In this document: positions 1 to 64,000 of the stretch, piece after piece
Layout of the letters: each line of letters begins with the position of its first letter
Numbering within the stretch: position 1 is the first letter of the stretch
Origin: Halichondria panicea
Lineage: Eukaryota; Porifera; Demospongiae; Suberitida; Halichondriidae
Direction of reading: 5' to 3'
Length of the DNA stretch: 64,000 nt
NCBI RefSeq assembly: GCF_963675165.1
Contig: NC_087379.1
Coordinates: 1,616,201-1,680,200 of the forward strand
The notes under the pieces: model-generated
Database searches by the model: none
What the model was told of the DNA's origin: nothing
Seen by the model: only the letters and a program-made list of their open reading frames with translations
Program-made: the position numbers and the translations under genes

Positions 1-1
1 A

Positions 2-457
2 CCGTATGCTTGTTTTGGCCCAAGAGGAATTGTCTACAACAACACAGTGTACCTAATGGGGGGACGTGTTGGCAAGAATCTAAACAAGGTGTGTGCTGCT
101 CAAGTCGACAAGCTCATCTCAGCAGACCGACAGGATGATGGGAGTGCCAACAAAGCTGACTCTGTCTGGAATACACTATCCAACACACCGTCTTACCAGC
201 CCTCCCCTGTAACGATATCCGACACCCTCTTTGCTGTTATTGGAAAGGATAGTGAAAATAAAACCACTCAAAAGATCTACGCCTACTCATCCTCGATGGA
301 CTCCTGGCTCTACATTGGTGATCTACCATCTCCTATAGCATACGCTGCCACTGTGTCACTGTCTCCAACAGAGTGCCTTGTGATCGGGGGACTGAACAAT
401 GAATGTGAAAGACAATCAACTGTGCATAAAATTAAAAGTGCAACAACCATTTCTTGA
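2..457 (+). CDS. KCK gene K0: 3' part of the Kelch exon (cut by window edge)
   Basis: The reading frame is open from base 2 and ends at a TGA at 455-457. It encodes the last blades of the same Kelch propeller found at 12852-13751 and 55981-56901, with GG-type blade ends (LMGG, VIGG) and the W of the blade repeats. Kelch propellers bind proteins or other ligands on one face. The rest of the gene (kinase, coiled coil, first blades) lies left of the window. It differs from the other copies mainly in short loop segments after the GG motifs (GRVGKN, GKDSENKTT) and after YAC (FGP). One blade has IG instead of GG (AVIGKD). No lesion is visible in this part. Family membership is certain by near-identity to the other copies. 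Confidence 0.85.
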   Translation, partial: PYACFGPRGIVYNNTVYLMGGRVGKNLNKVCAAQVDKLISADRQDDGSANKADSVWNTLSNTPSYQPSPVTISDTLFAVIGKDSENKTTQKIYAYSSSMDSWLYIGDLPSPIAYAATVSLSPTECLVIGGLNNECERQSTVHKIKSATTIS

Positions 458-578
458 GTGTTTTGGTTTGTATAGCTCAAATGTTTATGATAATTGTTGA
501 AATAATCATAATCATGTTGCATAGATACTTGCATGGTACACGATAGAGGTTACCATGCATGCAGTGCATCATACAACG

Positions 579-848
579 TAGTTGGGCGCCGCCGCCCTCT
601 ACCGTTGCCTGGAAGGAGGTCAGGATTGATCACACCCACTCAACTGTACCACGTGTGAATTTTACACACGTTGGATTGACTGAGAGGCGAGGCCAACACC
701 CACTTTAATAAATTATATTCATCGCTATTGGTTAGCACCCACATAGAATGAATGATATTTCATGATACTATTGCGTAACAGGCCAGAACAAAACTGTTGA
801 TGAACTTGATTCCCGACCTCCTTCAAGGAGGGCGGTGACGCTCGACTA
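579..848. mobile_element. 270-bp MITE, 9-bp target duplication (MULE-like)
   Basis: Inverted ends start TAGTTGGGCGCCGCCGCCC and finish GCTCGACTA. The flanks carry an exact 9-bp duplication, CATACAACG (570-578 and 849-857). A related element sits at 63432-63650. No coding capacity. It occupies most of the gap between K0 and the CWF19L1 copy. The 9-bp duplication suggests the Mutator-like superfamily; that assignment is inference. Confidence 0.8.
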
Positions 849-972
849 CATACAACGTACCATGCAGCCCCTCCCCTTTAATTATCATTGGACAACAAAC
901 ACAAAACGTCAATTATACAAAAGTGAAAGTGAAAATAAACTTGATCATCGTTGTCAGTTGTAAGTTGTGAAA

Positions 973-1507
973 TCATGATTCAAAGTTCTTCCTCATTTCT
1001 AGAGCAACTTTCGTCTTCTCGTCCTTCGTCGCAAGACACAACTTCCAGTTGATCTGATTGGGCAGATTCAGAACGAGAGGATCAGCCAACACCTCCCTGC
1101 AGCCGATATTGCAACCAATAAAAGCATTCAACATGTCATTAATTGGTTTTTAATTACCTTCCAAATTGGAGAGAGAAACGCTCGTACGTATTGTTCCAGG
1201 AACTAAAACAGTTTGTGTGTTCACTCGATAGGTATGATGACAGATTTGTGGAAGAGACATTTGCTGAGTATGCAATAGAAAGGTTAGAGGTGTGCATTGT
1301 CGGTGTGACGAGACTCACGGATATGTTCTTACCTACTCACTTGAGAGTGCTGTTTACCTCATGAGCTCAAAGTAGTAGAAACATACTATAACCTATATTC
1401 AGTGATCTGGTTGTTTGTCTGCGTGAGTTGGTGAGAAAATGGTCTTGTGAACATATTTCCCCCATCATCAAATTCTGCCAGGATTTATGAAACACCAGTG
1501 TATGCAA

Positions 1508-1547
<40 letters not shown>

Positions 1548-3440
1548 TGGTGGGAGTGTGCGTGTGCGTGTGTGTGTGTGTGTGTGGGGTGGGGTGTGTG
1601 TGTGTGTGTGTGTGTGTGTGGGGGGGGAGCGGTGTGTGTAGCAAAACTAACTAGCAATGTGTTACCTCTGAGAGTGGTGTTTCCCTGGGCACAGTCTCAA
1701 GCCACACCCCCATACTCCGCCCATAATGTATGAAGGCTTGTCTCAGAGCATCAGAGGGAATCTTGGTCACTGGAATAACCTACAGTGACCACCATTACCA
1801 TCACACACTAACCATACACAACTATCAGTCAACACATCTACCATACACACACTAGCATGTACCGTATTTATACAATGTTTCCACATAATTATGTAAGTTT
1901 GCGAATGCTAATGGCTTCACATATACGATTTCAAATACCTATATTGTATGACATTATGATCTTTGCTAGATGGTCTCTTTCTAAATCGTTTAAATTGATT
2001 TCACAGAATTCAAGTTATGGCAGCTGAGTGAAAGACTCCTGAATCATTAATAAATTGGAGAAATCGCATTACAACTTCCCATCAAAACCTTGTAGCCGAA
2101 TCTCAACACACCAACCATACAGTATCAATCACGTAATACGGCCTTGACGGTACTGACCTGTAGTTGAAGATGTTGTGATTTGTAGTTTCTCTCGAAGATG
2201 ACACACAACTGATCTTTGCTGTTGAAGTACTTCCTCAGAGCACTCTTAAACTTTCCAAGCTCCTCCAAAACCTCCTACAGTAATAGAGCACAGGTCATAC
2301 AGTGTACATGCATGATATATGATCTCTGCTTACACAGTGGGCAGACCAACAGTGGCTGTACTAAAGAGGTGGTCTGCTAACACAGGTCCAAACACATGCT
2401 ATGGAGACTTTGGGACCCATTAACCTGGCTGTATTATAGAGGGTGGCCTGCTTACAGGCTGACCACTACAGACTGCTAAATAGTACACACAGCGCATGGA
2501 AACATACTCTCCACAATACAAACAATGACTATACACACACAGCAGTGGTACACACAGCACATGAACTCACTGGTGGTGCGTCAGTGGAGGCTGCATAGTG
2601 ACCGATGGGTAGGACCAGCACATGCTCTGGTACCATCCCACCCTTGGATAAAGCCAGGTAGGTCTATATAGGGTATACAATACAAACTGTTAGTGGTCTG
2701 CTATTTGTGAGCTACATTGTATTTTGTATGTGCAGTATTAGCAGGTACAACACACTCTATCTCACATGATCTCCGATGGAGACCACGAGATGTTTCTCCA
2801 CCTCCTTGCCCCCCAGACAGAACCAGCACGGCCCCCTGGGCTGGGGAGGGGGTCGTCTCTTTTCAGGGGGTCCTCCGTCCTGTCGTCTCTTCTGTTTGCG
2901 ATGAGCTGAATCAAGAGCCCTCTGGTCAAATAAGAAGTTAGGCCCAGCCTCCTCTTGAGACTCCCTCTGCACAGTGTGTGGGGTAGGTACACAATAAACT
3001 TTGACCTCTGCAAACACGGTGGATTTGAACTACAACACAAATGGTGATATCTAGAGATAGGACTCTCAGAGTGCTACATAACGCAAGCTTTTGTTTGGAA
3101 AATTGGTATATTGAGCCTTCAAGGATAGCTAGACATTATATGGGATAATAGTTTTTCTTACCAAAGATTTGACTAGTTCAGTGTAGGGACAGTTGGTGGC
3201 AGTGGGTGGTTGCTGAGTCAGCTCTTTCTCGTCCATGGAGCTCATGGGTGTGACAGAGAATGCATACAGCTACTGCAGGTATGAAGATGATGTCATCATT
3301 AATAACATGTAATACTAATGGGACTAGAATGATTTCAACTCACTCTTTTCTTTTTGTCTGGATTTCCCACTTGAGCAAAAGCTAAGAATCGTGTCACATG
3401 ATGTGGCTTGCCTTGGAGGATTTTGTGATTCCTGCATGAA
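973..3440 (-). pseudogene. CWF19L1: CWF19L1 copy 1, 5'-truncated pseudogene
   Basis: CWF19L1 is a CwfJ-family protein related to the Cwf19 splicing/lariat-debranching factor. Read on the minus strand, exons lie near 3344-3428 (KILQGKPHHVTRFL), 3162-3272 (LYAFSVTPMSSMDEK), 2766-2966 ([18 protein letters not shown], the CwfJ_C1 signature), 2571-2663 ([20 protein letters not shown]), 2158-2274 ([16 protein letters not shown]), 1666-1779, about 1380-1505, 1158-1202 and 973-1096 (REVLA...LVLNLPN). Splice sites fit GT-AG. Lesions: a TAG at the first codon of the exon at 3270-3272, a TAA at 1485-1487 where other copies have YF, and a 2-base deletion giving an early TGA at 973-975. The 5' third is missing and is replaced at about 3830 by DNAJC25 sequence. 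It is convergent with the K0 Kelch gene. Confidence 0.85.
1512..1622. repeat. (GT)n microsatellite in a CWF19L1 intron
   Basis: A long, interrupted GT/TG run with G-rich interruptions lies just upstream, in minus-strand sense, of the exon encoding VPYFLAEFDDG. The same intron carries shorter GT tracts in the copies at 14490-14580, 37010-37055 and 57964-58010, so the repeat predates duplication and varies in length between copies. It gives long spurious CVCVCV and HTHTHT reading frames. Confidence 0.9.
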
Positions 3441-3848
3441 ATGAAACACAATACAGTTAGCATCAAAAGTTGTGGAGGTATTACTGTGTAGGGATTTAAA
3501 GATGAGGACATGTAACATGTACGTATAATTACAAGCATTAAATGAAGTATCTTCGAACAGTCAAAACTTTAGTTCTGTTGGTCCAATCACATTCATTTTC
3601 AGACATACATGTAGAGAGATGCCTTTCAGATGATGTGTTAATTATTTTCAGCCAGTTTTTGACAATGGCCTGAACGGACTCAAAAAATCAAGAAATTGTA
3701 CCAACAGAACTCTATTTAAAGAGCTGACACTAATAATACAGGTGAACGTACCATAGTTCAACAACTTCTCCAGGTGATTGGGAAGAGAACTGACCAATAG
3801 ATTATCTCCCTTGTCTTGATGCTGATAGCTGGTCTCCTGGAGGGACTC

Positions 3849-5720
3849 TACTGTGGCAGAGAGAGCTGCTATGACGGTCAGTCCCTACACTCACTATTGA
3901 CAGAGTGCGTGTGGTTGGAGTTGTGGATTATTAGATCTGGCTAGCTAGTTCAATGCAAGTAAATCATTTTAGAGCTGACTAGAGATGCTGTGATTTGTAG
4001 AAACAGGTGTATCAGTATAATTATCTGTATGAGCTGTTTTTACCTATCATCCAGGCCAACACCTGACTAGCTGATAATTATTCTCGTTCCCTACATGCAG
4101 TTCTTCAAGTGGACAAATAGTCACAGCTGTAAGTACGTGGTGGAGCTATTGACTGTGCTCACACACTGTTGCCTGGTTACAGGCTGAGATGAGGAGAGCC
4201 TATCGACACCTGGCACTGGAGTACCATCCTGGCAAGAACAAGGTAACAGAGGGAGAGTTGGTTAGTCTCAGTAGATATACAACTAGTCCCAAAACCATCG
4301 TAAAATGCTTTATAATTTTATCTAATGTAATGGTGCCATAGTAAAGTGAATTGCACAGTATAGTCACATTGCATGTACCCCCTCCCCTCATGAAATGAAT
4401 CTCCATTTCTTTGTGTGCCCCTAATACCTCACTCCCCCCTCCAGGCTGAGGGCTCTAGGGAGAGGTTCCAGCTCATCAGCACGACCTACGAGATACTGAA
4501 GGATGAGGAGGAGAGAGCAAACTATGACTACATGCTTGAGAACCCTGGTAGGTACAGGGCTAGGGGGTAGTTATTACTCACTACCTACTAGTAACTAAAG
4601 ACAGTTCCCCTGCAATTGGTGATAACTTTACCATGGCTACTCTAATGGCAGTTCTCTGTTTGCCTGTTAATTGGATAGTTATGCTAATGGAGTTGTTATA
4701 TAGAGAGATGCATTCTTAGGAAGTAAATAGTTGCTATAATAGCATCATTCACATCGTATGCCCACCACACACACTCACACAATAAGTTACTGCCCCCCCA
4801 CAGAGCAAGTGTACCATCACTACTATCACTACGATCTTCGTCTAGTGACCCCCCAGGTGGACATCCGAGTGGTTGTGGGTGTGGCCATCAGCGTTATCTC
4901 TCTGGTCCAGTACCTCGGCTGGTGGCACTCGTACGATACAGCCATCACTGCAGCTCTCTCAGAATGCCAAGGTGAGACTAGTTTGCAAGGCATCTCAAAA
5001 CAAGTTAGGAACCTAAAAGATGCATTTAGTAGCTGTTGGTGTGCTACCATACGGTGTGTATAAATCAGCAATTAGTTTCCAGTCCACATTGTCCATTTCT
5101 ATTTTTAGGAAAAAATCGTTGGCTATCTATGATTATAAGTGGTGCTTTTTCAGAATCAGGCCTCTTTTTAAGCCCATACAGAAGACGTCAGATTGATTGA
5201 TTATCAACAGCAAGTAAACACATACCCATAGTGTGTGAATGAGGTGCTCACAGTGGCTGTATTTAAGTAGCATACTCTGTAGACATGTAGTTATTTATGT
5301 CCCCAGATATCGTGAGGAGCTGGCAGTGGAGAAGGGGTTGTTGAAGGAGGGTCAGAGACGGACTCAAGGGAGGAAGTAAAGAACGACGAAGAGACTGTGC
5401 TACAGAGAATTGTGGAGTAGAACCTCAACATTCTGTGAGTCGATGATGTAACCAGCTAGTCTTATAATTATTGTGCCATTATTTTGTTAGGAACTTTTGT
5501 TTACCTTTTGTTTACAATTGAAGTTGAGGGGGTAGGTTGGTCTACTCACAAGTGTTTATATTTCAAGCATTAATTTCTGTTCTGGTAGTGGTTGATACAG
5601 TAAACCTATGTTGCAGAGTACAAGGAGGAGAGGAAAGAAAGACGGCGCTGCTAGACAATGCCAAGTACAAGAAGTACAAGTGAGAGTGAGGCCAGTGAAG
5701 GAGGTTAGACGATACCAAGT
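3849..5720 (+). pseudogene. DNAJC25: DNAJC25 copy A, pseudogene with HPD motif lost
   Basis: DNAJC25 is a type III J-domain membrane protein. Visible exons: 3849-3875 (CGRESCYD), 4101-4131 (VLQVDK), 4183-4242 (AEMRRAYRHLALEYHPGKNK), 4445-4547 (RFQLISTTYEILKDEEERANYDYML), 4804-4971 (VDIRVVVGVAISVISLVQYLGWW, a membrane segment) and 5307 onward (ELAVEKGLLKEGQRRT), then remnants to about 5690 (EYKEERKERRR). Lesions: an in-frame TAG at 4118-4120; HPD changed to HPG (GGC at 4231-4233), which abolishes Hsp70 stimulation in J proteins; a frameshift before the EEVKNDEE segment; a TAG inside it; and a further frameshift in the last exon. The 5' end is joined to a CWF19L1 intron fragment (about 3767-3825). 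Copies B and C have different lesions. Confidence 0.85.
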
Positions 5721-5857
5721 ACAGTGAGTAAGTGATTAATAAAGTCACCATGATTACAATACCCCACCCTCACAGGAGATACGTGAGAGCTGGTCAGAAA
5801 AGAGTCACCACAAACTGTTAGGGACAATAACATTTTGTATGAAAGCATATTTATCAT

Positions 5858-6012
5858 TTTTTGCTTCGGTTTTATTGAAAGGAATTTTGCAGTAATAATT
5901 AAGGTTTTATTGAAAGGAATTTTGCAGTAATGCAAAATTCCTTTCAATAAAACCGAATAAATTTTTTTTTTACAAACACAAAATTTTGTGTTTGTAAAAA
6001 AAAATTTATTTT
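5858..6012. repeat. Two adjacent near-perfect hairpins
   Basis: Positions 5865-5960 read out and back around GGTTTTATTGAAAGGAATTT and its complement. Immediately after, a second inverted repeat is built on an A/T run and ACAAACACAAAATTTTGTG (about 5960-6012). No reading frame. A partly deleted version occurs at 27200-27275 in the parallel duplicated segment. Confidence 0.7.
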
Positions 6013-6210
6013 GCATGCAATTAATTAAGGCGCATGCGCACAGAGCCTGCACAGAGCTGCAAAGCATTTCAAGCACATTCCTTAGTGGTAGATTTAATTA
6101 TTTCATATTTCAATTTATTGGAGCAGCCAATCAGAGAGTACCTGACGCATGTTGAGAAAACCACAAATTCCTTGGCTTAGGGTGTACTATATAAGGAGGG
6201 CTCTTTGCAC

Positions 6211-6403
6211 CGTATAGCGTGTAATTTTCGTGGGGCAAAATATTCGTGGTTGGAGGTCTGACCACGAATATTTTACCCACGAATGAAGCGACCTTGCCTA
6301 CCTTTACCTGCAGTGCAAGCAGCAACCACGAAATGTCTCAATATTGCTGAACCACGAATATTTTGTCCCCTGAAAATTACCCTCTATACGGTATACGTGT
6401 GTA
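6211..6403. mobile_element. Foldback MITE (ACCGTATAG ends)
   Basis: Inverted ends ACCGTATAGCGTGTAATTTTC and GAAAATTACCCTCTATACGGT flank internal inverted copies of a CACGAATATTTT motif. A related, more decayed element lies at about 20415-20538. It abuts the putative BCL-2-type gene and is missing from the parallel segment at 27.4 kb, so it inserted after that duplication or was deleted there. Superfamily not assigned. Confidence 0.6.
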
Positions 6404-6406
6404 TCA

Positions 6407-7352
6407 ATGTTATCCCGACCAACCAACTTCCGCTCCAATCAACTCGATCCTCCACTCTCTCCACTCCACTCAAGTCTCCTTCAACTATGGCCCATTCAAG
6501 AGACGACCTTCACCAAATCAAAACCCAAAGCAGTGCCATGCCATCACCTCGTGGATTTTATGCTGAAAGAAGACGGAATACAACTGAAATACAACTACAG
6601 CCACGACAAGCTTATGAGGGGTCTCCTTGAGAAGGATAAAGGCTTTAAAGATGTGATTTCGACGCTGGAAAGTTGCTGTAAAGACCTGAAACTGAAGCAT
6701 CAACAAAGAATTGAGGGCCGAGTGAAGACACTGGACATATCTCACTAACAACTCTATGTTGAATATCAAGACTCTTGTTCCAGGCTCATGGTAGACGACA
6801 TCAAGTGGGGCAAGATTGCAGTGCTGCTGTTCTTCACGAGCGTACTAGCCAAACGATTGTATGAAGAGAACAAGACTCCCTTGATAGACAGTATCATTGG
6901 ATGGCAGACGACATTTCTTCATGACTTCACTCAGTGGATTCTCGAGCATGGCGGTTGGGTAAGAAATTGTTGTATATGTATTTTCTATTACTTTGTATAA
7001 ATTCGATGTACTATAATTACTTGTGTGTTTCTTTAATAATATTTTATTTCTCCACATCCAGGGTGCCATCAAGGGAGCAGTGAGTATTGATGCCTCTGAG
7101 AAAGCCAAAGAGAGAACTGAAAACCAAAGACGTGAGAACCGCCGCCCTACTGGCTGGCTCACATGTACAGTGGCTGCAATCAGCTTAGGAGTTGCCCTAG
7201 TATATAGGAGCTCTCACATTCAAATAGAACACTTTTGCTGGAATCACTTAATTCGGACCGACCCCACTCAATCTCTCCTTCATAATCACTTAGTAGTTTT
7301 ATTTTTACAATTTTCTTTTTATAGCAAATGTTTTCAAAAAAGTTTGTTATAA
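6407..7352 (+). pseudogene. BCL-2-family gene (BH4/BH3/BH1/BH2 and tail anchor), one in-frame stop
   Basis: The sequence shows HHLVDFMLKEDGIQL (BH4-like), then ISTLESCCKDLKLKHQQRI (BH3 position, with D but not the usual G), VKTLDIS, a TAA at 6746-6748, and in the same frame MVDDIKWGKIAVLLFFTSVLAKRL (BH1-like, NWGR replaced by KWGK) and FTQWILEHGGW (BH2). An intron splits the gene directly after GGW (6959 to 7061), the position conserved in BCL-2 family genes. The last exon (7062-7352) has a hydrophobic tail anchor (TGWLTCTVAAISLGVALVY). BCL-2 proteins control mitochondrial outer-membrane integrity and cell death. The TAA lies between two parts that align without a gap, so a nonsense mutation is more likely than an intron, although an AG acceptor exists at 6782. 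The start is uncertain: ATG 6407 is in frame, while ATG 6487 fits a conserved MAHSRD start but needs a frameshift. Confidence 0.75.
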
Positions 7353-7710
7353 TTATTATCATATCCATTAATAATAATAATTAAGGGTTGCATTATTATA
7401 TATAATACTATAGAGTTGAGTATACGTTGAAAAACATGTATAATTATACAGCTATAGCTGGAGCTGTATATAATTAATAGTATAATATATAGTATCAGTT
7501 GAACTGCTTATGAATCACACAGTACGCATATATAATTATACATGCAGCTTGAGACATTAATTTACACAAAAATATTATTGATATAGATTATCGGATTCTA
7601 AAGATAATCGCTATAATAATTATATGACAAAACAACATTGCTCTTTCATACAAGAATAAATAGGAGTACACTACTAATGTTTTTTTTTGCAAGCGTCAGT
7701 GATTTAGTTC
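7353..7710. other. AT-rich spacer
   Basis: Very AT-rich DNA with TATA and ATTATA runs between the BCL-2-type gene and a minus-strand coding segment. I see no supported gene or element. Confidence 0.6.
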
Positions 7711-8397
7711 TCAATGTCCTCCACCTTCATGCTCTCGTACTTCTTGACCTTCGTACTCTCAGAGGACTGTGAGGGCGTGGCTGAGGGAGGTGGGAGCAGG
7801 CTGTGGGCAACAGTGGCAGCAGAGGGAGTCCTGCTCTCATATGCCACTGTGTGTGTGTGGGGGGGGGGGGTTAGTTGAGTATGCCATACAGTAAGAGGGT
7901 GGGATATATATACACACGTATAGTAGCTGATGATACTAGATACTGTATTAATACGAACAGCTTTTAAAGATATTCAAAGATATTTGAAGCAAAGGATATG
8001 GTTTAAAATACAATGAGACTATTAATTAACTTACCAGTATTGTTGCTGGTACTGCCGTTGGTATTGGTGGAGTAGATATTTTGGTTCATTTCGTCAAAAT
8101 TGATATCCAGTGTCTCCAACTTCTCATCCTTTAGTGCCTCCTCTGCGCTGGGAGTCTTGATAGATTTTACTCTCACTTTAACATCCACACTCTCAGAGAC
8201 TAGGACGTTTGTCTTCCTCTGACTAACTGGAGTAGAGGCCAGAGAGTTGAGCTCGTGGGACTCGAAGGATTGGGTGTCGACATCTCTTCTGTTTCTGTCT
8301 GGGAGGAGATAGTAGTCAGTGACAGAGCCAGAGGAAGGTGGGCGGTTGATGGTTACGTATCGTTCCTCTGAATCATGTGAGGACACCTTGTTCTGTG
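7711..8397 (-). CDS. Last two exons of an unknown gene with tyrosine motifs
   Basis: Read on the minus strand, an acceptor CACAG at about 8398 opens an exon to 8034 that ends at ACTG|GTAAGT. The next acceptor, in a CA-rich tract near 7847, joins in frame (SNNT|VAYESR) to a stop at 7711-7713. The predicted C-terminal part is about 165 residues, hydrophilic and rich in S, T, P and acidic residues, with no membrane segment. It has several tyrosines in YxxhydrophobicX-like settings (YVTI, YYLL, YESM), as in cytoplasmic tails that bind SH2 or adaptor proteins. Upstream exons were not found with confidence. It has no second copy in the window, unlike its neighbours. Function unknown; the tail interpretation is inference. 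Confidence 0.5.
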
Positions 8398-9660
8398 TAC
8401 GTGTGGGGAGGAGGGGACAGTTGAGATTAGTTGGTTGCTCTACTCACTAACACATAGAATACTGTTCCATGCAATCACTTCGAGTCAATATATGCAATAT
8501 GTCAGTACAACATACTACCATGAATTATAACTCTAGTCTTTAAAGCATACCAGAGAAAGAAAGATTGATTTTCAACCTGGTATCAGATCTTTGACTTTGT
8601 GATGCAAACTGTACGGAAAGCGACTAAATACTACAGGAATATGTCCAATGTCCACCTTTGAACCTTGCATATAAAATACACCTTTTAATGGTAAAAAACC
8701 GTTAATATTCAAACTGTCAGAGATGAGAGCTAGCTAGGGCCTGGGGCTAGGGGGAACAGACTGCAGTCGTTGCTGTAGCCTCCTTGTGGTGAACCATGTA
8801 TCCTCTACTATCTATGGTACAAGTAAGATAAAATTAGGTAGTCTATAAAATTATAATTATATCATCTCAGTACATGCAGTACATGCAGTATACACAATAG
8901 CTAGCTGGTACATGGTATGGTATAGATACATGTCTGATGTAGATCTAGTATTAGTAACGCTTGTTTGTAAAGACAGACCCTTCGCACCACCTTCACTCTT
9001 GTTTCTTCTTTTCCGCTATATGTCCATTTACTCCATACGTTTCATACTATCTCACTTGTAATTGTTGTTTCACCATTTCCCAGGCCGTACTGTACAAGTG
9101 AAAGCAATCCTTGAGATCTGCAACGTCTTGGTCTACAAAGAGTCTGTCGTTCACTTCTCATTTCTGGATTCTTAACCCATGTTCCTGTGCATCATTACTG
9201 TGTGGCTTGTGCTACACTGAGTACATATTTTTGTCTTCAAATTTTGAGTGGAGTTTCTACTGGGACTATTGTAGCATTGTCCTTGGGACCGAGGCTACAG
9301 ACTGCTCTGCCTCATAAGTGAAGAGGCGAACACAAATGCCAGAATGTTCTTTCACAATAATAATTGTTTTTTGTGCAATAAAACAATGTTTGCTGTATTA
9401 ATTTCAATAGTGTTACAACATGTTGGGATGCATGAGCACATTAATTTTAATACCCTGTATGGATCTGCACTAGATCTAGTATTAATTGAATGTCATAATC
9501 CTCTGGAGCCGCCCCCACATCATAGATAATTATAAGGTCAAAGTTCATGGACTTAAGCTCTTGTAACTGTACAAGCCACACCTCCTTTTGCTGCAATAAA
9601 GGAAGGGCGTATCTAGTACCATGAACTTTTAGGGCTGCTTGTTTTTGTCATGCTTCACCA
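8398..9660. other. Spacer upstream of K1
   Basis: No convincing exon on either strand. A solo transposon-like end (CCTCTACTATCTATG, 8802-8816) matches the ends of the 7-bp-duplication elements described at 35125 and 41072, but no partner end was found nearby. A short inverted pair (AGTTCATGG at about 9542 and CCATGAACTTTT near 9620) lies about 40-120 bases upstream of the K1 leader exon. Confidence 0.5.
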
Positions 9661-9662
9661 AT

Positions 9663-9893
9663 CAAGCTTTCTCTTGACTTTACAGTTTACAGTCTAGTAC
9701 AGGTAAGTCAGTAATTAATATAATACTGTATTAATATAAAACTGCATATTTATGGTCCTGTATACGTAAGGCAGCTCTATGAATGCAATAATTATATTAC
9801 AAAGCTGAAAGACTGATTCTTTTCATTGCTATTTATAAGCATTGACTTTACTTTTTCTGTTATAATAGAGCTGGATATATTGCATTCACACAG
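9663..9893 (+). other. K1 5' UTR exon and leader intron
   Basis: The leader ends TAGTACAG with donor GTAAGT at 9703, and the acceptor TTCACACAG ends at 9893, 11 bases before the ATG. K2 (donor after 18353, acceptor 18444) and K4 (49825, 49897) have the same arrangement, and K3 keeps the acceptor (28711). The shared AAGCTTTCTCT or AAGCTTTCTAT stretch before the donor suggests a common core promoter and leader. Confidence 0.7.
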
Positions 9894-9904
9894 TAACGAA
9901 GACA

Positions 9905-12900
9905 ATGGCTGTAAATCCACAAACTTTCGAGCAGTTCACTCTGAGACAAATTCGCATCACTGAGAATGAGTTGGGACATGGTTCCTACGCTGTTGTCATG
10001 GAGCTAGAGTATCGAGGACTGAAATGTGCCGGCAAGAAGCTTCACAGAGCTCTGTACGAAGCTGGAATCGGGCATGCAGCACGAAGGTATCTGGAGGAGT
10101 GTCACCTGCTCAGTCAAACTAGGCACCCCAACATTGTCCAGTTTCTGGGAGTCTGTTTTGAGGAAGGCTCTCAGTTCCCCATCCTAGTCATGGAGTTCCT
10201 CCCCACCAACTTGACCAGCTGTCTCGAGCGCTACGGTATTCTCCCCGATGAGATCAACTTCTCCATCCTCCATGACGTCTCACTGGGCCTTGCCTACCTC
10301 CATGGCCAAACACCAGTCATTGTGCACAGAGACCTCTCAGCCAACAATGTCCTATTGTCCACCAACATGATGGCCAAGATATCCGATCTGGGGGTTGCTC
10401 GAATATTGAACCTGACCCCCCTTCAAGTGAGTCGAATGACAGAGACCCCTGGCACCCCAGCGTACATGCCCCCCGAAGTGATGATTGCCGACCCCCACTA
10501 TGACACCAGTGTGGATGTGTTCTCCTTTGGGGTCATGATGATTCACACCTTTACAGCAGAGTGGCCACTACCTAAGATCGGTCCCAACAGAATCGATCCT
10601 GCTAATCCCAATGGTCTGATACCAGTAACGGAAGCTGAACGACGTGAACATTTTCTTCGAAAGATTTCCCCAGACCACCCTCTGATGGACCTCATCATGC
10701 GCTGTCTCAGCAACAACCCTCAGCAAAGGCCTAGAGCAGCGGAGATAGTGGGTCGGATGGTGGGTGTGGTACTTGAACATCCTCCCTCCTTTGAGAACAG
10801 AGTGGAGATGCTCCAGCGAGTGAGTGCCCTACTGACAGAGAAGAGGGAGCTTGAGGAGGAGGTTGTGAGGAAGGACTCGGCAATCCAGGAGAAAGTAGGA
10901 GAGAACGAGGCACTGGCGGAGGAGAAAAGACGACAAGAAGAAGAAAGTGAAAACACTGTCGAGCGTATGCAGTTGGTGCACTCTGTGGAAACTGATCAGT
11001 TTAAATTGGAGATTGAAAATCTTAAAGGTCAACTCGAAGATAAAGAGACAATTGTTAACACAAAAGATGCATTTATCTTCTCCAAAGATGCTAGGATTAC
11101 TGAGGTAGAAACTCGATGTAAGCAACTCACTGAAGAGGTGGAGCAACAAATTGCCAACGTCAACTACACTCACAACGAGCTTGTATCTAAAGCTACGAAA
11201 ATAGCTCAACTGGAAACAGATGTCACCAATCTCACTGCACAAGTGGAACAAGAGCAAGCTTGTTTAGCTGACAAAAACTCTATTATCACCCACAATAACT
11301 TGACTATCGCTCATAAGGCTTCGATCATTGCCTCCAAGGACACTTCCCTTCTAAAGAATAAAACCACCATTCAGAGTTTAAACGACCAACTCACCAAAAC
11401 TAGAGACTACCTGACCAGCAAACCACAGGTGAGCTCCTCAACACTGTACCACTAACTGATATGATACTGAGTATACCATCGCCACCCTAATAGAAGTAAT
11501 AGCCTCAAAAATTTCGCGCTTGCGATATTATAATTATTTCCACCCTAATTATGCCTCGAGGCGTAGCCGCACGAGGGATACGGTAAAGCTGACTGTGTGT
11601 GTGTGTGTGTGTCTGTCTGTGTGTCTGTTCCAGCTGTAACTGCTCAACGGTTGCAATGCGACCTAACAGCTTCTATAGGCTTCTAGCCACGTTCTCTTGG
11701 ATTTTGATTCGTGGATTAGCAAACTAAAGCTTCTTTCTTGAGTTATGGCTAGTTTGACTCACATTGAAGGCTGTTGCAGTCTCTTCAAAATCTTTCATAA
11801 CATCATCTATCCGCACAAACTTCCTATTCAACATATGAGTTAGCCTTGCACTAAAGCGCTAGCTTTTTGTTAGCTACAATACTTAGAAAATATCTGTTAA
11901 AACAGCTAGCTAGCAGTAGCCATTGATCTCTTTGGACACACCCTTTAATTATTCCTATGGATGTAATGCGCATGCGCGCTCATTCCCCATGTGTGAGAAA
12001 TAATAATAATCCAAGATCCAGATCCTCCTGGCAGAATCATCTTTGTCTTGAAGGCCTGGTAAGCCACAAAACACTACCATATAACAATATAGATAGCAAT
12101 ATGCATGTACACAGGTCTTTTCTTCTTGCATATTATATACACTGAACTACAGATCCTGGAAGAACCAATTTTCTTCTTTCTTGACGTCCTAGTAAGCCAC
12201 ATAATACAACAATAGATAAGTTTTTTCTTCTCAGTGACTTTATATAGATAAGTTAACTTTAATATAAAATTCATTATAGAAACTAATATAACACTCTAAT
12301 ACTTTTCAGCGAAAGCAAAAACATGGCGAGAGGCATTAGCACAGCGCCAGCTTAAACTAATTCAAGGAAGTACCAAGTTCATTCTAAAGCTATTACTGTT
12401 CCAATTGAACACTAAGTACATTCTAAAAATTGTTTTTGCGATGCCTCGGTAATTCGAAGCAAAGTTGTTGTGTATTATAATGTGGGTTGTAATCAATGCA
12501 CGTACACATCTGTGAATATAATTATTTTGTCACAGTAATCACCACTCCAATAATAAGTGTCAAATAGTGTCCCATAGGATTATTTTGTTGATATGGTGTT
12601 GCTACGGTAATCTTATCATCTGATGTTAACAAAGCGTACCAGGACATGCATATCATACACTCCTGAACGTATGTACCATAGAACGCTACATACAAACTGC
12701 TTACATTCCTAAATGTTCCGAGTGATCGTACATGATTAGAATGAATATTTTCCTGTAAATAATAATTTAAGGCTAAAATAGATTTGTCGTCTTAATATCA
12801 AAATGTCTGCAACACAAGTTATTGACTCTCTGTATTCTCCAGTCCCTACAGGTTCAGTTGTCCTACAGTCAGTGCTCTGAGGCTCCAGTAAAGATGTCTC

Positions 12901-13751
12901 GTGGGCGAGCGGTTACCATTAATGGCAAGGTCTACTATGGTGGAGGAGTCTGTGGCGATGACTACTGTATCCATTGTTACGATCCGCCACAAGACATTTG
13001 GTCAACTCTGCCCAGACTTCCTGTACAAGGTTTTGGTCTAGGGGAGGTCAACGGTGATCTGGTAGCAGTTGGCGGTATGGATTCATCTGGCTATCCATCC
13101 AACGTGGTACATGTGTTTGACAAAGAAAGGAACTGGAAACAGACGATCCCACCCATGCCCACAGCGAGGTGTTCACCAGCAGTCATTAGTCTCCCAATAC
13201 ATCTGATCGTAGCAGGAGGTATGGTCCCTGGTGGCTACACTGATAATGTTGAGATCTACAACATCAGCACCTCCCAGTGGAGCGAGACAGACAGACTACC
13301 GTATGCTTGTTCTGCCCAAAGAGGAATTGTCTACAACAACACAGTGTACCTAATGGGGGGATTTGACGGCTATAATCGAAACAAGGTGTGTGCTGCTCAA
13401 GTCGACAAGCTCATCTCAGCAGACCGACAGGATGATGGGAGTGCCAACAAAGCCGACTCTGTCTGGAATACAATATCCAACACACCGACTTACCAGCCCT
13501 CCCCTGTAACGATATCCGACACCCTCTTTGCTGTTGGTGGACTGGATAATGAATATGATTTCATTCAAAGGATCTACGCCTACTCATCCTCGATGGACTC
13601 CTGGCTCTACGTTGGTGATCTACCATCTCCAATAGCATTCGCTGCCACTGTGTCACTGTCTCCAACAGAATGCTTTGTGATTGGGGGACTGAACAATGGA
13701 AGACAATCTACCGTGCAAAAAATTAGTATCGCAACAACTATTTCTTTATAA
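9905..13751 (+). CDS. KCK gene K1: protein kinase - coiled coil - Kelch (intact)
   Basis: Exons 9905-11428 and 12852-13751 join in phase 0 (KPQ|VQLS) and predict about 807 residues. Residues 17-285 form a protein kinase resembling tyrosine-kinase-like (TKL) enzymes: glycine loop GHGSYAVV (24-31), lysine K44 in CAGKK, catalytic HRDLSANN (141-148), DLG in place of DFG (161-163), and PPE (189-191). Residues about 295-500 are a charged heptad coiled coil. The second exon is a Kelch propeller with repeated GG blade ends and W residues. There is no signal peptide or membrane segment, so it is expected in the cytosol. By domain logic the propeller would bind a ligand, the coil would oligomerise and the kinase would signal; this is inference. 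ATG 9905 is chosen because it follows the conserved leader acceptor and all copies share MAVNPQ. No lesion is visible. Confidence 0.85.
11429..12851. other. K1 intron between kinase and Kelch exons
   Basis: A 1.4-kb intron. It contains a segment (about 11551-11890, starting TGCCTCGAGGCGTAGCCG) with a GT microsatellite, and a second segment (about 11910-12360) ending GGCATTAGCACAGCGCCAGC. Both are present in the K4 intron (52003-52350 and 55260-55710), so they predate the duplication. In K4 several transposons have inserted between them. No coding sequence. Confidence 0.75.
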
Positions 13752-13961
13752 ATTTGTTTCTGGAGTGAAACATGTTTGCGTGGAACCAGCCACTCCCCCT
13801 TATAGACTATTGCAATGCTGACAATTAAAGTAATAATTATTGTTGATCCCCATGCATACAGGCCAGTACGTTCAATTTCATCATATAATTAAATTTGAAT
13901 AATTTGAATACACTCACAAAACAAAGGGATTAATTATTGTGAAAATGAGAATTGTTAACAA

Positions 13962-16832
13962 CAGTGAAATCAAAGTCTTCCTCATATCTAGAGCAACTTT
14001 CGTCTCATCGTCCTTTGTTGCCAGACACGACTTCCTAATTGGGCAGATTCAGAACAAGAGGAGCAGCCAACACCTCCCTGCAGCCGATATTGCAACTAAT
14101 AAAAGCATTCAACATGTCATTAATTTTTAATTACCTTCCAAATTGGAGAGAGAAACGTCCGTACGTATTGTTCCAGGAACTAGAACAGTTTGTGTGTTCA
14201 CTCGATAGGTATGATGACAGATTTGTGGAAGAGACATTTGCTGAGTATGCAATAGAAAGGTTAGAGGGTGTGCATTGTCGGTGTGACGAGACTCACGGAT
14301 ATGTTCTTACCTACTCACTTGAGAGTGCTGTTTACCTCATGAGCTCACAGTAGTAGAAACATACTATAACCTATATTCAGTGATCTGGTTGTTTGTCTGC
14401 GTGAGTTGGTGAGAAAATGGTCTTGTGAAGACATTTCCCCCATCATCAAACTCTGCCAGGAAGTATGGGACACCAGTGTACTCAAGCTGTGTGTGTGTGT
14501 GTGTGTGGTGTGTGTGTGTGTGGGTGGGGGAGGTGTGGATGGGTGGGTGTGTGTGGGTGGGTGGTGGGAGGGGGAACGTGTGTGTAGCAAAACTAATAGA
14601 TTCTGGAAAAGAGAAGTATTGACTAAAAGCTTAGAGAATGGTACGTAGAACATGGTACAGCTATAATGTGTGTGTTACCTCTGAGGGTGGTGTTTCCCTG
14701 GGCACAGTCTCAAGCCCCACCCCATACTCTGCCCATAATCTATGAAGGCTTGTCTCAGAGCATCAGATGGAATCTTGGTCACTGGAATAACCTACAGTGA
14801 CCACCATTACCATCACACACTAACCATACACAACTATCAGTCAACACATACCATACACACACTAACATGTACCGTATTTCTACAATGTTTTACGAGCTTA
14901 AACATACTAGTTCTAATGGCCTCACTCAATAAGATTACAAAGACCTATACTGGTACTTGGAATGACACCACAATTTTTGTTAGACGGCCTCTTTCTAAGC
15001 TTTCAGGAAATCATAAAATCGTTAAAATTGAATTCAGCTGAAAGAGTCCCCGAACCATTGAACATTCCTCCGTCTGCAACATGCCCTCAAAACATTGTAG
15101 CCTAATCTCAACACACCAACCATACAGTATCAATCACATCACATGATAATACGGCCTTGACGGTACTGACCTGTAGTTGAAGATGCTGTGATTTGTAGTT
15201 TCTCTCGAAGATGACACACGACTGATCTTTGCTGTTGAAATACTTCCTCAGAGCACTCTTAAACTTTCCAAGCTCCTCCAAAACCTCCTACAGTAATAGA
15301 GCACAGGTCATACAGTGTACATGCAAGATATATGGTATAGTGATCTCTGCTTACACAGTGGGCAGACCAACAGTGGCTGTACTAAAGAGGTGGCCTGCTA
15401 ACACAGGTCCAAACACATGCTATGGAGACTTTGGGGCCCATTAACCTGGCTGTATTATAGAGGGTGGCCTGCTTACAGGCTGACCACTACAGACTGCTAA
15501 ATAGTACACACAGAGCATGGAAACATACTCTCCACAATACAAACAATGACTATACACACACAGCAGTGGTACACACAGCACATGAACTCACTGGTGGTGC
15601 GTCAGTGGAGGCTGCAAAGTGACCGATGGGTAGAACCAGCACATGCTCTGGTACCATCCCACCCTTGGATAAAGCCAGGTACGTCTATATAGGGTTTACA
15701 ATACAAACTGTTAGTGGTCTGCTATTTGTGAGCTACATTGTATTTTGTATGTGCAGTATTAGCAAGTACAACACACTCTATCTCACATGATCTCCGATGG
15801 AGACCACGAGATGTTTCTCCACCTCCTTGCCCCCCAGACAGAACCAGCACGGCCCCCTGGGCTGGGGAGGGGGTCGTCGCTTTGCAGGGGGTCCTCCGTC
15901 CTGTTGTCTCTTCTGTTTGCGATGAGCGGAATCAAGAGCCCTCTGAAGGTTTGGTGTAGAGCTGCAAAATGGTAGCGTGGCTTAATTGAGACACATGGCC
16001 AGTTTATTTAGAGGCTTTGCCCCCACTGCACTCAGGTACAGTCCGTCCTGCATGAGCATAAGGTATTATTAAGGTACTGGTCCATCCTACAATAACTGGG
16101 AGCTAGGTCTCACAGGAGCCACTGTGAACTTGTCCACTGCCCCGGGCCAATCAGAGGTGAGGAGAATGTCCACTCCACGGTAGCCCTCTCCACTGCACTG
16201 ACCCTCCAGCCAGGACACATCAGAGTCAGTGAAATATGGTCGCTGGAGGGAGAAACAAAAACTAGTTCAACAACTTGTCCAGGTGATTGGGAAGAGAACT
16301 GACCAATACATTATCTCCCTTGTCTTAATGCTGATAGGTCCTCCCCTGGTAGCTCCCACTGAGATAGGCCACCCTCAGACCACTGGACGCACTGTACACT
16401 CCATGCACGCTGACCTGTAATGGAGTGTGACTCATGTGTGTACTGATAGAGTGGTTAATAACATGCATGCACTGTACCTAGACATGTGACATTGGGGCAA
16501 AGCTCTTCTCCATCACGTGACAAGTCTCCATAGAACTGGCCATGCTCAGTCCAACACGGGCCAAGGATGAACGTCGGTAGAGGCACTGTGCATGGGGGTG
16601 TAATAAATGTCAGAGGAAGGTGATTTAATATCGTTTAATTACCTGTTTCCACCCCCTCCTGATACTTGCTCCACTCCTAGATCCTCCTGGCAGTCAGAGC
16701 TAAAGAAAGATCCAACACACAACAGCAGCTACATAAAGGGACAATAAATGCACTGGCACACTGCAGTGAGTGTGTGCATCCATTGTATGTACATGTAGCT
16801 ACCTCAAAGTCTTTGTTCTTGGAGAGGATGCT
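13962..16832 (-). pseudogene. CWF19L1: CWF19L1 copy 2, pseudogene
   Basis: Minus-strand exons can be followed from an exon 1 remnant near 16806-16832 (SILSKNKDFE), through 16676-16720 (LLLCVGSFFSSDCQEEW), 16500-16575 (FILGPCWTEHGQFYGDL), about 16290-16395 (YSASSGLRVAYLSGSY) and 16105-16245 (GVDILLTSDWPGAV), to the CwfJ signature exon (15787-15945) and the C-terminal exons (about 15173-15290, 14700-14790, 14345-14475, 14135-14180, 13962-14085). Lesions: an extra AGATCCT near 16678, an extra AATT near 15987 that gives a stop after MCLN, deletion of the two exons that encode HKILQG and LYAFSV (junction about 15944), and a deletion giving LNLPN-stop near 14038. It is convergent with K1, 210 bases from its stop. 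Confidence 0.85.
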
Positions 16833-16861
16833 CTTTACTTGACCCAAAGTACAACTACACT

Positions 16862-16924
16862 TAGCCTCGATCCCAGCCCCTCTCACTGTCTTTCTCAATT
16901 GAGAGCGTTCTGGAATCGAGGCTA
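16862..16924. mobile_element. 63-bp TAGCCTCGAT palindrome element
   Basis: Ends TAGCCTCGATCCCAG and CTGGAATCGAGGCTA. The flanks AACTACACT and AACTAAACT look like a 9-bp target duplication with one difference. It interrupts the CWF19L1 exon 1 remnant and belongs to the same end family as 37097-37687 and 57176-57281. Confidence 0.65.
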
Positions 16925-16946
16925 AACTAAACTAAGTGGCTGATAG

Positions 16947-18060
16947 CAGGAGTACATGAATAGGAGTAAGCAACTACTATGTACACCATATAAATTCGTT
17001 ATTATCTCACTACGTCACAAACACTTGTAGTAGTGTAAACTGTGGTTACTTTGTGTACACATGACCATGTATGGCTGCATGCTAGGCTCACTTAGAAATT
17101 GTCAACAAGAGTGCAAGTGCATGTGCAGGCTAGGCTGAAACTATATACAAGACTTAGAGAATAACATAGATAAGATCTACTCAGCTAATATCATCTAGAG
17201 AATGCTTAACCTTAGAAAAAGACGGAATTGGCTGTTCACCATGAATTGGTAACTAATCTTTGCTGAATAACATGTTTGATGCAATGCGAAGCAGTTAGCA
17301 TTGTGTGTGGTGCCGGATTACCGTGTATAGAGAGAACTAAACTAGAGGTGTGACAAGCTGCTAAAGTTGCTCCATCTCTTACTTGCAATGTCATGGAATA
17401 TTGCAAGTTGTGTATCTGAGGAAAACAACATCAACCTTGAGAGACACAGCAGTAACAAGGGATGCCCATGCACTAAAAGTAGGAGTTTCTTCATAGTCTG
17501 AGTCGATTACTTGTGAGTCTTTTGAGAGCTTTATTTCTACCCCAGATGCAATGTAACGTAGGAAATCGTACCACTGAATGAAAATTTAAGTATGCATCTT
17601 TTCCTTTACACTTGATGTAAAATTGTTTGTATTGATTGCACAGGCAGTCTGCAAGCTTCACCAAGCCATCATCCTGTTCCTTAGAGATTATATTAAAAAC
17701 CTGTTTTCTCCAGGGTACATCTCTAGTTGTGGTAGCTTCTCTACTTCTTCAGTTAATTTTCTCACCAATGCTAGATTATTTTATTCAGTAGCAAGCTTTT
17801 GGCAACTTCTATCACAGTTGCTTTGCTGTGTTCATGTTTCTTTGCTTTTCTTCATTTTGCAAGAGCTAGCCACCTGGACCTATTCTACCAAGTGTGCTTG
17901 CACAATGCATGTAATTAACCACACTGTTTTGATTGTGGTTGTAGGCCACTTGAGATGTGGGCGTTTTACACATGTAGTATGACGTGGCATGACACAGTGA
18001 GATAACAACACGTTTGTATGGGCTGTATAGTAGTTGCTTACTCCTATTCATGTACTCCTG
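16947..18060. mobile_element. 1.1-kb inverted-repeat element, 7-bp target duplication
   Basis: The ends CAGGAGTACATGAATAGGAG and its exact complement at 18041-18060 extend into inverted repeats of more than 30 bases. The flanks carry an exact 7-bp duplication, CTGATAG (16940-16946, 18061-18067). No conserved transposase is visible inside. The 7-bp duplication is shared with four other elements in this window. It lies just upstream of K2. Confidence 0.8.
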
Positions 18061-21000
18061 CTGATAGTGATAGGTGTGTCTAAGTGTTTGTAGTAAGTTG
18101 TGAAACCGCACAGTTGCACAGCTTGTGCATGGCTTAGCGATTTGATTATGTGGTTTCACACATCCGTCCTCTAACCACTAACCACTTATCAATGCAAACA
18201 TGCAGCACTTGACTGCTGCACAAGTAGCTCAAGCAGTGTAATTAAATTTGCCAGACAATGATATATCGGCTGGTCCACGAGAATACACTCTGCTCTCTCT
18301 GTAACTTCACCTCTCTGTAACTCCACCTCAGATCAAGCTTTCTATATATACAGGTAAGATAAATTGCTTGAATACCATTTTAATTGGGCTTCGATATCCA
18401 GTTGGATTGCCTATTTAATATTGCATGCTTTTCTATTCCCACAGTAAAGAAGACAATGGCTGTAAATCCACAAGCTTTCGAGCAGTTCACTCTGAGACAA
18501 ATTCGCATCACTGAGAATGAGTTGGGACATGGTTCCTACGCTGTTGTCATGGAGCTAGAGTATCGAGGACTGAAATGTGCCGGCAAGAAGCTTTACCGAG
18601 TTCTCTACGAGACTGGAATCGGGCATGCAGCACGAAGGTATCTGGAGGAGTGTCACCTGCTCAGTCAAACTAGGCACCCCAACATTGTCCAGTTTCTGGG
18701 AGTCTGTTTTGAGGAAGGCTCTCAGTTCCCCATCCTAGTCATGGAGTTCCTCCCCACCAACTTGACCAGCTGTCTCGAGCGCTACGGTATTCTCCCTGAT
18801 GAGATCAACTTCTCCATCCTCCATGACGTCTCACTGGGCCTGGTCTACCTCCATGGCCAAACACCAATCATTGTGCACAGAGACCTCTCAACCAACAATG
18901 TCCTCTTGTCCACCAACATGACGGCCAAGATATCCGATCTGGGGGTTGCTCGAATATTAAACCTGACCCCCCTTCAAGTGAGTCGAATGACGGAGACCCC
19001 TGGCACCCCAGCATACATGCCCCCCGAAGTGATGTTTGCCAACCCCCACTACAACACCAGTGTGGATGTGTTCTCCTTTGGGATCATGATGATTCACACC
19101 TTCACAGCAGAGTGGCCACTACCAAGTATCGGCCAGACACAAATCGATCCTGCTAATCCTGACAGACTGATACCAGTGACGGAAGCTGAACAACGTGAAG
19201 AGTTTCTTCGGAAGATTCCCCCAGACCACCCTCTGATGGACCTCATCATGCGCTGTCTCAGCAACAACCCTCAGCGAAGGCCTAGAGCAGCGGAGATAGT
19301 GGGTCGGATGGTGGGTGTGGTACTTGAACACCCTCCCTCCTTTGAGAACAGAATGGAGATGCTCCAGCGAGTGAGTGCCCTACTGACAGAGAAGAGAGAG
19401 CTTGAGGAGGAGGTTGTGAGGAAGGACTCGGCAATCCAGGAGAAAGCAGGAGAGAATGAGGCACTGGCGGAGGAGAAAAAACGACAAGAGGAAGAAAGTG
19501 AAAACACTGTCGAGCGTATGCATTTAGTGCACTCTGTGGACTGATCAGTTTAAATTGGAGAATGAAGATCTTAAAGGTCAACTCGAAGATAAAGAGACAA
19601 TTGTTAACATGAAAGATACTACCATCGCTAGGTTAGAAACTCGATGTAAGCAACTCTCTGAAGAGGTGGAGCAACAAATTGCCAACGTCAACTACACTCA
19701 CAACGAGCTTGTATCTAAAGCTACGAAAATAGCTCAACTGGAAACAGATGTCACCAATCTCGCTGCACAAGTGGAACAGGAGCTAGCTTGTTTAGCTGAC
19801 AAAAACTCTATTATCGCTGACAAAGATTCAATGCTTGCCTTCAATGACATCTCCCTTCAGAAGAAAAAAACCACCATTCAGAGTTTAAACGACCAACTGA
19901 CCAAAACCAGAGACTACCTGACCAGCAAACCACAGGTGAGCTCATCAACACTGTACCATTAAGTGCACACATCTATAATAATTATGATACCCTCATAATA
20001 ATTATTATGATTATCACCACCCTAATAGAACCAAAGCTTACTGTTCCAATACAGCATGCACCAAGTATTTTCTTTTTGCGATGCCTCAGTAATTAAAATT
20101 CAAGTGTGTATAGTGTGGCTTGTAATAATTGGTCATGTACAATTACTCTTAGTGTAGCCATCGTATGCTAATCACCACTCCAAATATATGCGCCAAATAA
20201 TAAGGCTATTTTAGTGGTTCAAAGTTACCATAGCAACAAAAATATATACCTTATAGTGGGTAATTTTCATTGGTTCTATCAGGAGTTCCTGGTTCTATAT
20301 ACCATAAAATGCGAAATTTTTGAGGCACTTATATTTCGTGGATTAGCCTCTAAAAGCATTTTGTTGCACAATGTTATCGGAATGACTGCTTACCGGAAGC
20401 CACGCCTTTAAATCTTTGCACGTTATAGCAGGTAATTCTAATTAAAAAACAATTTTCGTGGACTTAATTTTCGTGTAGGATTGGTAACCCACAAAATCCG
20501 CGAAAATTAAGCCCCTCGAAAATTTCACGCTATACGGTACCTATTTAAAATGTTCATATTCATACAGCTCAGGATAGCGACGTTGAACATAATTATTGCG
20601 CCAGAAAATTTTTTGGTTTTAATTTTCATATGAGCTCTACTGATAATTATGGAAAGTACAAACATTTTCACCATACGAAAATAACCCTCTATATACTATA
20701 TTTATGTCGAGCCCACAGGATGCTTATAATATATTAATTGTTGCTATGGTAACCTTGAACTAGTAGCCCTCTTGTCTGAGGGAACCTTACATTGATTCCC
20801 TGTTATTAGATAGCCAAATATGCCCCTAATCACATGCAACACAAGTTATTGACTCTCTGTATTCTCCAGTCCCTACAGGTTCAGTTGTCCTACAGTCAGT
20901 GCTCTGAGGCTCCAGTGAAGATGGCTGGTGGGCAAGCGGTGACCATCAATGGCAAGGTCTACTATGGTGGAGGAGCCTGTGATGACGATGATGACGAGTA

Positions 21001-24000
21001 CACTGTTAAAAATGGGTAGTTACAATAGCACCCAAAGTGCTATGCCAACACTCACCTAATGGTGCTATCACAACACTAAGAGTGCAGTCGTAACTGCTAC
21101 GTGTTACTAGAACAATAAAGGGTGCTATTATACACTTAAAAGTGCTTGTGGAACATTTTAAACAGTGTTGTGCATGCACTTACCTAGTTGTTAAAAATCA
21201 TATTACTCTAACTATACACCAGATGGTGTTACTCAAATAAGAATTGTGTGATTGTAGCACTATACATGGTGCAATGTAAGCACCTCTACAAATCAACCTG
21301 CATGCAAATCAAGGCCAGTCTATAATGATTCGTGTAGTTGCATGTGTAAATAAATAGTTGCTTATATAGTAACAAACCCGTTCCATTAAAATAGTTGAAT
21401 CTGGTATAATTATTATACCTTTGTATTCAAGCATGCAAGAAGATTAAAATTATAGTCACCTTATTTATTATACTTATTCAGTATAAATTCTAATCACATG
21501 CGTAATTATGTATACAGGGGTGAAGCAGCACACTTGTACTGATGACGGAACAATCGGCCCTGTGAGGAACTTTCCAAGAAAAAATTAGTGCACTTTTCAA
21601 GTGTACCGGCAATATTTTAGCTATTCAGTATTTATAACTTATGTGATGAACCAGTACTATAGTTATCATTATTAGTTACTGTAAAACTATGTGTTTGAAG
21701 TTGCAACATCTATTGAGGACTAGACTATGTGCATGTCACGCTAACGGACAAATTAATGCCCAACAGTAATTATTAACAATTCAATTGTCTGAAAAATCAT
21801 ACATCCTGTATTTAGCAAAGTAGCTGGCTTATAGTGTGTTCTTTCTACTCGTACAGTTGCCCTGCAAATTTAACTCTTACTTTGCTCCCACCCCTCCCCT
21901 CTTCCATGCAAGGGCATACACTGATGATATGATCATAATTAATTGATGAGCTCAGACTCAAATGCGTGGTGGGTAGCCAAGACTACATAAACAAAACAAA
22001 ATCGTGGGTGGTAGACGTGCAGCACTCATCTCACGTGAACCTTGTGATAGACAGCTGCCTGCATGAGAGTCTCTGCACACAGCTGCGTGCACCTTAACTG
22101 TACGAAGGCGCCAGGCCTACTCTAGCTCTGTACTGTGCTCTGGTACTACATGGACTAAGTTGCTAGATGTACTACACTGCAAGATGGCACACTGCTTTGA
22201 CTCGGAACTATAGAGTAAGTTGCTGCAAAACCATTGTTGTGCTAAAAAGCTTGACATAGACAGACTGCAAGTCTACTACTCACTACTATAATTGTAACTA
22301 TATAATAATTCTTGTTGGGCTTTGTGGGCAGCTGTCCGTCAGTCTGATATGTTGGGCTTTGTGGGCAGCTGTCCGTCCGTCTGATATGCTGGGCTTTGTG
22401 GGCAGCTGTCCGTCCGTCTGATATGCTGGGCTTTGTGGGCAGCTGTCCGTCAGTCTGATATGTTGGGCTTTGTGGGCAGCTGTCCGTCCGTCTGATATGC
22501 TGGGCTTTGTGGGCAGCTGTCCGTCAGTCTGATATGTTGGGCTTTGTGGGCAGCTGTCCGTCAGTCTGATATGTTGGGCTTTGTGGGCACTTGTCTGTCA
22601 GTCTGATATGTTGGGCTTTGTGGGCACGTGTCCGTCAGTTAGATGTATGTTGAGCGTTAGGAACACTTTCCTGTCAGACTGGTTTTTCGCACGTATCTAC
22701 ATTTGCATACAAATCATCATAATTATAATTTTTGTCTTCCGATTATTGTTAAATTAATTTCCAATGACAACAGGATAATGGTTGTTTCTTACAAAATTAT
22801 CGCATCGTAAGAGCTATAGGTACTCTTTTCATGCAGGGTTCATGGAGTCGAGCTATTTAAACGAGGTTAAAGAATATGCGTCGCAAATTGAGATTCAATA
22901 TCTGTCCAAAGATAAACCACTGCTCTTTAAAAGGAATAGTCCAAAAACAAAGCGTAACAAAGGTGCTATCAGGATCGAGTGATATGATCGACCAGCAGTT
23001 ACAGATGTGCGTATATACTATCCACCACTGACCGATTATGTCTATGTAAGTTCACTATTAATCATTATTGTGTTCAAGCATATAGCTGTAAATGTTTGCA
23101 GTAGTAATAGCATTTTTTGAAATTACAGGAAAAGATACCTATAGATTTACTTTTGAGGTAAATTGGAAAGAATTCGAACAAAGGAGAACAATGTTAAGCT
23201 ACAGGAGCTGGTCGAAGACTATGCAGTCACTGGTGCAGTCACAATCTAATGGTAAATAGAAACCCATATCTTCAAACATACATTTTTTTTTATTCCGTTC
23301 TGAAGATAATACTGTAAGAAGAAGGATGCAGTACAAATGATATTTGTCAAGCTGCTGCTCCACGTATGTAATGCATAAACAGTTACAAATACTTGATACT
23401 TGAGAACAGATTCTTCTTTTGCCCTTGAATTCATCCTGTGTGGGGGGGTATATGCTTATTATAACGAGAATAACCCTGTCATCATACATATATATAATTA
23501 TACACAGTAATGCATGCACACTGGATATTTGGAAGAGGTGACAACAGTTGTTAAAGTGTTAGGCTTTCGGCTTATTTGAATAATTGTCTCCTACTCACTT
23601 ATATCACTGCCTACTGTTTTTGTGAGCCCCATCCTTATCCCATCATATATACATGCAGGTGGATGACATGCAACGTTCGTTCAAGGTAGAAAAAGTGCTA
23701 TTGAATCTGGATCAATGAACTACTTTGTCATCGTAGAGAAAGAAGTGTATGAAGTAGATTCATTCTATGAAACTCTTGTACTATGTTTTTGACATTTTAG
23801 TACCCACGTGCATGTCTGCATGGCACCCTTTTATTTTTTATTTTTAAGGTCCCGAACTGCCTAAGTGTATTGTGGTCGTAGTTATTAAACACTTTATGAG
23901 GTTAGGTATACATATCTTCATACTTTTATTGTATGCTATCGTGATGCATATCATTATGCACATGCTATAATTATGTTACGTCATTTAAGTCAAGTGCATG

Positions 24001-24337
24001 AGCTTATCGAGAAGTGCAATAAGCATGCATGCAATATTTTATGCTTTGCATGAAGAGTAGCAATGACAACTGTACCTGTAGTAACAGCAGCACCCATCCC
24101 CAGTGCTTTAATAACACCATTGTAGGTGTAGTTGTAAAAGTTACACACAGTTTGGAGTTGCAGTAACTCCAAGAAAGTGCAAGTACAGCACATTTTCATG
24201 CTGTTACAGCTCCAAAATGAGTGTTTTAATAACACTAAAATTTGGTGCTGTAATAACTCCATATATGAGTGCCATATTTGGTACAATGGTTTTACCCCAC
24301 TTTTGGGTGTTACAATAGCACCACATTTTTAACAGTG
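21001..24337. mobile_element. 3.3-kb DNA transposon, CACTG ends, TA duplication
   Basis: Inserted in the K2 Kelch exon. The ends are CACTGTTAAAAATG and CATTTTTAACAGTG, and the flanking dinucleotide TA is duplicated (20999-21000, 24338-24339), as shown by comparison with the uninterrupted K4 exon. Both ends (about 21010-21290 and 24060-24330) contain many scattered, diverged copies of motifs like TGTTACAATAGCACC in both orientations. CACTR ends, a 2-bp duplication and subterminal repeats resemble animal EnSpm/CACTA elements; a TA duplication also fits Tc1/mariner. No recognisable transposase, so it is probably non-autonomous. A segment near 22790-23250 has short open stretches (for example RIYYPPLTDYVYV) I could not identify. 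Confidence 0.8.
22313..22650. repeat. 37-bp minisatellite, about nine copies
   Basis: Tandem units of about 37 bases containing GGGCTTTGTGGGCAGCTGTC then CGTCAGTCTGATATG. Single-base variants (CAG/CCG, TTG/CTG) alternate between units, and the last units are degenerate. It lies inside the CACTG-ended transposon. Confidence 0.9.
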
Positions 24338-25174
24338 TACTGTATCCACTGTTACGATCCGCCACAAGACGTCTGGTCAACTCTGCCCAGACTTCCTGTA
24401 CAATGGTTTAGTCTAGGAGAGGTCAAAGGTGAACTGGTAGTAGTTGGCGGTGCAGATTCAATGTGGTACATGTCTTGAACAAAGGAAGGAACTGGAAACA
24501 GACGATCCCACCCATGCCCACAGCGAGGCACTCACCAGCAGTCGTTAGTCCCCCAACACATCTGGTCGTAGCAGGAGGTGGGTTGGGCTCTGGTCACTAC
24601 ACTGATAATGTTGCGATCTACAACATCAGCACCTCCCAGTGGAGCGAGACAGACAGACTACCGTATGCTTGTTATAACCAAAGAGGAATTGTCTACAACA
24701 ACACAGTGTACCTAATTGGGGGATATGGCGGCAATAGTCTAAAGAAGGTGTTTGCTGCTCAAGTCGACAAGCTCATCTCAGCAGACCGACAGGATGATGG
24801 GAGTGCCAACAAAGCCGACTCTCTTTGGAATACAATATCCAACACACCGTCTGACCGGCCCTCCCCTGTAACGATATTCGACACCCTCTTTGCTATTGGT
24901 GGAATGGATAGTGGATATAAAGCCAATCAAAGGATCTACGTCTACTCATCCTCGATGGACTCCTGGCTCTACGTTGGTGATCTACCATCTCCTATGGCAG
25001 GCACTGCCCCTGTGTCACTGTCTCCAACAGAGTGCCTTATGATTGGGGGATGGAACAATAACGAAGAAAATCAATCTACTGTGTATAAAATTAGAACTGC
25101 AACAACTATTTCTTGAGTGTTTTGATAACCCAAAACCCAAATTTTCATATCATTATTTTCTTGAGTGAAACATG

Positions 25175-27080
25175 TTATACTTAATTGGTGATAACTTTAC
25201 CATGGCTACTCTAATGGCAGTTCTCTGTTTGCCTGTTAATTGGATAGTTATGCTAATGGAGTTGTTATATAGAGAGATGCATTCTTAGGAAGTAAATAGT
25301 TGCTATAATAGCATCATTCACATCGTATATACGCCCACCACACACACTCACACAATAAGTTACTGCCCCCCCACAGAGCAAGTGTACCGTCACTACTATC
25401 ACACTGATAGAGGTTACAGTAAGTAGAGGTTTAATTTGTGTGTGTGTAGCATGCAACCAGCCCCTCGATTAGCCTCGAGACCAGCCGTCAGAAATCCCCC
25501 TTATTTACTATTGCAATGTCAGCATAATCACCCTCCAACTCATGGACAGTTGCATTCTACTAGCTACAATTAACATTGGGACAGTCTTGATATTCATCTG
25601 CACTCTCTATAACTATATAAAAGCAGTACTGGACATTAGGCCCCAAGCATAATTATTATATTGGACAACAAACACACAAAATGTCAATCATACAAAAGTG
25701 AAAGTGAAAGTGAAGAAATTAATCATTGTTATCAGTTGTGAAATCAAATGGTTCAAAGTTCTTCCTCATTTCTAGAGCAGCTTTCGTCTCCTCATCCTTT
25801 TTTGCCAGACACAACTTCCAGTTGATCCGATTGGGCAGATTCAGAACGAGAGGAGCAGCCAACACCTCCCTGCAGCCGATATTGCAACCAATAAAAGCAT
25901 TCAACATGTCATTAATTGGTTTTTAATTACCTTCCAAAATGGAGAGAGAAACGTCCGTACGTATTGTTCCAGGAACTAGAACGGTTTGTGTATTCACTCG
26001 ATAGGTAGGATGACAGATTTGTGGAACAGATATTTGCTGAGTATGCAGTAGAAAGGTTAGAGGTGTGCATTGTCGGTGTGACGAGACTCACGGATATGTT
26101 CTTACCTACTCACTTGAGACTGCTGTTTACCTCATGAGCTCAAAGTAGTAGAAACATACTATAACCTATATTCAGTCCAGTACCTCGGCTGGTGTCACTC
26201 GTACAATACAGCCATCACTGCAGCTCTCTCAGAATGCCAAGGTCAGACTAGTTTGCAAGGCATCTCAAAACAGAGGCCATTATTGAAGTTAGGAACCTAA
26301 AAGATGCATTTAGTAGCTGTTGGTGTGCTACCATACGGTGTGTATAAATCAGCAATTAGTTTCCGGTCCACATTGTCCATTTCTATTTTTAGGAAAAAGG
26401 TGTTGGCTATCTATAATTATAAGTGGTGCTTTTTCAGAATCAGGCCTCTTTTTAAGCCCATACAGATACAGAAGACTTCTGATTGATTGATTGATACACA
26501 TGTTATATCAATGGCAAGTAACCACATACCCACAGTGTGTGAATGAGGTGTTCACAGTGGCTGTATTTAAGTAGCATATAAAATCCTCTGTAGACATGTA
26601 GTTATTTATGTCCCCAGATATCGTGGTAAGGCTGAGGAGCTGGCAGTGGAGAAGGGGTTGTTGAAGGAGGGTCAGAGACGGACTCAAGGGAGGAAATAAA
26701 GAAAGATGAAGAGACTGTGCTACGGAGAATTGTGGAGGAGAACCTCAACATTCTGTGAGTTGATAACGTAACTAGCTAGTCTTATAATTATTGTGCCATT
26801 ATTTTGTTAGGAACTTTTGTTTATCTTTTGTTAATTTACAATTGAAGTTGAGGGGGGTAGATTGGTCTACTCACAAGTGTTTATATTTCAAGCATTAATT
26901 TCTGTTCTGGTAGTGGTTGATACAGTAAACCTATGCTGCGGAGTACAAGGAGGAGAGGAAAGAAAGACGGCGCTGCTAGACAATGCCAAGTACAAGAAGT
27001 ACAAGTGAGTGAGTAAATGTGTGAGAGTGAGGCCAGTGAAGGAGGCTAGACGATACCAAGTACAGTGAGTAAGTGATTAA
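25175..27080 (+). pseudogene. DNAJC25: DNAJC25 copy C, rearranged fragment
   Basis: The segment matching the intron before exon 4 and the first codons of that exon (EQVYRHYYH) is at 25175-25405. The exon then breaks off and resumes at 26176 (QYLGW); between them sits a CWF19L1 fragment, and about 85 bases of the exon are lost. The next exon (about 26619-26700) reads YRGKAEELAVEKGLLKEGQRRTQGRK-stop. The continuing homology EEIKKDEETVLRRIVEENLNI is in another frame, so a frameshift has occurred. A last-exon remnant is at about 26940-27005. There is no J domain. Homology to copy A continues into the BCL-2-type promoter region. Confidence 0.8.
25719..26175 (-). pseudogene. CWF19L1: CWF19L1 C-terminal fragment (copy 2b)
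   Basis: Only the last two exons are present. The terminal exon (25719-25875) is the best preserved in the window, reading LNLPNRINWKLCLAKKDEET to KNFEPFDFTTDNND and a stop, which matches the expected CwfJ C-terminus. The preceding exon ends FGR at about 25937. At 26175/26176 the intron joins DNAJC25 exon 4 in the opposite orientation with about 2 bases of shared sequence. It cannot make a functional protein, but it provides the reference for lesions in the other copies. Confidence 0.85.
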
Positions 27081-27359
27081 TAAAGTCACCATGATTACAA
27101 TACCCCACCCTCACAGGAGATACATGAGAGCACTGGTCAGAAAAGAGTCACCACAAACTGTTAGGGACAATAACATTTTGTAGGAAAGCATATTTATCAT
27201 TTTTGCTTCGGTTTTTAAATTATTGAAAAGAATCTTTCAGTAATAATTTTGTGTTTGTAAAAAAAACAATTTTATTTTTCATGCAATTAAAGCGCATGCG
27301 CACAGAGCTGTTGCAAAAGCAATTTCAAGCACAATCCTTATAGTGGTAGATTTAATTAT

Positions 27360-27670
27360 AAAATTATTCATACTTCAATTTATTGGAGCAGCCAATCAGA
27401 GAGCACCGGACGCATGTTGAGAAACCACAAATTCTTTGGTTATGGGTGTACTATATAAGGAGGGCTCTTTGTATTAGTGTGTATCGATGTTATCCCGACC
27501 AACCAACTTCCGCTCCAATCAACTCGATCCTCCACTCTCTCCAGTCTCCACTCCAGTCTCCTTCAACTATGGCCCATTCAAGAGACTACCTTCACCAAAT
27601 CAAGTTTACCCAAAGCAGTGGAGGGAAGGCCACAGGAATGATTCCAACTGCTGAGTCAGCCCTTTTGAGT
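27360..27670 (+). pseudogene. 5' fragment of the BCL-2-type gene
   Basis: Homologous to the promoter and start region at 6100-6535 (GGAGCAGCCAATCAGAGAGC, ATCAACTCGATCCTCCACTC). ATG 27569 begins MAHSRDYLHQIKFTQSSGG, which parallels MAHSRDDLHQIK near 6487. Homology ends at about 27613 and no BH region follows. It lacks the foldback element seen at 6211-6403. Confidence 0.7.
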
Positions 27671-27710
27671 ATATGGCCGCCCTCACATAATAGTCCTGAG
27701 AACCACTAAT

Positions 27711-28535
27711 CATGCAGGAGTGCATGAATATTCATGCACTCCTGATCATGTCTATAGGAGGGCTGCAGAACATGGGGGGAACACCTGTTTTGCAAATTCT
27801 GTGATACAGAGTGTATTCTATATCCCTGGTTTATGGAAAATAATTAGTGATACAGTGCTTTTATGCACCTTTGCAATAAGCTGGTATCACATAGTAAACC
27901 ACAAATAGTATAACATGTAAACCACAGGCTGCTACAGGAGGAATTTGTGATGTTGTGTGTTGATGAGCTGCTTAAAAGATGTGTTCAATAGAAAATTCAA
28001 GATCTAAGGCTTACAGTAAGGACATAAGGTGGAGGATGATACACCAGAGGTGCATGTGACCTTACAAAAAACAATAGCTGAAAATCTCAATCATCTGCAT
28101 GGTGAACCCCTCTACTGTATGCAAGACTGTGAGGCTTTTTTAGGAAACTAGTACAGTTGAAAACATGCATTCAAGGGTACCACAAAACTACTACTAAAAG
28201 ACTAAGTGCCAGAGATAAAATTGTTCTTCTTGAAGCTGTTTTAGAAACGCCTTAAGATCTAAGACTTACAGTAAGGATTATAAGGTCACACCTCTGGTGT
28301 ATCATCCTCCACCTTATGTCCTTACTGTAAGCCTTAGATCTTAAATTTTCTATGGAACACATCCTTTAAGCAGCTCATCAACAAGACAACATCACTATTT
28401 CTCAAATTCCAAATTTCCTTACTTTAATATTATGATAAGGTGAGGTACAGTCTGTAGCCTGTAGCCTGTGGTTTGCATGTTACTATTTGTGATACCAGCT
28501 TGTTGCAAAGGTGCATAAAAGCACTGTAGTGAGAC
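27711..28535. repeat. Large inverted repeat (arms about 200-250 bases)
   Basis: Arm one (about 27852-28053) and arm two (about 28287-28535) are complementary. Examples are CTAAGGCTTACAGTAAGGAC with its complement GTCCTTACTGTAAGCCTTAG, and AAGCACTGTA in arm two with the related TACAGTGCTT in arm one. The spacer is about 230 bases. A small palindrome, GGAGTGCATGAATATTCATG, lies at about 27717. No gene. Probably a foldback or MITE-like element; no clear target duplication was found. Confidence 0.75.
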
Positions 28536-30778
28536 ATTGCAAACATCTGACTCACACTAAAATAAATGTACATGTACACGTTTACTCAATCAGAGCATTG
28601 TCATGAAATTGGCCAGTTTTGTATGGTGTATGCTTTGAATAGTCTCTAAATGAATGTCAGCAAAACTCTGTCGTGTGTCCATCAGCTGTATATGCTTTTC
28701 TATTCACACAGTAACGAAGACAATGGCTGTAAATCCACAAGCTTTCGAGCAGTTCACTCTGAGACAAATTCGCATCACTGAGAATGAGTTTGGACGAGGT
28801 TCCAACGCTGTTGTCATGGAGCTAGAGTATCGAGGACTGAAATGTGCCGGCAAGAAGCTTCACAGAGCTCTGTACGAAGCTGGAATCGGGTATGCAGCAC
28901 GAAGGTATCTGGAGGAGTGTCACCTGCTCAGTCAAACTAGGCACCCCAACATTGTCCAGTTTCTAGGAGTCTGTTTTGAGGAAGGTTCTCAGTTCCCCAT
29001 CCTAGTCATGGAGTTCCTCCCCACCAACTTGACCAGCTGTCTCGAGCGCTACGGTATTCTCCCCGATGAGATCAACTTCTCCATCCTTCGTGACGTCTCA
29101 CTGGGCCTGGTCTACCTCCATGGCCAAACACCAGTCATTGTGCACAGAGACCTCTCAGCCAACAATGTCCTCTTGTCCACCAACATGACGGCCAAGATAT
29201 CCGATCTGGGGGTTGCTCGAATATTGAACCTGACCCCTCTTCAAGTGAGTCGAATGACAGAGACCCCTGGCACCCCAGCGTACATGCCCCCCGAAGTGAT
29301 GGTTGCCAACCCCCACTACAACACCAGTGTGGATGTGTTCTCCTTTGGGATCATGATGAGTCACACCTTCACAGCAGAGTGGCCACTACCAAGTATCGGC
29401 CAGACACGAATCGATCCTGCTAATCCTGACAGACTGATACCAGTGACGGAAGCTGAACGATGTGAAGAGTTTTTTCAAAAACTATCCCCAGACCACCCTC
29501 TGATGGACCTCATCATGCGCTGTCTCAGCAACAACCCTCAGCGAAGGCCTAGAGCAGCGGAGATAGTGGGTCGGATGGTGGGTGTGGTACTTGAACACCC
29601 TCCCTCCTTTGAGAACAGAGTGGAGATGCTCCAGCGAGTGAGTGCCCTACTGACAGAGAAGAGGGAGCTTGAGGAGAAGGTTGTGAGGAAGGACTCGGCA
29701 ATCCAGGAGAAAGCAGGAGAGATCGAGGCACTGGCGGAGGAGAAAAGACGACAAGAGGAAGAAAGTGAAAACACTGTCGAGCGTATCCAGTTGGTGCACT
29801 CGGTGGAAACTGATCAGTTTAAATTGGAGAATGAAGATCTTAAAGGTCAACTCGAAGATAAAGAGACAATTGTTAACATGAAAGATGCTAGGATTACTGA
29901 GGTAGAAACTCGATGTAAGCAACTCACTGAAGAGGTGGAGCAACAAATTGCCAACGTCAACTACACTCACAACGAGCTTGTATCTAAAGCTACGAAAATA
30001 GCTCAACTGGAAACACATCTAGAACAGGAACAAGCTTGTTTAGCTGACAAAAACTCTAGTATCGCTCAAAAAGATTCCACTATTGCTGTCAAAGATTCAA
30101 CAATTGCTCACAAAGATTCGACTATTGCTCACAAAGATTTGATGCTTGCCTCCAAGGACACTTCCCTTCAAAAGAAAGAAGCCACCATTCAGAGTTTGAA
30201 CGACCAGCTCACAAAAACTAGAGACTACCTGACCAGCAAACCACAGGTGAGCTCATCAACACTGTACCAGTAAGTGCACACATCTGTACCGTCGTATCTC
30301 TTATTGTTTAGTCAACCTAATGTGCCTAGTCCATTTAATGTTCCAATTGAACTCAAAGTTATAATTCTGTTTTTGCTATGCTCGGTAATTCGTCAAAGTA
30401 GCTGTGTGTATTATAGTGTGGCTTGTAATTATAATGGCTAGCTATAGCATGTGAATATATTCTGCTATAATCACCACTCCTATATAAGAGCCAAATTAAA
30501 TAATATAAGCGGAAAATTATGTTCCACAGGATCGATACTGGTATAATAATTTTGTTGCCATGGTAACCTTATACAGGGTTTTGCAGAATTCTTGCAACAG
30601 GCAGAGCAATGACTTCCATATATGGAGTTGTAATTGTGTAAACAGCTGTAGACCACAGATGCATGGTTTTATTTTAAGAGCACCAAAACTAGCTAGCTAT
30701 AGCTAGTTGTACACTCATTTCTATAGCTCTGAATTCTGATCTGTGACTAAACACTAGTACTAAGAACTAAGACTGACT

Positions 30779-31747
30779 GTGATTGAGAAGAGTGCTGACA
30801 TGGATCAGTTTAACTGGTTTGGTGGCATGAATTCAGGACGTTCTGAATGGAGTTATTGTCCAACTCAGTTCAATTCCTACAGTTTTGCTCGTGAGGGTGA
30901 CACCTACCCTAACCCGTCTACAAGGCAAGATTCAGTGTCCAGCTGTATCACCTATCATGTAAAAATCATTAATCCAAGGAAGAAAAGTGACTTTATTGTG
31001 CGTTTGTGGCATGGTGTAACTGAAACATTTATGTCACCATCAACACTGCGAGCAAGGCTACAAGAATCATTTCCATATGATGTGCCTGGCACCACAACTT
31101 TTCAGTTGGGTTATCTTGAAGGCAACACAAAGCGGTGGGTAGTCGAAGAGAAGGATCTGGACGTTATGTATGGTACTTTAGGGCAAAATTCTAAAATAAC
31201 TTTGTGGTGTGATGCTAAGATTGAAGTGGATGATGAGCCAGCTAAAAAAAAGAGGAAACGTGATGAAACTAATCCGGGACCTAGCTGCTCTGACTCTTGC
31301 AAGGTGGATTCTGTTGATCTTATTTTCAAAGAATTGAAAAAGAAACACCCTGACATGCATTGTCCTAAACTAAGATTGTGGGCTAAGATGATAGATAAAG
31401 GACGCCATGATGATTACGACAACCCCCCACAAATTCCACTTATTACTGGATCAACTGTTCCTGCAAAGAAGAAATCTGGTAATGTGGCAGATGCACTGGC
31501 TAGTGCAGCCACAGCAATTGCTAATGCATTTCAGGCACCGAGTACACCACAAAAGAGAGGTAGTAATACAACTGATGTGTCTGCAGGTGCCAAATTCTCA
31601 CCCATGAGGAGTGCAAAGCTTAGGAGGAGCTGTTTAGATGACTTAAAATTGTTGAAAGACCTATTACAAGAGAATGTGTTAAGTGAGGCTGAGTTCTCTG
31701 AGCAAAAAGAGAATATCCTACGCACTCTTAAAGAAATTCATGATTAA
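30779..31747 (+). CDS. Transposon-carried protein with SHOCT-like C-terminus
   Basis: An open frame of 322 codons, or 316 from the ATG at 30800 (MDQFNWFG). The central region (about residues 57-150) alternates strands and helices like a PB1/ubiquitin-type fold (VKIINPRKKSDFIVRLWHG, FQLGYLEGN). A basic nuclear-localisation-like KKKRKR follows, then LRLWAKMIDKGRHDDYDNPP, an Ala-rich stretch and a C-terminal segment (LDDLKLLKDLLQENVLSEAEF) that resembles the SHOCT oligomerisation motif. The domain readings are by eye. It lies inside the inverted repeats of a Tc1-like element, convergent with the transposase, so it may help transposition or be captured cargo. It is intact, unlike the transposase. 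Function unknown. Confidence 0.7.
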   Translation: MIEKSADMDQFNWFGGMNSGRSEWSYCPTQFNSYSFAREGDTYPNPSTRQDSVSSCITYHVKIINPRKKSDFIVRLWHGVTETFMSPSTLRARLQESFPYDVPGTTTFQLGYLEGNTKRWVVEEKDLDVMYGTLGQNSKITLWCDAKIEVDDEPAKKKRKRDETNPGPSCSDSCKVDSVDLIFKELKKKHPDMHCPKLRLWAKMIDKGRHDDYDNPPQIPLITGSTVPAKKKSGNVADALASAATAIANAFQAPSTPQKRGSNTTDVSAGAKFSPMRSAKLRRSCLDDLKLLKDLLQENVLSEAEFSEQKENILRTLKEIHD

Positions 31748-31860
31748 CGTCCAGCAATAATTATTATTATCTATTATAGTACGGTACAATTACTAGTACA
31801 ATGTATGGTACAATTACAGCGAGACTATCGTGTTCGATATTGTATAATATTCTGTTCAAG

Positions 31861-32848
31861 TTAACTGTATCCAGCATGTTCAACCCAGTGCATGCAATCT
31901 GTCTGAGTAATTGCTGAAAATGAGTGAAGTACAACTGATTCACAGTCCATTGTATTGAGTAAAGATTCATTTGCTCGCAATGTTGATTTAAGCTTAGAAA
32001 ACGCTTCCTCGATAGGATTGAGATCTGGGCAATAAGGCGGTAGGTAATAAAGAAGGGCACCAGTTGATTCAATTAGTGGAGCTACACCATGAACATGATG
32101 GATGGACGCATTATCCATGACGACCACACTGTGGGGATTGACTCCATCAAATGGCTGAAGATGTGGAAGTAGAAGTGTTTTGAACAAAGTAAATAAATCT
32201 ATCACCATCCACAGACGATGTTACAGAATGACAATCAAGGACACCACTGGTCGATATAGCTGCTATTGCATTTACTCGCTGGCCTCGTACTAACAGCTTC
32301 TTTGAGACAGGAGGCTTGCCCCTTATGCTGTAACCGAATCTCCTCAGGCAATTTCTTCTGTCAGCTCCCGTCTCGTCAACAAAAATCAACATTTCAGGGT
32401 GACCGTTGAAAATCTGCATATCTTGAAGGTATACTCCTCTCAGAAATTCACTTCTTTGCTTGGCAACAAGAACCATCTTCTGTCGGGTTATATTTGATGA
32501 ATGTAAAAACCTCCAAATGGTACTAACATCAACATGTGTACCAGTCTCGTTAACAAGAACCTCAGTGATTTCTCGTAAGTAAATATCTGGCCTCTCTGAA
32601 ATTGTTTCGATGATGATAAGCTTATCAATATCAGTCAATACAGCTGTGCCACTGTTTGGAGGGTGTTTACGTTTATCAACTGTTCCTGTGTCATTGAAAA
32701 GAGCAACAGTTCTGCACACAGTTGAAGCGTTGACATTCAAATTTTCACCAACTTCACGACAAGATTTGCGCTGCATTTCCACCTGGTACACCATCCGCCA
32801 CCTTAAATCTTGTGAATAAGCTGATGCTCTCTTAGGCTCACAGGACAT
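31861..32848 (-). pseudogene. Tc1/mariner (DDE_3) transposase, one frameshift
   Basis: The start ATG is at 32848. The N-terminal half has helix-turn-helix DNA-binding features (CREVGENLNVNASTVCRTV; DVSTIWRFLHSS). The catalytic part shows IFVDETG (first D), VVVMDNASIHH (second D) and LPPYCPDLNPIEEAFSKLK (final E), the DDE triad of the IS630/Tc1 group. The frame shifts by one base in an A-rich stretch at about 32175-32190 (FIYFVQ to TLLLPHLQPF). All catalytic residues are otherwise present, so the element may have been active recently. Confidence 0.85.
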
Positions 32849-33826
32849 CTTTCAATTCAATTCAAGCTATTCAAATAATTATATGTGCATGCACATGTAC
32901 TACAAGTCAGCAGTGACTTCCATATATGGAAGTCATTGCTGTGTCTGTTTAGCCCTGTTGCAATTCAAATAATTATTGTGCATTGCATATGTACCAAGTC
33001 AGCAATGACTTCCATATTCCTTCTCTGTATCCAACGTGGTACATGTGTTTAACAAAGGAAGGAACTGGAAACAGACAATCCCACCCATGCCCACAGCAAG
33101 GTATTTACCAGCAGTCGTTAGTCTCCCAACACATCTGATCGTAGCAGGTGTGTTGGACTCTAGTGGCTTCATTGATAATGTTGAGATCTACAACATCAGC
33201 ACCTCCCAGTGGAGCGAGACAGACAGACTACCGTATGCTTGTTCTACCCAAAGAGGAATTGTCTACAACAACACAGTGTACCTAATGGGGGGAAGTGACG
33301 GCAATATTCTAAACAAGGTGTGTGCTGCTCAAGTCGACAAGCTCATCTCAGCAGACCGACAGGATGATGGGAGTGCCAACAAAGCCGACTCTGTCTGGAA
33401 TACATTATCCAACACACCATCTTACCAACCCTCCCCTGTAACGATATCCGACACCCTCTTTGCTGTTGGTGGAGTCGATAGTGAAAGAGAAGCCACTCAA
33501 AAGATCTACGCCTACTTGTCCTCGATGAACTCCTGGCTCTACGTTGGTGATCTACCATCTCCTATAGCAGGCGCTGCCACTGTGTCACTGTCTCCAACAG
33601 AGTGCCTTATGATTGGGGGACTGAACAATGAAAGAGAAAAACAATCTACCGTCTATAAAATTAGTATCACAGCAACTATTTCTTGATTATTGTTGTGGAT
33701 AATAATGTTTCAAAGTTAATGTTGAGTGAACATGAAAATTTAATAGTGCAACCAGCCCCTCCCCCTTATAGACTATTGCAATGTCAGCATAAACGACCCT
33801 CTTCCAGCTCATGGACAGGTCTCCTG

Positions 33827-34985
33827 ATGAAGACACTAACTGTTCTCCTGGTGTCCTGTGCTCTGTCAGCGTTATTCTCCTGTGGCAGAGAGAGCTGCTA
33901 TGACGGTCAGTCCCTACACTCACTATTGACAGAGTGTGTATGGTTGGAGTTGTGGATTATTAGATCTGGCTAGCTAGTTCAATGCATGTAATCATTTTAG
34001 AGCTGACTAGAGATGCTGTGATTTGTAGAAACAGGTGTATCAGTACTGTATGAGCCGTTTCTACCTATCATCCAGGCCAGCACCTGACTAGCTAATAATT
34101 ATTCTCGTTCCCTACATGCAGTTCTTCAAGTGGACAAGTCACAGCTGTAAGTACGTGGTGGAGCTATTGACTGTGCTCACACACTGTTGCTTGGTTACAG
34201 GCTGAGATGAGGAGAGCCTATCGACACCTGGCACTGGAGTATACCATCCTGACAAGAACAAGGTAACAGAGGGAGAGTTGGTTAGTCTCAGTAGATATAC
34301 AACTAGTACTAAACCATCACAAAATGCTTTGTAACTTTATCTAATGTAATGGTGCCATAGTAAGTGAATTGCACAGTGTAGACACATTGTATGTACCCCC
34401 TCCCCTCATGAAATGAATACTATACTCTCCATTTCTTTGTGTGCCCCTAATACCTCACTCCCCCCTCCAGGCTGAGGGCTCTAGGGAGAGGTTCCAGCTC
34501 ATCAGCACGACCTACGAGATACTGAAGGATGAGGAGGAGAGAGCAAACTATGACTACATGCTTGAGAACCCTGGTAGGTACAGGGCTAGGGGGTAGTATT
34601 ACTCACTACCTACTAGTAACTAGAGACACTTCCCCTGCAATTGGTGATAACTTTACCATGGCTACTCTAATGGCAGTTCTCTGTTTGCCTGTTAGTTATG
34701 CTAATGGAGTTGTTATATAGAGAGATGCATTCTTAGGAAGTAAATAGTTGCTATAATAGCATCATTCACATCATACGCCCACCACACACACTCACACAAT
34801 AAGTTACTGCCCCCCACAGAGCAAGTGTACCGTCACTACTATCACTACTACCGTCGTTGAGTGACCCCCCAGGTGGACATCCGAGTAGTTGTGGGTGTGG
34901 CCATCAGCGTCATCTCTTTGGTCCAGTACCTCGGCTGGTGGCACTCATACAATACAGCCATCACTGCAGCTCAGAATGCCAAGGT
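33827..34985 (+). pseudogene. DNAJC25: DNAJC25 copy B, pseudogene
   Basis: Keeps the first exon lost in the other copies: ATG 33827, a hydrophobic signal peptide (MKTLTVLLVSCALSALFS) and CGRESCYD. The next exon reads VLQVDKSQ without the stop of copy A. The J-domain exon (about 34201-34262) has two extra bases (GAGTATACCAT at 34237-34247), which shifts the frame just before HPD. The downstream bases CCTGAC show that the ancestor encoded HPD. The exon encoding RERFQLISTTYEILKDEEER is at about 34471-34574 and the membrane exon at 34820-34985. Later exons are absent; the next recognisable sequence is a transposon at 35125. Confidence 0.85.
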
Positions 34986-35124
34986 CAGACTAGTTTGCAA
35001 TGTGTGTGTACTGATTGTTATGAGTGGGCGGTGTATTCAGTGTTAGTAGGATTGTTACTGTGTCCACCCTAAAACTACAGCCTCATTTATAACAGAGCAT
35101 TGTTAATGTGCATCCTCGTAATAT

Positions 35125-36036
35125 CATAGATAGTAGAGGAAGGGGATTGGAAACACAGGCAATTAGCACTATTTCACACGGACCGTCCTCAATTATAGCC
35201 GCGACCATGGATGCAGCTTAAAGTGCTGAGCTTGCAATAAACTTTTTGTGCACTAATGCACTAATGGAAGTTTATGCTAAACTAAAAGCTTAAGCAAGCT
35301 TATGATCATGCATAGACAACAATGAACAATCAATAAAAGGTATAAGCATGATCTAAACATAATTATACATGAATTATCAATGTTTTTCCAGTGATTTCTC
35401 AGTCCAAGTTCTTGCCACACATCGACACTGCGGTGACAAAATCAGAGCATGAATAGTGATTTTCAAAATCTAATGGATTGGAAGCAATAATATGGACATT
35501 GATCTTTAATATTGCCAAGTCTCGAATATAAACTCAGCTTAGTTATGGAGATGCTACCCCGCAAAGATGGCTAGTGGAAATCAACAAATCGGTCAATAAC
35601 TCGAGAAGTATGATATCCCTACTTCCAATATATAGCTGAAGCAATAAACTACCATCATGTACTACTACTGTGATCATTCATTTACAATAGATGCAATTCA
35701 TAAGTCAGTTCTTACCCCACAAATAAAAAGAAGAAGCTAAGTGTTGTAAAATCTTCAAATTTTGTGTGCTACCAAAGAGTGAACACGACTTCTAGCTAGT
35801 AATAATGTTTCATTTTGTACCTAGCCATGCCTCAAGACAAATTTTAGGGCTATTCATACATTTACTTACCTAGTATCCTCTCATTTGCTTCTTTTCAAAA
35901 GCTTCTCTTGACCTCAAAACCAGTAAAATCACACCTCAAGGTGTCATAGGTTGCCACGCGCACGGTCCCAGAGGCCTTACATTGCAAGCATAAGCTCACG
36001 TGATCCCGTTTCCAATCCCTTCCTCTACTATCTATG
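35125..36036. mobile_element. 912-bp MITE, 7-bp target duplication (P-like ends)
   Basis: Ends CATAGATAGTAGAGGAAGGG and the complement, continuing into GATTGGAAAC. The exact 7-bp duplication GTAATAT is at 35118-35124 and 36037-36043. Its ends match those of the 41072-46664 element that encodes a P-type transposase, so it is likely a non-autonomous relative. No coding sequence. Confidence 0.85.
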
Positions 36037-36186
36037 GTAATATCCAGGTACATTGTTTCATTCTGGTACACCTTGAGTAGGAATATTGATGACTGTACCG
36101 TTTCTATGACACTGTAGTTTGTTAACTCCCTCAGCCCCCCCCCCCCAAACACACACACATGCACACACATGCACACACACACACAG

Positions 36187-36330
36187 GTAGAAGATGCTCA
36201 TGCAACTATGAAAGTGTACCAGCTCTACAAGGAGAAATGGGAGAAATCATCAAACTCTCAGCAAACTCTCAGTGTCTGTGCAGATGATTCCTCTATTATA
36301 ATAACAGTCTCTGACAATTATAACAAATGA
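36187..36330 (+). pseudogene. Last exon of a REXO4-like 3'-5' exonuclease (fragment)
   Basis: After a CA repeat and acceptor ACACAG, 47 codons read VEDAHATMKVYQLYKEKWEK to a TGA. The VEDAxATMxxYxxxKxxWE pattern is the conserved end of the RNase T-like exonuclease domain in REXO4/ISG20-type proteins. No other exon of such a gene is recognisable upstream, where DNAJC25 copy B and a MITE lie. It is probably a fragment carried by the duplication or cut off by it. Confidence 0.6.
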
Positions 36331-37096
36331 TTATTATAATTCCAACATTACAATAATTCCAATTACAACACGTACAAACACAAAACGTTATAGCAAGTGA
36401 GAATTTGAAATGATGAATGAGAAAGGGGAATTGCATGGAATTGAAAGTGATCATCATTGTCAGCGGTGAAATCAAAAATTAATGGTTAAATTTCTTTCTA
36501 GAGCAGCTTTCGTCTCCTCGTCTTTTGTTGCCAGACACGACTTCTAGTTGATCTGATTGGGCAGATTCAGAATGAGAGGAGCAGCCAACACCTCCCTGCA
36601 GCCGATATTGCAACCAATAAAAGCATTGAAAATGTTGCTAATTGGTTTTTAATTACCTTTCAAATGTGAGAGAGAAACGTCCGTACGTATTGTTCCAGGA
36701 ACTAGAACAGTTTGTGTGTTCACTCGATAGGTATGATGACAGATTTGTGGAAGAGACATTTGCTGAGTATGCAATAGAAAGGTTAGAGGTGTGCATTGTT
36801 GGTGTGACGAGACTCACGGATATGTTCTTACCTACTCACTTGAGAGTGCTGTTTACCTCATGAGCTCAAAGTAGTAGAAACATACTATAACTTATATTCA
36901 GTGATCTGGTTGTTTGTCTGTGTAAGTTGGTGAGAAAATGGTCTTGTGAACACATTTCCCCCATCATCAAACTCTGCCAGGAAGTATGGGACACCAGTGT
37001 ACGCAAGCTGTGTGTGTGTATGTATGTGTGTGGGAGGGGGGAGGTGTGTGTGTGTAGCAGATTCTGGCAAAGAGAAGTATCGATCACTAAAAGGCT

Positions 37097-37687
37097 TAGC
37101 CTCGATTCCAAGCAGCATTAAAGTACGGCCTGGTACCTATTGCATGGGTAATTGTGCGTGCGCATGCGCTTCAAAATTACAATAATTATGGGTAGTCGTA
37201 CTACGAACGTAAAATCTTAGTAATTAAATTATACCGTTTACTAAGAATAATAACGTTTCTTTATCTCCATGACTGAGTTCTGTGAAGCTGTGGCTTATGT
37301 ATTGGTCTAGAAGCCTTGAACACTAATTTAAAGACAGAAGAGGCTCTCATCTACTACGTCTAGGATGGTCCTATAGCCAGATTGTCTTCACAAGTAGCAG
37401 TTAAGAGGCACCATACACTTCCCATAGCCTGTACAGATACAAGGTAAGACATCCTGACTATCCTGACCATACAACCGTCATAAAGGTAGATGAGAGCCTC
37501 TTCTGACTTTAGACTAGTGTGAAAGCCTTCTGAAACAACGCAATACTAAGCTGATGTACATAGATAGAAAATAGATGAGAGAAAAAAAGGAGGATTCCCC
37601 AGATTTTGGTGAATAAACTAACGCATGCGCACTATCACCATGCAATAGGTACCAGGCCGTATTTTAATCGGCCTGGAATCGAGGCTA
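37097..37687. mobile_element. 591-bp TAGCCTCGATT MITE, 9-bp duplication (MULE-like)
   Basis: The ends TAGCCTCGATTCCAAGCAGC and GGCCTGGAATCGAGGCTA continue into inverted GGTACCTATTGCATGG. The exact 9-bp duplication TAAAAGGCT is at 37088-37096 and 37688-37696. The copy at 58050-58632 sits at the same site in CWF19L1 copy 4, while copy 2 has an empty site (about 14621-14632). The insertion therefore dates the split between copies 3/4 and copy 2. Confidence 0.85.
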
Positions 37688-39445
37688 TAAAAGGCTTAGA
37701 GAATGGTACGTAGAACATGGTACAGCTATGATGTGTGTGTATTACCTCTGAGGGTGGTGTTTCCCTGGGCACAGTCTCAAGCCACACCCCCATACTCCGC
37801 CCATAATCTATGAGGGCTTGTCTCAGAGCATCAGATGGAATCTTGGTCACTGGAATAACCTACAATGACCACCATTACCATCACACACTAACCATACACA
37901 ACTATCAGTCAACACATCTACCATACACACACTAACATGTACCGTATTTATACAATGTTTCCACATAATTATGTAAGTTTGCGAATGCTAATGGCTTCAC
38001 AAATACGATTTCAAAGACCTATATTGTATGACATCACGATCTTTGCTAGATGGCCTCTTCTAAAATCCTAAAACCGTTGAAATTAAAGTCAAGTTATGGC
38101 AGCTGAAAGAGTCCAAGAACCATTGAATGATTATAAAGAGAAATCACATTCCTCTGTTTGTCCTCAAAACCTTGTAGCCTAATCTCAACACACCAACCAT
38201 ACAGTATCAATCACATCACATGATAATACGGCCTTGACGGTACTGACCTGTAGTTTAAGATGCTGTGATTTGTAGTTTCTCTCGAAGATGACACACGACT
38301 GATCTTTGCTGTTGAAGTACTTCCTCAGGGCACTCTTAAACTTTCCAAGCTCCTCCAAAACCTCCTACAGTAATAGAGCACAGGTAATACAGTGTACATG
38401 CATGATATATGGTATAGTGATCTCTGCTTACACAGTGGGCAGACCAACAGTAGCTGTACTAAAGAGGTGGTCTGCTAACACAGGTCCAAACACATGCTAT
38501 GGAGACTTTGGGGCCCATTGACCTGGCTGTATTATAGAGGGTGGCCTGCTTACAGGCTGACCACTACAAACTGCTAAATAGTACACACAGAGCATGGAAA
38601 CATACTCTCCACAATACAAACAATGACTATACACACACAGCAGTGGTACACACAGCACATGAACTCACTGGTGGTGCGTCAGTGGAGGCTGCATAGTGAC
38701 CGATGGGTAGGACCAGCACATGCTCTGGTACCATCCCACCCTTGGATAAAGCCAGGTACGTCTATATAGGGTATACAATACAAACTATTAGTGGTCTGCT
38801 ATCGAAATCCATATCCACAATGGCTTTCAATATTATTTGTGAGCTACATTGTATTTTGTATGTGCAGCATTAGCAAGTACAACACACTCTATCTCACATT
38901 ATCTCCGATGGAGACCACGAGATGTTTCTCCACCTCCTTGCCACCCAGACAGAACCAGCACGGCCCCCTGGGCTGGGAAGGGGGTCGTCTCTTTTCTGGG
39001 GGTCCTCCGTCCTGTTGTCTCTTCTGTTTGCGATGAGCTGAATCAAGAGCTCTCTGATCAAAGAAGAAGTTAGGCCCAGCCTCCTCTTGAGACTTCCTCT
39101 ACACAGTGTGTGGGAGTAGGTACACAATAAACTTTGACCTCTGCAAACATAGTGGATTAAAACTACAACACAAATGGTGATATCTAGAGATAGGACTCTC
39201 AGAGTGCTACGTAACGCAAGTTTTGTTTGGAAAATTGGTATATTGGCCCTTCAAGGATAGCTAGACATTATGGGATAATAGTTTTCCTTACCAAAGATTT
39301 TGACTAGTTCAGTGTAGGGACAGTTGGTGGCAGTGGGTGGTTGCTGAGTCAGCTCTTTCTCGTCCATGGAGCTCATGGGTGTGACAGAGAATGCATATAG
39401 GTACTGCAGGTATGAAGATGATGTCATCATTATAATAACATGTAA

Positions 39446-39881
39446 GGCCACAACAAGAGGTAGTTCTGTTTCTGGTCAGGTTGCTTCCCTGAATAGGTGA
39501 GGCCAGGAGGGACAACAGCAACTGAGCCACACATATTTGCAGTGTCATCACTTTTTTATTTTTCACAGTTTGTCTTTAAAAACGGTTTACAACACAATAA
39601 TAACATCTAAATAACATACAGGAAGAGGTATTTTAGGCTTTGGCAACCAGAACATTGAACTAAGAATTGTCTCTATATCAAACACCTATATAATTATGTC
39701 ATTGCACTAGCTTGAGCCATTGTACGTGCTCGCTCTGTATCAAAGCAAAAAAGCAAAATGAGACCACATAATTATTGTGTTAGCATAATAACATCTTTCA
39801 TTGCAAAATACAAGATAGTATATACATTAATACAAGATACAAGCACTACGACCAGAAACAGAACTACCTCTTGTTGTGGCC
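39446..39881. mobile_element. 436-bp MITE, 3-bp TAA duplication (PIF/Harbinger-like)
   Basis: Ends GGCCACAACAAGAGGTAGTT with an exact complement at 39862-39881, extending to GGTC. TAA is duplicated at 39443-39445 and 39882-39884. CWF19L1 copies 1 and 4 show the empty site (ACATGTAATACTAATGGG). A 3-bp TWA duplication with GGCC-type ends is characteristic of the PIF/Harbinger superfamily. Confidence 0.8.
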
Positions 39882-41006
39882 TAATACTAATGGGACTAGA
39901 ATGATTTCAACTCACTCTTTTCTTCTTGTTTGGATTTCCCACTTGAGCCAAAGCTAAGAATCGTGTCACATGATGTGGCTTGCCTTGGAGGATTTTGTGA
40001 TTCCTGCATGAAATGAAGCACAATACAGTTAGCATCAAAAGTTGTGGAGGTATTACTGTGTAGGGTTCTAAAGATGAGGACATGTAACATGTACGTATAA
40101 TTATTATAATGATATAAGTGAATGAAATCTTGTGAACGGTCAAAACTTTAGTTCCGTTAATCAAAAATCACATTCATTTTCTGATTCTTAGAACGATGCC
40201 TTTCAGATGATAATTATGTTAAATTAAAAGCGTATACTCATTTTCAGCCTGGTTTGACAATGGCCTGTTTCAAATAGGATTTAAGCATACCACCTGAACG
40301 GAAAATTAATAAATTGGACCAACAGAACTCTATATTTAAGGAGCAGACTCTAGTACTCTAATAATACAGGGATGGACGTACTGTACCTGTACGGTATTCT
40401 CTCATAGAAGGTTTGGTGTAGAGCTGCAAAATGGTAGCGTGGCTTGAGACACATGGCCAGTTTACTCAGAGGCTTTGCCCCCACTGCACTCAGGTCCAGT
40501 CTGTCTTGCATGAGCATAAGGTATTATTAAGGTACTGGTCCATCCTACAATAACTGGGAGCTAGGTCTCACAGGAGCCACTGTGAACTTATCCACTGCTC
40601 TGGGCCAATCAGAGGTGAGGAAAATGTCCACTCCACGGTAGCCCTCTCCACGCTGACCTGTAATGGAGTGTGACTCATGTGTGTACTGATAGAGTGGTTA
40701 ACAACATGCATACACTGTACCTAGACATGTGACATTGGGGCAAAGCTCTCCTCCATCACGTGACAAGTCTCCATAGAACTGGCCATGCTCAGTCCAACAC
40801 GGGCCAAGGATGAACGTCGGTATAGAGGCACTGTGCATGGGGGTGTATTAAATGTCAGAGGAAGGTGATTTAATATCGTTTAATTACCTGTTTCCACCCC
40901 CTCCCGATACTTGCTCCACTCCTCCTGGCAGTCAGAGCTAAAGAAAGATCCAACACACAACAGCAGCTACATAAAGGGACAATAAATGCACTGGCACTGC
41001 AGTGAG

Positions 41007-41053
41007 TAGTCTCGCGGACCCAGACCCTGAATAAGGCTGGTCCACGAGACTAT
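41007..41053. mobile_element. 47-bp hairpin insertion with 8-bp duplication
   Basis: TAGTCTCGCGGACC and its near-complement GGTCCACGAGACTA flank a short loop. GCAGTGAG is duplicated on both sides. The empty site is visible in CWF19L1 copy 4 (about 61619). A minimal foldback element; a similar AGTCTCATGAATC hairpin occurs at about 57021-57073. Confidence 0.65.
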
Positions 41054-41323
41054 GCAGTGAGTGTGTACATCCATAGATAGTAAAGGGAAGGGATTGGAAA
41101 CACAGGGATTTCGCGCGGCCCATGCGTGTCGCACCGGAAATAGACAGGAAGTACAGCTTGGTGCTTTTATATTGGAAATTCTTTGCAAGAATGGCTACTG
41201 GGTATACGAGTAGTAGTAGTACTACTATGAGTGTCTCTCCGTGTAAGTTTTACAAAGTCACCTAGCTAGCTACTATAATTCCTTAGACTATAAAGCTCAA
41301 GTGTATGGTAGTAGCCTCAACCC

Positions 41324-42087
41324 CAGGGGCGGATCCAGGAAAAATGAAAGGGGGGGGCTAGTAGAGAGGGGCGAAGCCCCGTACGAGGGTGGCGGAGCCA
41401 CCCAGGGGGTGGGTGTGGGAGGGGGAGTATCCTCCTCCCGCCTCGCCGGAGGCAAAATTTTTTGCTTTTTTACAATTTGCTCACACTTTTACCTTTGAAC
41501 TGTCATATTAATAAGTGAATACTGAATATGAAAAAGTTAATCAAAAAACTCGTTCTAATCAACAAAAGGATGTATACTGTAGATGTTACATCTGCACTCT
41601 TGGTACTACATGAAAGAATCACAATGCCTACCCAGACTGCACTGAGAGTGAGAGGAGGTAAGGCTGGTTTGCAACTAGCTGAAAAAGTCTGAGATCTGCT
41701 CCATGTTGCAGCTAGCTCAACAGCATGCACAATTAATAGCCTCCTTCACAAGGCCTAGGAAGAGAGGCCTGGGATATGATCGAGGCTACAAACATTGCAC
41801 AAGGAGCTGACTCAGCAACAGCAATAGTTGACCTATGCACTTTTATATTAGTTCTAGCTACTAGCTAGCATGTATGTACGTCCAGCTAGCTAGCCTACAT
41901 CCTTTATACTCTTAGTAGCTAGGCTTGGCTGTTGTCTAGCATCTCTTAAGTCAGTGAGTCTACATGCAGATGCATAAGTAACAAGGTTGGTGGCAAAATT
42001 GTTGTAACCTCAGACTAGCAATACATAGGTAGTTTTTCAAAAGGGGGGGGCTTCAGCCCCTCAAAATCACCCCTGGATCCGCCCCTG
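41324..42087. mobile_element. 764-bp hAT-like MITE
   Basis: Ends CAGGGGCGGATCCAGG and CCTGGATCCGCCCCTG, typical of hAT superfamily elements. The flanks share AACCC (41319-41323, 42088-42092), a 5-bp duplication rather than the usual 8. Internal G-rich and C-rich stretches (AAAGGGGGGGGCTAG and AAAGGGGGGGGGCTTCAGCCCC) lie just inside the ends. No transposase. Confidence 0.75.
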
Positions 42088-42186
42088 AACCCGTACCCCA
42101 TCATGCCCATTTCCTTGTACTTTTTGCAGCTGTTTCTCTTGTTCTGTCTGCGTTGTTAATGATGACATGTTCACCAAAGTCTCCAG

Positions 42187-43110
42187 TCAGAATGCAAGGG
42201 CTGTCCTCTTAGCTGGGACAATGATGACAGGGTGGCTGAAGAAAATACTTTCATTACTGAATCCTCTGCAATTACCCTTGGCAGGACCTCTCGCAAAGGA
42301 ATTGATCACTCTTAATGCCTGCATGTTTTTTTCAAATTCGGCAACGGTGGGATTGTCGTGTGTCCCTCCCCTTTGTCTTTGACATCCAAAGAAATTTTCT
42401 AGGGGGTCTTGGCAGATCCTTTGAGTAAGAAATGACTTCACCCCAGGAATTGTAAATACAAATCTCACCAACTCGATAAGAGAGAAAACTGAACAGAAAA
42501 ATGGTCATGAATAGCTATGCGCCTATAATAATACACGAACTTGTCATTCGAAGTCCTAGCAATGTTTCTTGGCTCAGCTGCATCTTGTTCTGCTCCCTCT
42601 TGCTGAAAGCCCCTCTCTCTTTGACAGAAATCTCCCAGTTGTCCAGATATACCAAGAAGACATCCTTCAGCCACTATATGATATCAAATTTACTGATAAA
42701 ACCGTGCGTAATTGTTAGGCCTAATACCGTTAGCCTCTCATCCTCCGCACTTAAGTAGGGTAGCTGAAATGGTTTGCGTGACCTGGCACCAGCTGAATAA
42801 TTCTTCACATTTGTGCAATCAAAGAATTTATCCATGAGTAGCAAGAAACAGGCTGTTCCTTCGACTGCCTCTCCACCCCTTAAAGTAAGTGCCTTTGAAA
42901 CGGACTCACTCAACACCTGCATACTTACAAACATTACTAAATACACATAAAATTTACCTGTGCAGCTAAATCCACTCGCATTTTGGAAAAAGAGGTCAAA
43001 TGAAGGTGCTCGTACTTAAGCTTGGGTAGGACTCTTAGACCCAGACCAGCCCTCTGGTCCTCTTCATAAAGAGTCACAACGTGCTGCCTCGTGATGTCTT
43101 TCCCCTCATT
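42187..43110 (-). pseudogene. P-element-type transposase, C-terminal half
   Basis: Minus-strand exons: 42958-43110 (DITRQHVVTLYEEDQRAGLGLRVLPKL, FSKMRVDLAAQ), about 42725-42916 (VLSESVSKALTL, FFDCTNVKNYSAGARSRKPFQ), about 42535-42672 (WLKDVFLVYLDNWEISVKER, MQLSQETLLGLRMTS) and about 42187-42480 (LTQRICQDPLENFFGCQRQRGGTHDNPT). These are the conserved C-terminal blocks of P-element and THAP9 transposases, including the SQDxxExFFG-like and RGGxxxNPT motifs. A 54-base intron (GT...ATATAG) cleanly joins EDERLT to WLKD. The N-terminal DNA-binding and first catalytic parts are not seen; a Ty3/gypsy fragment abuts at 43225, so they may have been displaced. Intactness is therefore doubtful. Confidence 0.75.
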
Positions 43111-43224
43111 CTAATAATAAACACATGTATGCCATTGAATACATGCCAGTATAGCTATATCTGCAAGTATACTTACCCACAGTTCTCTTTTTGTAGAGAA
43201 TAGACAATTTCTAGCGGTTTTTCC

Positions 43225-44192
43225 ATCCTTGGGTTTGGCCAAACAGCCCATGGAAAAGGATCCATATTGACTACGCTGGTCCATTCTTGAACAAAATGTT
43301 TCTAGTGGTTGTAGACGCCCATTCCAAGTGGCCAGAAGTGATTCAGATGTCTTCCACTACGTCTCAAAACACGATCGAGGCACTGCAAGCACTATTTGCT
43401 CGGTATGGACTACCAGAACAGATTGTTTCCGACAATGGTGCACAATTCACATCCCAAGAATTTAGCGATTTTGTTCAAGCCAATGGCATAAGACACATAC
43501 GAAGTGCTCCATACCATCCCTCCACGAACGGCCAAGCTGAACGATTTGTACAAACGTTCAAAAGAGCCATGAAAGCTGGAGAGAGAGAAGGACTGAGTTT
43601 GAAAACAAGATTGGCTCAGTTTTTACTGTCATACCGCTCAACTCCACATGCTACCACTAACGTCTCACCGAGTGAACTGTTCCTTCAAAGAAAAGTACGT
43701 ACACGATTCGATCTCCTCAAACCAAACACAGAGGGAAACGTATCTGACAAGCAGATGAAACAGAAACAGCAACATGACAAACATGCTAAACCAAGGACGT
43801 TCTCTGTTGGTCAACAAGTAATGCTCAAAGATTTCCGAACAAACGGTACATGGCTTCCAGGAAGCATTGTACAACAGACAGGACCAGTATCTTACAAAGT
43901 GGAAATTGGTGATGGCAGGATACTACGTCGACATATCGACCACATACGTGATAGAACTCATTCTCTTTCCACCACCGAGTCGTCACAAGACGATATAACA
44001 AATCCAAACGATTTCGACGATACGGCAGCTCACAAGGATTTGCAAGATTTTGAAGTTTCCCCTGATCAGTCAACTGATCCGTCTCCGACCCCACCTGATG
44101 AGTCACCCTCGACTGGTGCATTAACAGCTCGACAATATCCGCAAAGAAATCGCAACAGGCCTGATCGATATGGTGGGTACACTAACATTTAA
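43225..44192 (+). pseudogene. Ty3/gypsy integrase, 5'-truncated
   Basis: The frame is open from about 43225 (WVWPNSPWKRIHIDYAGPF) to a stop at 44190-44192. It has the integrase core D in VVVDAHSKW, the second D in IVSDNGAQF and the E in GQAERFVQTFK, followed by the C-terminal domain (FSVGQQVMLKDF, GPVSYKVEI). Gag, protease, reverse transcriptase and RNase H are absent. The purine-rich tract GGGGAGGAAA precedes the LTR at 44205. A remnant of a long-terminal-repeat retrotransposon nested in the larger element. Confidence 0.85.
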
Positions 44193-44204
44193 CAGGGGAG
44201 GAAA

Positions 44205-44462
44205 TGTGGTATCCTTACGACATGGAACTAACATTAAGATAAAGACTTGTGATTCCGTAAATACTGTACTGTAAACCTGTGATTCCGTAAATACTGTGTT
44301 GTGTTAGTTCTAGTGGTTTCATGTTCTTATTTAGTCATTTCTGTACTATTGTTCTAGAAGGTTCTTTCTAGTATTGTTTTTGTATAAATAGCCTGTGTAT
44401 TTTGTATGTATCAGAGTTCTGATTTAATGAATTATTGAAGTTATCTCATCTCACCAACAACA
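44205..44462 (+). repeat. Ty3/gypsy 3' LTR
   Basis: Starts TGTGGTATCC directly after the polypurine tract. It contains two tandem copies of a TGTGATTCCGTAAATACTGT unit, a TATA-like GTATAAATAG (44381-44390) and an ending near CACCAACAACA. The right boundary is approximate because no 5' LTR is present for comparison. Confidence 0.65.
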
Positions 44463-44590
44463 TTCATTCCACGAGCTTTCATCAATTTGAGAATATTGCA
44501 AACAATACGACAAACTGTTTGCTCATTGATAGAGTGGTAGGGAAGCAGTTGAAGTGGTAAAGCATAAGGTTTCTTTCTCTTCTTTCACTG

Positions 44591-46515
44591 CTAATCATTA
44601 GCACAAACACATGTGTTGCAAACCTGTCGTTTTTGTCGGTATAAATTTCTAGAGAAATTGCATAAATTTTCTTTCATGCTGGAAAGGGACTGACTGGTAT
44701 GACAACTGCTAGATCCATTCTCGATTTCTTCTATAAGGGCACGAACATTGACAATAAGCTGCTGATTCTGCTTTCTAAGCTGCTGTATATCGTCGACTTT
44801 CCAACCACCTTCAAACAGTTGCTTTGTAGTTGTTCCCTTTTCCTTCAACTTTCTATAGGTGGCGTCCGCATACTCTAAAGCTGCACGCAATTAAAACGAC
44901 ACAACATGATATTTGCCTGCTAATGGAGGAAATACTTTATATACCTGTCAGAATGAATATCTTTTCTTCAAGTAATATCTGGCAGCATTTCCCCAAGTCT
45001 TCCACGCAGTTACTGCCAATCCTTATTGCCTTGTAGAAATCAAGCAGGTCTCTGTAAGCCTTAAACTCTTGCTGTAAGTCACCAGTGTCAAGATCAACAT
45101 CCCCACTCCACTCATGACGCATCGATTCTTTCAATCCAGAAACAAGATCACACCCATCCCCTTTCAACCATCAGCTTGTGTTCGGATTGCTCTTGTGAGC
45201 AGCATCAAGTATCTTCAGCTATAATGGTACCCAACAGTTGATACAATAATTTGGGCATGTCACTTATTATATACCTGAACCTCTGATCCCAAAGAAATTC
45301 CACTGCTAACAATGTCTCTTTCAAGAGTTCTTTCAGAGAGCCCAGGGACGTTGACTCTTGCCTGAAGCAACAATGAAAAACAGCTAGTATACATGTTATA
45401 GCACCTTAATTCAATGAATAATACCTGGACTGACTGAGAAGTTGACATAATTTTCCACATTGGACCACAGAAGATTTTTACCCATTTCGTTTCGAAGAGA
45501 GTAAACATGGACACTAGCCACTTTCTGTAGTCATCAGGGCAACGAACCTTAAAAACACCAGGAGTACATGGCACTGTAATTATATTGAACATACTGTTGC
45601 ATATCAGACAAACAGAAGAAATTAGAGCAATACTCAATGAGTCCCATTGGCATTCTTGAGACAGGTAGCCGTGATTCCTGACTGTTAGGTCTCTTCGTGC
45701 CTATTGCTTTCGCCAAGTTGTACATCACATTGGTTCTACCACCATGATCCAATTGCACCATAGCCTCAAGAGAGAGAATTAGATAATCGGAAGGATGAAC
45801 TCTTTCATAATAAAGAAGTGCATATTCCTGGAACAGCTTAGTCACCACACCGATCTGTTCTTCTCGACAGAGCTCTGATATTGTCTGATCAGTGCCTGAT
45901 AAAACACAATTGTTCATCATTGGGCAAGAAGAGTTTGTTTTATTGGTCAAATTGTATTCAGCCTTGGCATTGTCAGGAGAGGAAAAACGGTTTTGCAGCT
46001 CCCTCTGAACAGTGTTTCGACAGGCATCAGCTACAGTAGATGAGATAGAAAATTCACCATTATTTTTATGATACGAACATCTAGTAGCAGTTTACCTGTG
46101 CGTACTGCTTCCATGTTTACAAAGAGAAATTCAGAGGTATCTTTCCAAAACTGATGTTTTCTTCCAAATGCTGGCCACCTGTCTTTGAAGCCAGCACAAC
46201 ACACATAACTAGTTAGCTGCTCGAGCTCATCCAAACTCCATGCGATTGCGGCCTATATACATGCATCAAGACACATAATCAGTGAGCTATTGTTTTTACC
46301 CTTGATTGAGAATTTGTGAAGCTCAAACTCTTTCTTGCAGTACTTCTCAGTTGAGAATCAGGACTCTGTTGATTTAGAGACCTAACTGAAAGAGGGGACC
46401 GGACAAGTTGCTGTGTTGGAGGTCTGTGCCTTTTGGAAGGCTGTCTTGGAGTACTAGGGGAAGACTGGGAAGACACCCTTGGTTCAGTTTGTCCTTGTTC
46501 TCGAGATCTTTTCAT
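44591..46515 (-). CDS. Unknown multi-exon gene inside the P-like element
   Basis: The ATG is at 46515. Likely minus-strand exons: 46515 to about 46300 (MKRSREQGQTEPRV, basic and S/P/Q-rich), about 46255-46095 (LDELEQLTSYVCCAGFKDRW, FGRKHQFWKDTSEFL), about 46030-45610 (YALLYYERVHPSDYLILSLE, AIGTKRPNSQESRLPVSRMP), about 45550-45425 (YRKWLVSMFTLFETKWVKIF), about 45362-45280 (RVNVPGLSERTLERDIV), about 45225-45180, about 45167-44945 (FKAYRDLLDFYKAIRIGSN) and 44885-44591 (LRKQNQQLIVNVRALIEEI, stop at 44591). The last exon is predicted coiled coil. Splice sites fit GT-AG and all exons are open. I do not recognise the family; SERTLERD faintly recalls DNA-binding helices. Its place in a transposon suggests element or cargo function; that is inference. 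Confidence 0.55.
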
Positions 46516-46681
46516 TTCGCCTGCTGTCTAATCTGTACTTTGATTGCGCAATGCATGCACTGCACTGCTTTTGCTGAATCAGCATAATGATCTTTTTTTT
46601 TACTAAAGAGCGTTGCTTCAGAAAGCTCAGGCGCACTCTTGTCGGACCTCCTCTGCTATCTATGGTACATCCACTGTAACT

Positions 46682-46785
46682 ATGTAGCTACCTCAAAGTC
46701 TTTGTTCTTGGAGAGGATGCTCTGGACTCTGCTAAACAGTTGCTTGAAGTGACCCTCCACATCTCCACACACCAGACTGAGTGAG
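46682..46785 (-). pseudogene. CWF19L1: CWF19L1 exon 1 (copy 3), displaced by an element
   Basis: The minus strand reads LVCGDVEGHFKQLFSRVQSILSKNKDFE and then the donor GTAGC at 46691-46687. It matches the first beta strand and metallophosphatase-like CGDVEG motif of CWF19L1. No ATG is in frame; a pyrimidine-rich tract ending CACTCAG suggests an upstream non-coding or start exon that I did not find. The next CWF19L1 exon is 5.7 kb away at about 40960 because of the inserted element. A degenerate version is at about 16806-16832, and copy 4 retains only the last codons (about 61665). Confidence 0.75.
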
Positions 46786-47116
46786 AGGGAGTACACTTGC
46801 ACTAGAGCTAGCTAACTTCTTTAATTCCGAGCGAAGCGAGGCTATAATCGGGTCACGTTGAGATTTTGGCGAAGAAAATGGACAATGTACTAAGGACTCA
46901 ATGGAACTAGTGGCTCTGGTTGCTGCAGACCGTAACGGTTTGACTTCAAAGTTGGAGGACGCGTTAGCCACTGTACTGAGGACACCTCAGCTCCATTCTA
47001 CAGCTCAGAAGGCCTTTTTTCAAGCGTTCTGCTCATAAGCTAGACAATGTTTCTTAAATTGACGATTCGTGACATTTCGATCATTACCTAGATCTATTCT
47101 TTTCTGTAATCTGAAC

Positions 47117-47647
47117 ATGGAACTAGTGGCTCTGGTTGCTGTTTGGCAAGAAGCAATAGAAATAGGTGAGAGCTATTACATAACTAACCTAACTGTCAGA
47201 GTATTTTGTGGCGAGTATTCTGTTTCCATGCCAGCAAATGGTTCGTCCGTAACTAAACTTGACAACATTGACGATGTTGACGAATGTCTAACCGAATCTA
47301 ATGAACTTTCACTCATGGGTGCTACCGTCATTGCTGTCAAGAAGTTCGAAAAGTTCAATGCTTGCACTTACTGTAAAGGTAAAGTTAAAGTCGTTGAAGA
47401 TGACATCGTCGAATGCTCAAAATGTGGTGCAACACTCCTACTGTCTCGTTGCCCTTTTAATCATATGGCTAAACTGGACTTGGAAGGGCCAGATACCACG
47501 TTTGTTACGGTTGTTGTTTACAACGATTTAATCAAAGCCATTGTCGAACAAGATCAGCAAACTACTACTTCCCTCCTGAAAGCTAAACCGTTCGATATTA
47601 CATACAATCAATACCATGTAGCTACAAGTGTCTCTCGGCGACGTTGA
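47117..47647 (+). CDS. OB-fold/zinc-ribbon protein (RPA-like), possibly transposon-derived
   Basis: An open frame from ATG 47117 (MELVALVAVWQEAIEIGESY) to a TGA at 47645-47647, about 176 residues. The first part fits the latter half of an OB fold as in replication protein A (W, then GESYYITNLTVRVFCGEY). A four-cysteine zinc ribbon follows, C-x2-C (CTYC) and C-x2-C (CSKC), then hydrophobic strands (TFVTVVVYNDLI). RPA-type proteins bind single-stranded DNA. Such short OB/zinc proteins are common in repetitive parts of invertebrate genomes. A 25-base direct repeat (GGAACTAGTGGCTCTGG...) occurs at about 46910 and 47118, so the 5' end may be rearranged. Upstream exons could exist. Single-stranded DNA binding is inference. 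Confidence 0.55.
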   Translation: MELVALVAVWQEAIEIGESYYITNLTVRVFCGEYSVSMPANGSSVTKLDNIDDVDECLTESNELSLMGATVIAVKKFEKFNACTYCKGKVKVVEDDIVECSKCGATLLLSRCPFNHMAKLDLEGPDTTFVTVVVYNDLIKAIVEQDQQTTTSLLKAKPFDITYNQYHVATSVSRRR

Positions 47648-47890
47648 CACCAGGATCAAGCTACAACTATTAACATTTAACAATTCCTTTTTCCCATGTG
47701 CTGTTTCAACAATTATTACTCAAAAGCCTTACCTATGAATTAGCCTCGATCCCAAGACAATTAAAAAGGCCTTGGATTCGAGGCTAATAGTGCGTAGCGA
47801 GGTTGCACTCCAGTGAATCCTAGCCTCTAGCCTCGACTCCAGCCCCTTGAATAGTGGGCCTTTCTCAGCGGCTTGGAATCGAGGCTACCC

Positions 47891-49200
47891 TAGCCTCCTT
47901 CACCGGCCTTTGACTGCTATCAGAGATACAAAAGAAAGGGGATTGGAAACGAAATTTTTACGAAATTTTTGCGTGAAGCATTCCGCGTTATAGGGCGTGG
48001 CTAAAACTACAAAGGATTATATTTATAGTCAGCATGCTCATTACCAGTCTTGACTGCTCTACAATGTGCTGTACATAGAAACAGTGAAATTGATCATTTT
48101 TAATGTTGATTTTTCTAAAAAGTAAAGAGAATTTAGCTCTAAAAAGTCGACTAAGCCATGCAGCCACTATTACTAGACAAATAAATGCTATGCAAGAAGA
48201 AATAGCCTTTACTATGAAGTCGTAGGAGGGACAGGCCCGTGGCGTGTCTAAAAGTATACTAAAGCAGTTTGAAGGACTATACTGCAAACGTTTATGAACA
48301 GTACAGCTTATTTATAGCATGAAGCCATTCTATGTAGCACTTAGATACATAATAACCAAGTCAAGCAATGTCCTTTGCTGTTTTGACTTCACAGGAGGGA
48401 CAGAGAAAAGTTGACATAGAGTAATTCAAGCTAAACTCAAAAAAATTGGAAACAGAGTAAAGACAACGGACTTAGAGCTTGTCAGTGGTATAAGCTTACT
48501 TCTCTCAAGTATCTCCCAGGCCCTGAGTGATCTCTAGTGGATAGGAGAGCTAGAAACCAGGGATACAAAACTTTTCCATGTAATTATTTGCGAGCGCAAT
48601 AATTACACGGAGTGCTTCACCGGATGTCAGTCCTTTTACATAGGGCGTGGGCGATCGTTTCCAATCCCCTTTCTTTTGTATCTCTGCTGCTATCGACTGC
48701 TTGCGCATGCGCCAAATTATTGGATTTTTCCCCGTAAATATTCCTATAATACTGGATACATCAGAGAAAATATCCTAAAAGTCATACACAGAGCTATATA
48801 GCTAGCTAGCTAGAGACAGAGCTGTGTAGGTTTGTTGTACTGCTATTTTCTTCTGATAGAATCAGTAGCAGTAGTATAGTAGACTTTCACCAAAGTTAGT
48901 GTTAAATGGGCGTGGCCTGTCCATATAGGCTCTTATCAGCCGTCACTCCTTTCAGACAATCGTCATCCACACTGTTGCATGCTGTGAGTCTTTTGTTAAC
49001 ATTAACATAGCAGGCTAAGGGTAGCTATCAGAGAATGCTATCCAATGGGCTAGAAACCTTCAATCGAACTTTCTATCTACTTCCTTCAATCCACTTCCTT
49101 TCGTTGTGATGTCATAGTTTTACTGAGCATAAACGATGTTATCCAAAGCCCCCAGATACCGGGGGATATTAGCGCATGCGCAAGCAGTCGATACCAGGCC
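47891..49200. mobile_element. TAGCCTCCTTCACCGG MITE (copy a), interrupted
   Basis: The left end TAGCCTCCTTCACCGGCCTT is at 47891. The body resumes at 48694 (CGACTGCTTGCGCATGCGCC) and runs to about 49200 (AGCAGTCGATACCAGGCCCA). A 766-bp element (47921-48686) is inserted near the left end. The inverted copy lies at 53448-54018. The right end differs from copy b and looks truncated. Confidence 0.7.
47921..48686. mobile_element. 766-bp MITE, 7-bp target duplication, nested
   Basis: The ends CAGAGATACAAAAGAAAGGG and the complement continue to GATTGGAAAC. The exact 7-bp duplication CTGCTAT is at 47914-47920 and 48687-48693; copy b of the host MITE shows the uninterrupted CTGCTATCGACTGC. The inner end sequence AAAGGGGATTGGAAAC matches that of the 35125-36036 element. 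No coding sequence. Confidence 0.85.
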
Positions 49201-49800
49201 CACTTCCCTCAGAGGAGGACGCCAGGGTCAATAGGGTCACGTTTAATTAATGAAGGATTAAACATTCTTGTTCTGGGTACTTGACCTTTGCTGCATATAG
49301 CAGCTTAGCGCTTCTGTTCATTATTTGCCTGCTTGGCTATACCCAGTGCAGCAAGCCAGTACATCTAAATTTATACCCTAGCCACAGAAGGCTAATTTCC
49401 ATATCTTGTGGTTTCGAAGAATGCAATAAAAGGTCAAAGGTTGCAATTAAATCCTGGATCTCCTCTCTCAAGCTGATTCCTCTGGGGCGCGATAGCTCAA
49501 CCAATTTCTGTTGTGATTATAAAGAGGATATTGGTGGTGTATAAACTCAGGGGCGCGAGGGTAAACTCAGTTTTACATGTAAAACATAGGGCCACGTGGT
49601 GTTTTAATTAGTGACCTTTTGACACTGGCATTCCTCCTCTGCACTTCCCTAGTGGGGAAGTGCGGCCTGGGATCGACATTTTCGACTTGGTGGTGCATGT
49701 ATTCTAAATAAAGCACCAGCCACACCCCCCTTTTGCGTTCTCTAGCTAGCTAGCTAGCTAGCTCTCTGTAACTTCACCTCGAGCCTCTCCGGCACCTCTC
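49201..49800. other. Spacer and K4 promoter region
   Basis: An open frame at 49281-49544 looks like a secreted peptide but lacks an ATG and is not called. A GCTAGCTAGCTA repeat lies at 49744-49762. The leader sequence of the KCK family (CTCTGTAACTTCACCTC, then AAGCTTTCTATACAATACAG) starts at about 49763. Confidence 0.5.
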
Positions 49801-49906
49801 CTATCAAGCTTTCTATACAATACAGGTAAGATCAACTGAATAGCTTTTAACTGCATATGCGAGCCTCACTGTCTGTCATGCTTTTCTATTCCCACAGTAA
49901 CGAGCA

Positions 49907-52900
49907 ATGGCTGTAAATCCACAAGCTTTCGAGCAGTTCACTCTGAGACAAGTTCGCATCACTGAGAATGAGTTTGGACGAGGTTCCAACGCTGTTGTCA
50001 TAGAGCTAGAGTATCGAGGACTGAAATGTGCCGGCAAGAAGCTTCACGGAGTTCTCTACGAAGCTGGAATCAGGTATGCAGCACAAAGGTATCTGGAGGA
50101 GTGTCACCTGCTCAGTCAAACTAGGCACCCCAACATTGTCCAGTTTCTGGGAGTCTGTTTTGAGGAAGGCTCTCAGTTCCCCATCCTAGTCATGGAGTTC
50201 CTCCCCACCAACTTGACCAGCTGTCTCGAGCGCTACGGTATTCTCCCCGATGAGATCAACTTCTCTATCCTCCATGACGTCTCACTGGGCCTGGTCTACC
50301 TCCATGACCAAACACCAGTCATTGCGCACAGAGACCTCTCAACCAACAATGTCCTCTTGTCCACCAACATGACGGCCAAGATATCCGATCTGGGGGTTGC
50401 TCGGATATTGAACCTCACCCCCCTTCAAGCGAGTCGAATGACGGAGACCCCTGGCACCCCAGCATACATGCCCCCTGAAGTGATGGTTGCCGACCCCCAC
50501 TACGACACCAGTGTGGATGTGTTCTCCTTTGGGATCATGATGATTCACACCTTCACAGCAGAGTGGCCACTACCAAGTATCGGCCAGACACGAATCGATC
50601 CTGCTAATCCCAATGGTCTGATACCAGTGACGGAAGCGGAACGACGCGAAGAGTTTCTTCAAAAGATTCCCCCAGACCACCCTCTGATGGACCTCATCAC
50701 GTGCTGTCTCAGCAACAACCCTCAGCGAAGGCCTAGAGCAGCGGAGATAGTGGGTCGGATGGTGGGTGTGGTACTTGAACACCCTCCCTCCTTTGAGAAC
50801 AGAGTGGAGATGCTCCAGCGAGTGAGTGCCCTACTGACAGAGAAGAGGGAGCTTGAGGAGGAGGTTGTGAGGAAGGACTCAGCAATCCAAGAGAAAGCAG
50901 GAGAGAACGAGGCACTGGCGGAGGAGAAAAGACGAGAAAGTGAAAACATTGTTCAGCGTATGCAGTTGGTGCACTCTGTGGAAACTGATCAGTTTAAATT
51001 GGAAAACGACGATCTTAAAGGTCAACTCGAAGCTAAAGAGATAATTGTTAACACGAAAGATGAATTTATTATTTCAAGAAATGCTAGGATAGTGGAATTA
51101 GAAACTCGATGTAAGCAACTCACTGAAGAGGTGGAGCAACAAATTGCCAACGTCAACTACACTCAAAACAAGCTTGTATCTAAAGCTACGAAAATAGCTC
51201 AACTGGAAACAAATCTGGAACAGGAGCAAGCTTGTTTAGCTGACAAAAACTCTATTATTGCTCACAAAAATTTGACTATTGCTGACAAGCAAAACGAACT
51301 GGTATCAAATGCTCTGAAAATTACTCAACTGGAAACAGATGTCACCAATCTCACTGCACAAGTGGAACAAGAGCAAGCTTGTTTAGCTGACATTATTGCT
51401 CACAGAGAATTGACACTTGCCTTCAAGGACACTTCCCTTCAGAAGAATAAAACCACCATTCAGAGTTTAAACAACCGACTCACCAAAACTAGAGACTACC
51501 TGACCAGCAAACCACAGGTGAGCTCATCAACTAAGTGCAGTGGCAATGGGAGGGGGGCTCCAGGGGCTGGAGCCCCCCCCCCCATATTATAAGACTTATC
51601 AAAGCTGTACTATGTAGGTAGCCTTACTCAAAAAACTACAGCTCCCCCCCCCCCCCATTGAGAAATTGTTTCCTACGCGACTGCATCTAAACATGACTGT
51701 CATATCTCTTATTGTATCACCACTCTAATAGAAGTAACTAACTGTTTAATGTTCCAATCGATCGCCAAGTACATATAGAATGGAAGTCATATTAATATTC
51801 CACCAAGGTGTTTTGAAAATCATTTTTGCGATGCCTCGGCAATAAGAATCAATTGGCTACCGTATAATTTGTGAATATATTATGTTGCAGTATATGATAA
51901 TCACCATTATATAAATAACCCGAATAATTTGTGTCCCACAGGATCAATTACTGATAATATTATTTGCTGCTATGGTAATACATTCCAAATGTCCTTAATT
52001 ATGCCTCGAGGCGTAGCCGTACGAGGGATACGGTAAAGCTGACTGTGTGTGTGTGTGTGTCTGTGTGTGTGTGTGTGTGTGTATTCCAGCAGTAACTGCT
52101 CAACGGTTGCAATGCGACGAAAACTAACAGCTTCTATAGGCTTCTAGCCACGTTCTCTTGGATTTTGATTCGTGGATTAGCAAACTAAAGCTTCTTTCTC
52201 GAGTTATGGCTAGTTTGACTCACATTGAAGGCTGTTGCAGTCTCTTCAGAATCTTTCATAGCATCATCTGTCCGCACAAACTTTCTATTCAACATATGAG
52301 TTAGCCTTGCACTAAAGCGCTAGCTTTTTGTTAGCTACAATACTCAGAAATTCCAGGCCGCTTGAACAAGGCGGCCTGGTATACCTTGTATGCGCATGCG
52401 TGTACATTACCCCAAAAAGGGGGTAATCCGTGTATTTGTGGATACTGTCAGTAAAATAAACCGTATACTATTTGTATTCTGATTTTACAGTCCGTTACAT
52501 AGAAGTATTGTGCAAAGATGACTGAGTTCTTACGCCCTTTATTGTATCAAGCCAAGTCTCTACTTAACGACACCCTACACTGTAAGGCTACAGATGTTAT
52601 AGGAAAGGCATGATGTGTTCCTGTGGGTCCCCTGATGAGGCTGTGGTAATATAGACCAGGCAAGTGTTCTGCTACTAAATCTTGCCTTTATGTTCGACAA
52701 GAAGTCATTGCTGAAGATAAAGAAGCTAATGATTACTCCTGAAAGCTTTTAATAAGCTTTAACTCGACACTCAGGAAGTTATTCACTCAAGATCTACTGA
52801 TGTATTAAAGAGTCCACCACTCTTCCTAGCTGGCAGCTCTAGCTGTCTGGGAGGCTTTCTTGAACTGTCTCTTTGATAAACAGAGCTAGAAGAAGCAACA

Positions 52901-55900
52901 CTGCTGCAGCATAATTATTCTACTTTGATTAAGGCCAAGCAAAGTCAATTTGTAGTTTCTCTGGCTATTATTTTTAAAATAGCAAGCGGATTGAGGTATT
53001 TGATAAATATTAATGATAATGATACTCATAGAATTTTAATTGAAAACACACCCCTAACTTCCTCAATAAGCGGAAGTGCATAATTTTTATTTCATTAATT
53101 TTAGTCATAATTATATTCATGACCAAAAAACCATACAAATTTATCCTTTTCTTTTCTTTTAGTGCCTTTAATTTGAGGTCACGTGATATTTAACTTTTTT
53201 GTAAAGCTGCCAATTTCCAAGCGCGAGGGCCTGAGAAACTACAAATTGACTTTGCATGGCCTAATAGTGTCTCTGAAAGCTGCCATTGTGGTCACATTGT
53301 CATACGTATTATTCCCTTTTGTAACTTTGTCCGTTTTTTTACAATTTGTATGATGAAATTGTTGTCAGTTATTTCGCGCATGCGCATACAAGGATACCAG
53401 GCCGCCTTGTTCAAGCGGCCTGGAATCAAGGCTAAGCTAGCAGTAGCCTCAATCCCAGGCCGCACTTCCCACTAGGGAAGTGGGCCTGGTATCGACTGCT
53501 TGCGCATGCGCTAATATCCCCCCGGTATCTGGGGGCTTTGGATAACATCGTTTATGCTCAGTAAGACATCACAACGAAAGGAAGTGGATTGAAGGAAGTA
53601 GATAGAAAGTTCGATTGAAGGTTTCTAGCCCATCGGATAGCATTCTCTGATAGCTACCCTTAGCCTGCTATGTTAACAAAAGACTCACAGCCTGCAACAG
53701 TGTGGATGACGATCGTCTGAAAGGAGTGACGGCTGATAAGAGAGCCTATAATGGACAGGCCACGCCCATTTAACACTAACTTTGGTGAAAGTCTACTATA
53801 CTACTGCTACTGATTCTATCAGAAGAAAATAGCAGTACAACAAACCTACACAGCTCTGTCTCTAGCTAGCTAGCTATATAGCTCTGTGTATGACTTTTAG
53901 GATATTTTCTCTGATGTATCCAGTATTATAGGAATATTTACGGGGAAAATCCAATAATTTGGCGCATGCGCAAGCAGTCGATAGCAGGCCTTCTTTCAAA
54001 GGCCGGTGAAGGAGGCTAAGCTACAGGGATTTGAGGAGTTCTTGCAACTGGAATGTCGAGAGCGGAAGTACCTGTCACGTGAACCTTGGTAACAAGATTG
54101 AATTTTGGCTCATTCCAAACCAATTTTTCTCCAATAGAGCCTATTCATTTTTGTTAAACTGGGAAAACATTGACTTACATCAGAAAGCTAAGATCAAGAG
54201 CCTTTGGTAAAGGCTTTGCACCACAGCAGGTTGTCAGCTGAAGCTATCCTTGAGATTCTAAATCGTTTTGTGAGCTACTACTTGCCCCAGCCTGCCCGTA
54301 AGCTGTTGAAAGTGTATCACTAGTCTCAGTAAAATCTCTCTTAGGCTAGCTCCAGCTGGATACACAGTTTGTGTGACAGACTAATAGTAATAGCTCACGA
54401 TTGGGCTCAAGGATAGCTTTAGCTGTGGTGCAAAGGCTTGCAGATAATTATATGCAGAGCAAAGCCTCCTGTATAGGTCGATTCCCCCAAAATAAACAGG
54501 CCTAAAGGCTTTATTGGAGAAAAATTGGTTTGAAATGAGAAATGAGCCATAATTACGTAACTGTTCACGTGACAGGTACTTCCGCTCTCGACATTACAGT
54601 TGCAAGAACTCCTCTTATACCACACTTACGTCACCACAAATTGATCTCATTGGTCAACAGCTGTAGGATATATAGAATATTAGCATGCAGCCCCAGGCAT
54701 GCACAGTTTTTCAAGTTGTTTTTTAGTTTTTTCATTTGTTCAAGAAAGTAAGCAAAGAGAAAAGAGCCATGCTTGACGGTACTAAGACTCAAAGCGACGG
54801 CAGAAACACAGAAGGTGCTCTCCAACAAGATGGCTAAGCTTCCATGGGTCCATGGGCGCGGTTTAGATACATTTTATCCAAGAAGAGCTTGCAACTCCAG
54901 TAAGGGACGTCGAATGATCAACGCTTGGACCAAGGAAGCTCTTGAGCATCTGTAGGAGTCAACATGTTGCTCAACTAGCTTATTGACGGCTGCAAAATCC
55001 GGCATAGTCTTGTTCTTTTTTGCAGTCTGCATCGTGATTGAATTGTTGCTAGGGGGAGGTCCTTTTATAGTGCTGCGGTCACGTGGTATAAGTCAGATAT
55101 GCCACACCTACTCGGAGGATATGCACCCTATATATCCTCCGCTACCGTGGTTACATACCCCTCGGCTCCGCCTCGGAGTAACCACGGTAGCGGAGGATAT
55201 ATGGGTGCATATCCTCCTCTTAGGTGTGGTATATCCTATACAAATCCCTGTAGCAGTAGCCATTTGTGAAATTGATCTCTTTGGACACACCCTTTAATTA
55301 TTCCTGTGGATGTAATGCGCATGCGCGCTCATTCCCCCATGTGTGAGAAATATATCCAAGATCCAGATCCAGATCCTCCTGGCAGAATCATCTTTGTCTT
55401 GAGGGCCTGGTAAGCCACAAAACACTACCATATAACAATATAGATAACAATATGCATGTACACAGGTCTTTTCTTCTTATACACTGAACTCCTGGAAGAA
55501 TCAATTTTCTTCTTTCTTGAGGTCCTGGTAAGCCACATAATACAATAAATAACAACAATAGATGCATGTAAATAAGTCTTTTCTTCTCAGTGACTTTATA
55601 TAGATAAACTAACTTTTAATATAAAATTTATTATAGAAACTAATATAACACTCTAATACTTTTGAGCGAAAGCAAAAACATGGCGAGAGGCATTAGCACA
55701 GCGCCAGCTTGAACACTAGTTACTATAGCTATGCAATCATAAAATGAATGTCTTCCAACGAAGCATTATTTTTGCAAATCCACAAATTAAAATCCAAGAA
55801 AACATGACTAGAAGCCTATATAATAGAAACTCTTACTTGCACTTGATTCATCCTTGAGCAGTCTACACACACAGACACACAAACACACTACCGTATATAC

Positions 55901-56901
55901 CTCGCTTGCGCATGCGCACCGAGGCATAATCACATGCAACACACAAGTTATTGACTCTCTGTATTCTCCAGTCCCTACAGGTTCAGTTGTCCTGCAGTCA
56001 ATGCTCTGAGGCTCCAGTCAAGATGTTTGGTGGACTAGCGGTAACCATCAATGGCAAGGTCTATTATGGTGGAGGAGTCTGTGATGACGATGATGACGAG
56101 TACTGTGTCCACTGTTACGATCCGCTACAAGACGTCTGGTCAACTCTGCCCAGACTTCCTGTACGCTATTTTGATCTAGGAGAGGTAAAAGGTCAACTGG
56201 TAGTAGTTGGTGGTAAGGATTCATCCGGCTCTAGATCCAATGTGGTACATGTGTTTAACAAAGGAAGGAACTGGAAACAGACGATCCCACCCATGCCCAC
56301 AGCGAGGATTTCACCAGCAGTCGTTAGTCTCCCAACACATCTTGTCGTAGCAGGAGGTGTGGTCTCTGGTGACTACACTGATAATGTTGTTGAGATCTAC
56401 AACATCAGCACCTCCCAGTGGAGCGAGACAGACAGACTACCGTATGCTTGTTGTGACCAAAGAGGAATTGTCTACAACAACACAGTGTACCTAATGGGGG
56501 GGGGATCTGACGGTAAGCATCTAAACAAGGTGTTAGCTGCTCAAGTCGACAAGCTCATCTCAGCAGAGCGACAGGATGATGGGAGTGCCAACAAAGCCGA
56601 CTCAGTCTGGAATCCAATATCCAACACACCGTCTTATTATCCCTCCCCTGTAACGATATCCGACACCCTCTTTACTATTGGTGGAAAAGATAGTGGTGAA
56701 GCCACTCAAAGGATCTACGCCTACTCAACCTCGATGGACTCCTGGCTCTACGTTGATGATCTACCATCTCCTGTAGCATACGCTGCCACTGTGTCACTGT
56801 CTCCAACACAGTGCCTTATGATTGGGGGACGGAACAATGAAGGACAAAAACAATCTACCGTCTATAAAATTAGTAACGCAGGCGCAGCAACTATTTTTTG
56901 A
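49907..56901 (+). CDS. KCK gene K4: protein kinase - coiled coil - Kelch (intact)
   Basis: Exons 49907-51517 and 55981-56901 join in phase 0 and predict about 843 residues, making this the longest member. The kinase has glycine loop GRGSNAVV, HRDLSTNN preceded by VIA rather than VIV, DLG and PPE. The coiled coil is extended by an extra block that repeats the NELVSKATKIAQLETDVTNL pattern with changes. The Kelch exon encodes all blades, with its own loop residues (for example GKDSSGSRS, GVVSGDY, GGSDGKHL, GKDSGEATQ). The conserved leader exon (ends 49825) and acceptor (49897) support the ATG. The 4.5-kb intron is filled by transposons. No stop or frameshift is seen in either exon. Expected to be a cytosolic kinase sensor, as inferred for K1. 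Confidence 0.85.
52352..53433. mobile_element. 1.1-kb inverted-repeat element
   Basis: TTCCAGGCCGCTTGAACAAG continues into GCGGCCTGG and ATGCGCATGCG. The complement at about 53380-53433 ends CAAGCGGCCTGGAATCAAGG. The right end has extra bases (AAGGCTAAG), so the left end may be slightly truncated. It belongs loosely to the CCAGGCC palindrome group. No transposase seen. Confidence 0.7.
53448..54018. mobile_element. TAGCCTCAATCCCAGG MITE (copy b)
   Basis: An inverted duplicate of 48694-49200 plus the left end at 47891-47920. It runs from TAGCCTCAATCCCAGGCCGC to CCGGTGAAGGAGGCTA and includes a matching TCTAGCTAGCTAGCTATATA stretch. It shows the uninterrupted target of the nested element at 47921. 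Confidence 0.75.
54034..54614. mobile_element. 580-bp inverted-repeat element
   Basis: GAGGAGTTCTTGCAACTGGA continues to CGAGAGCGGAAGTACCTGTC, and the complement ends at about 54614. Inner segments are also partly complementary (CTTTGCACCACAGC and GCTGTGGTGCAAAG). The element is largely a foldback. No target duplication could be fixed. Confidence 0.65.
55095..55235. repeat. 140-base hairpin
   Basis: Inverted repeat with CCACACCTA at the ends, then CGGAGGATATGCACC, ATATATCC, TCCGCTACCGTGGTTAC and the complement. A loop of about 20 bases contains CTCGGCTCCGCCTCGG. Located in the K4 intron. Confidence 0.75.
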
Positions 56902-57020
56902 GTGTTTATTTGGCTTAAGATTTATGTTCAAGGATAAAAATTGTCTTAAAAGATTGATGAAATGTTTACATTGCATGAACAGAAGCACGTTATTAATTGT
57001 GACAATCGGCTTCATGCAGT

Positions 57021-57073
57021 AGTCTCATGAATCCTCCGCCACGTACAGAGAGTCCGGCTGATTCATGAGACTA
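57021..57073. repeat. Small AGTCTCATGAATC hairpin
   Basis: AGTCTCATGAATC and GATTCATGAGACT are about 27 bases apart, 120 bases after the K4 stop. Similar in form to the 41007-41053 insertion. It could also act as an RNA hairpin near the K4 3' end, but there is no direct evidence. Confidence 0.6.
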
Positions 57074-57175
57074 GGGCTTTAGCAGATTGCAAAATCATTA
57101 TACCCATTTTGATCTACATTACCCATTGAATTACATATATATACTTGCATGCTGACAGATTATCAGTCTGATCAC

Positions 57176-57281
57176 TAGCCTCGATCCCAGGCCGAGTTTT
57201 CGCTTTTATAACGGTTAGGCGAACAACTGGTTGTTCGCCTAACCGTTATAAAAGCGAAAACTCGGCCTGGGATCGAGGCTA
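57176..57281. mobile_element. 106-bp perfect palindrome, 9-bp duplication
   Basis: TAGCCTCGATCCCAGGCCGA and its exact complement form a nearly spacer-free palindrome. The exact 9-bp duplication TCTGATCAC is at 57167-57175 and 57282-57290. It shares ends with the 591-bp MULE-like MITE and shows the family's minimal mobile form. Confidence 0.85.
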
Positions 57282-57399
57282 TCTGATCACACAATCATTT
57301 TTTCACATAAATATTGCTCGTATCATAATTATTATCATAATGACAATACAATAATTAAATCGGAAATAATTATCTACAGAAGTGAAGGTGAAAGCGAGA

Positions 57400-60300
57400 C
57401 TGGATAAAATTAATCAATGTTGTCAATGGGAAGTCAAATTTCTTCCTCATTTCTAGAGCAGCTTTTTTCGCCTCGTCCTTTGTTGCCAGACACGACTTCC
57501 AGTTGATCCGATTGGGCAAATTCAGAACGAGAGGAGCAGCCAACACCTCCCTGCAGCCGATATTGCAACCAATAAAAGCATTCAACATGTCATTAATTGG
57601 TTTTTAATTACCTTCCAAATTGGAGAGAGAAACGTCCGTACGTATTGTTCCAGGAACTAGAACAGTTTGTGTGTTCACTCAATAGGTATGATGACAGATT
57701 TGTGGAAGAGACATTTGCTGAGTATGCAATAGAAAGGTTAGAGGTGTGCATTGTCGGTGTGACGAGACTCACGGATATGTTCTTACCTACTCACTTGAGA
57801 GTGCTGTTTACCTCATGAGCTCAAAGTAGTAGAAACATACTATAACCTATATTCAGTGATCTGGTTGTTTGTCTGCGTAAGTTGGTGAGAAAATGGTCTT
57901 GTGAACACATTTTTCCCATCATTAAACTCTGCCAGGAAGTATGGGACACCAGTGTACGCAAGCTGTGTGTGTGTATGCATGTGTGTGGGAGGGGGGGGGA
58001 GTGTGTGTAGCAGATTCTAGCAAAGAGAAGTATCGATCACTAAAAGGCTTAGCCTCGATTCCAAGCAGCATTAAAATACGGCCTGGTACCTATTGCATGG
58101 GTGATAGTGCGTGCGCATGCGCTTCAAAATTACAATAATTATGGGTAGTTACTACGAACGTAAAATCTTAGTAATTAAATTATACCGTTTACTAAGAATA
58201 ATAACGTTTCTTTATCTCCATGACCGAGTTCTGTGAAGCTGTGGCTTATGTATTGGTCTAGAAGCCTTGAACACTAATTTAAAGACAGAAGAGGCTCTCA
58301 TCTACTACGTCTAGGATGGTCCTATAGCCAGATTGTCTTCACAAGTAGCAGTTAAGAGGCACCATACACTTCCCATAGCCTGTACAGATCCAAGGTAAGA
58401 CATCCTGACTATCCTGACCATACAACCGTCATAAAGGTAGATGAGAGCCTCTTCTGACTTTAGACTAGTGTGAAAGCCTTCTGAAACAACGCAATACTAA
58501 GCTGATGTACATAGATAGAAAATAGATGAGAGAAAAAAAGGAGGATTCCCCAGATTCTGGTGAATAAACTAACGCACTATCACCATGCAATAGGTACCAG
58601 GCCGTATTTTAATCGGCCTGGAATCGAGGCTATAAAAGGCTTAGAGAATGGTACGTAGAACATGGCACAGCTATGATGTGTGTGTATTACCTCTGAGGGT
58701 GGTGTTTCCCTGGGCACAGTCTCAAGCCACACCCCCATACTCCGCCCATAATCTATGAGGGCTTGTCTCAGAGCATCAGATAGAATCTTGGTCACTGGAA
58801 TAACCTACAATGACCACCATTACCATCACACACTAACCATACACAACTATCAGTCAACACATCTACCATACACACACTAACATGTACCGTATTTATACAA
58901 TGTTTCCACATAATTATGTAAGTTTGCGAATGCTAATGGCTTCACAAATACGATTTCAAAGACCTATATTGTATGACATCACGATCTTTGCTAAATGGCC
59001 TCTTCTAAAATCCTAAAACCGTTGAAATTAAAGTCAAGTTATGGCAGCTGAAAGAGTCCAAGAACCATTGAATGATTATAAAGAGAAATCACATTCCTCT
59101 GTTTGTCCTCAAAACCTTGTAGCCTAATCTCAACACACCAACCATACAGTATCAATCACATCACATGATAATACGGCCTTGACGGTACTGACCTGTAGTT
59201 GAAGATGCTGTGATTTGTAGTTTCTCTCAAAGATGACACACGACTGATCTTTGCTGTTGAAGTACTTCCTCAGAGCACTCTTAAACTTTCCAAGCTCCTC
59301 CAAAACCTCCTACAGTAATAGAGCACAGGTCATACAGTGTACATGCATGATATATGGTATAGTGATCTCTGCTTACACAGTGGGCAGACCAACAGTGGCT
59401 GTACTAAAGAGGTGGTCTGCTAACACAGGTCCAAACACATGCTATGGAGACTTTGGGGCCCATTAACCTGGCTGTATTATAGAGGGTGGCCTGCTTACAG
59501 GCTGACCACTACAGACTGCTAAATAGTACACACAGAGCATGGAAACATACTCTCCACAATACAAACAATGACTATACACACACAGCAGTGGTACACACAG
59601 CACATGAACTCACTGGTGGTGCGTCAGTGGAGGCTGCATATAGTGACCGATGGGTAGGACCAGCACATGCTCCGGTACCATCCCACCCTTGGATAAAGCC
59701 AGGTACGTCTATATAGGGTATACAATACAAACTATTAGCTATAGTGGTCTGCTATTTGTGAGCTACATTGTATTTTGTATGTGCAGTATTAGCAAGTACA
59801 ACACACTCTATCTCACATGATCTCCGATGGAGACCACGAGATGTTTCTCCACCTCCTTGTCCCCCAGACAGAACCAGCACAGCCCCATGGGCTGGGGAGG
59901 GGGTCATCTCTTTGCAGGGGGTCCTCCGTCCTCTTGTCTCTTTTGTTTGCGATGAGCTGAATCAAGAGCTCTCTGATCAAAGAAGAAGTTAGGCCCATGC
60001 AGCCTCCTCTTGAGACTCCCTCTGCACAGTGTGTGGGAGTAGGTACACAATAAACTTTGACCTCTGCAAACATGGTGGATTTAAACTATAACACAAATGG
60101 TGATATCTAGAGATACATGTAGGACTCTCAGAGTGCTACATAACGCAAGTCTTTGTTTGGACATCTACATATATTTGTCCCTTCAACGATAGCTAGACAT
60201 TATGGATAATAGTTTTCCTTACCAAAGATTTGACTAGTTCAGTGTAGGGACAGTTGGTGGCAGTGGGTGGTTGCTGAGTCAGCTCTTTCTCGTCCATGGA

Positions 60301-61680
60301 GCTCATGGGTGTGACAGAGAATGCATACAGGTACTGCAGGTATGAAGATGATGTCATCATTAATAACATGTAATACTAATGGGACTAGAATGATTTCAAC
60401 TCACTCTTTTCTTCTTGTCTGGATTTCCCACTTGAGCCAAAGCTAAGAACCGTGTCACATGATGTGGCTTGCCTTGGAGGATTTTGTGATTCCTGCATGA
60501 AATGAAGCACAATACAGTTAGCATCAAAAGTTGTGGAGGTGTTACTGTGTAGGGATTTAAAGATGAGGACATGTAAGATGTACGTATAATTATAATGAAC
60601 GGTCATAACTTTAGTTTCGTTGCTCAAATCATAATTCTGATTTTCTGAGAAAGATACATGCACCTTTCAGAATGAATAAAAAATGTATACTTATTTTCAG
60701 CCTGATTTCCTGTTCTAAATTTGGGACTTGAACGAACTCAGAAAATCAACAGGAGCAGACTCTAGTACTCTAATAATATAGGGATGGACGTACTGTACCT
60801 GTACGGTATTCTCTCATAGAAGGTTTGGTGTAGAGCTGCAAAATGGTAGCATGGCTTGAGACACATGGCCAGTTTACTCAGAGGCTTTGCCCCCACTGCA
60901 CTCAGGTCCAGTCCGTCCTGCATGAGCATAAGGTATTATTAAGGTACTGGTCCATCCTACAATAACTGGGAGCTAGGTCTCACAGGAGCCACTGTGAACT
61001 TGTCCACTGCCCCGGGCCAATCAGAGGTGAGGAGAATGTCCACTCCACGGTAGCCCTCTCCACTGCACTGACCCTCCAGCCAGGACACATCAGAGTCAGT
61101 GAAATATGGTCGCTAGAGGGAGAAACAAAAACTAGTTCAACAACTTTTCCAGGTGATTGGGAAGAGAACTGACCAATAGATTATCTCCATTGTCTTGATG
61201 CTGATAGGTCCTCCCCTGGTAGCTCCCACTGAGATAGGCCACCCTCAGACCACTGGACGCACTGTACACTCCACGCTGACCTGTAATGGAGTGTGACTCA
61301 TGTGTGTACTGATAGAGTGGTTAACAACATGCATACACTGTACCTAGACATGTGACATTGGGGCAAAGCTCTCCTCCATCACGTGACAAGTCTCCATAGA
61401 ACTGGCCATGCTCAGTCCAACACGGGCCAAGGATGAACGTCGGTAGAGGCACTGTGCATGGGGATGTAATAAATGTCAGAGGAAGGTGATTTGATATCGT
61501 TTAATTACCTGTTTCCACCCCCTCCCGATACTTGCTCCACTCCTCCTGGCAGTCAGAGCTAAAGAAAGATCCAACACACAACAGCAGCTACATAAAGGGA
61601 CAATAAATGCACTGGCACTGCAGTGAGTGTGTGCATCCATTGTATGTAGCTACCTCAAAGTCTTTGTTCTTGTCATCGTT
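57400..61680 (-). pseudogene. CWF19L1: CWF19L1 copy 4, pseudogene
   Basis: Minus-strand exons: about 61540-61600 (LLLCVGSFFSSDCQEEW), 61345-61450 (FILGPCWTEHGQFYGDL), 61140-61275 (YSASSGLRVAYLSGSYQGR), 60970-61115 (GVDILLTSDWPGAV), about 60810-60920 (LNSAVG-type segment to [12 protein letters not shown]), 60400-60495, 60225-60340, 59818-60030, 59605-59706, 59190-59310, 58690-58805, about 57840-57962, 57612-57660 and 57400-57551. Lesions: an extra TA in the GHYAAS exon (about 59639), an extra GCAT near 59998, a frame change at the C-terminus (RKKFDFPLTT) and loss of exon 1 beyond KNKDFE at about 61675, where unrelated sequence begins. It is convergent with K4. It keeps the 5' coding exons that copies 1 and 3 lost. 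Confidence 0.85.
58050..58632. mobile_element. 583-bp TAGCCTCGATT MITE (same site as 37097-37687)
   Basis: Same ends, same 9-bp duplication (TAAAAGGCT, 58041-58049 and 58633-58641) and nearly the same body as the copy in CWF19L1 copy 3. This shows duplication of an already occupied site rather than independent insertion. Confidence 0.85.
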
Positions 61681-61689
61681 TTATCCTTT

Positions 61690-62207
61690 ACTGGTCAAAT
61701 TGTTGTAAATTTTACAACAACCTGGGAGGGAGCGTGTTATCAACTTGTGAATGTTGCATGATATTGGCAGATTGGATGAACCGATTATCCTTTGAAGTTC
61801 TGCTGAGCTGTTCAATTAGGACACACAAAAAAAAAGGTTTAAAACAAGCTATACAGCATGTAGGACTGAGTAGTATCCATTGATAGACCCTCTGGACTAT
61901 CTTGGTAGCCATAGAATATTTTCGAAGAGGAAGCAGCATGCCATTTTGTACACAGGCAATTCACAAGTGGACACAAGCTCTACAATAGTCTACATGCTTG
62001 CTAAGCAGCTTAGTTGACCAGAGTGCAGCTTTTAAAGGCCACACATACTTCCATCGAGGCAGCAGCAAGGCATAAAATCGATGGTTAGTTTGTGCACAGC
62101 CATTGACCCACGCCCGGCCGAGCGCCCATCTCAACATGCGCAACAAGACATAGCCACTTCATTGGGGGCGGCGATAACATCAAGCTAATTAATTTTGGTG
62201 GGTTGGG
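61690..62207. other. Spacer beyond CWF19L1 copy 4
   Basis: Unique sequence with no convincing exon. Homology to the other CWF19L1 copies stops at about 61675, which marks a duplication or deletion breakpoint. A GC-rich patch (CACGCCCGGCCGAGCGCC) occurs near 62108. Confidence 0.5.
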
Positions 62208-62214
62208 CTCAGAT

Positions 62215-63402
62215 CATAGATATTGTACACTCCGTGGATGTGAAACACTTTTCCGCCCACTACCAAAAGTCCTGAAACACTCATTGCAACGGATGACACG
62301 GACGAAGTATCCGGAATTCCTTATAGTATACGGAATCTACTGCATGGATACAATAATAACAGTAACTACGTGTGAGTCAGTGATTGGATAACTGAAGCTC
62401 CCAGTCCAAGTTCTTCCAGTGCTAACTGATTCTCTGCGCAGGGAGAGCCAAGAGAGATGTTCATGAATGAAAGTGGAAATGCAGAAATCATATTGGAACC
62501 TGACAACTCTAGATCTAGCTACATGTACACTGCTGACTTAATTTTTGTGATGACATTGTATATAGCACAGCATGTATGCACACAGAATATTATATAGGCA
62601 GGCATCCATGCATGGAGATAGACCTTTAATAGACAACTAAATGGACAACTAAAACTGATTTAAAGTTGAAGGAGGATTCTTCTTTGTAATGCATTACCTA
62701 AATTAAAAAAGTATGTTAGAATGCACATAATAATTTACTCCGGCCGCTGTACGATCATGTATGCATTATCATCATACAGTACATTTGTATGAATAAACAT
62801 GTTCACCACAAAAAGACACGCTTTCCTGAAATAACAAAACATTTACTGAGGGTCAAAATAGATTCTCCCGGTATAAGGACATCTATATTATTGAATGACC
62901 ACATCATTTAAGTGATGGAGCTTTTTGTTGGCAAGATCGCCTAACCACAAGATAGGTACTGTTGAACACCTAATCTTGACCTATCATTCAGTTTGCTGCT
63001 AGCCGTATACATTTCCTTAAGTGCTGAACACATTCTCCCGGTACTTCACTTCATAGACTAACAGGAAAGCAAAGCGAAATGTTCCAACTATAAACCCAAC
63101 CAAAGATCGCCTAACCACAAACTTGTCACCTAGTAAGTTACAGAAAAAAATGAGCTCCAAAAGGCTATCCACTAATAATGCAGGCTCAATATACATGCTC
63201 TATGATAGACTTACCTCCCACCTACGAGTACAGCAGACCTTCTCCTCAACTGAAGCCACAAGTGCGCAGCTGTGCAAGAAAAACAACACTAAAAGTGGCC
63301 ATTTCTGCAGCTGGGTGCCGTTGCAGTGAGTGAACACGAATACTCCGTAATCTACCCGTATACTACCTACGTTTCACATCCACGGAGTGTACAGTATCTA
63401 TG
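62215..63402. mobile_element. 1.2-kb MITE, 7-bp target duplication (P-like ends)
   Basis: The ends CATAGATATTGTACACTCCG and the complement of CATAGATACTGTACACTCCG continue to GTGGATGTGAAAC, giving about 32 bases with one difference. The exact 7-bp duplication CTCAGAT is at 62208-62214 and 63403-63409. Internal repeat GATCGCCTAACCACAA (62935-62950, 63105-63120). No transposase seen. Confidence 0.85.
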
Positions 63403-63431
63403 CTCAGATGCAAACTAAAGTGATGGAACTG

Positions 63432-63650
63432 TAGTCGAGCGCCGCCGCCCTCCTTGAAGGAGGTCGGGAATCAAGCCTATCCACAGTTTTGTTCTGGCCT
63501 GTTACGCAATAGTATCATGAATATCATTTATTCTATGTGGGATTTGGAGCTGGTGGAATTGTTGGATTTCCAACAACAGAACAAAACTGTGGATAGGCTT
63601 GATTCCTGACCTCCTTCCGGGCAACGGTAGAGGGCGGCGGCGCCCGACTA
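63432..63650. mobile_element. 219-bp MITE, 9-bp target duplication (MULE-like)
   Basis: Ends TAGTCGAGCGCCGCCGCCC and GGGCGGCGGCGCCCGACTA. The exact 9-bp duplication ATGGAACTG is at 63423-63431 and 63651-63659. Inner arms (GGCTTGATTCCTGACCTCC and complement) are also inverted. Second member of the 579-848 family. Confidence 0.85.
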
Positions 63651-63659
63651 ATGGAACTG

Positions 63660-64000
63660 TTCCAGGTTCCAGTAGTCTGGCCCCAGACCACTCCCTTGCA
63701 CGTGATCTGACATGTGCTAGGGAGAGGGTCTGGCATTTAATTTAGAGTCACTTTTCTTGGTTCAGATGTCAAAATTTGACATCTCCAATCAGATTCGCAA
63801 GAATGCAATTAAACTGTCACATGATTCCACTTCACAGAGGAGGTTGATAGTACTTGACCTTTGTCATTTTTAAAACTATGCCAGTAGGCAATGGCTAACT
63901 TAAATTCCTGTATACATCAACTAAAAATGTTATTTCAAGTACAGAGAATCTTTCAAATCTCACTAAATCTGTATAGGAGTAGAGATAATAGCCAGCCAGT
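63660..64000. other. Right-edge spacer
   Basis: No supported gene or repeat. Ordinary AT-rich sequence to the window end. Confidence 0.5.

What the first reader, a model, noticed from the sequence alone, without database searches (positions are those of the whole stretch)
1..56901. Tandem kinase-coiled coil-Kelch array whose differences cluster on the predicted ligand face of the propeller
Seen in sequence: five same-strand paralogs share almost identical exons, yet differ in short matching clusters. After a GG: RVGKN, FDGYNR, YGGNSL, SDGNIL, GSDGKHL. After YAC: FGP, SAQ, YNQ, STQ, CDQ. After TAR: C, H, Y, I. After LPV: QGFG, QWFS, RYFD. After SP(I/M/V)A: Y, F, G, G, Y. Stretches of 60 or more bases between these clusters are identical. 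Established: in Kelch proteins such as KEAP1, residues just after the blade GG and around the conserved R of each blade form the ligand-contacting face. Inference: this is a diversifying family of cytosolic recognition kinases, perhaps for immunity or self-recognition, with constant signalling domains and a variable sensor. I know of no description of such a system.
Basis: partly seen in the sequence, partly recalled or inferred. Interest (0 to 1): 0.92.

Follow-up and report, generated by a model that had tools for sequence, protein, structure and literature searches.

The report
Sponge kinases with hypervariable Kelch sensors
A marine sponge carries long tandem arrays of near-identical protein kinases whose attached Kelch propellers differ mostly on one binding face, which evolves under diversifying selection like an immune or self-recognition repertoire; no description of such a system turned up in our searches.

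Summary
The window lies in a double tandem array on one chromosome of the sponge Halichondria panicea: at least 56 close Kelch-exon loci genome-wide, 50 full-length and open. The gene has two exons: kinase + coiled coil, then a six-repeat Kelch domain. In 49 distinct Kelch exons a recombination-aware site test finds 28 of 306 codons under diversifying selection; 27 lie in the BC and DA loops, which share one propeller face, none in AB/CD loops. They follow the register of KEAP1's Nrf2-contact residues (GG+1 6 of 6, R+1 5 of 6). At KEAP1-contact-class positions pN/pS is 1.95, outside the face 0.54; kinase-domain omega is 0.39. Exons exchange sequence. A second family (at least 127 Kelch exons, about 33% identical) shows the same ring of variable residues. 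Other public contigs hold copies missing here. Best reading: a germline-encoded intracellular recognition-kinase repertoire, working like fungal NWD/HNWD receptors but with different domains. The immune or self-recognition role is inferred; expression and ligands are untested, faces were assigned by motif register because structure prediction failed. In the window, two of five copies are intact, one is cut by the edge, two are broken.

The parts
1..457 (+). Copy A: 3' part of a Kelch exon cut by the window edge; the exon is full-length and open in L067
   Evidence: tblastn; L067 fetched, translated
9905..11428 (+). Copy B exon 1: protein kinase domain plus coiled-coil segment, ends DYLTSKPQ at a GTGAGC splice donor
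   Evidence: Pfam; identical to annotated P0001; donor
12812..12842 (+). Copy B: 31-base intron end (ACACAAGTTATTGACTCTCTGTATTCTCCAG), exactly the same in 27 of 30 copies with long flanks and 34 of 48 copies held; homology falls off further upstream
12843..13751 (+). Copy B exon 2: six-repeat Kelch domain, 302 aa, intact
   Evidence: Pfam; P0001
18456..19935 (+). Copy C exon 1: kinase plus coiled coil, in-frame stop after 362 codons and a frameshift (broken)
20870..20980 (+). Copy C Kelch exon, first 37 codons, before an insertion of about 3.4 kb
24338..25116 (+). Copy C Kelch exon, remainder, with a frame change near 24475 (broken)
28723..30246 (+). Copy D exon 1: kinase plus coiled coil, open; annotated as a kinase-only protein (P0023)
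32147..32851 (-). Tc1/IS630-like transposase fragment just before the truncated Kelch exon of copy D
   Evidence: Pfam (DDE_3, HTH_23, HTH_Tnp_Tc3_2)
33030..33686 (+). Copy D Kelch exon, lacking about the first 85 codons
49907..51517 (+). Copy E exon 1: kinase plus coiled coil, intact
   Evidence: Pfam; donor
55972..56901 (+). Copy E exon 2: Kelch domain, 309 aa, intact
   Evidence: Pfam

Best explanation
These are germline-encoded intracellular recognition kinases of the sponge Halichondria panicea. SHOWN: a two-exon gene (kinase with its catalytic residues + coiled coil; Kelch propeller) expanded in tandem to at least 56 close loci. The kinase is constrained, and diversifying selection acts almost only on the BC and DA loops, which by Kelch topology lie on one face and match KEAP1's ligand-contact register. 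Sequence is exchanged between copies. A second, larger kinase-Kelch family shows the same register. Other public contigs carry Kelch exons without a counterpart here (one checked genome-wide). INFERRED: the variable face binds many different, changing ligands, most likely non-self or microbial molecules inside the cell, or self/non-self protein markers. Binding brings molecules together through the coiled coil, kinases trans-phosphorylate, and one constant signal is sent whatever the ligand. New specificities arise by mutation at about a dozen core positions and by gene conversion of blade-sized blocks.
For: Copies: 56 loci, 50 full-length and open (my count of the table; a lower bound). Selection: 28 of 306 codons at posterior above 0.9 with six segment trees, 27 of them also found with one tree; 8 neutral or constrained simulations of the segmented test gave 0 false positives. 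Position: 27 of 28 in BC+DA (72 columns), 0 of 28 in AB+CD (49 columns); GG+1 6 of 6, R+1 5 of 6. KEAP1-contact-class positions pN/pS 1.95 (95% 1.45-2.86), outside the face 0.54 (0.43-0.68). KEAP1 register checked. Kinase omega 0.39, coiled coil 0.62; 24 of 24 examined kinases keep all seven checked catalytic or motif residues. Exchange: 0 of 200 permutations reach the observed run statistic. Independent replicate: second family, 13 exons, contact-class pN/pS 2.86 (1.83-5.49), outside 0.42; 127 or more exons. Two five-member paralog sets from unnamed sources, probably other sponges, differ at many of the same sites by eye (no test). Gene content: P0162 has at most 89% identity to any copy in the genome. 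The 49 copies show 47 distinct 12-residue combinations.
Against: No expression, ligand or phenotype data. I drew the loop limits after seeing the data. The single-tree test is inflated by recombination: simulations gave 12-20 (omega 1) and 7-11 (omega 0.5) false positives, so its count of 40 should not be used; 7 of its 40 sites are outside BC+DA, 1 of them in AB+CD. Omega averaged over each of the six segments is 0.70-1.04. For the whole BC+DA face pN/pS is only 1.33 (1.00-1.76), and synonymous change is also higher there (pS 0.19 against 0.10), so some mutational or exchange effect is present. Among six very similar paralog pairs 20 of 41 nonsynonymous codon changes are on the face, with 22 synonymous: enriched but not exclusive. 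Near-allele protein differences are only mildly enriched there (14 of 35 after dropping 4 start-codon artefacts, p 0.02). The single-tree test also flags 11 of 287 kinase and 5 of 218 coiled-coil sites. Diverging endogenous substrates could also drive such selection.
Confidence: 0.62

Rival explanations
1. Substrate-specialised signalling kinases: each Kelch face recruits a different endogenous substrate or adaptor, and paralogs diverged to partition developmental or physiological signalling, with no non-self recognition.
For: Kelch domains can recruit endogenous partners (KEAP1-Nrf2; contact residues seen in passages of PMC12266349). Kinase catalytic residues are kept in 24 of 24 examined copies.
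Against: At least 56 plus 127 loci, replacement excess confined to the contact positions, exchange, broken copies inside the array and copies missing from this genome fit an arms race or recognition repertoire better than stable substrate partitioning.
Confidence: 0.2
2. Allorecognition rather than immunity: the face reads polymorphic self markers, as fungal NWD/HNWD proteins do.
For: The closest functional analogue, the NWD family, has selected residues in exactly the d-a loop and the b-c turn of a propeller and exchanges repeats between loci (passages of PMC1805685). 15 of 20 Kelch proteins listed for four long public contigs have no match above 91% among the sequences held from this genome.
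Against: P0001 starts directly with the kinase and shows no sign of secretion (no dedicated predictor run), so contact with another individual's surface would have to be indirect; no self ligand is known.
Confidence: 0.25
3. Mutation or gene conversion artefact: hypervariable codons come from a mutational hotspot or a templated mutagenesis (diversity-generating-retroelement-like) or from recombination confusing the test, not from selection.
For: Sequence exchange is detected, pS is about doubled on the face, and in 15 of the 26 most variable codons the commonest codon ends in T or C, with positions 1 and 2 variable.
Against: Segment trees still give 28 sites, against 0 in 8 simulations. In variable codons the third position (entropy 0.65) varies far less than positions 1 and 2 (1.31, 1.46), and 11 of the 26 mostly end in A or G. 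pN exceeds pS at KEAP1-class positions in two families. A hotspot would not be expected to follow the propeller face.
Confidence: 0.06
4. Assembly or haplotype artefact: some copies are uncollapsed alleles or misplaced duplicates.
For: Window copy B and C3:1584028-1584999, about 45 kb away, differ by one residue; L060 and L062, about 22 kb apart, have identical exons; five further pairs differ at 25 codons or fewer.
Against: Only 5 of 1176 pairs among the 49 distinct exons are 95% identical or more; the mean is 81.5%. The copies sit in one contig of 8,483,533 bases.
Confidence: 0.03

Closest known systems
Fungal NWD/HNWD (het-d, het-e) non-self recognition genes, Podospora anserina
   Same: Constant signalling part plus a beta-propeller whose positively selected residues lie in the d-a loop and b-c turn on one face; sequence exchange among paralogs; inactivated members still carrying intact repeats (passages of PMC1805685; start of abstract of PMC2873952 in a listing).
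   Different: WD40 repeats nearly identical within a gene, NACHT NTPase, fungi; here Kelch blades that differ from one another, a protein kinase with coiled coil, and an animal.
BTB-Kelch proteins (KEAP1, KLHL family)
   Same: Six-repeat Kelch propeller with the same R-to-GG spacing (18 residues in 5 of 6 blades) and variable residues in the register of KEAP1's Nrf2 contacts.
   Different: No BTB or BACK domain in P0001's domain list; kinase instead of ubiquitin-ligase adaptor; KEAP1 binds conserved partners (recalled).
RIPK, IRAK and other TKL-like immune kinases
   Same: Best solved-structure matches of the kinase include CTR1, TNNI3K, WNK3 and RIPK2. The second family (C1/C6) has an N-terminal stretch with weak Death-domain similarity (E 0.081; FADD is the top hit, E 0.096).
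   Different: No Death or CARD domain found in the window family; a Kelch domain sits in the same chain; the Death call was not confirmed in 11 full-length proteins at E 0.05.
NOD-like receptors of sponges
   Same: Expanded, mainly intracellular receptor family in a sponge (H. panicea transcriptome with 20 bona fide NLRs and 181 further NACHT genes, passages of PMC8242945).
   Different: No NACHT or LRR found here; different sensor and effector.

Membership tests
Kelch-repeat beta-propeller | Multiple Kelch repeats with GG doublet | tested here: met
   Pfam Kelch_1 E 1.9e-28 and 1e-24; six GG doublets
Kelch-repeat beta-propeller | Closed six-blade propeller in three dimensions | not testable with these tools
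Eukaryotic protein kinase | Gly loop, catalytic Lys, Glu, HRD Asp, Asn, DFG-position Asp, APE Glu | tested here: met
   24 of 24 examined copies (exon-1 copies with early stops were not in this set); Pfam Pkinase 7.7e-42
TKL kinase group | Groups with TKL kinases in a tree | not tested
   Only best hits to solved structures seen (CTR1, TNNI3K)
Fungal NWD/HNWD receptors | NACHT NTPase and WD40 repeats | tested here: not met
   Pfam finds kinase and Kelch, no NACHT or WD40
Fungal NWD/HNWD receptors | Diversifying selection in d-a and b-c loops of the propeller | tested here: met
   27 of 28 sites; replicate family
Fungal NWD/HNWD receptors | Sequence exchange among paralogs | tested here: met
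   0 of 200 permutations; block differences in L014/L018, P0154 and P0132; the PHI-like test was only marginal, p 0.027
Fungal NWD/HNWD receptors | Controls non-self recognition | not testable with these tools
   Needs experiment
BTB-Kelch (KLHL/KEAP1) | BTB and BACK domains before Kelch | tested here: not met
   Domain list of P0001 has kinase and Kelch-type entries only
RIPK/IRAK-type Death-domain kinases | Death or CARD domain with kinase, window family | tested here: not met
   None in exon 1 of B and E or in P0001
RIPK/IRAK-type Death-domain kinases | Death domain with kinase, second family on C1/C6 | tested here: inconclusive
   PF00531 E 0.081 in L083; FADD chains top at E 0.096; not found in 11 full-length members at E 0.05
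NOD-like receptors | NACHT or NB-ARC with repeats | tested here: not met

The most novel reading that the evidence does not exclude
Sponges evolved their own large, germline-diversified intracellular receptor class, hypervariable-face Kelch kinases: at least two families and roughly 180 or more exons in one genome. It recognises changing non-self (or self-marker) molecules through a ring of about 12 core residues on the propeller and signals through a constant kinase, with gene content differing between haplotypes or individuals, as a counterpart of animal and plant NLRs and fungal NWD proteins.
Probability: 0.55. Interest if true: 0.93.

Novelty: new variant of a known kind. Interest (0 to 1): 0.85.

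Why it matters
If true, an early-branching animal has a receptor class with an architecture we did not find described: a kinase carrying its own hypervariable propeller. It would show that the one-face-of-a-propeller solution, known from fungal NWD proteins, arose again in animals, and would give a concrete candidate for how sponges tell microbes or individuals apart. It is directly testable by resequencing one 0.9 Mb region, RNA-seq and binding screens with a few Kelch domains.

Tried and rejected
Rejected: scattered variation or relaxed constraint (pN above pS only at the face). The single-tree site test was kept only as a first look, because simulation showed 7-20 false positives under recombination. 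A Death domain as an established part of the second family: two weak hits, not confirmed in 11 full-length proteins. A template-driven, retroelement-like mutagenesis: third codon positions and A- or G-ending variable codons do not single it out, but no template was searched for. Intron divergence as a neutral yardstick: intron homology is lost within about 50 bases of the exon in most pairs, so the 0.35 distance is not interpretable. The PHI-like test was only marginal (p 0.027). Which species the 45-57% identical proteins come from could not be told. On checking, an earlier reading that the 31-base intron end is invariant was wrong: it is exact in 27 of 30. Rows dropped before the selection tests: one exon with a stop (L020), two distant ones (L081, L082), five partial loci, four repeat fetches, and one of two identical copies.
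Full report
WHAT IT IS. The window is C3:1616201-1680200 of a 131,455,214-base genome. Copy B is 100% identical to a protein annotated in Halichondria panicea, on a contig of 8,483,533 bases, the length of C3. The annotated names (dst1-like, Wnk-like, shkD-like) I take to reflect kinase similarity only. The gene has two exons: exon 1 encodes the kinase and a coiled-coil segment and ends ...DYLTSKPQ at a GTGAGC donor; exon 2 encodes the whole Kelch domain. P0001 (810 aa) equals 508 codons of exon 1 plus 302 of exon 2. Its N-terminus goes straight into the kinase. The highest 19-residue hydropathy (1.73, just over the usual 1.6 rule of thumb) lies inside the Kelch domain at residue 618, where I take it for a propeller strand; no signal-peptide or membrane predictor was run.

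COPIES. A genome search with the Kelch exon of B gives 56 loci of the close family (full-length ones 74-100% amino-acid identical to B): 51 full-length, one of which holds a stop, and 5 partial (my count of the table, which scored 123 of 459 candidates, so a lower bound). 27 loci lie on the minus strand at 0.87-1.17 Mb of C3 and 23 on the plus strand at 1.24-1.72 Mb, a head-to-head double array; 4 lie at 2.39-2.46 Mb, 1 at 2.96 Mb, 1 on C16. Kinase exons follow the same pattern. In the window, B and E are intact, A continues to the left, and C and D are broken.

VARIATION. I aligned the 49 distinct full-length open exons (50 copies, two identical). Mean pairwise amino-acid identity is 81.5%; 5 of 1176 pairs reach 95%. 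The most variable column, the first after YAC, has 15 different residues. In the 26 columns with entropy of at least 1.9 bits, codon positions 1 and 2 vary (entropy 1.31 and 1.46) but position 3 much less (0.65). The 49 copies show 47 distinct combinations at the 12 GG+1 and R+1 positions.

SELECTION. My own FUBAR-style code (MG94-type codon model, 13 x 13 rate grid; not HyPhy) gave 40 positive and 93 negative sites of 306 on one tree, global omega 1.17. Because copies exchange sequence, I repeated it with six segments and their own trees: 28 positive and 40 negative sites, 27 of the 28 shared with the single tree; the average omega of each segment is 0.70-1.04. Simulation shows why this matters. 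With recombination, the single-tree test returns 12-20 false positives at omega 1 and 7-11 at omega 0.5. The segmented test returned 0 in 8 simulations, which used the same breakpoints as the analysis. The kinase domain has omega 0.39 and the coiled coil 0.62, on 24 distinct exon-1 copies; 11 of 287 kinase and 5 of 218 coiled-coil sites also pass the single-tree threshold and are not interpreted. In 22 genes with both exons, pN/pS is 0.026/0.085 for the kinase and 0.085/0.088 for the Kelch domain.

POSITION ON THE PROPELLER. By Kelch topology (established), BC and DA loops share one face and AB and CD loops the other. The BC loop follows the GG; the DA loop follows the conserved R. In the sponge domain the R-equivalent precedes GG+1 by 18 residues in 5 of 6 blades and 17 in one. 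In KEAP1 the spacing is 18 for R362, R413, R460, R507 and R554 (sequence confirmed against the PDB). KEAP1 residues reported to interact with the Nrf2 motifs (R483, S508, S555, R415, S602, S363, R380, N382; passages of PMC12266349) fall in classes R+1, R+2, GG+1, GG+3 and GG+6. Of the 28 sponge sites, 27 are in BC+DA (72 columns; p 3e-18), 0 in AB+CD (49 columns), 18 in the 30 positions of the KEAP1 contact classes (p 1.5e-14). GG+1 is hit in 6 of 6 blades and R+1 in 5 of 6. Of the 40 single-tree sites, 33 are in BC+DA and 1 in AB+CD. I drew the loop limits (GG+1 to +8, R+0 to +3) after seeing the data; the KEAP1 classes come from another protein. For these classes pN/pS is 1.95 (bootstrap 1.45-2.86), for the whole BC+DA face 1.33 (1.00-1.76), outside the face 0.54 (0.43-0.68), for AB+CD 0.48 (0.32-0.73). 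A structure model could not be obtained.

EXCHANGE AND TURNOVER. Runs of identity between copies are longer than in 200 of 200 column permutations. Near-alleles among public proteins differ in blocks: P0154 against L077 has 11 differences, all within codons 202-247; P0132 against L070 has 7 within 180-235. L014 and L018 share nearly all of their first half and differ in the second. A 31-base intron end before the Kelch exon is exact in 27 of 30 copies with long flanks (34 of 48 held copies), while further upstream only 16-35% of pairs show homology, so exchange seems limited to the exon and its edge (inference). Of the 120 listed Kelch relatives (221 found), 30 match a full-length copy here at 98% or more and 50 lie at 80-90%. 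Four long contigs (398131, 271707, 249150, 167020 bases) are listed for 20 of these proteins; 15 of the 20 have no match above 91% among all sequences held from this genome, one (P0177) matches a broken window copy at 92%, and four match at 98.8% or more. One of the 15, P0162, was searched in the whole genome: best match 89%. The protein database is clustered at 90% identity and the individual is unknown, so this shows missing counterparts, not full haplotypes.

A SECOND FAMILY. The first Kelch search had shown large clusters on C1, C6 and C28. Annotated H. panicea proteins from C1 and C6 have kinase + coil + Kelch, mostly about 700-830 aa, about 33% identical in Kelch to the window family. 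There are at least 127 Kelch exons at 83% identity or more to one member; the search scored only 127 of 458 candidates, so this is a lower bound. In 38 distinct Kelch sequences (37 proteins, some of them isoforms under one gene name, and L083), 10 of the 20 most variable columns fall in the 18 GG+1/R+1/R+2 positions (p 6e-9). In 13 DNA copies, contact-class pN/pS is 2.86 (1.83-5.49), outside the face 0.42 (0.32-0.59). An N-terminal stretch resembles Death domains weakly (Pfam E 0.081; FADD top among solved structures at E 0.096), but 11 full-length proteins gave no Death match at E 0.05. Two five-member paralog sets at about 45-54% identity to the window family, sources unnamed and probably other sponges, also differ at many of these positions, by eye and among other places.

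MECHANISM. Shown: constant catalytic part, variable face, exchange, expansion. Inferred: ligand contact by the variable face; oligomerisation by the coiled coil (periodicity 3.55); kinase activation; a common output. The role (microbial non-self, self marker, or endogenous substrates) is open. I put recognition of non-self or self markers at about 0.6-0.7 together and endogenous substrate partitioning at 0.2.

PRIOR WORK. The closest analogue is the fungal NWD/HNWD family, where four selected codons per WD repeat lie in the d-a loop and the b-c turn on the propeller's interaction surface, with repeat exchange (passages of PMC1805685). No description of hypervariable Kelch kinases was seen in the listings of the searches (one returned nothing; several of the others showed only their top-ranked 10-25 papers). 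The library is open-access papers only; subscription papers and bioRxiv preprints are outside it, and the Amphimedon genome paper, which I recall as reporting a very large kinome, was not seen. Two hints from passages only: H. panicea expresses the majority of its putative recognition receptors individual-specifically (PMC8242945; 'kelch' does not occur in its main text), and one 'Kelch motif containing gene' drops after microbial-pattern exposure in each of two sponges (PMC6208332). Neither is shown to be this family.

VERDICT. Real, strong and, as far as searched, undescribed at the level of molecular evolution; function inferred. New variant of a known kind (diversifying propeller receptors), in a new architecture.

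Noticed in passing
G000 C1:15.48-17.39 Mb and 10.98-11.03 Mb, C6:0.48-1.2 Mb, C28 (L083, L085-L096): A second kinase-Kelch family with at least 127 Kelch exons and the same ring of variable residues; larger than the window family.
   Followed up: partly
L083:1181-1470: N-terminal stretch of that second family with weak similarity to Death domains (FADD).
   Followed up: partly
L084 (C11:6156500-6159800): A third, more distant kinase-coil-Kelch gene; one search lists several such kinase exons on C11.
   Followed up: no
window 12812-12842 and 55941-55971: A 31-base intron end before the Kelch exon is exact in 27 of 30 copies, while the rest of the intron is mostly unrelated between copies.
   Followed up: partly
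window 9905-13751 against C3:1580509-1584999; L060 against L062: Near-identical gene copies about 45 kb and 22 kb apart: very recent duplication or an assembly effect.
   Followed up: no
window 43215-44192: Open frame with a retroelement integrase core domain (rve).
   Followed up: no
window 30764-31747 and 47063-47647: Open frames of 327 and 194 aa without any Pfam match, between array genes.
   Followed up: no
window 8006-8443 (-) and 45260-46091 (-): Other open frames of 146-180 aa; the first has no Pfam match, the others were not searched.
   Followed up: no
P0140, P0148, P0162 and others (contigs of 398131, 271707, 249150, 167020 bases): Kelch exons on other public contigs without counterpart in this genome, suggesting haplotype or individual differences in gene content.
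   Followed up: partly
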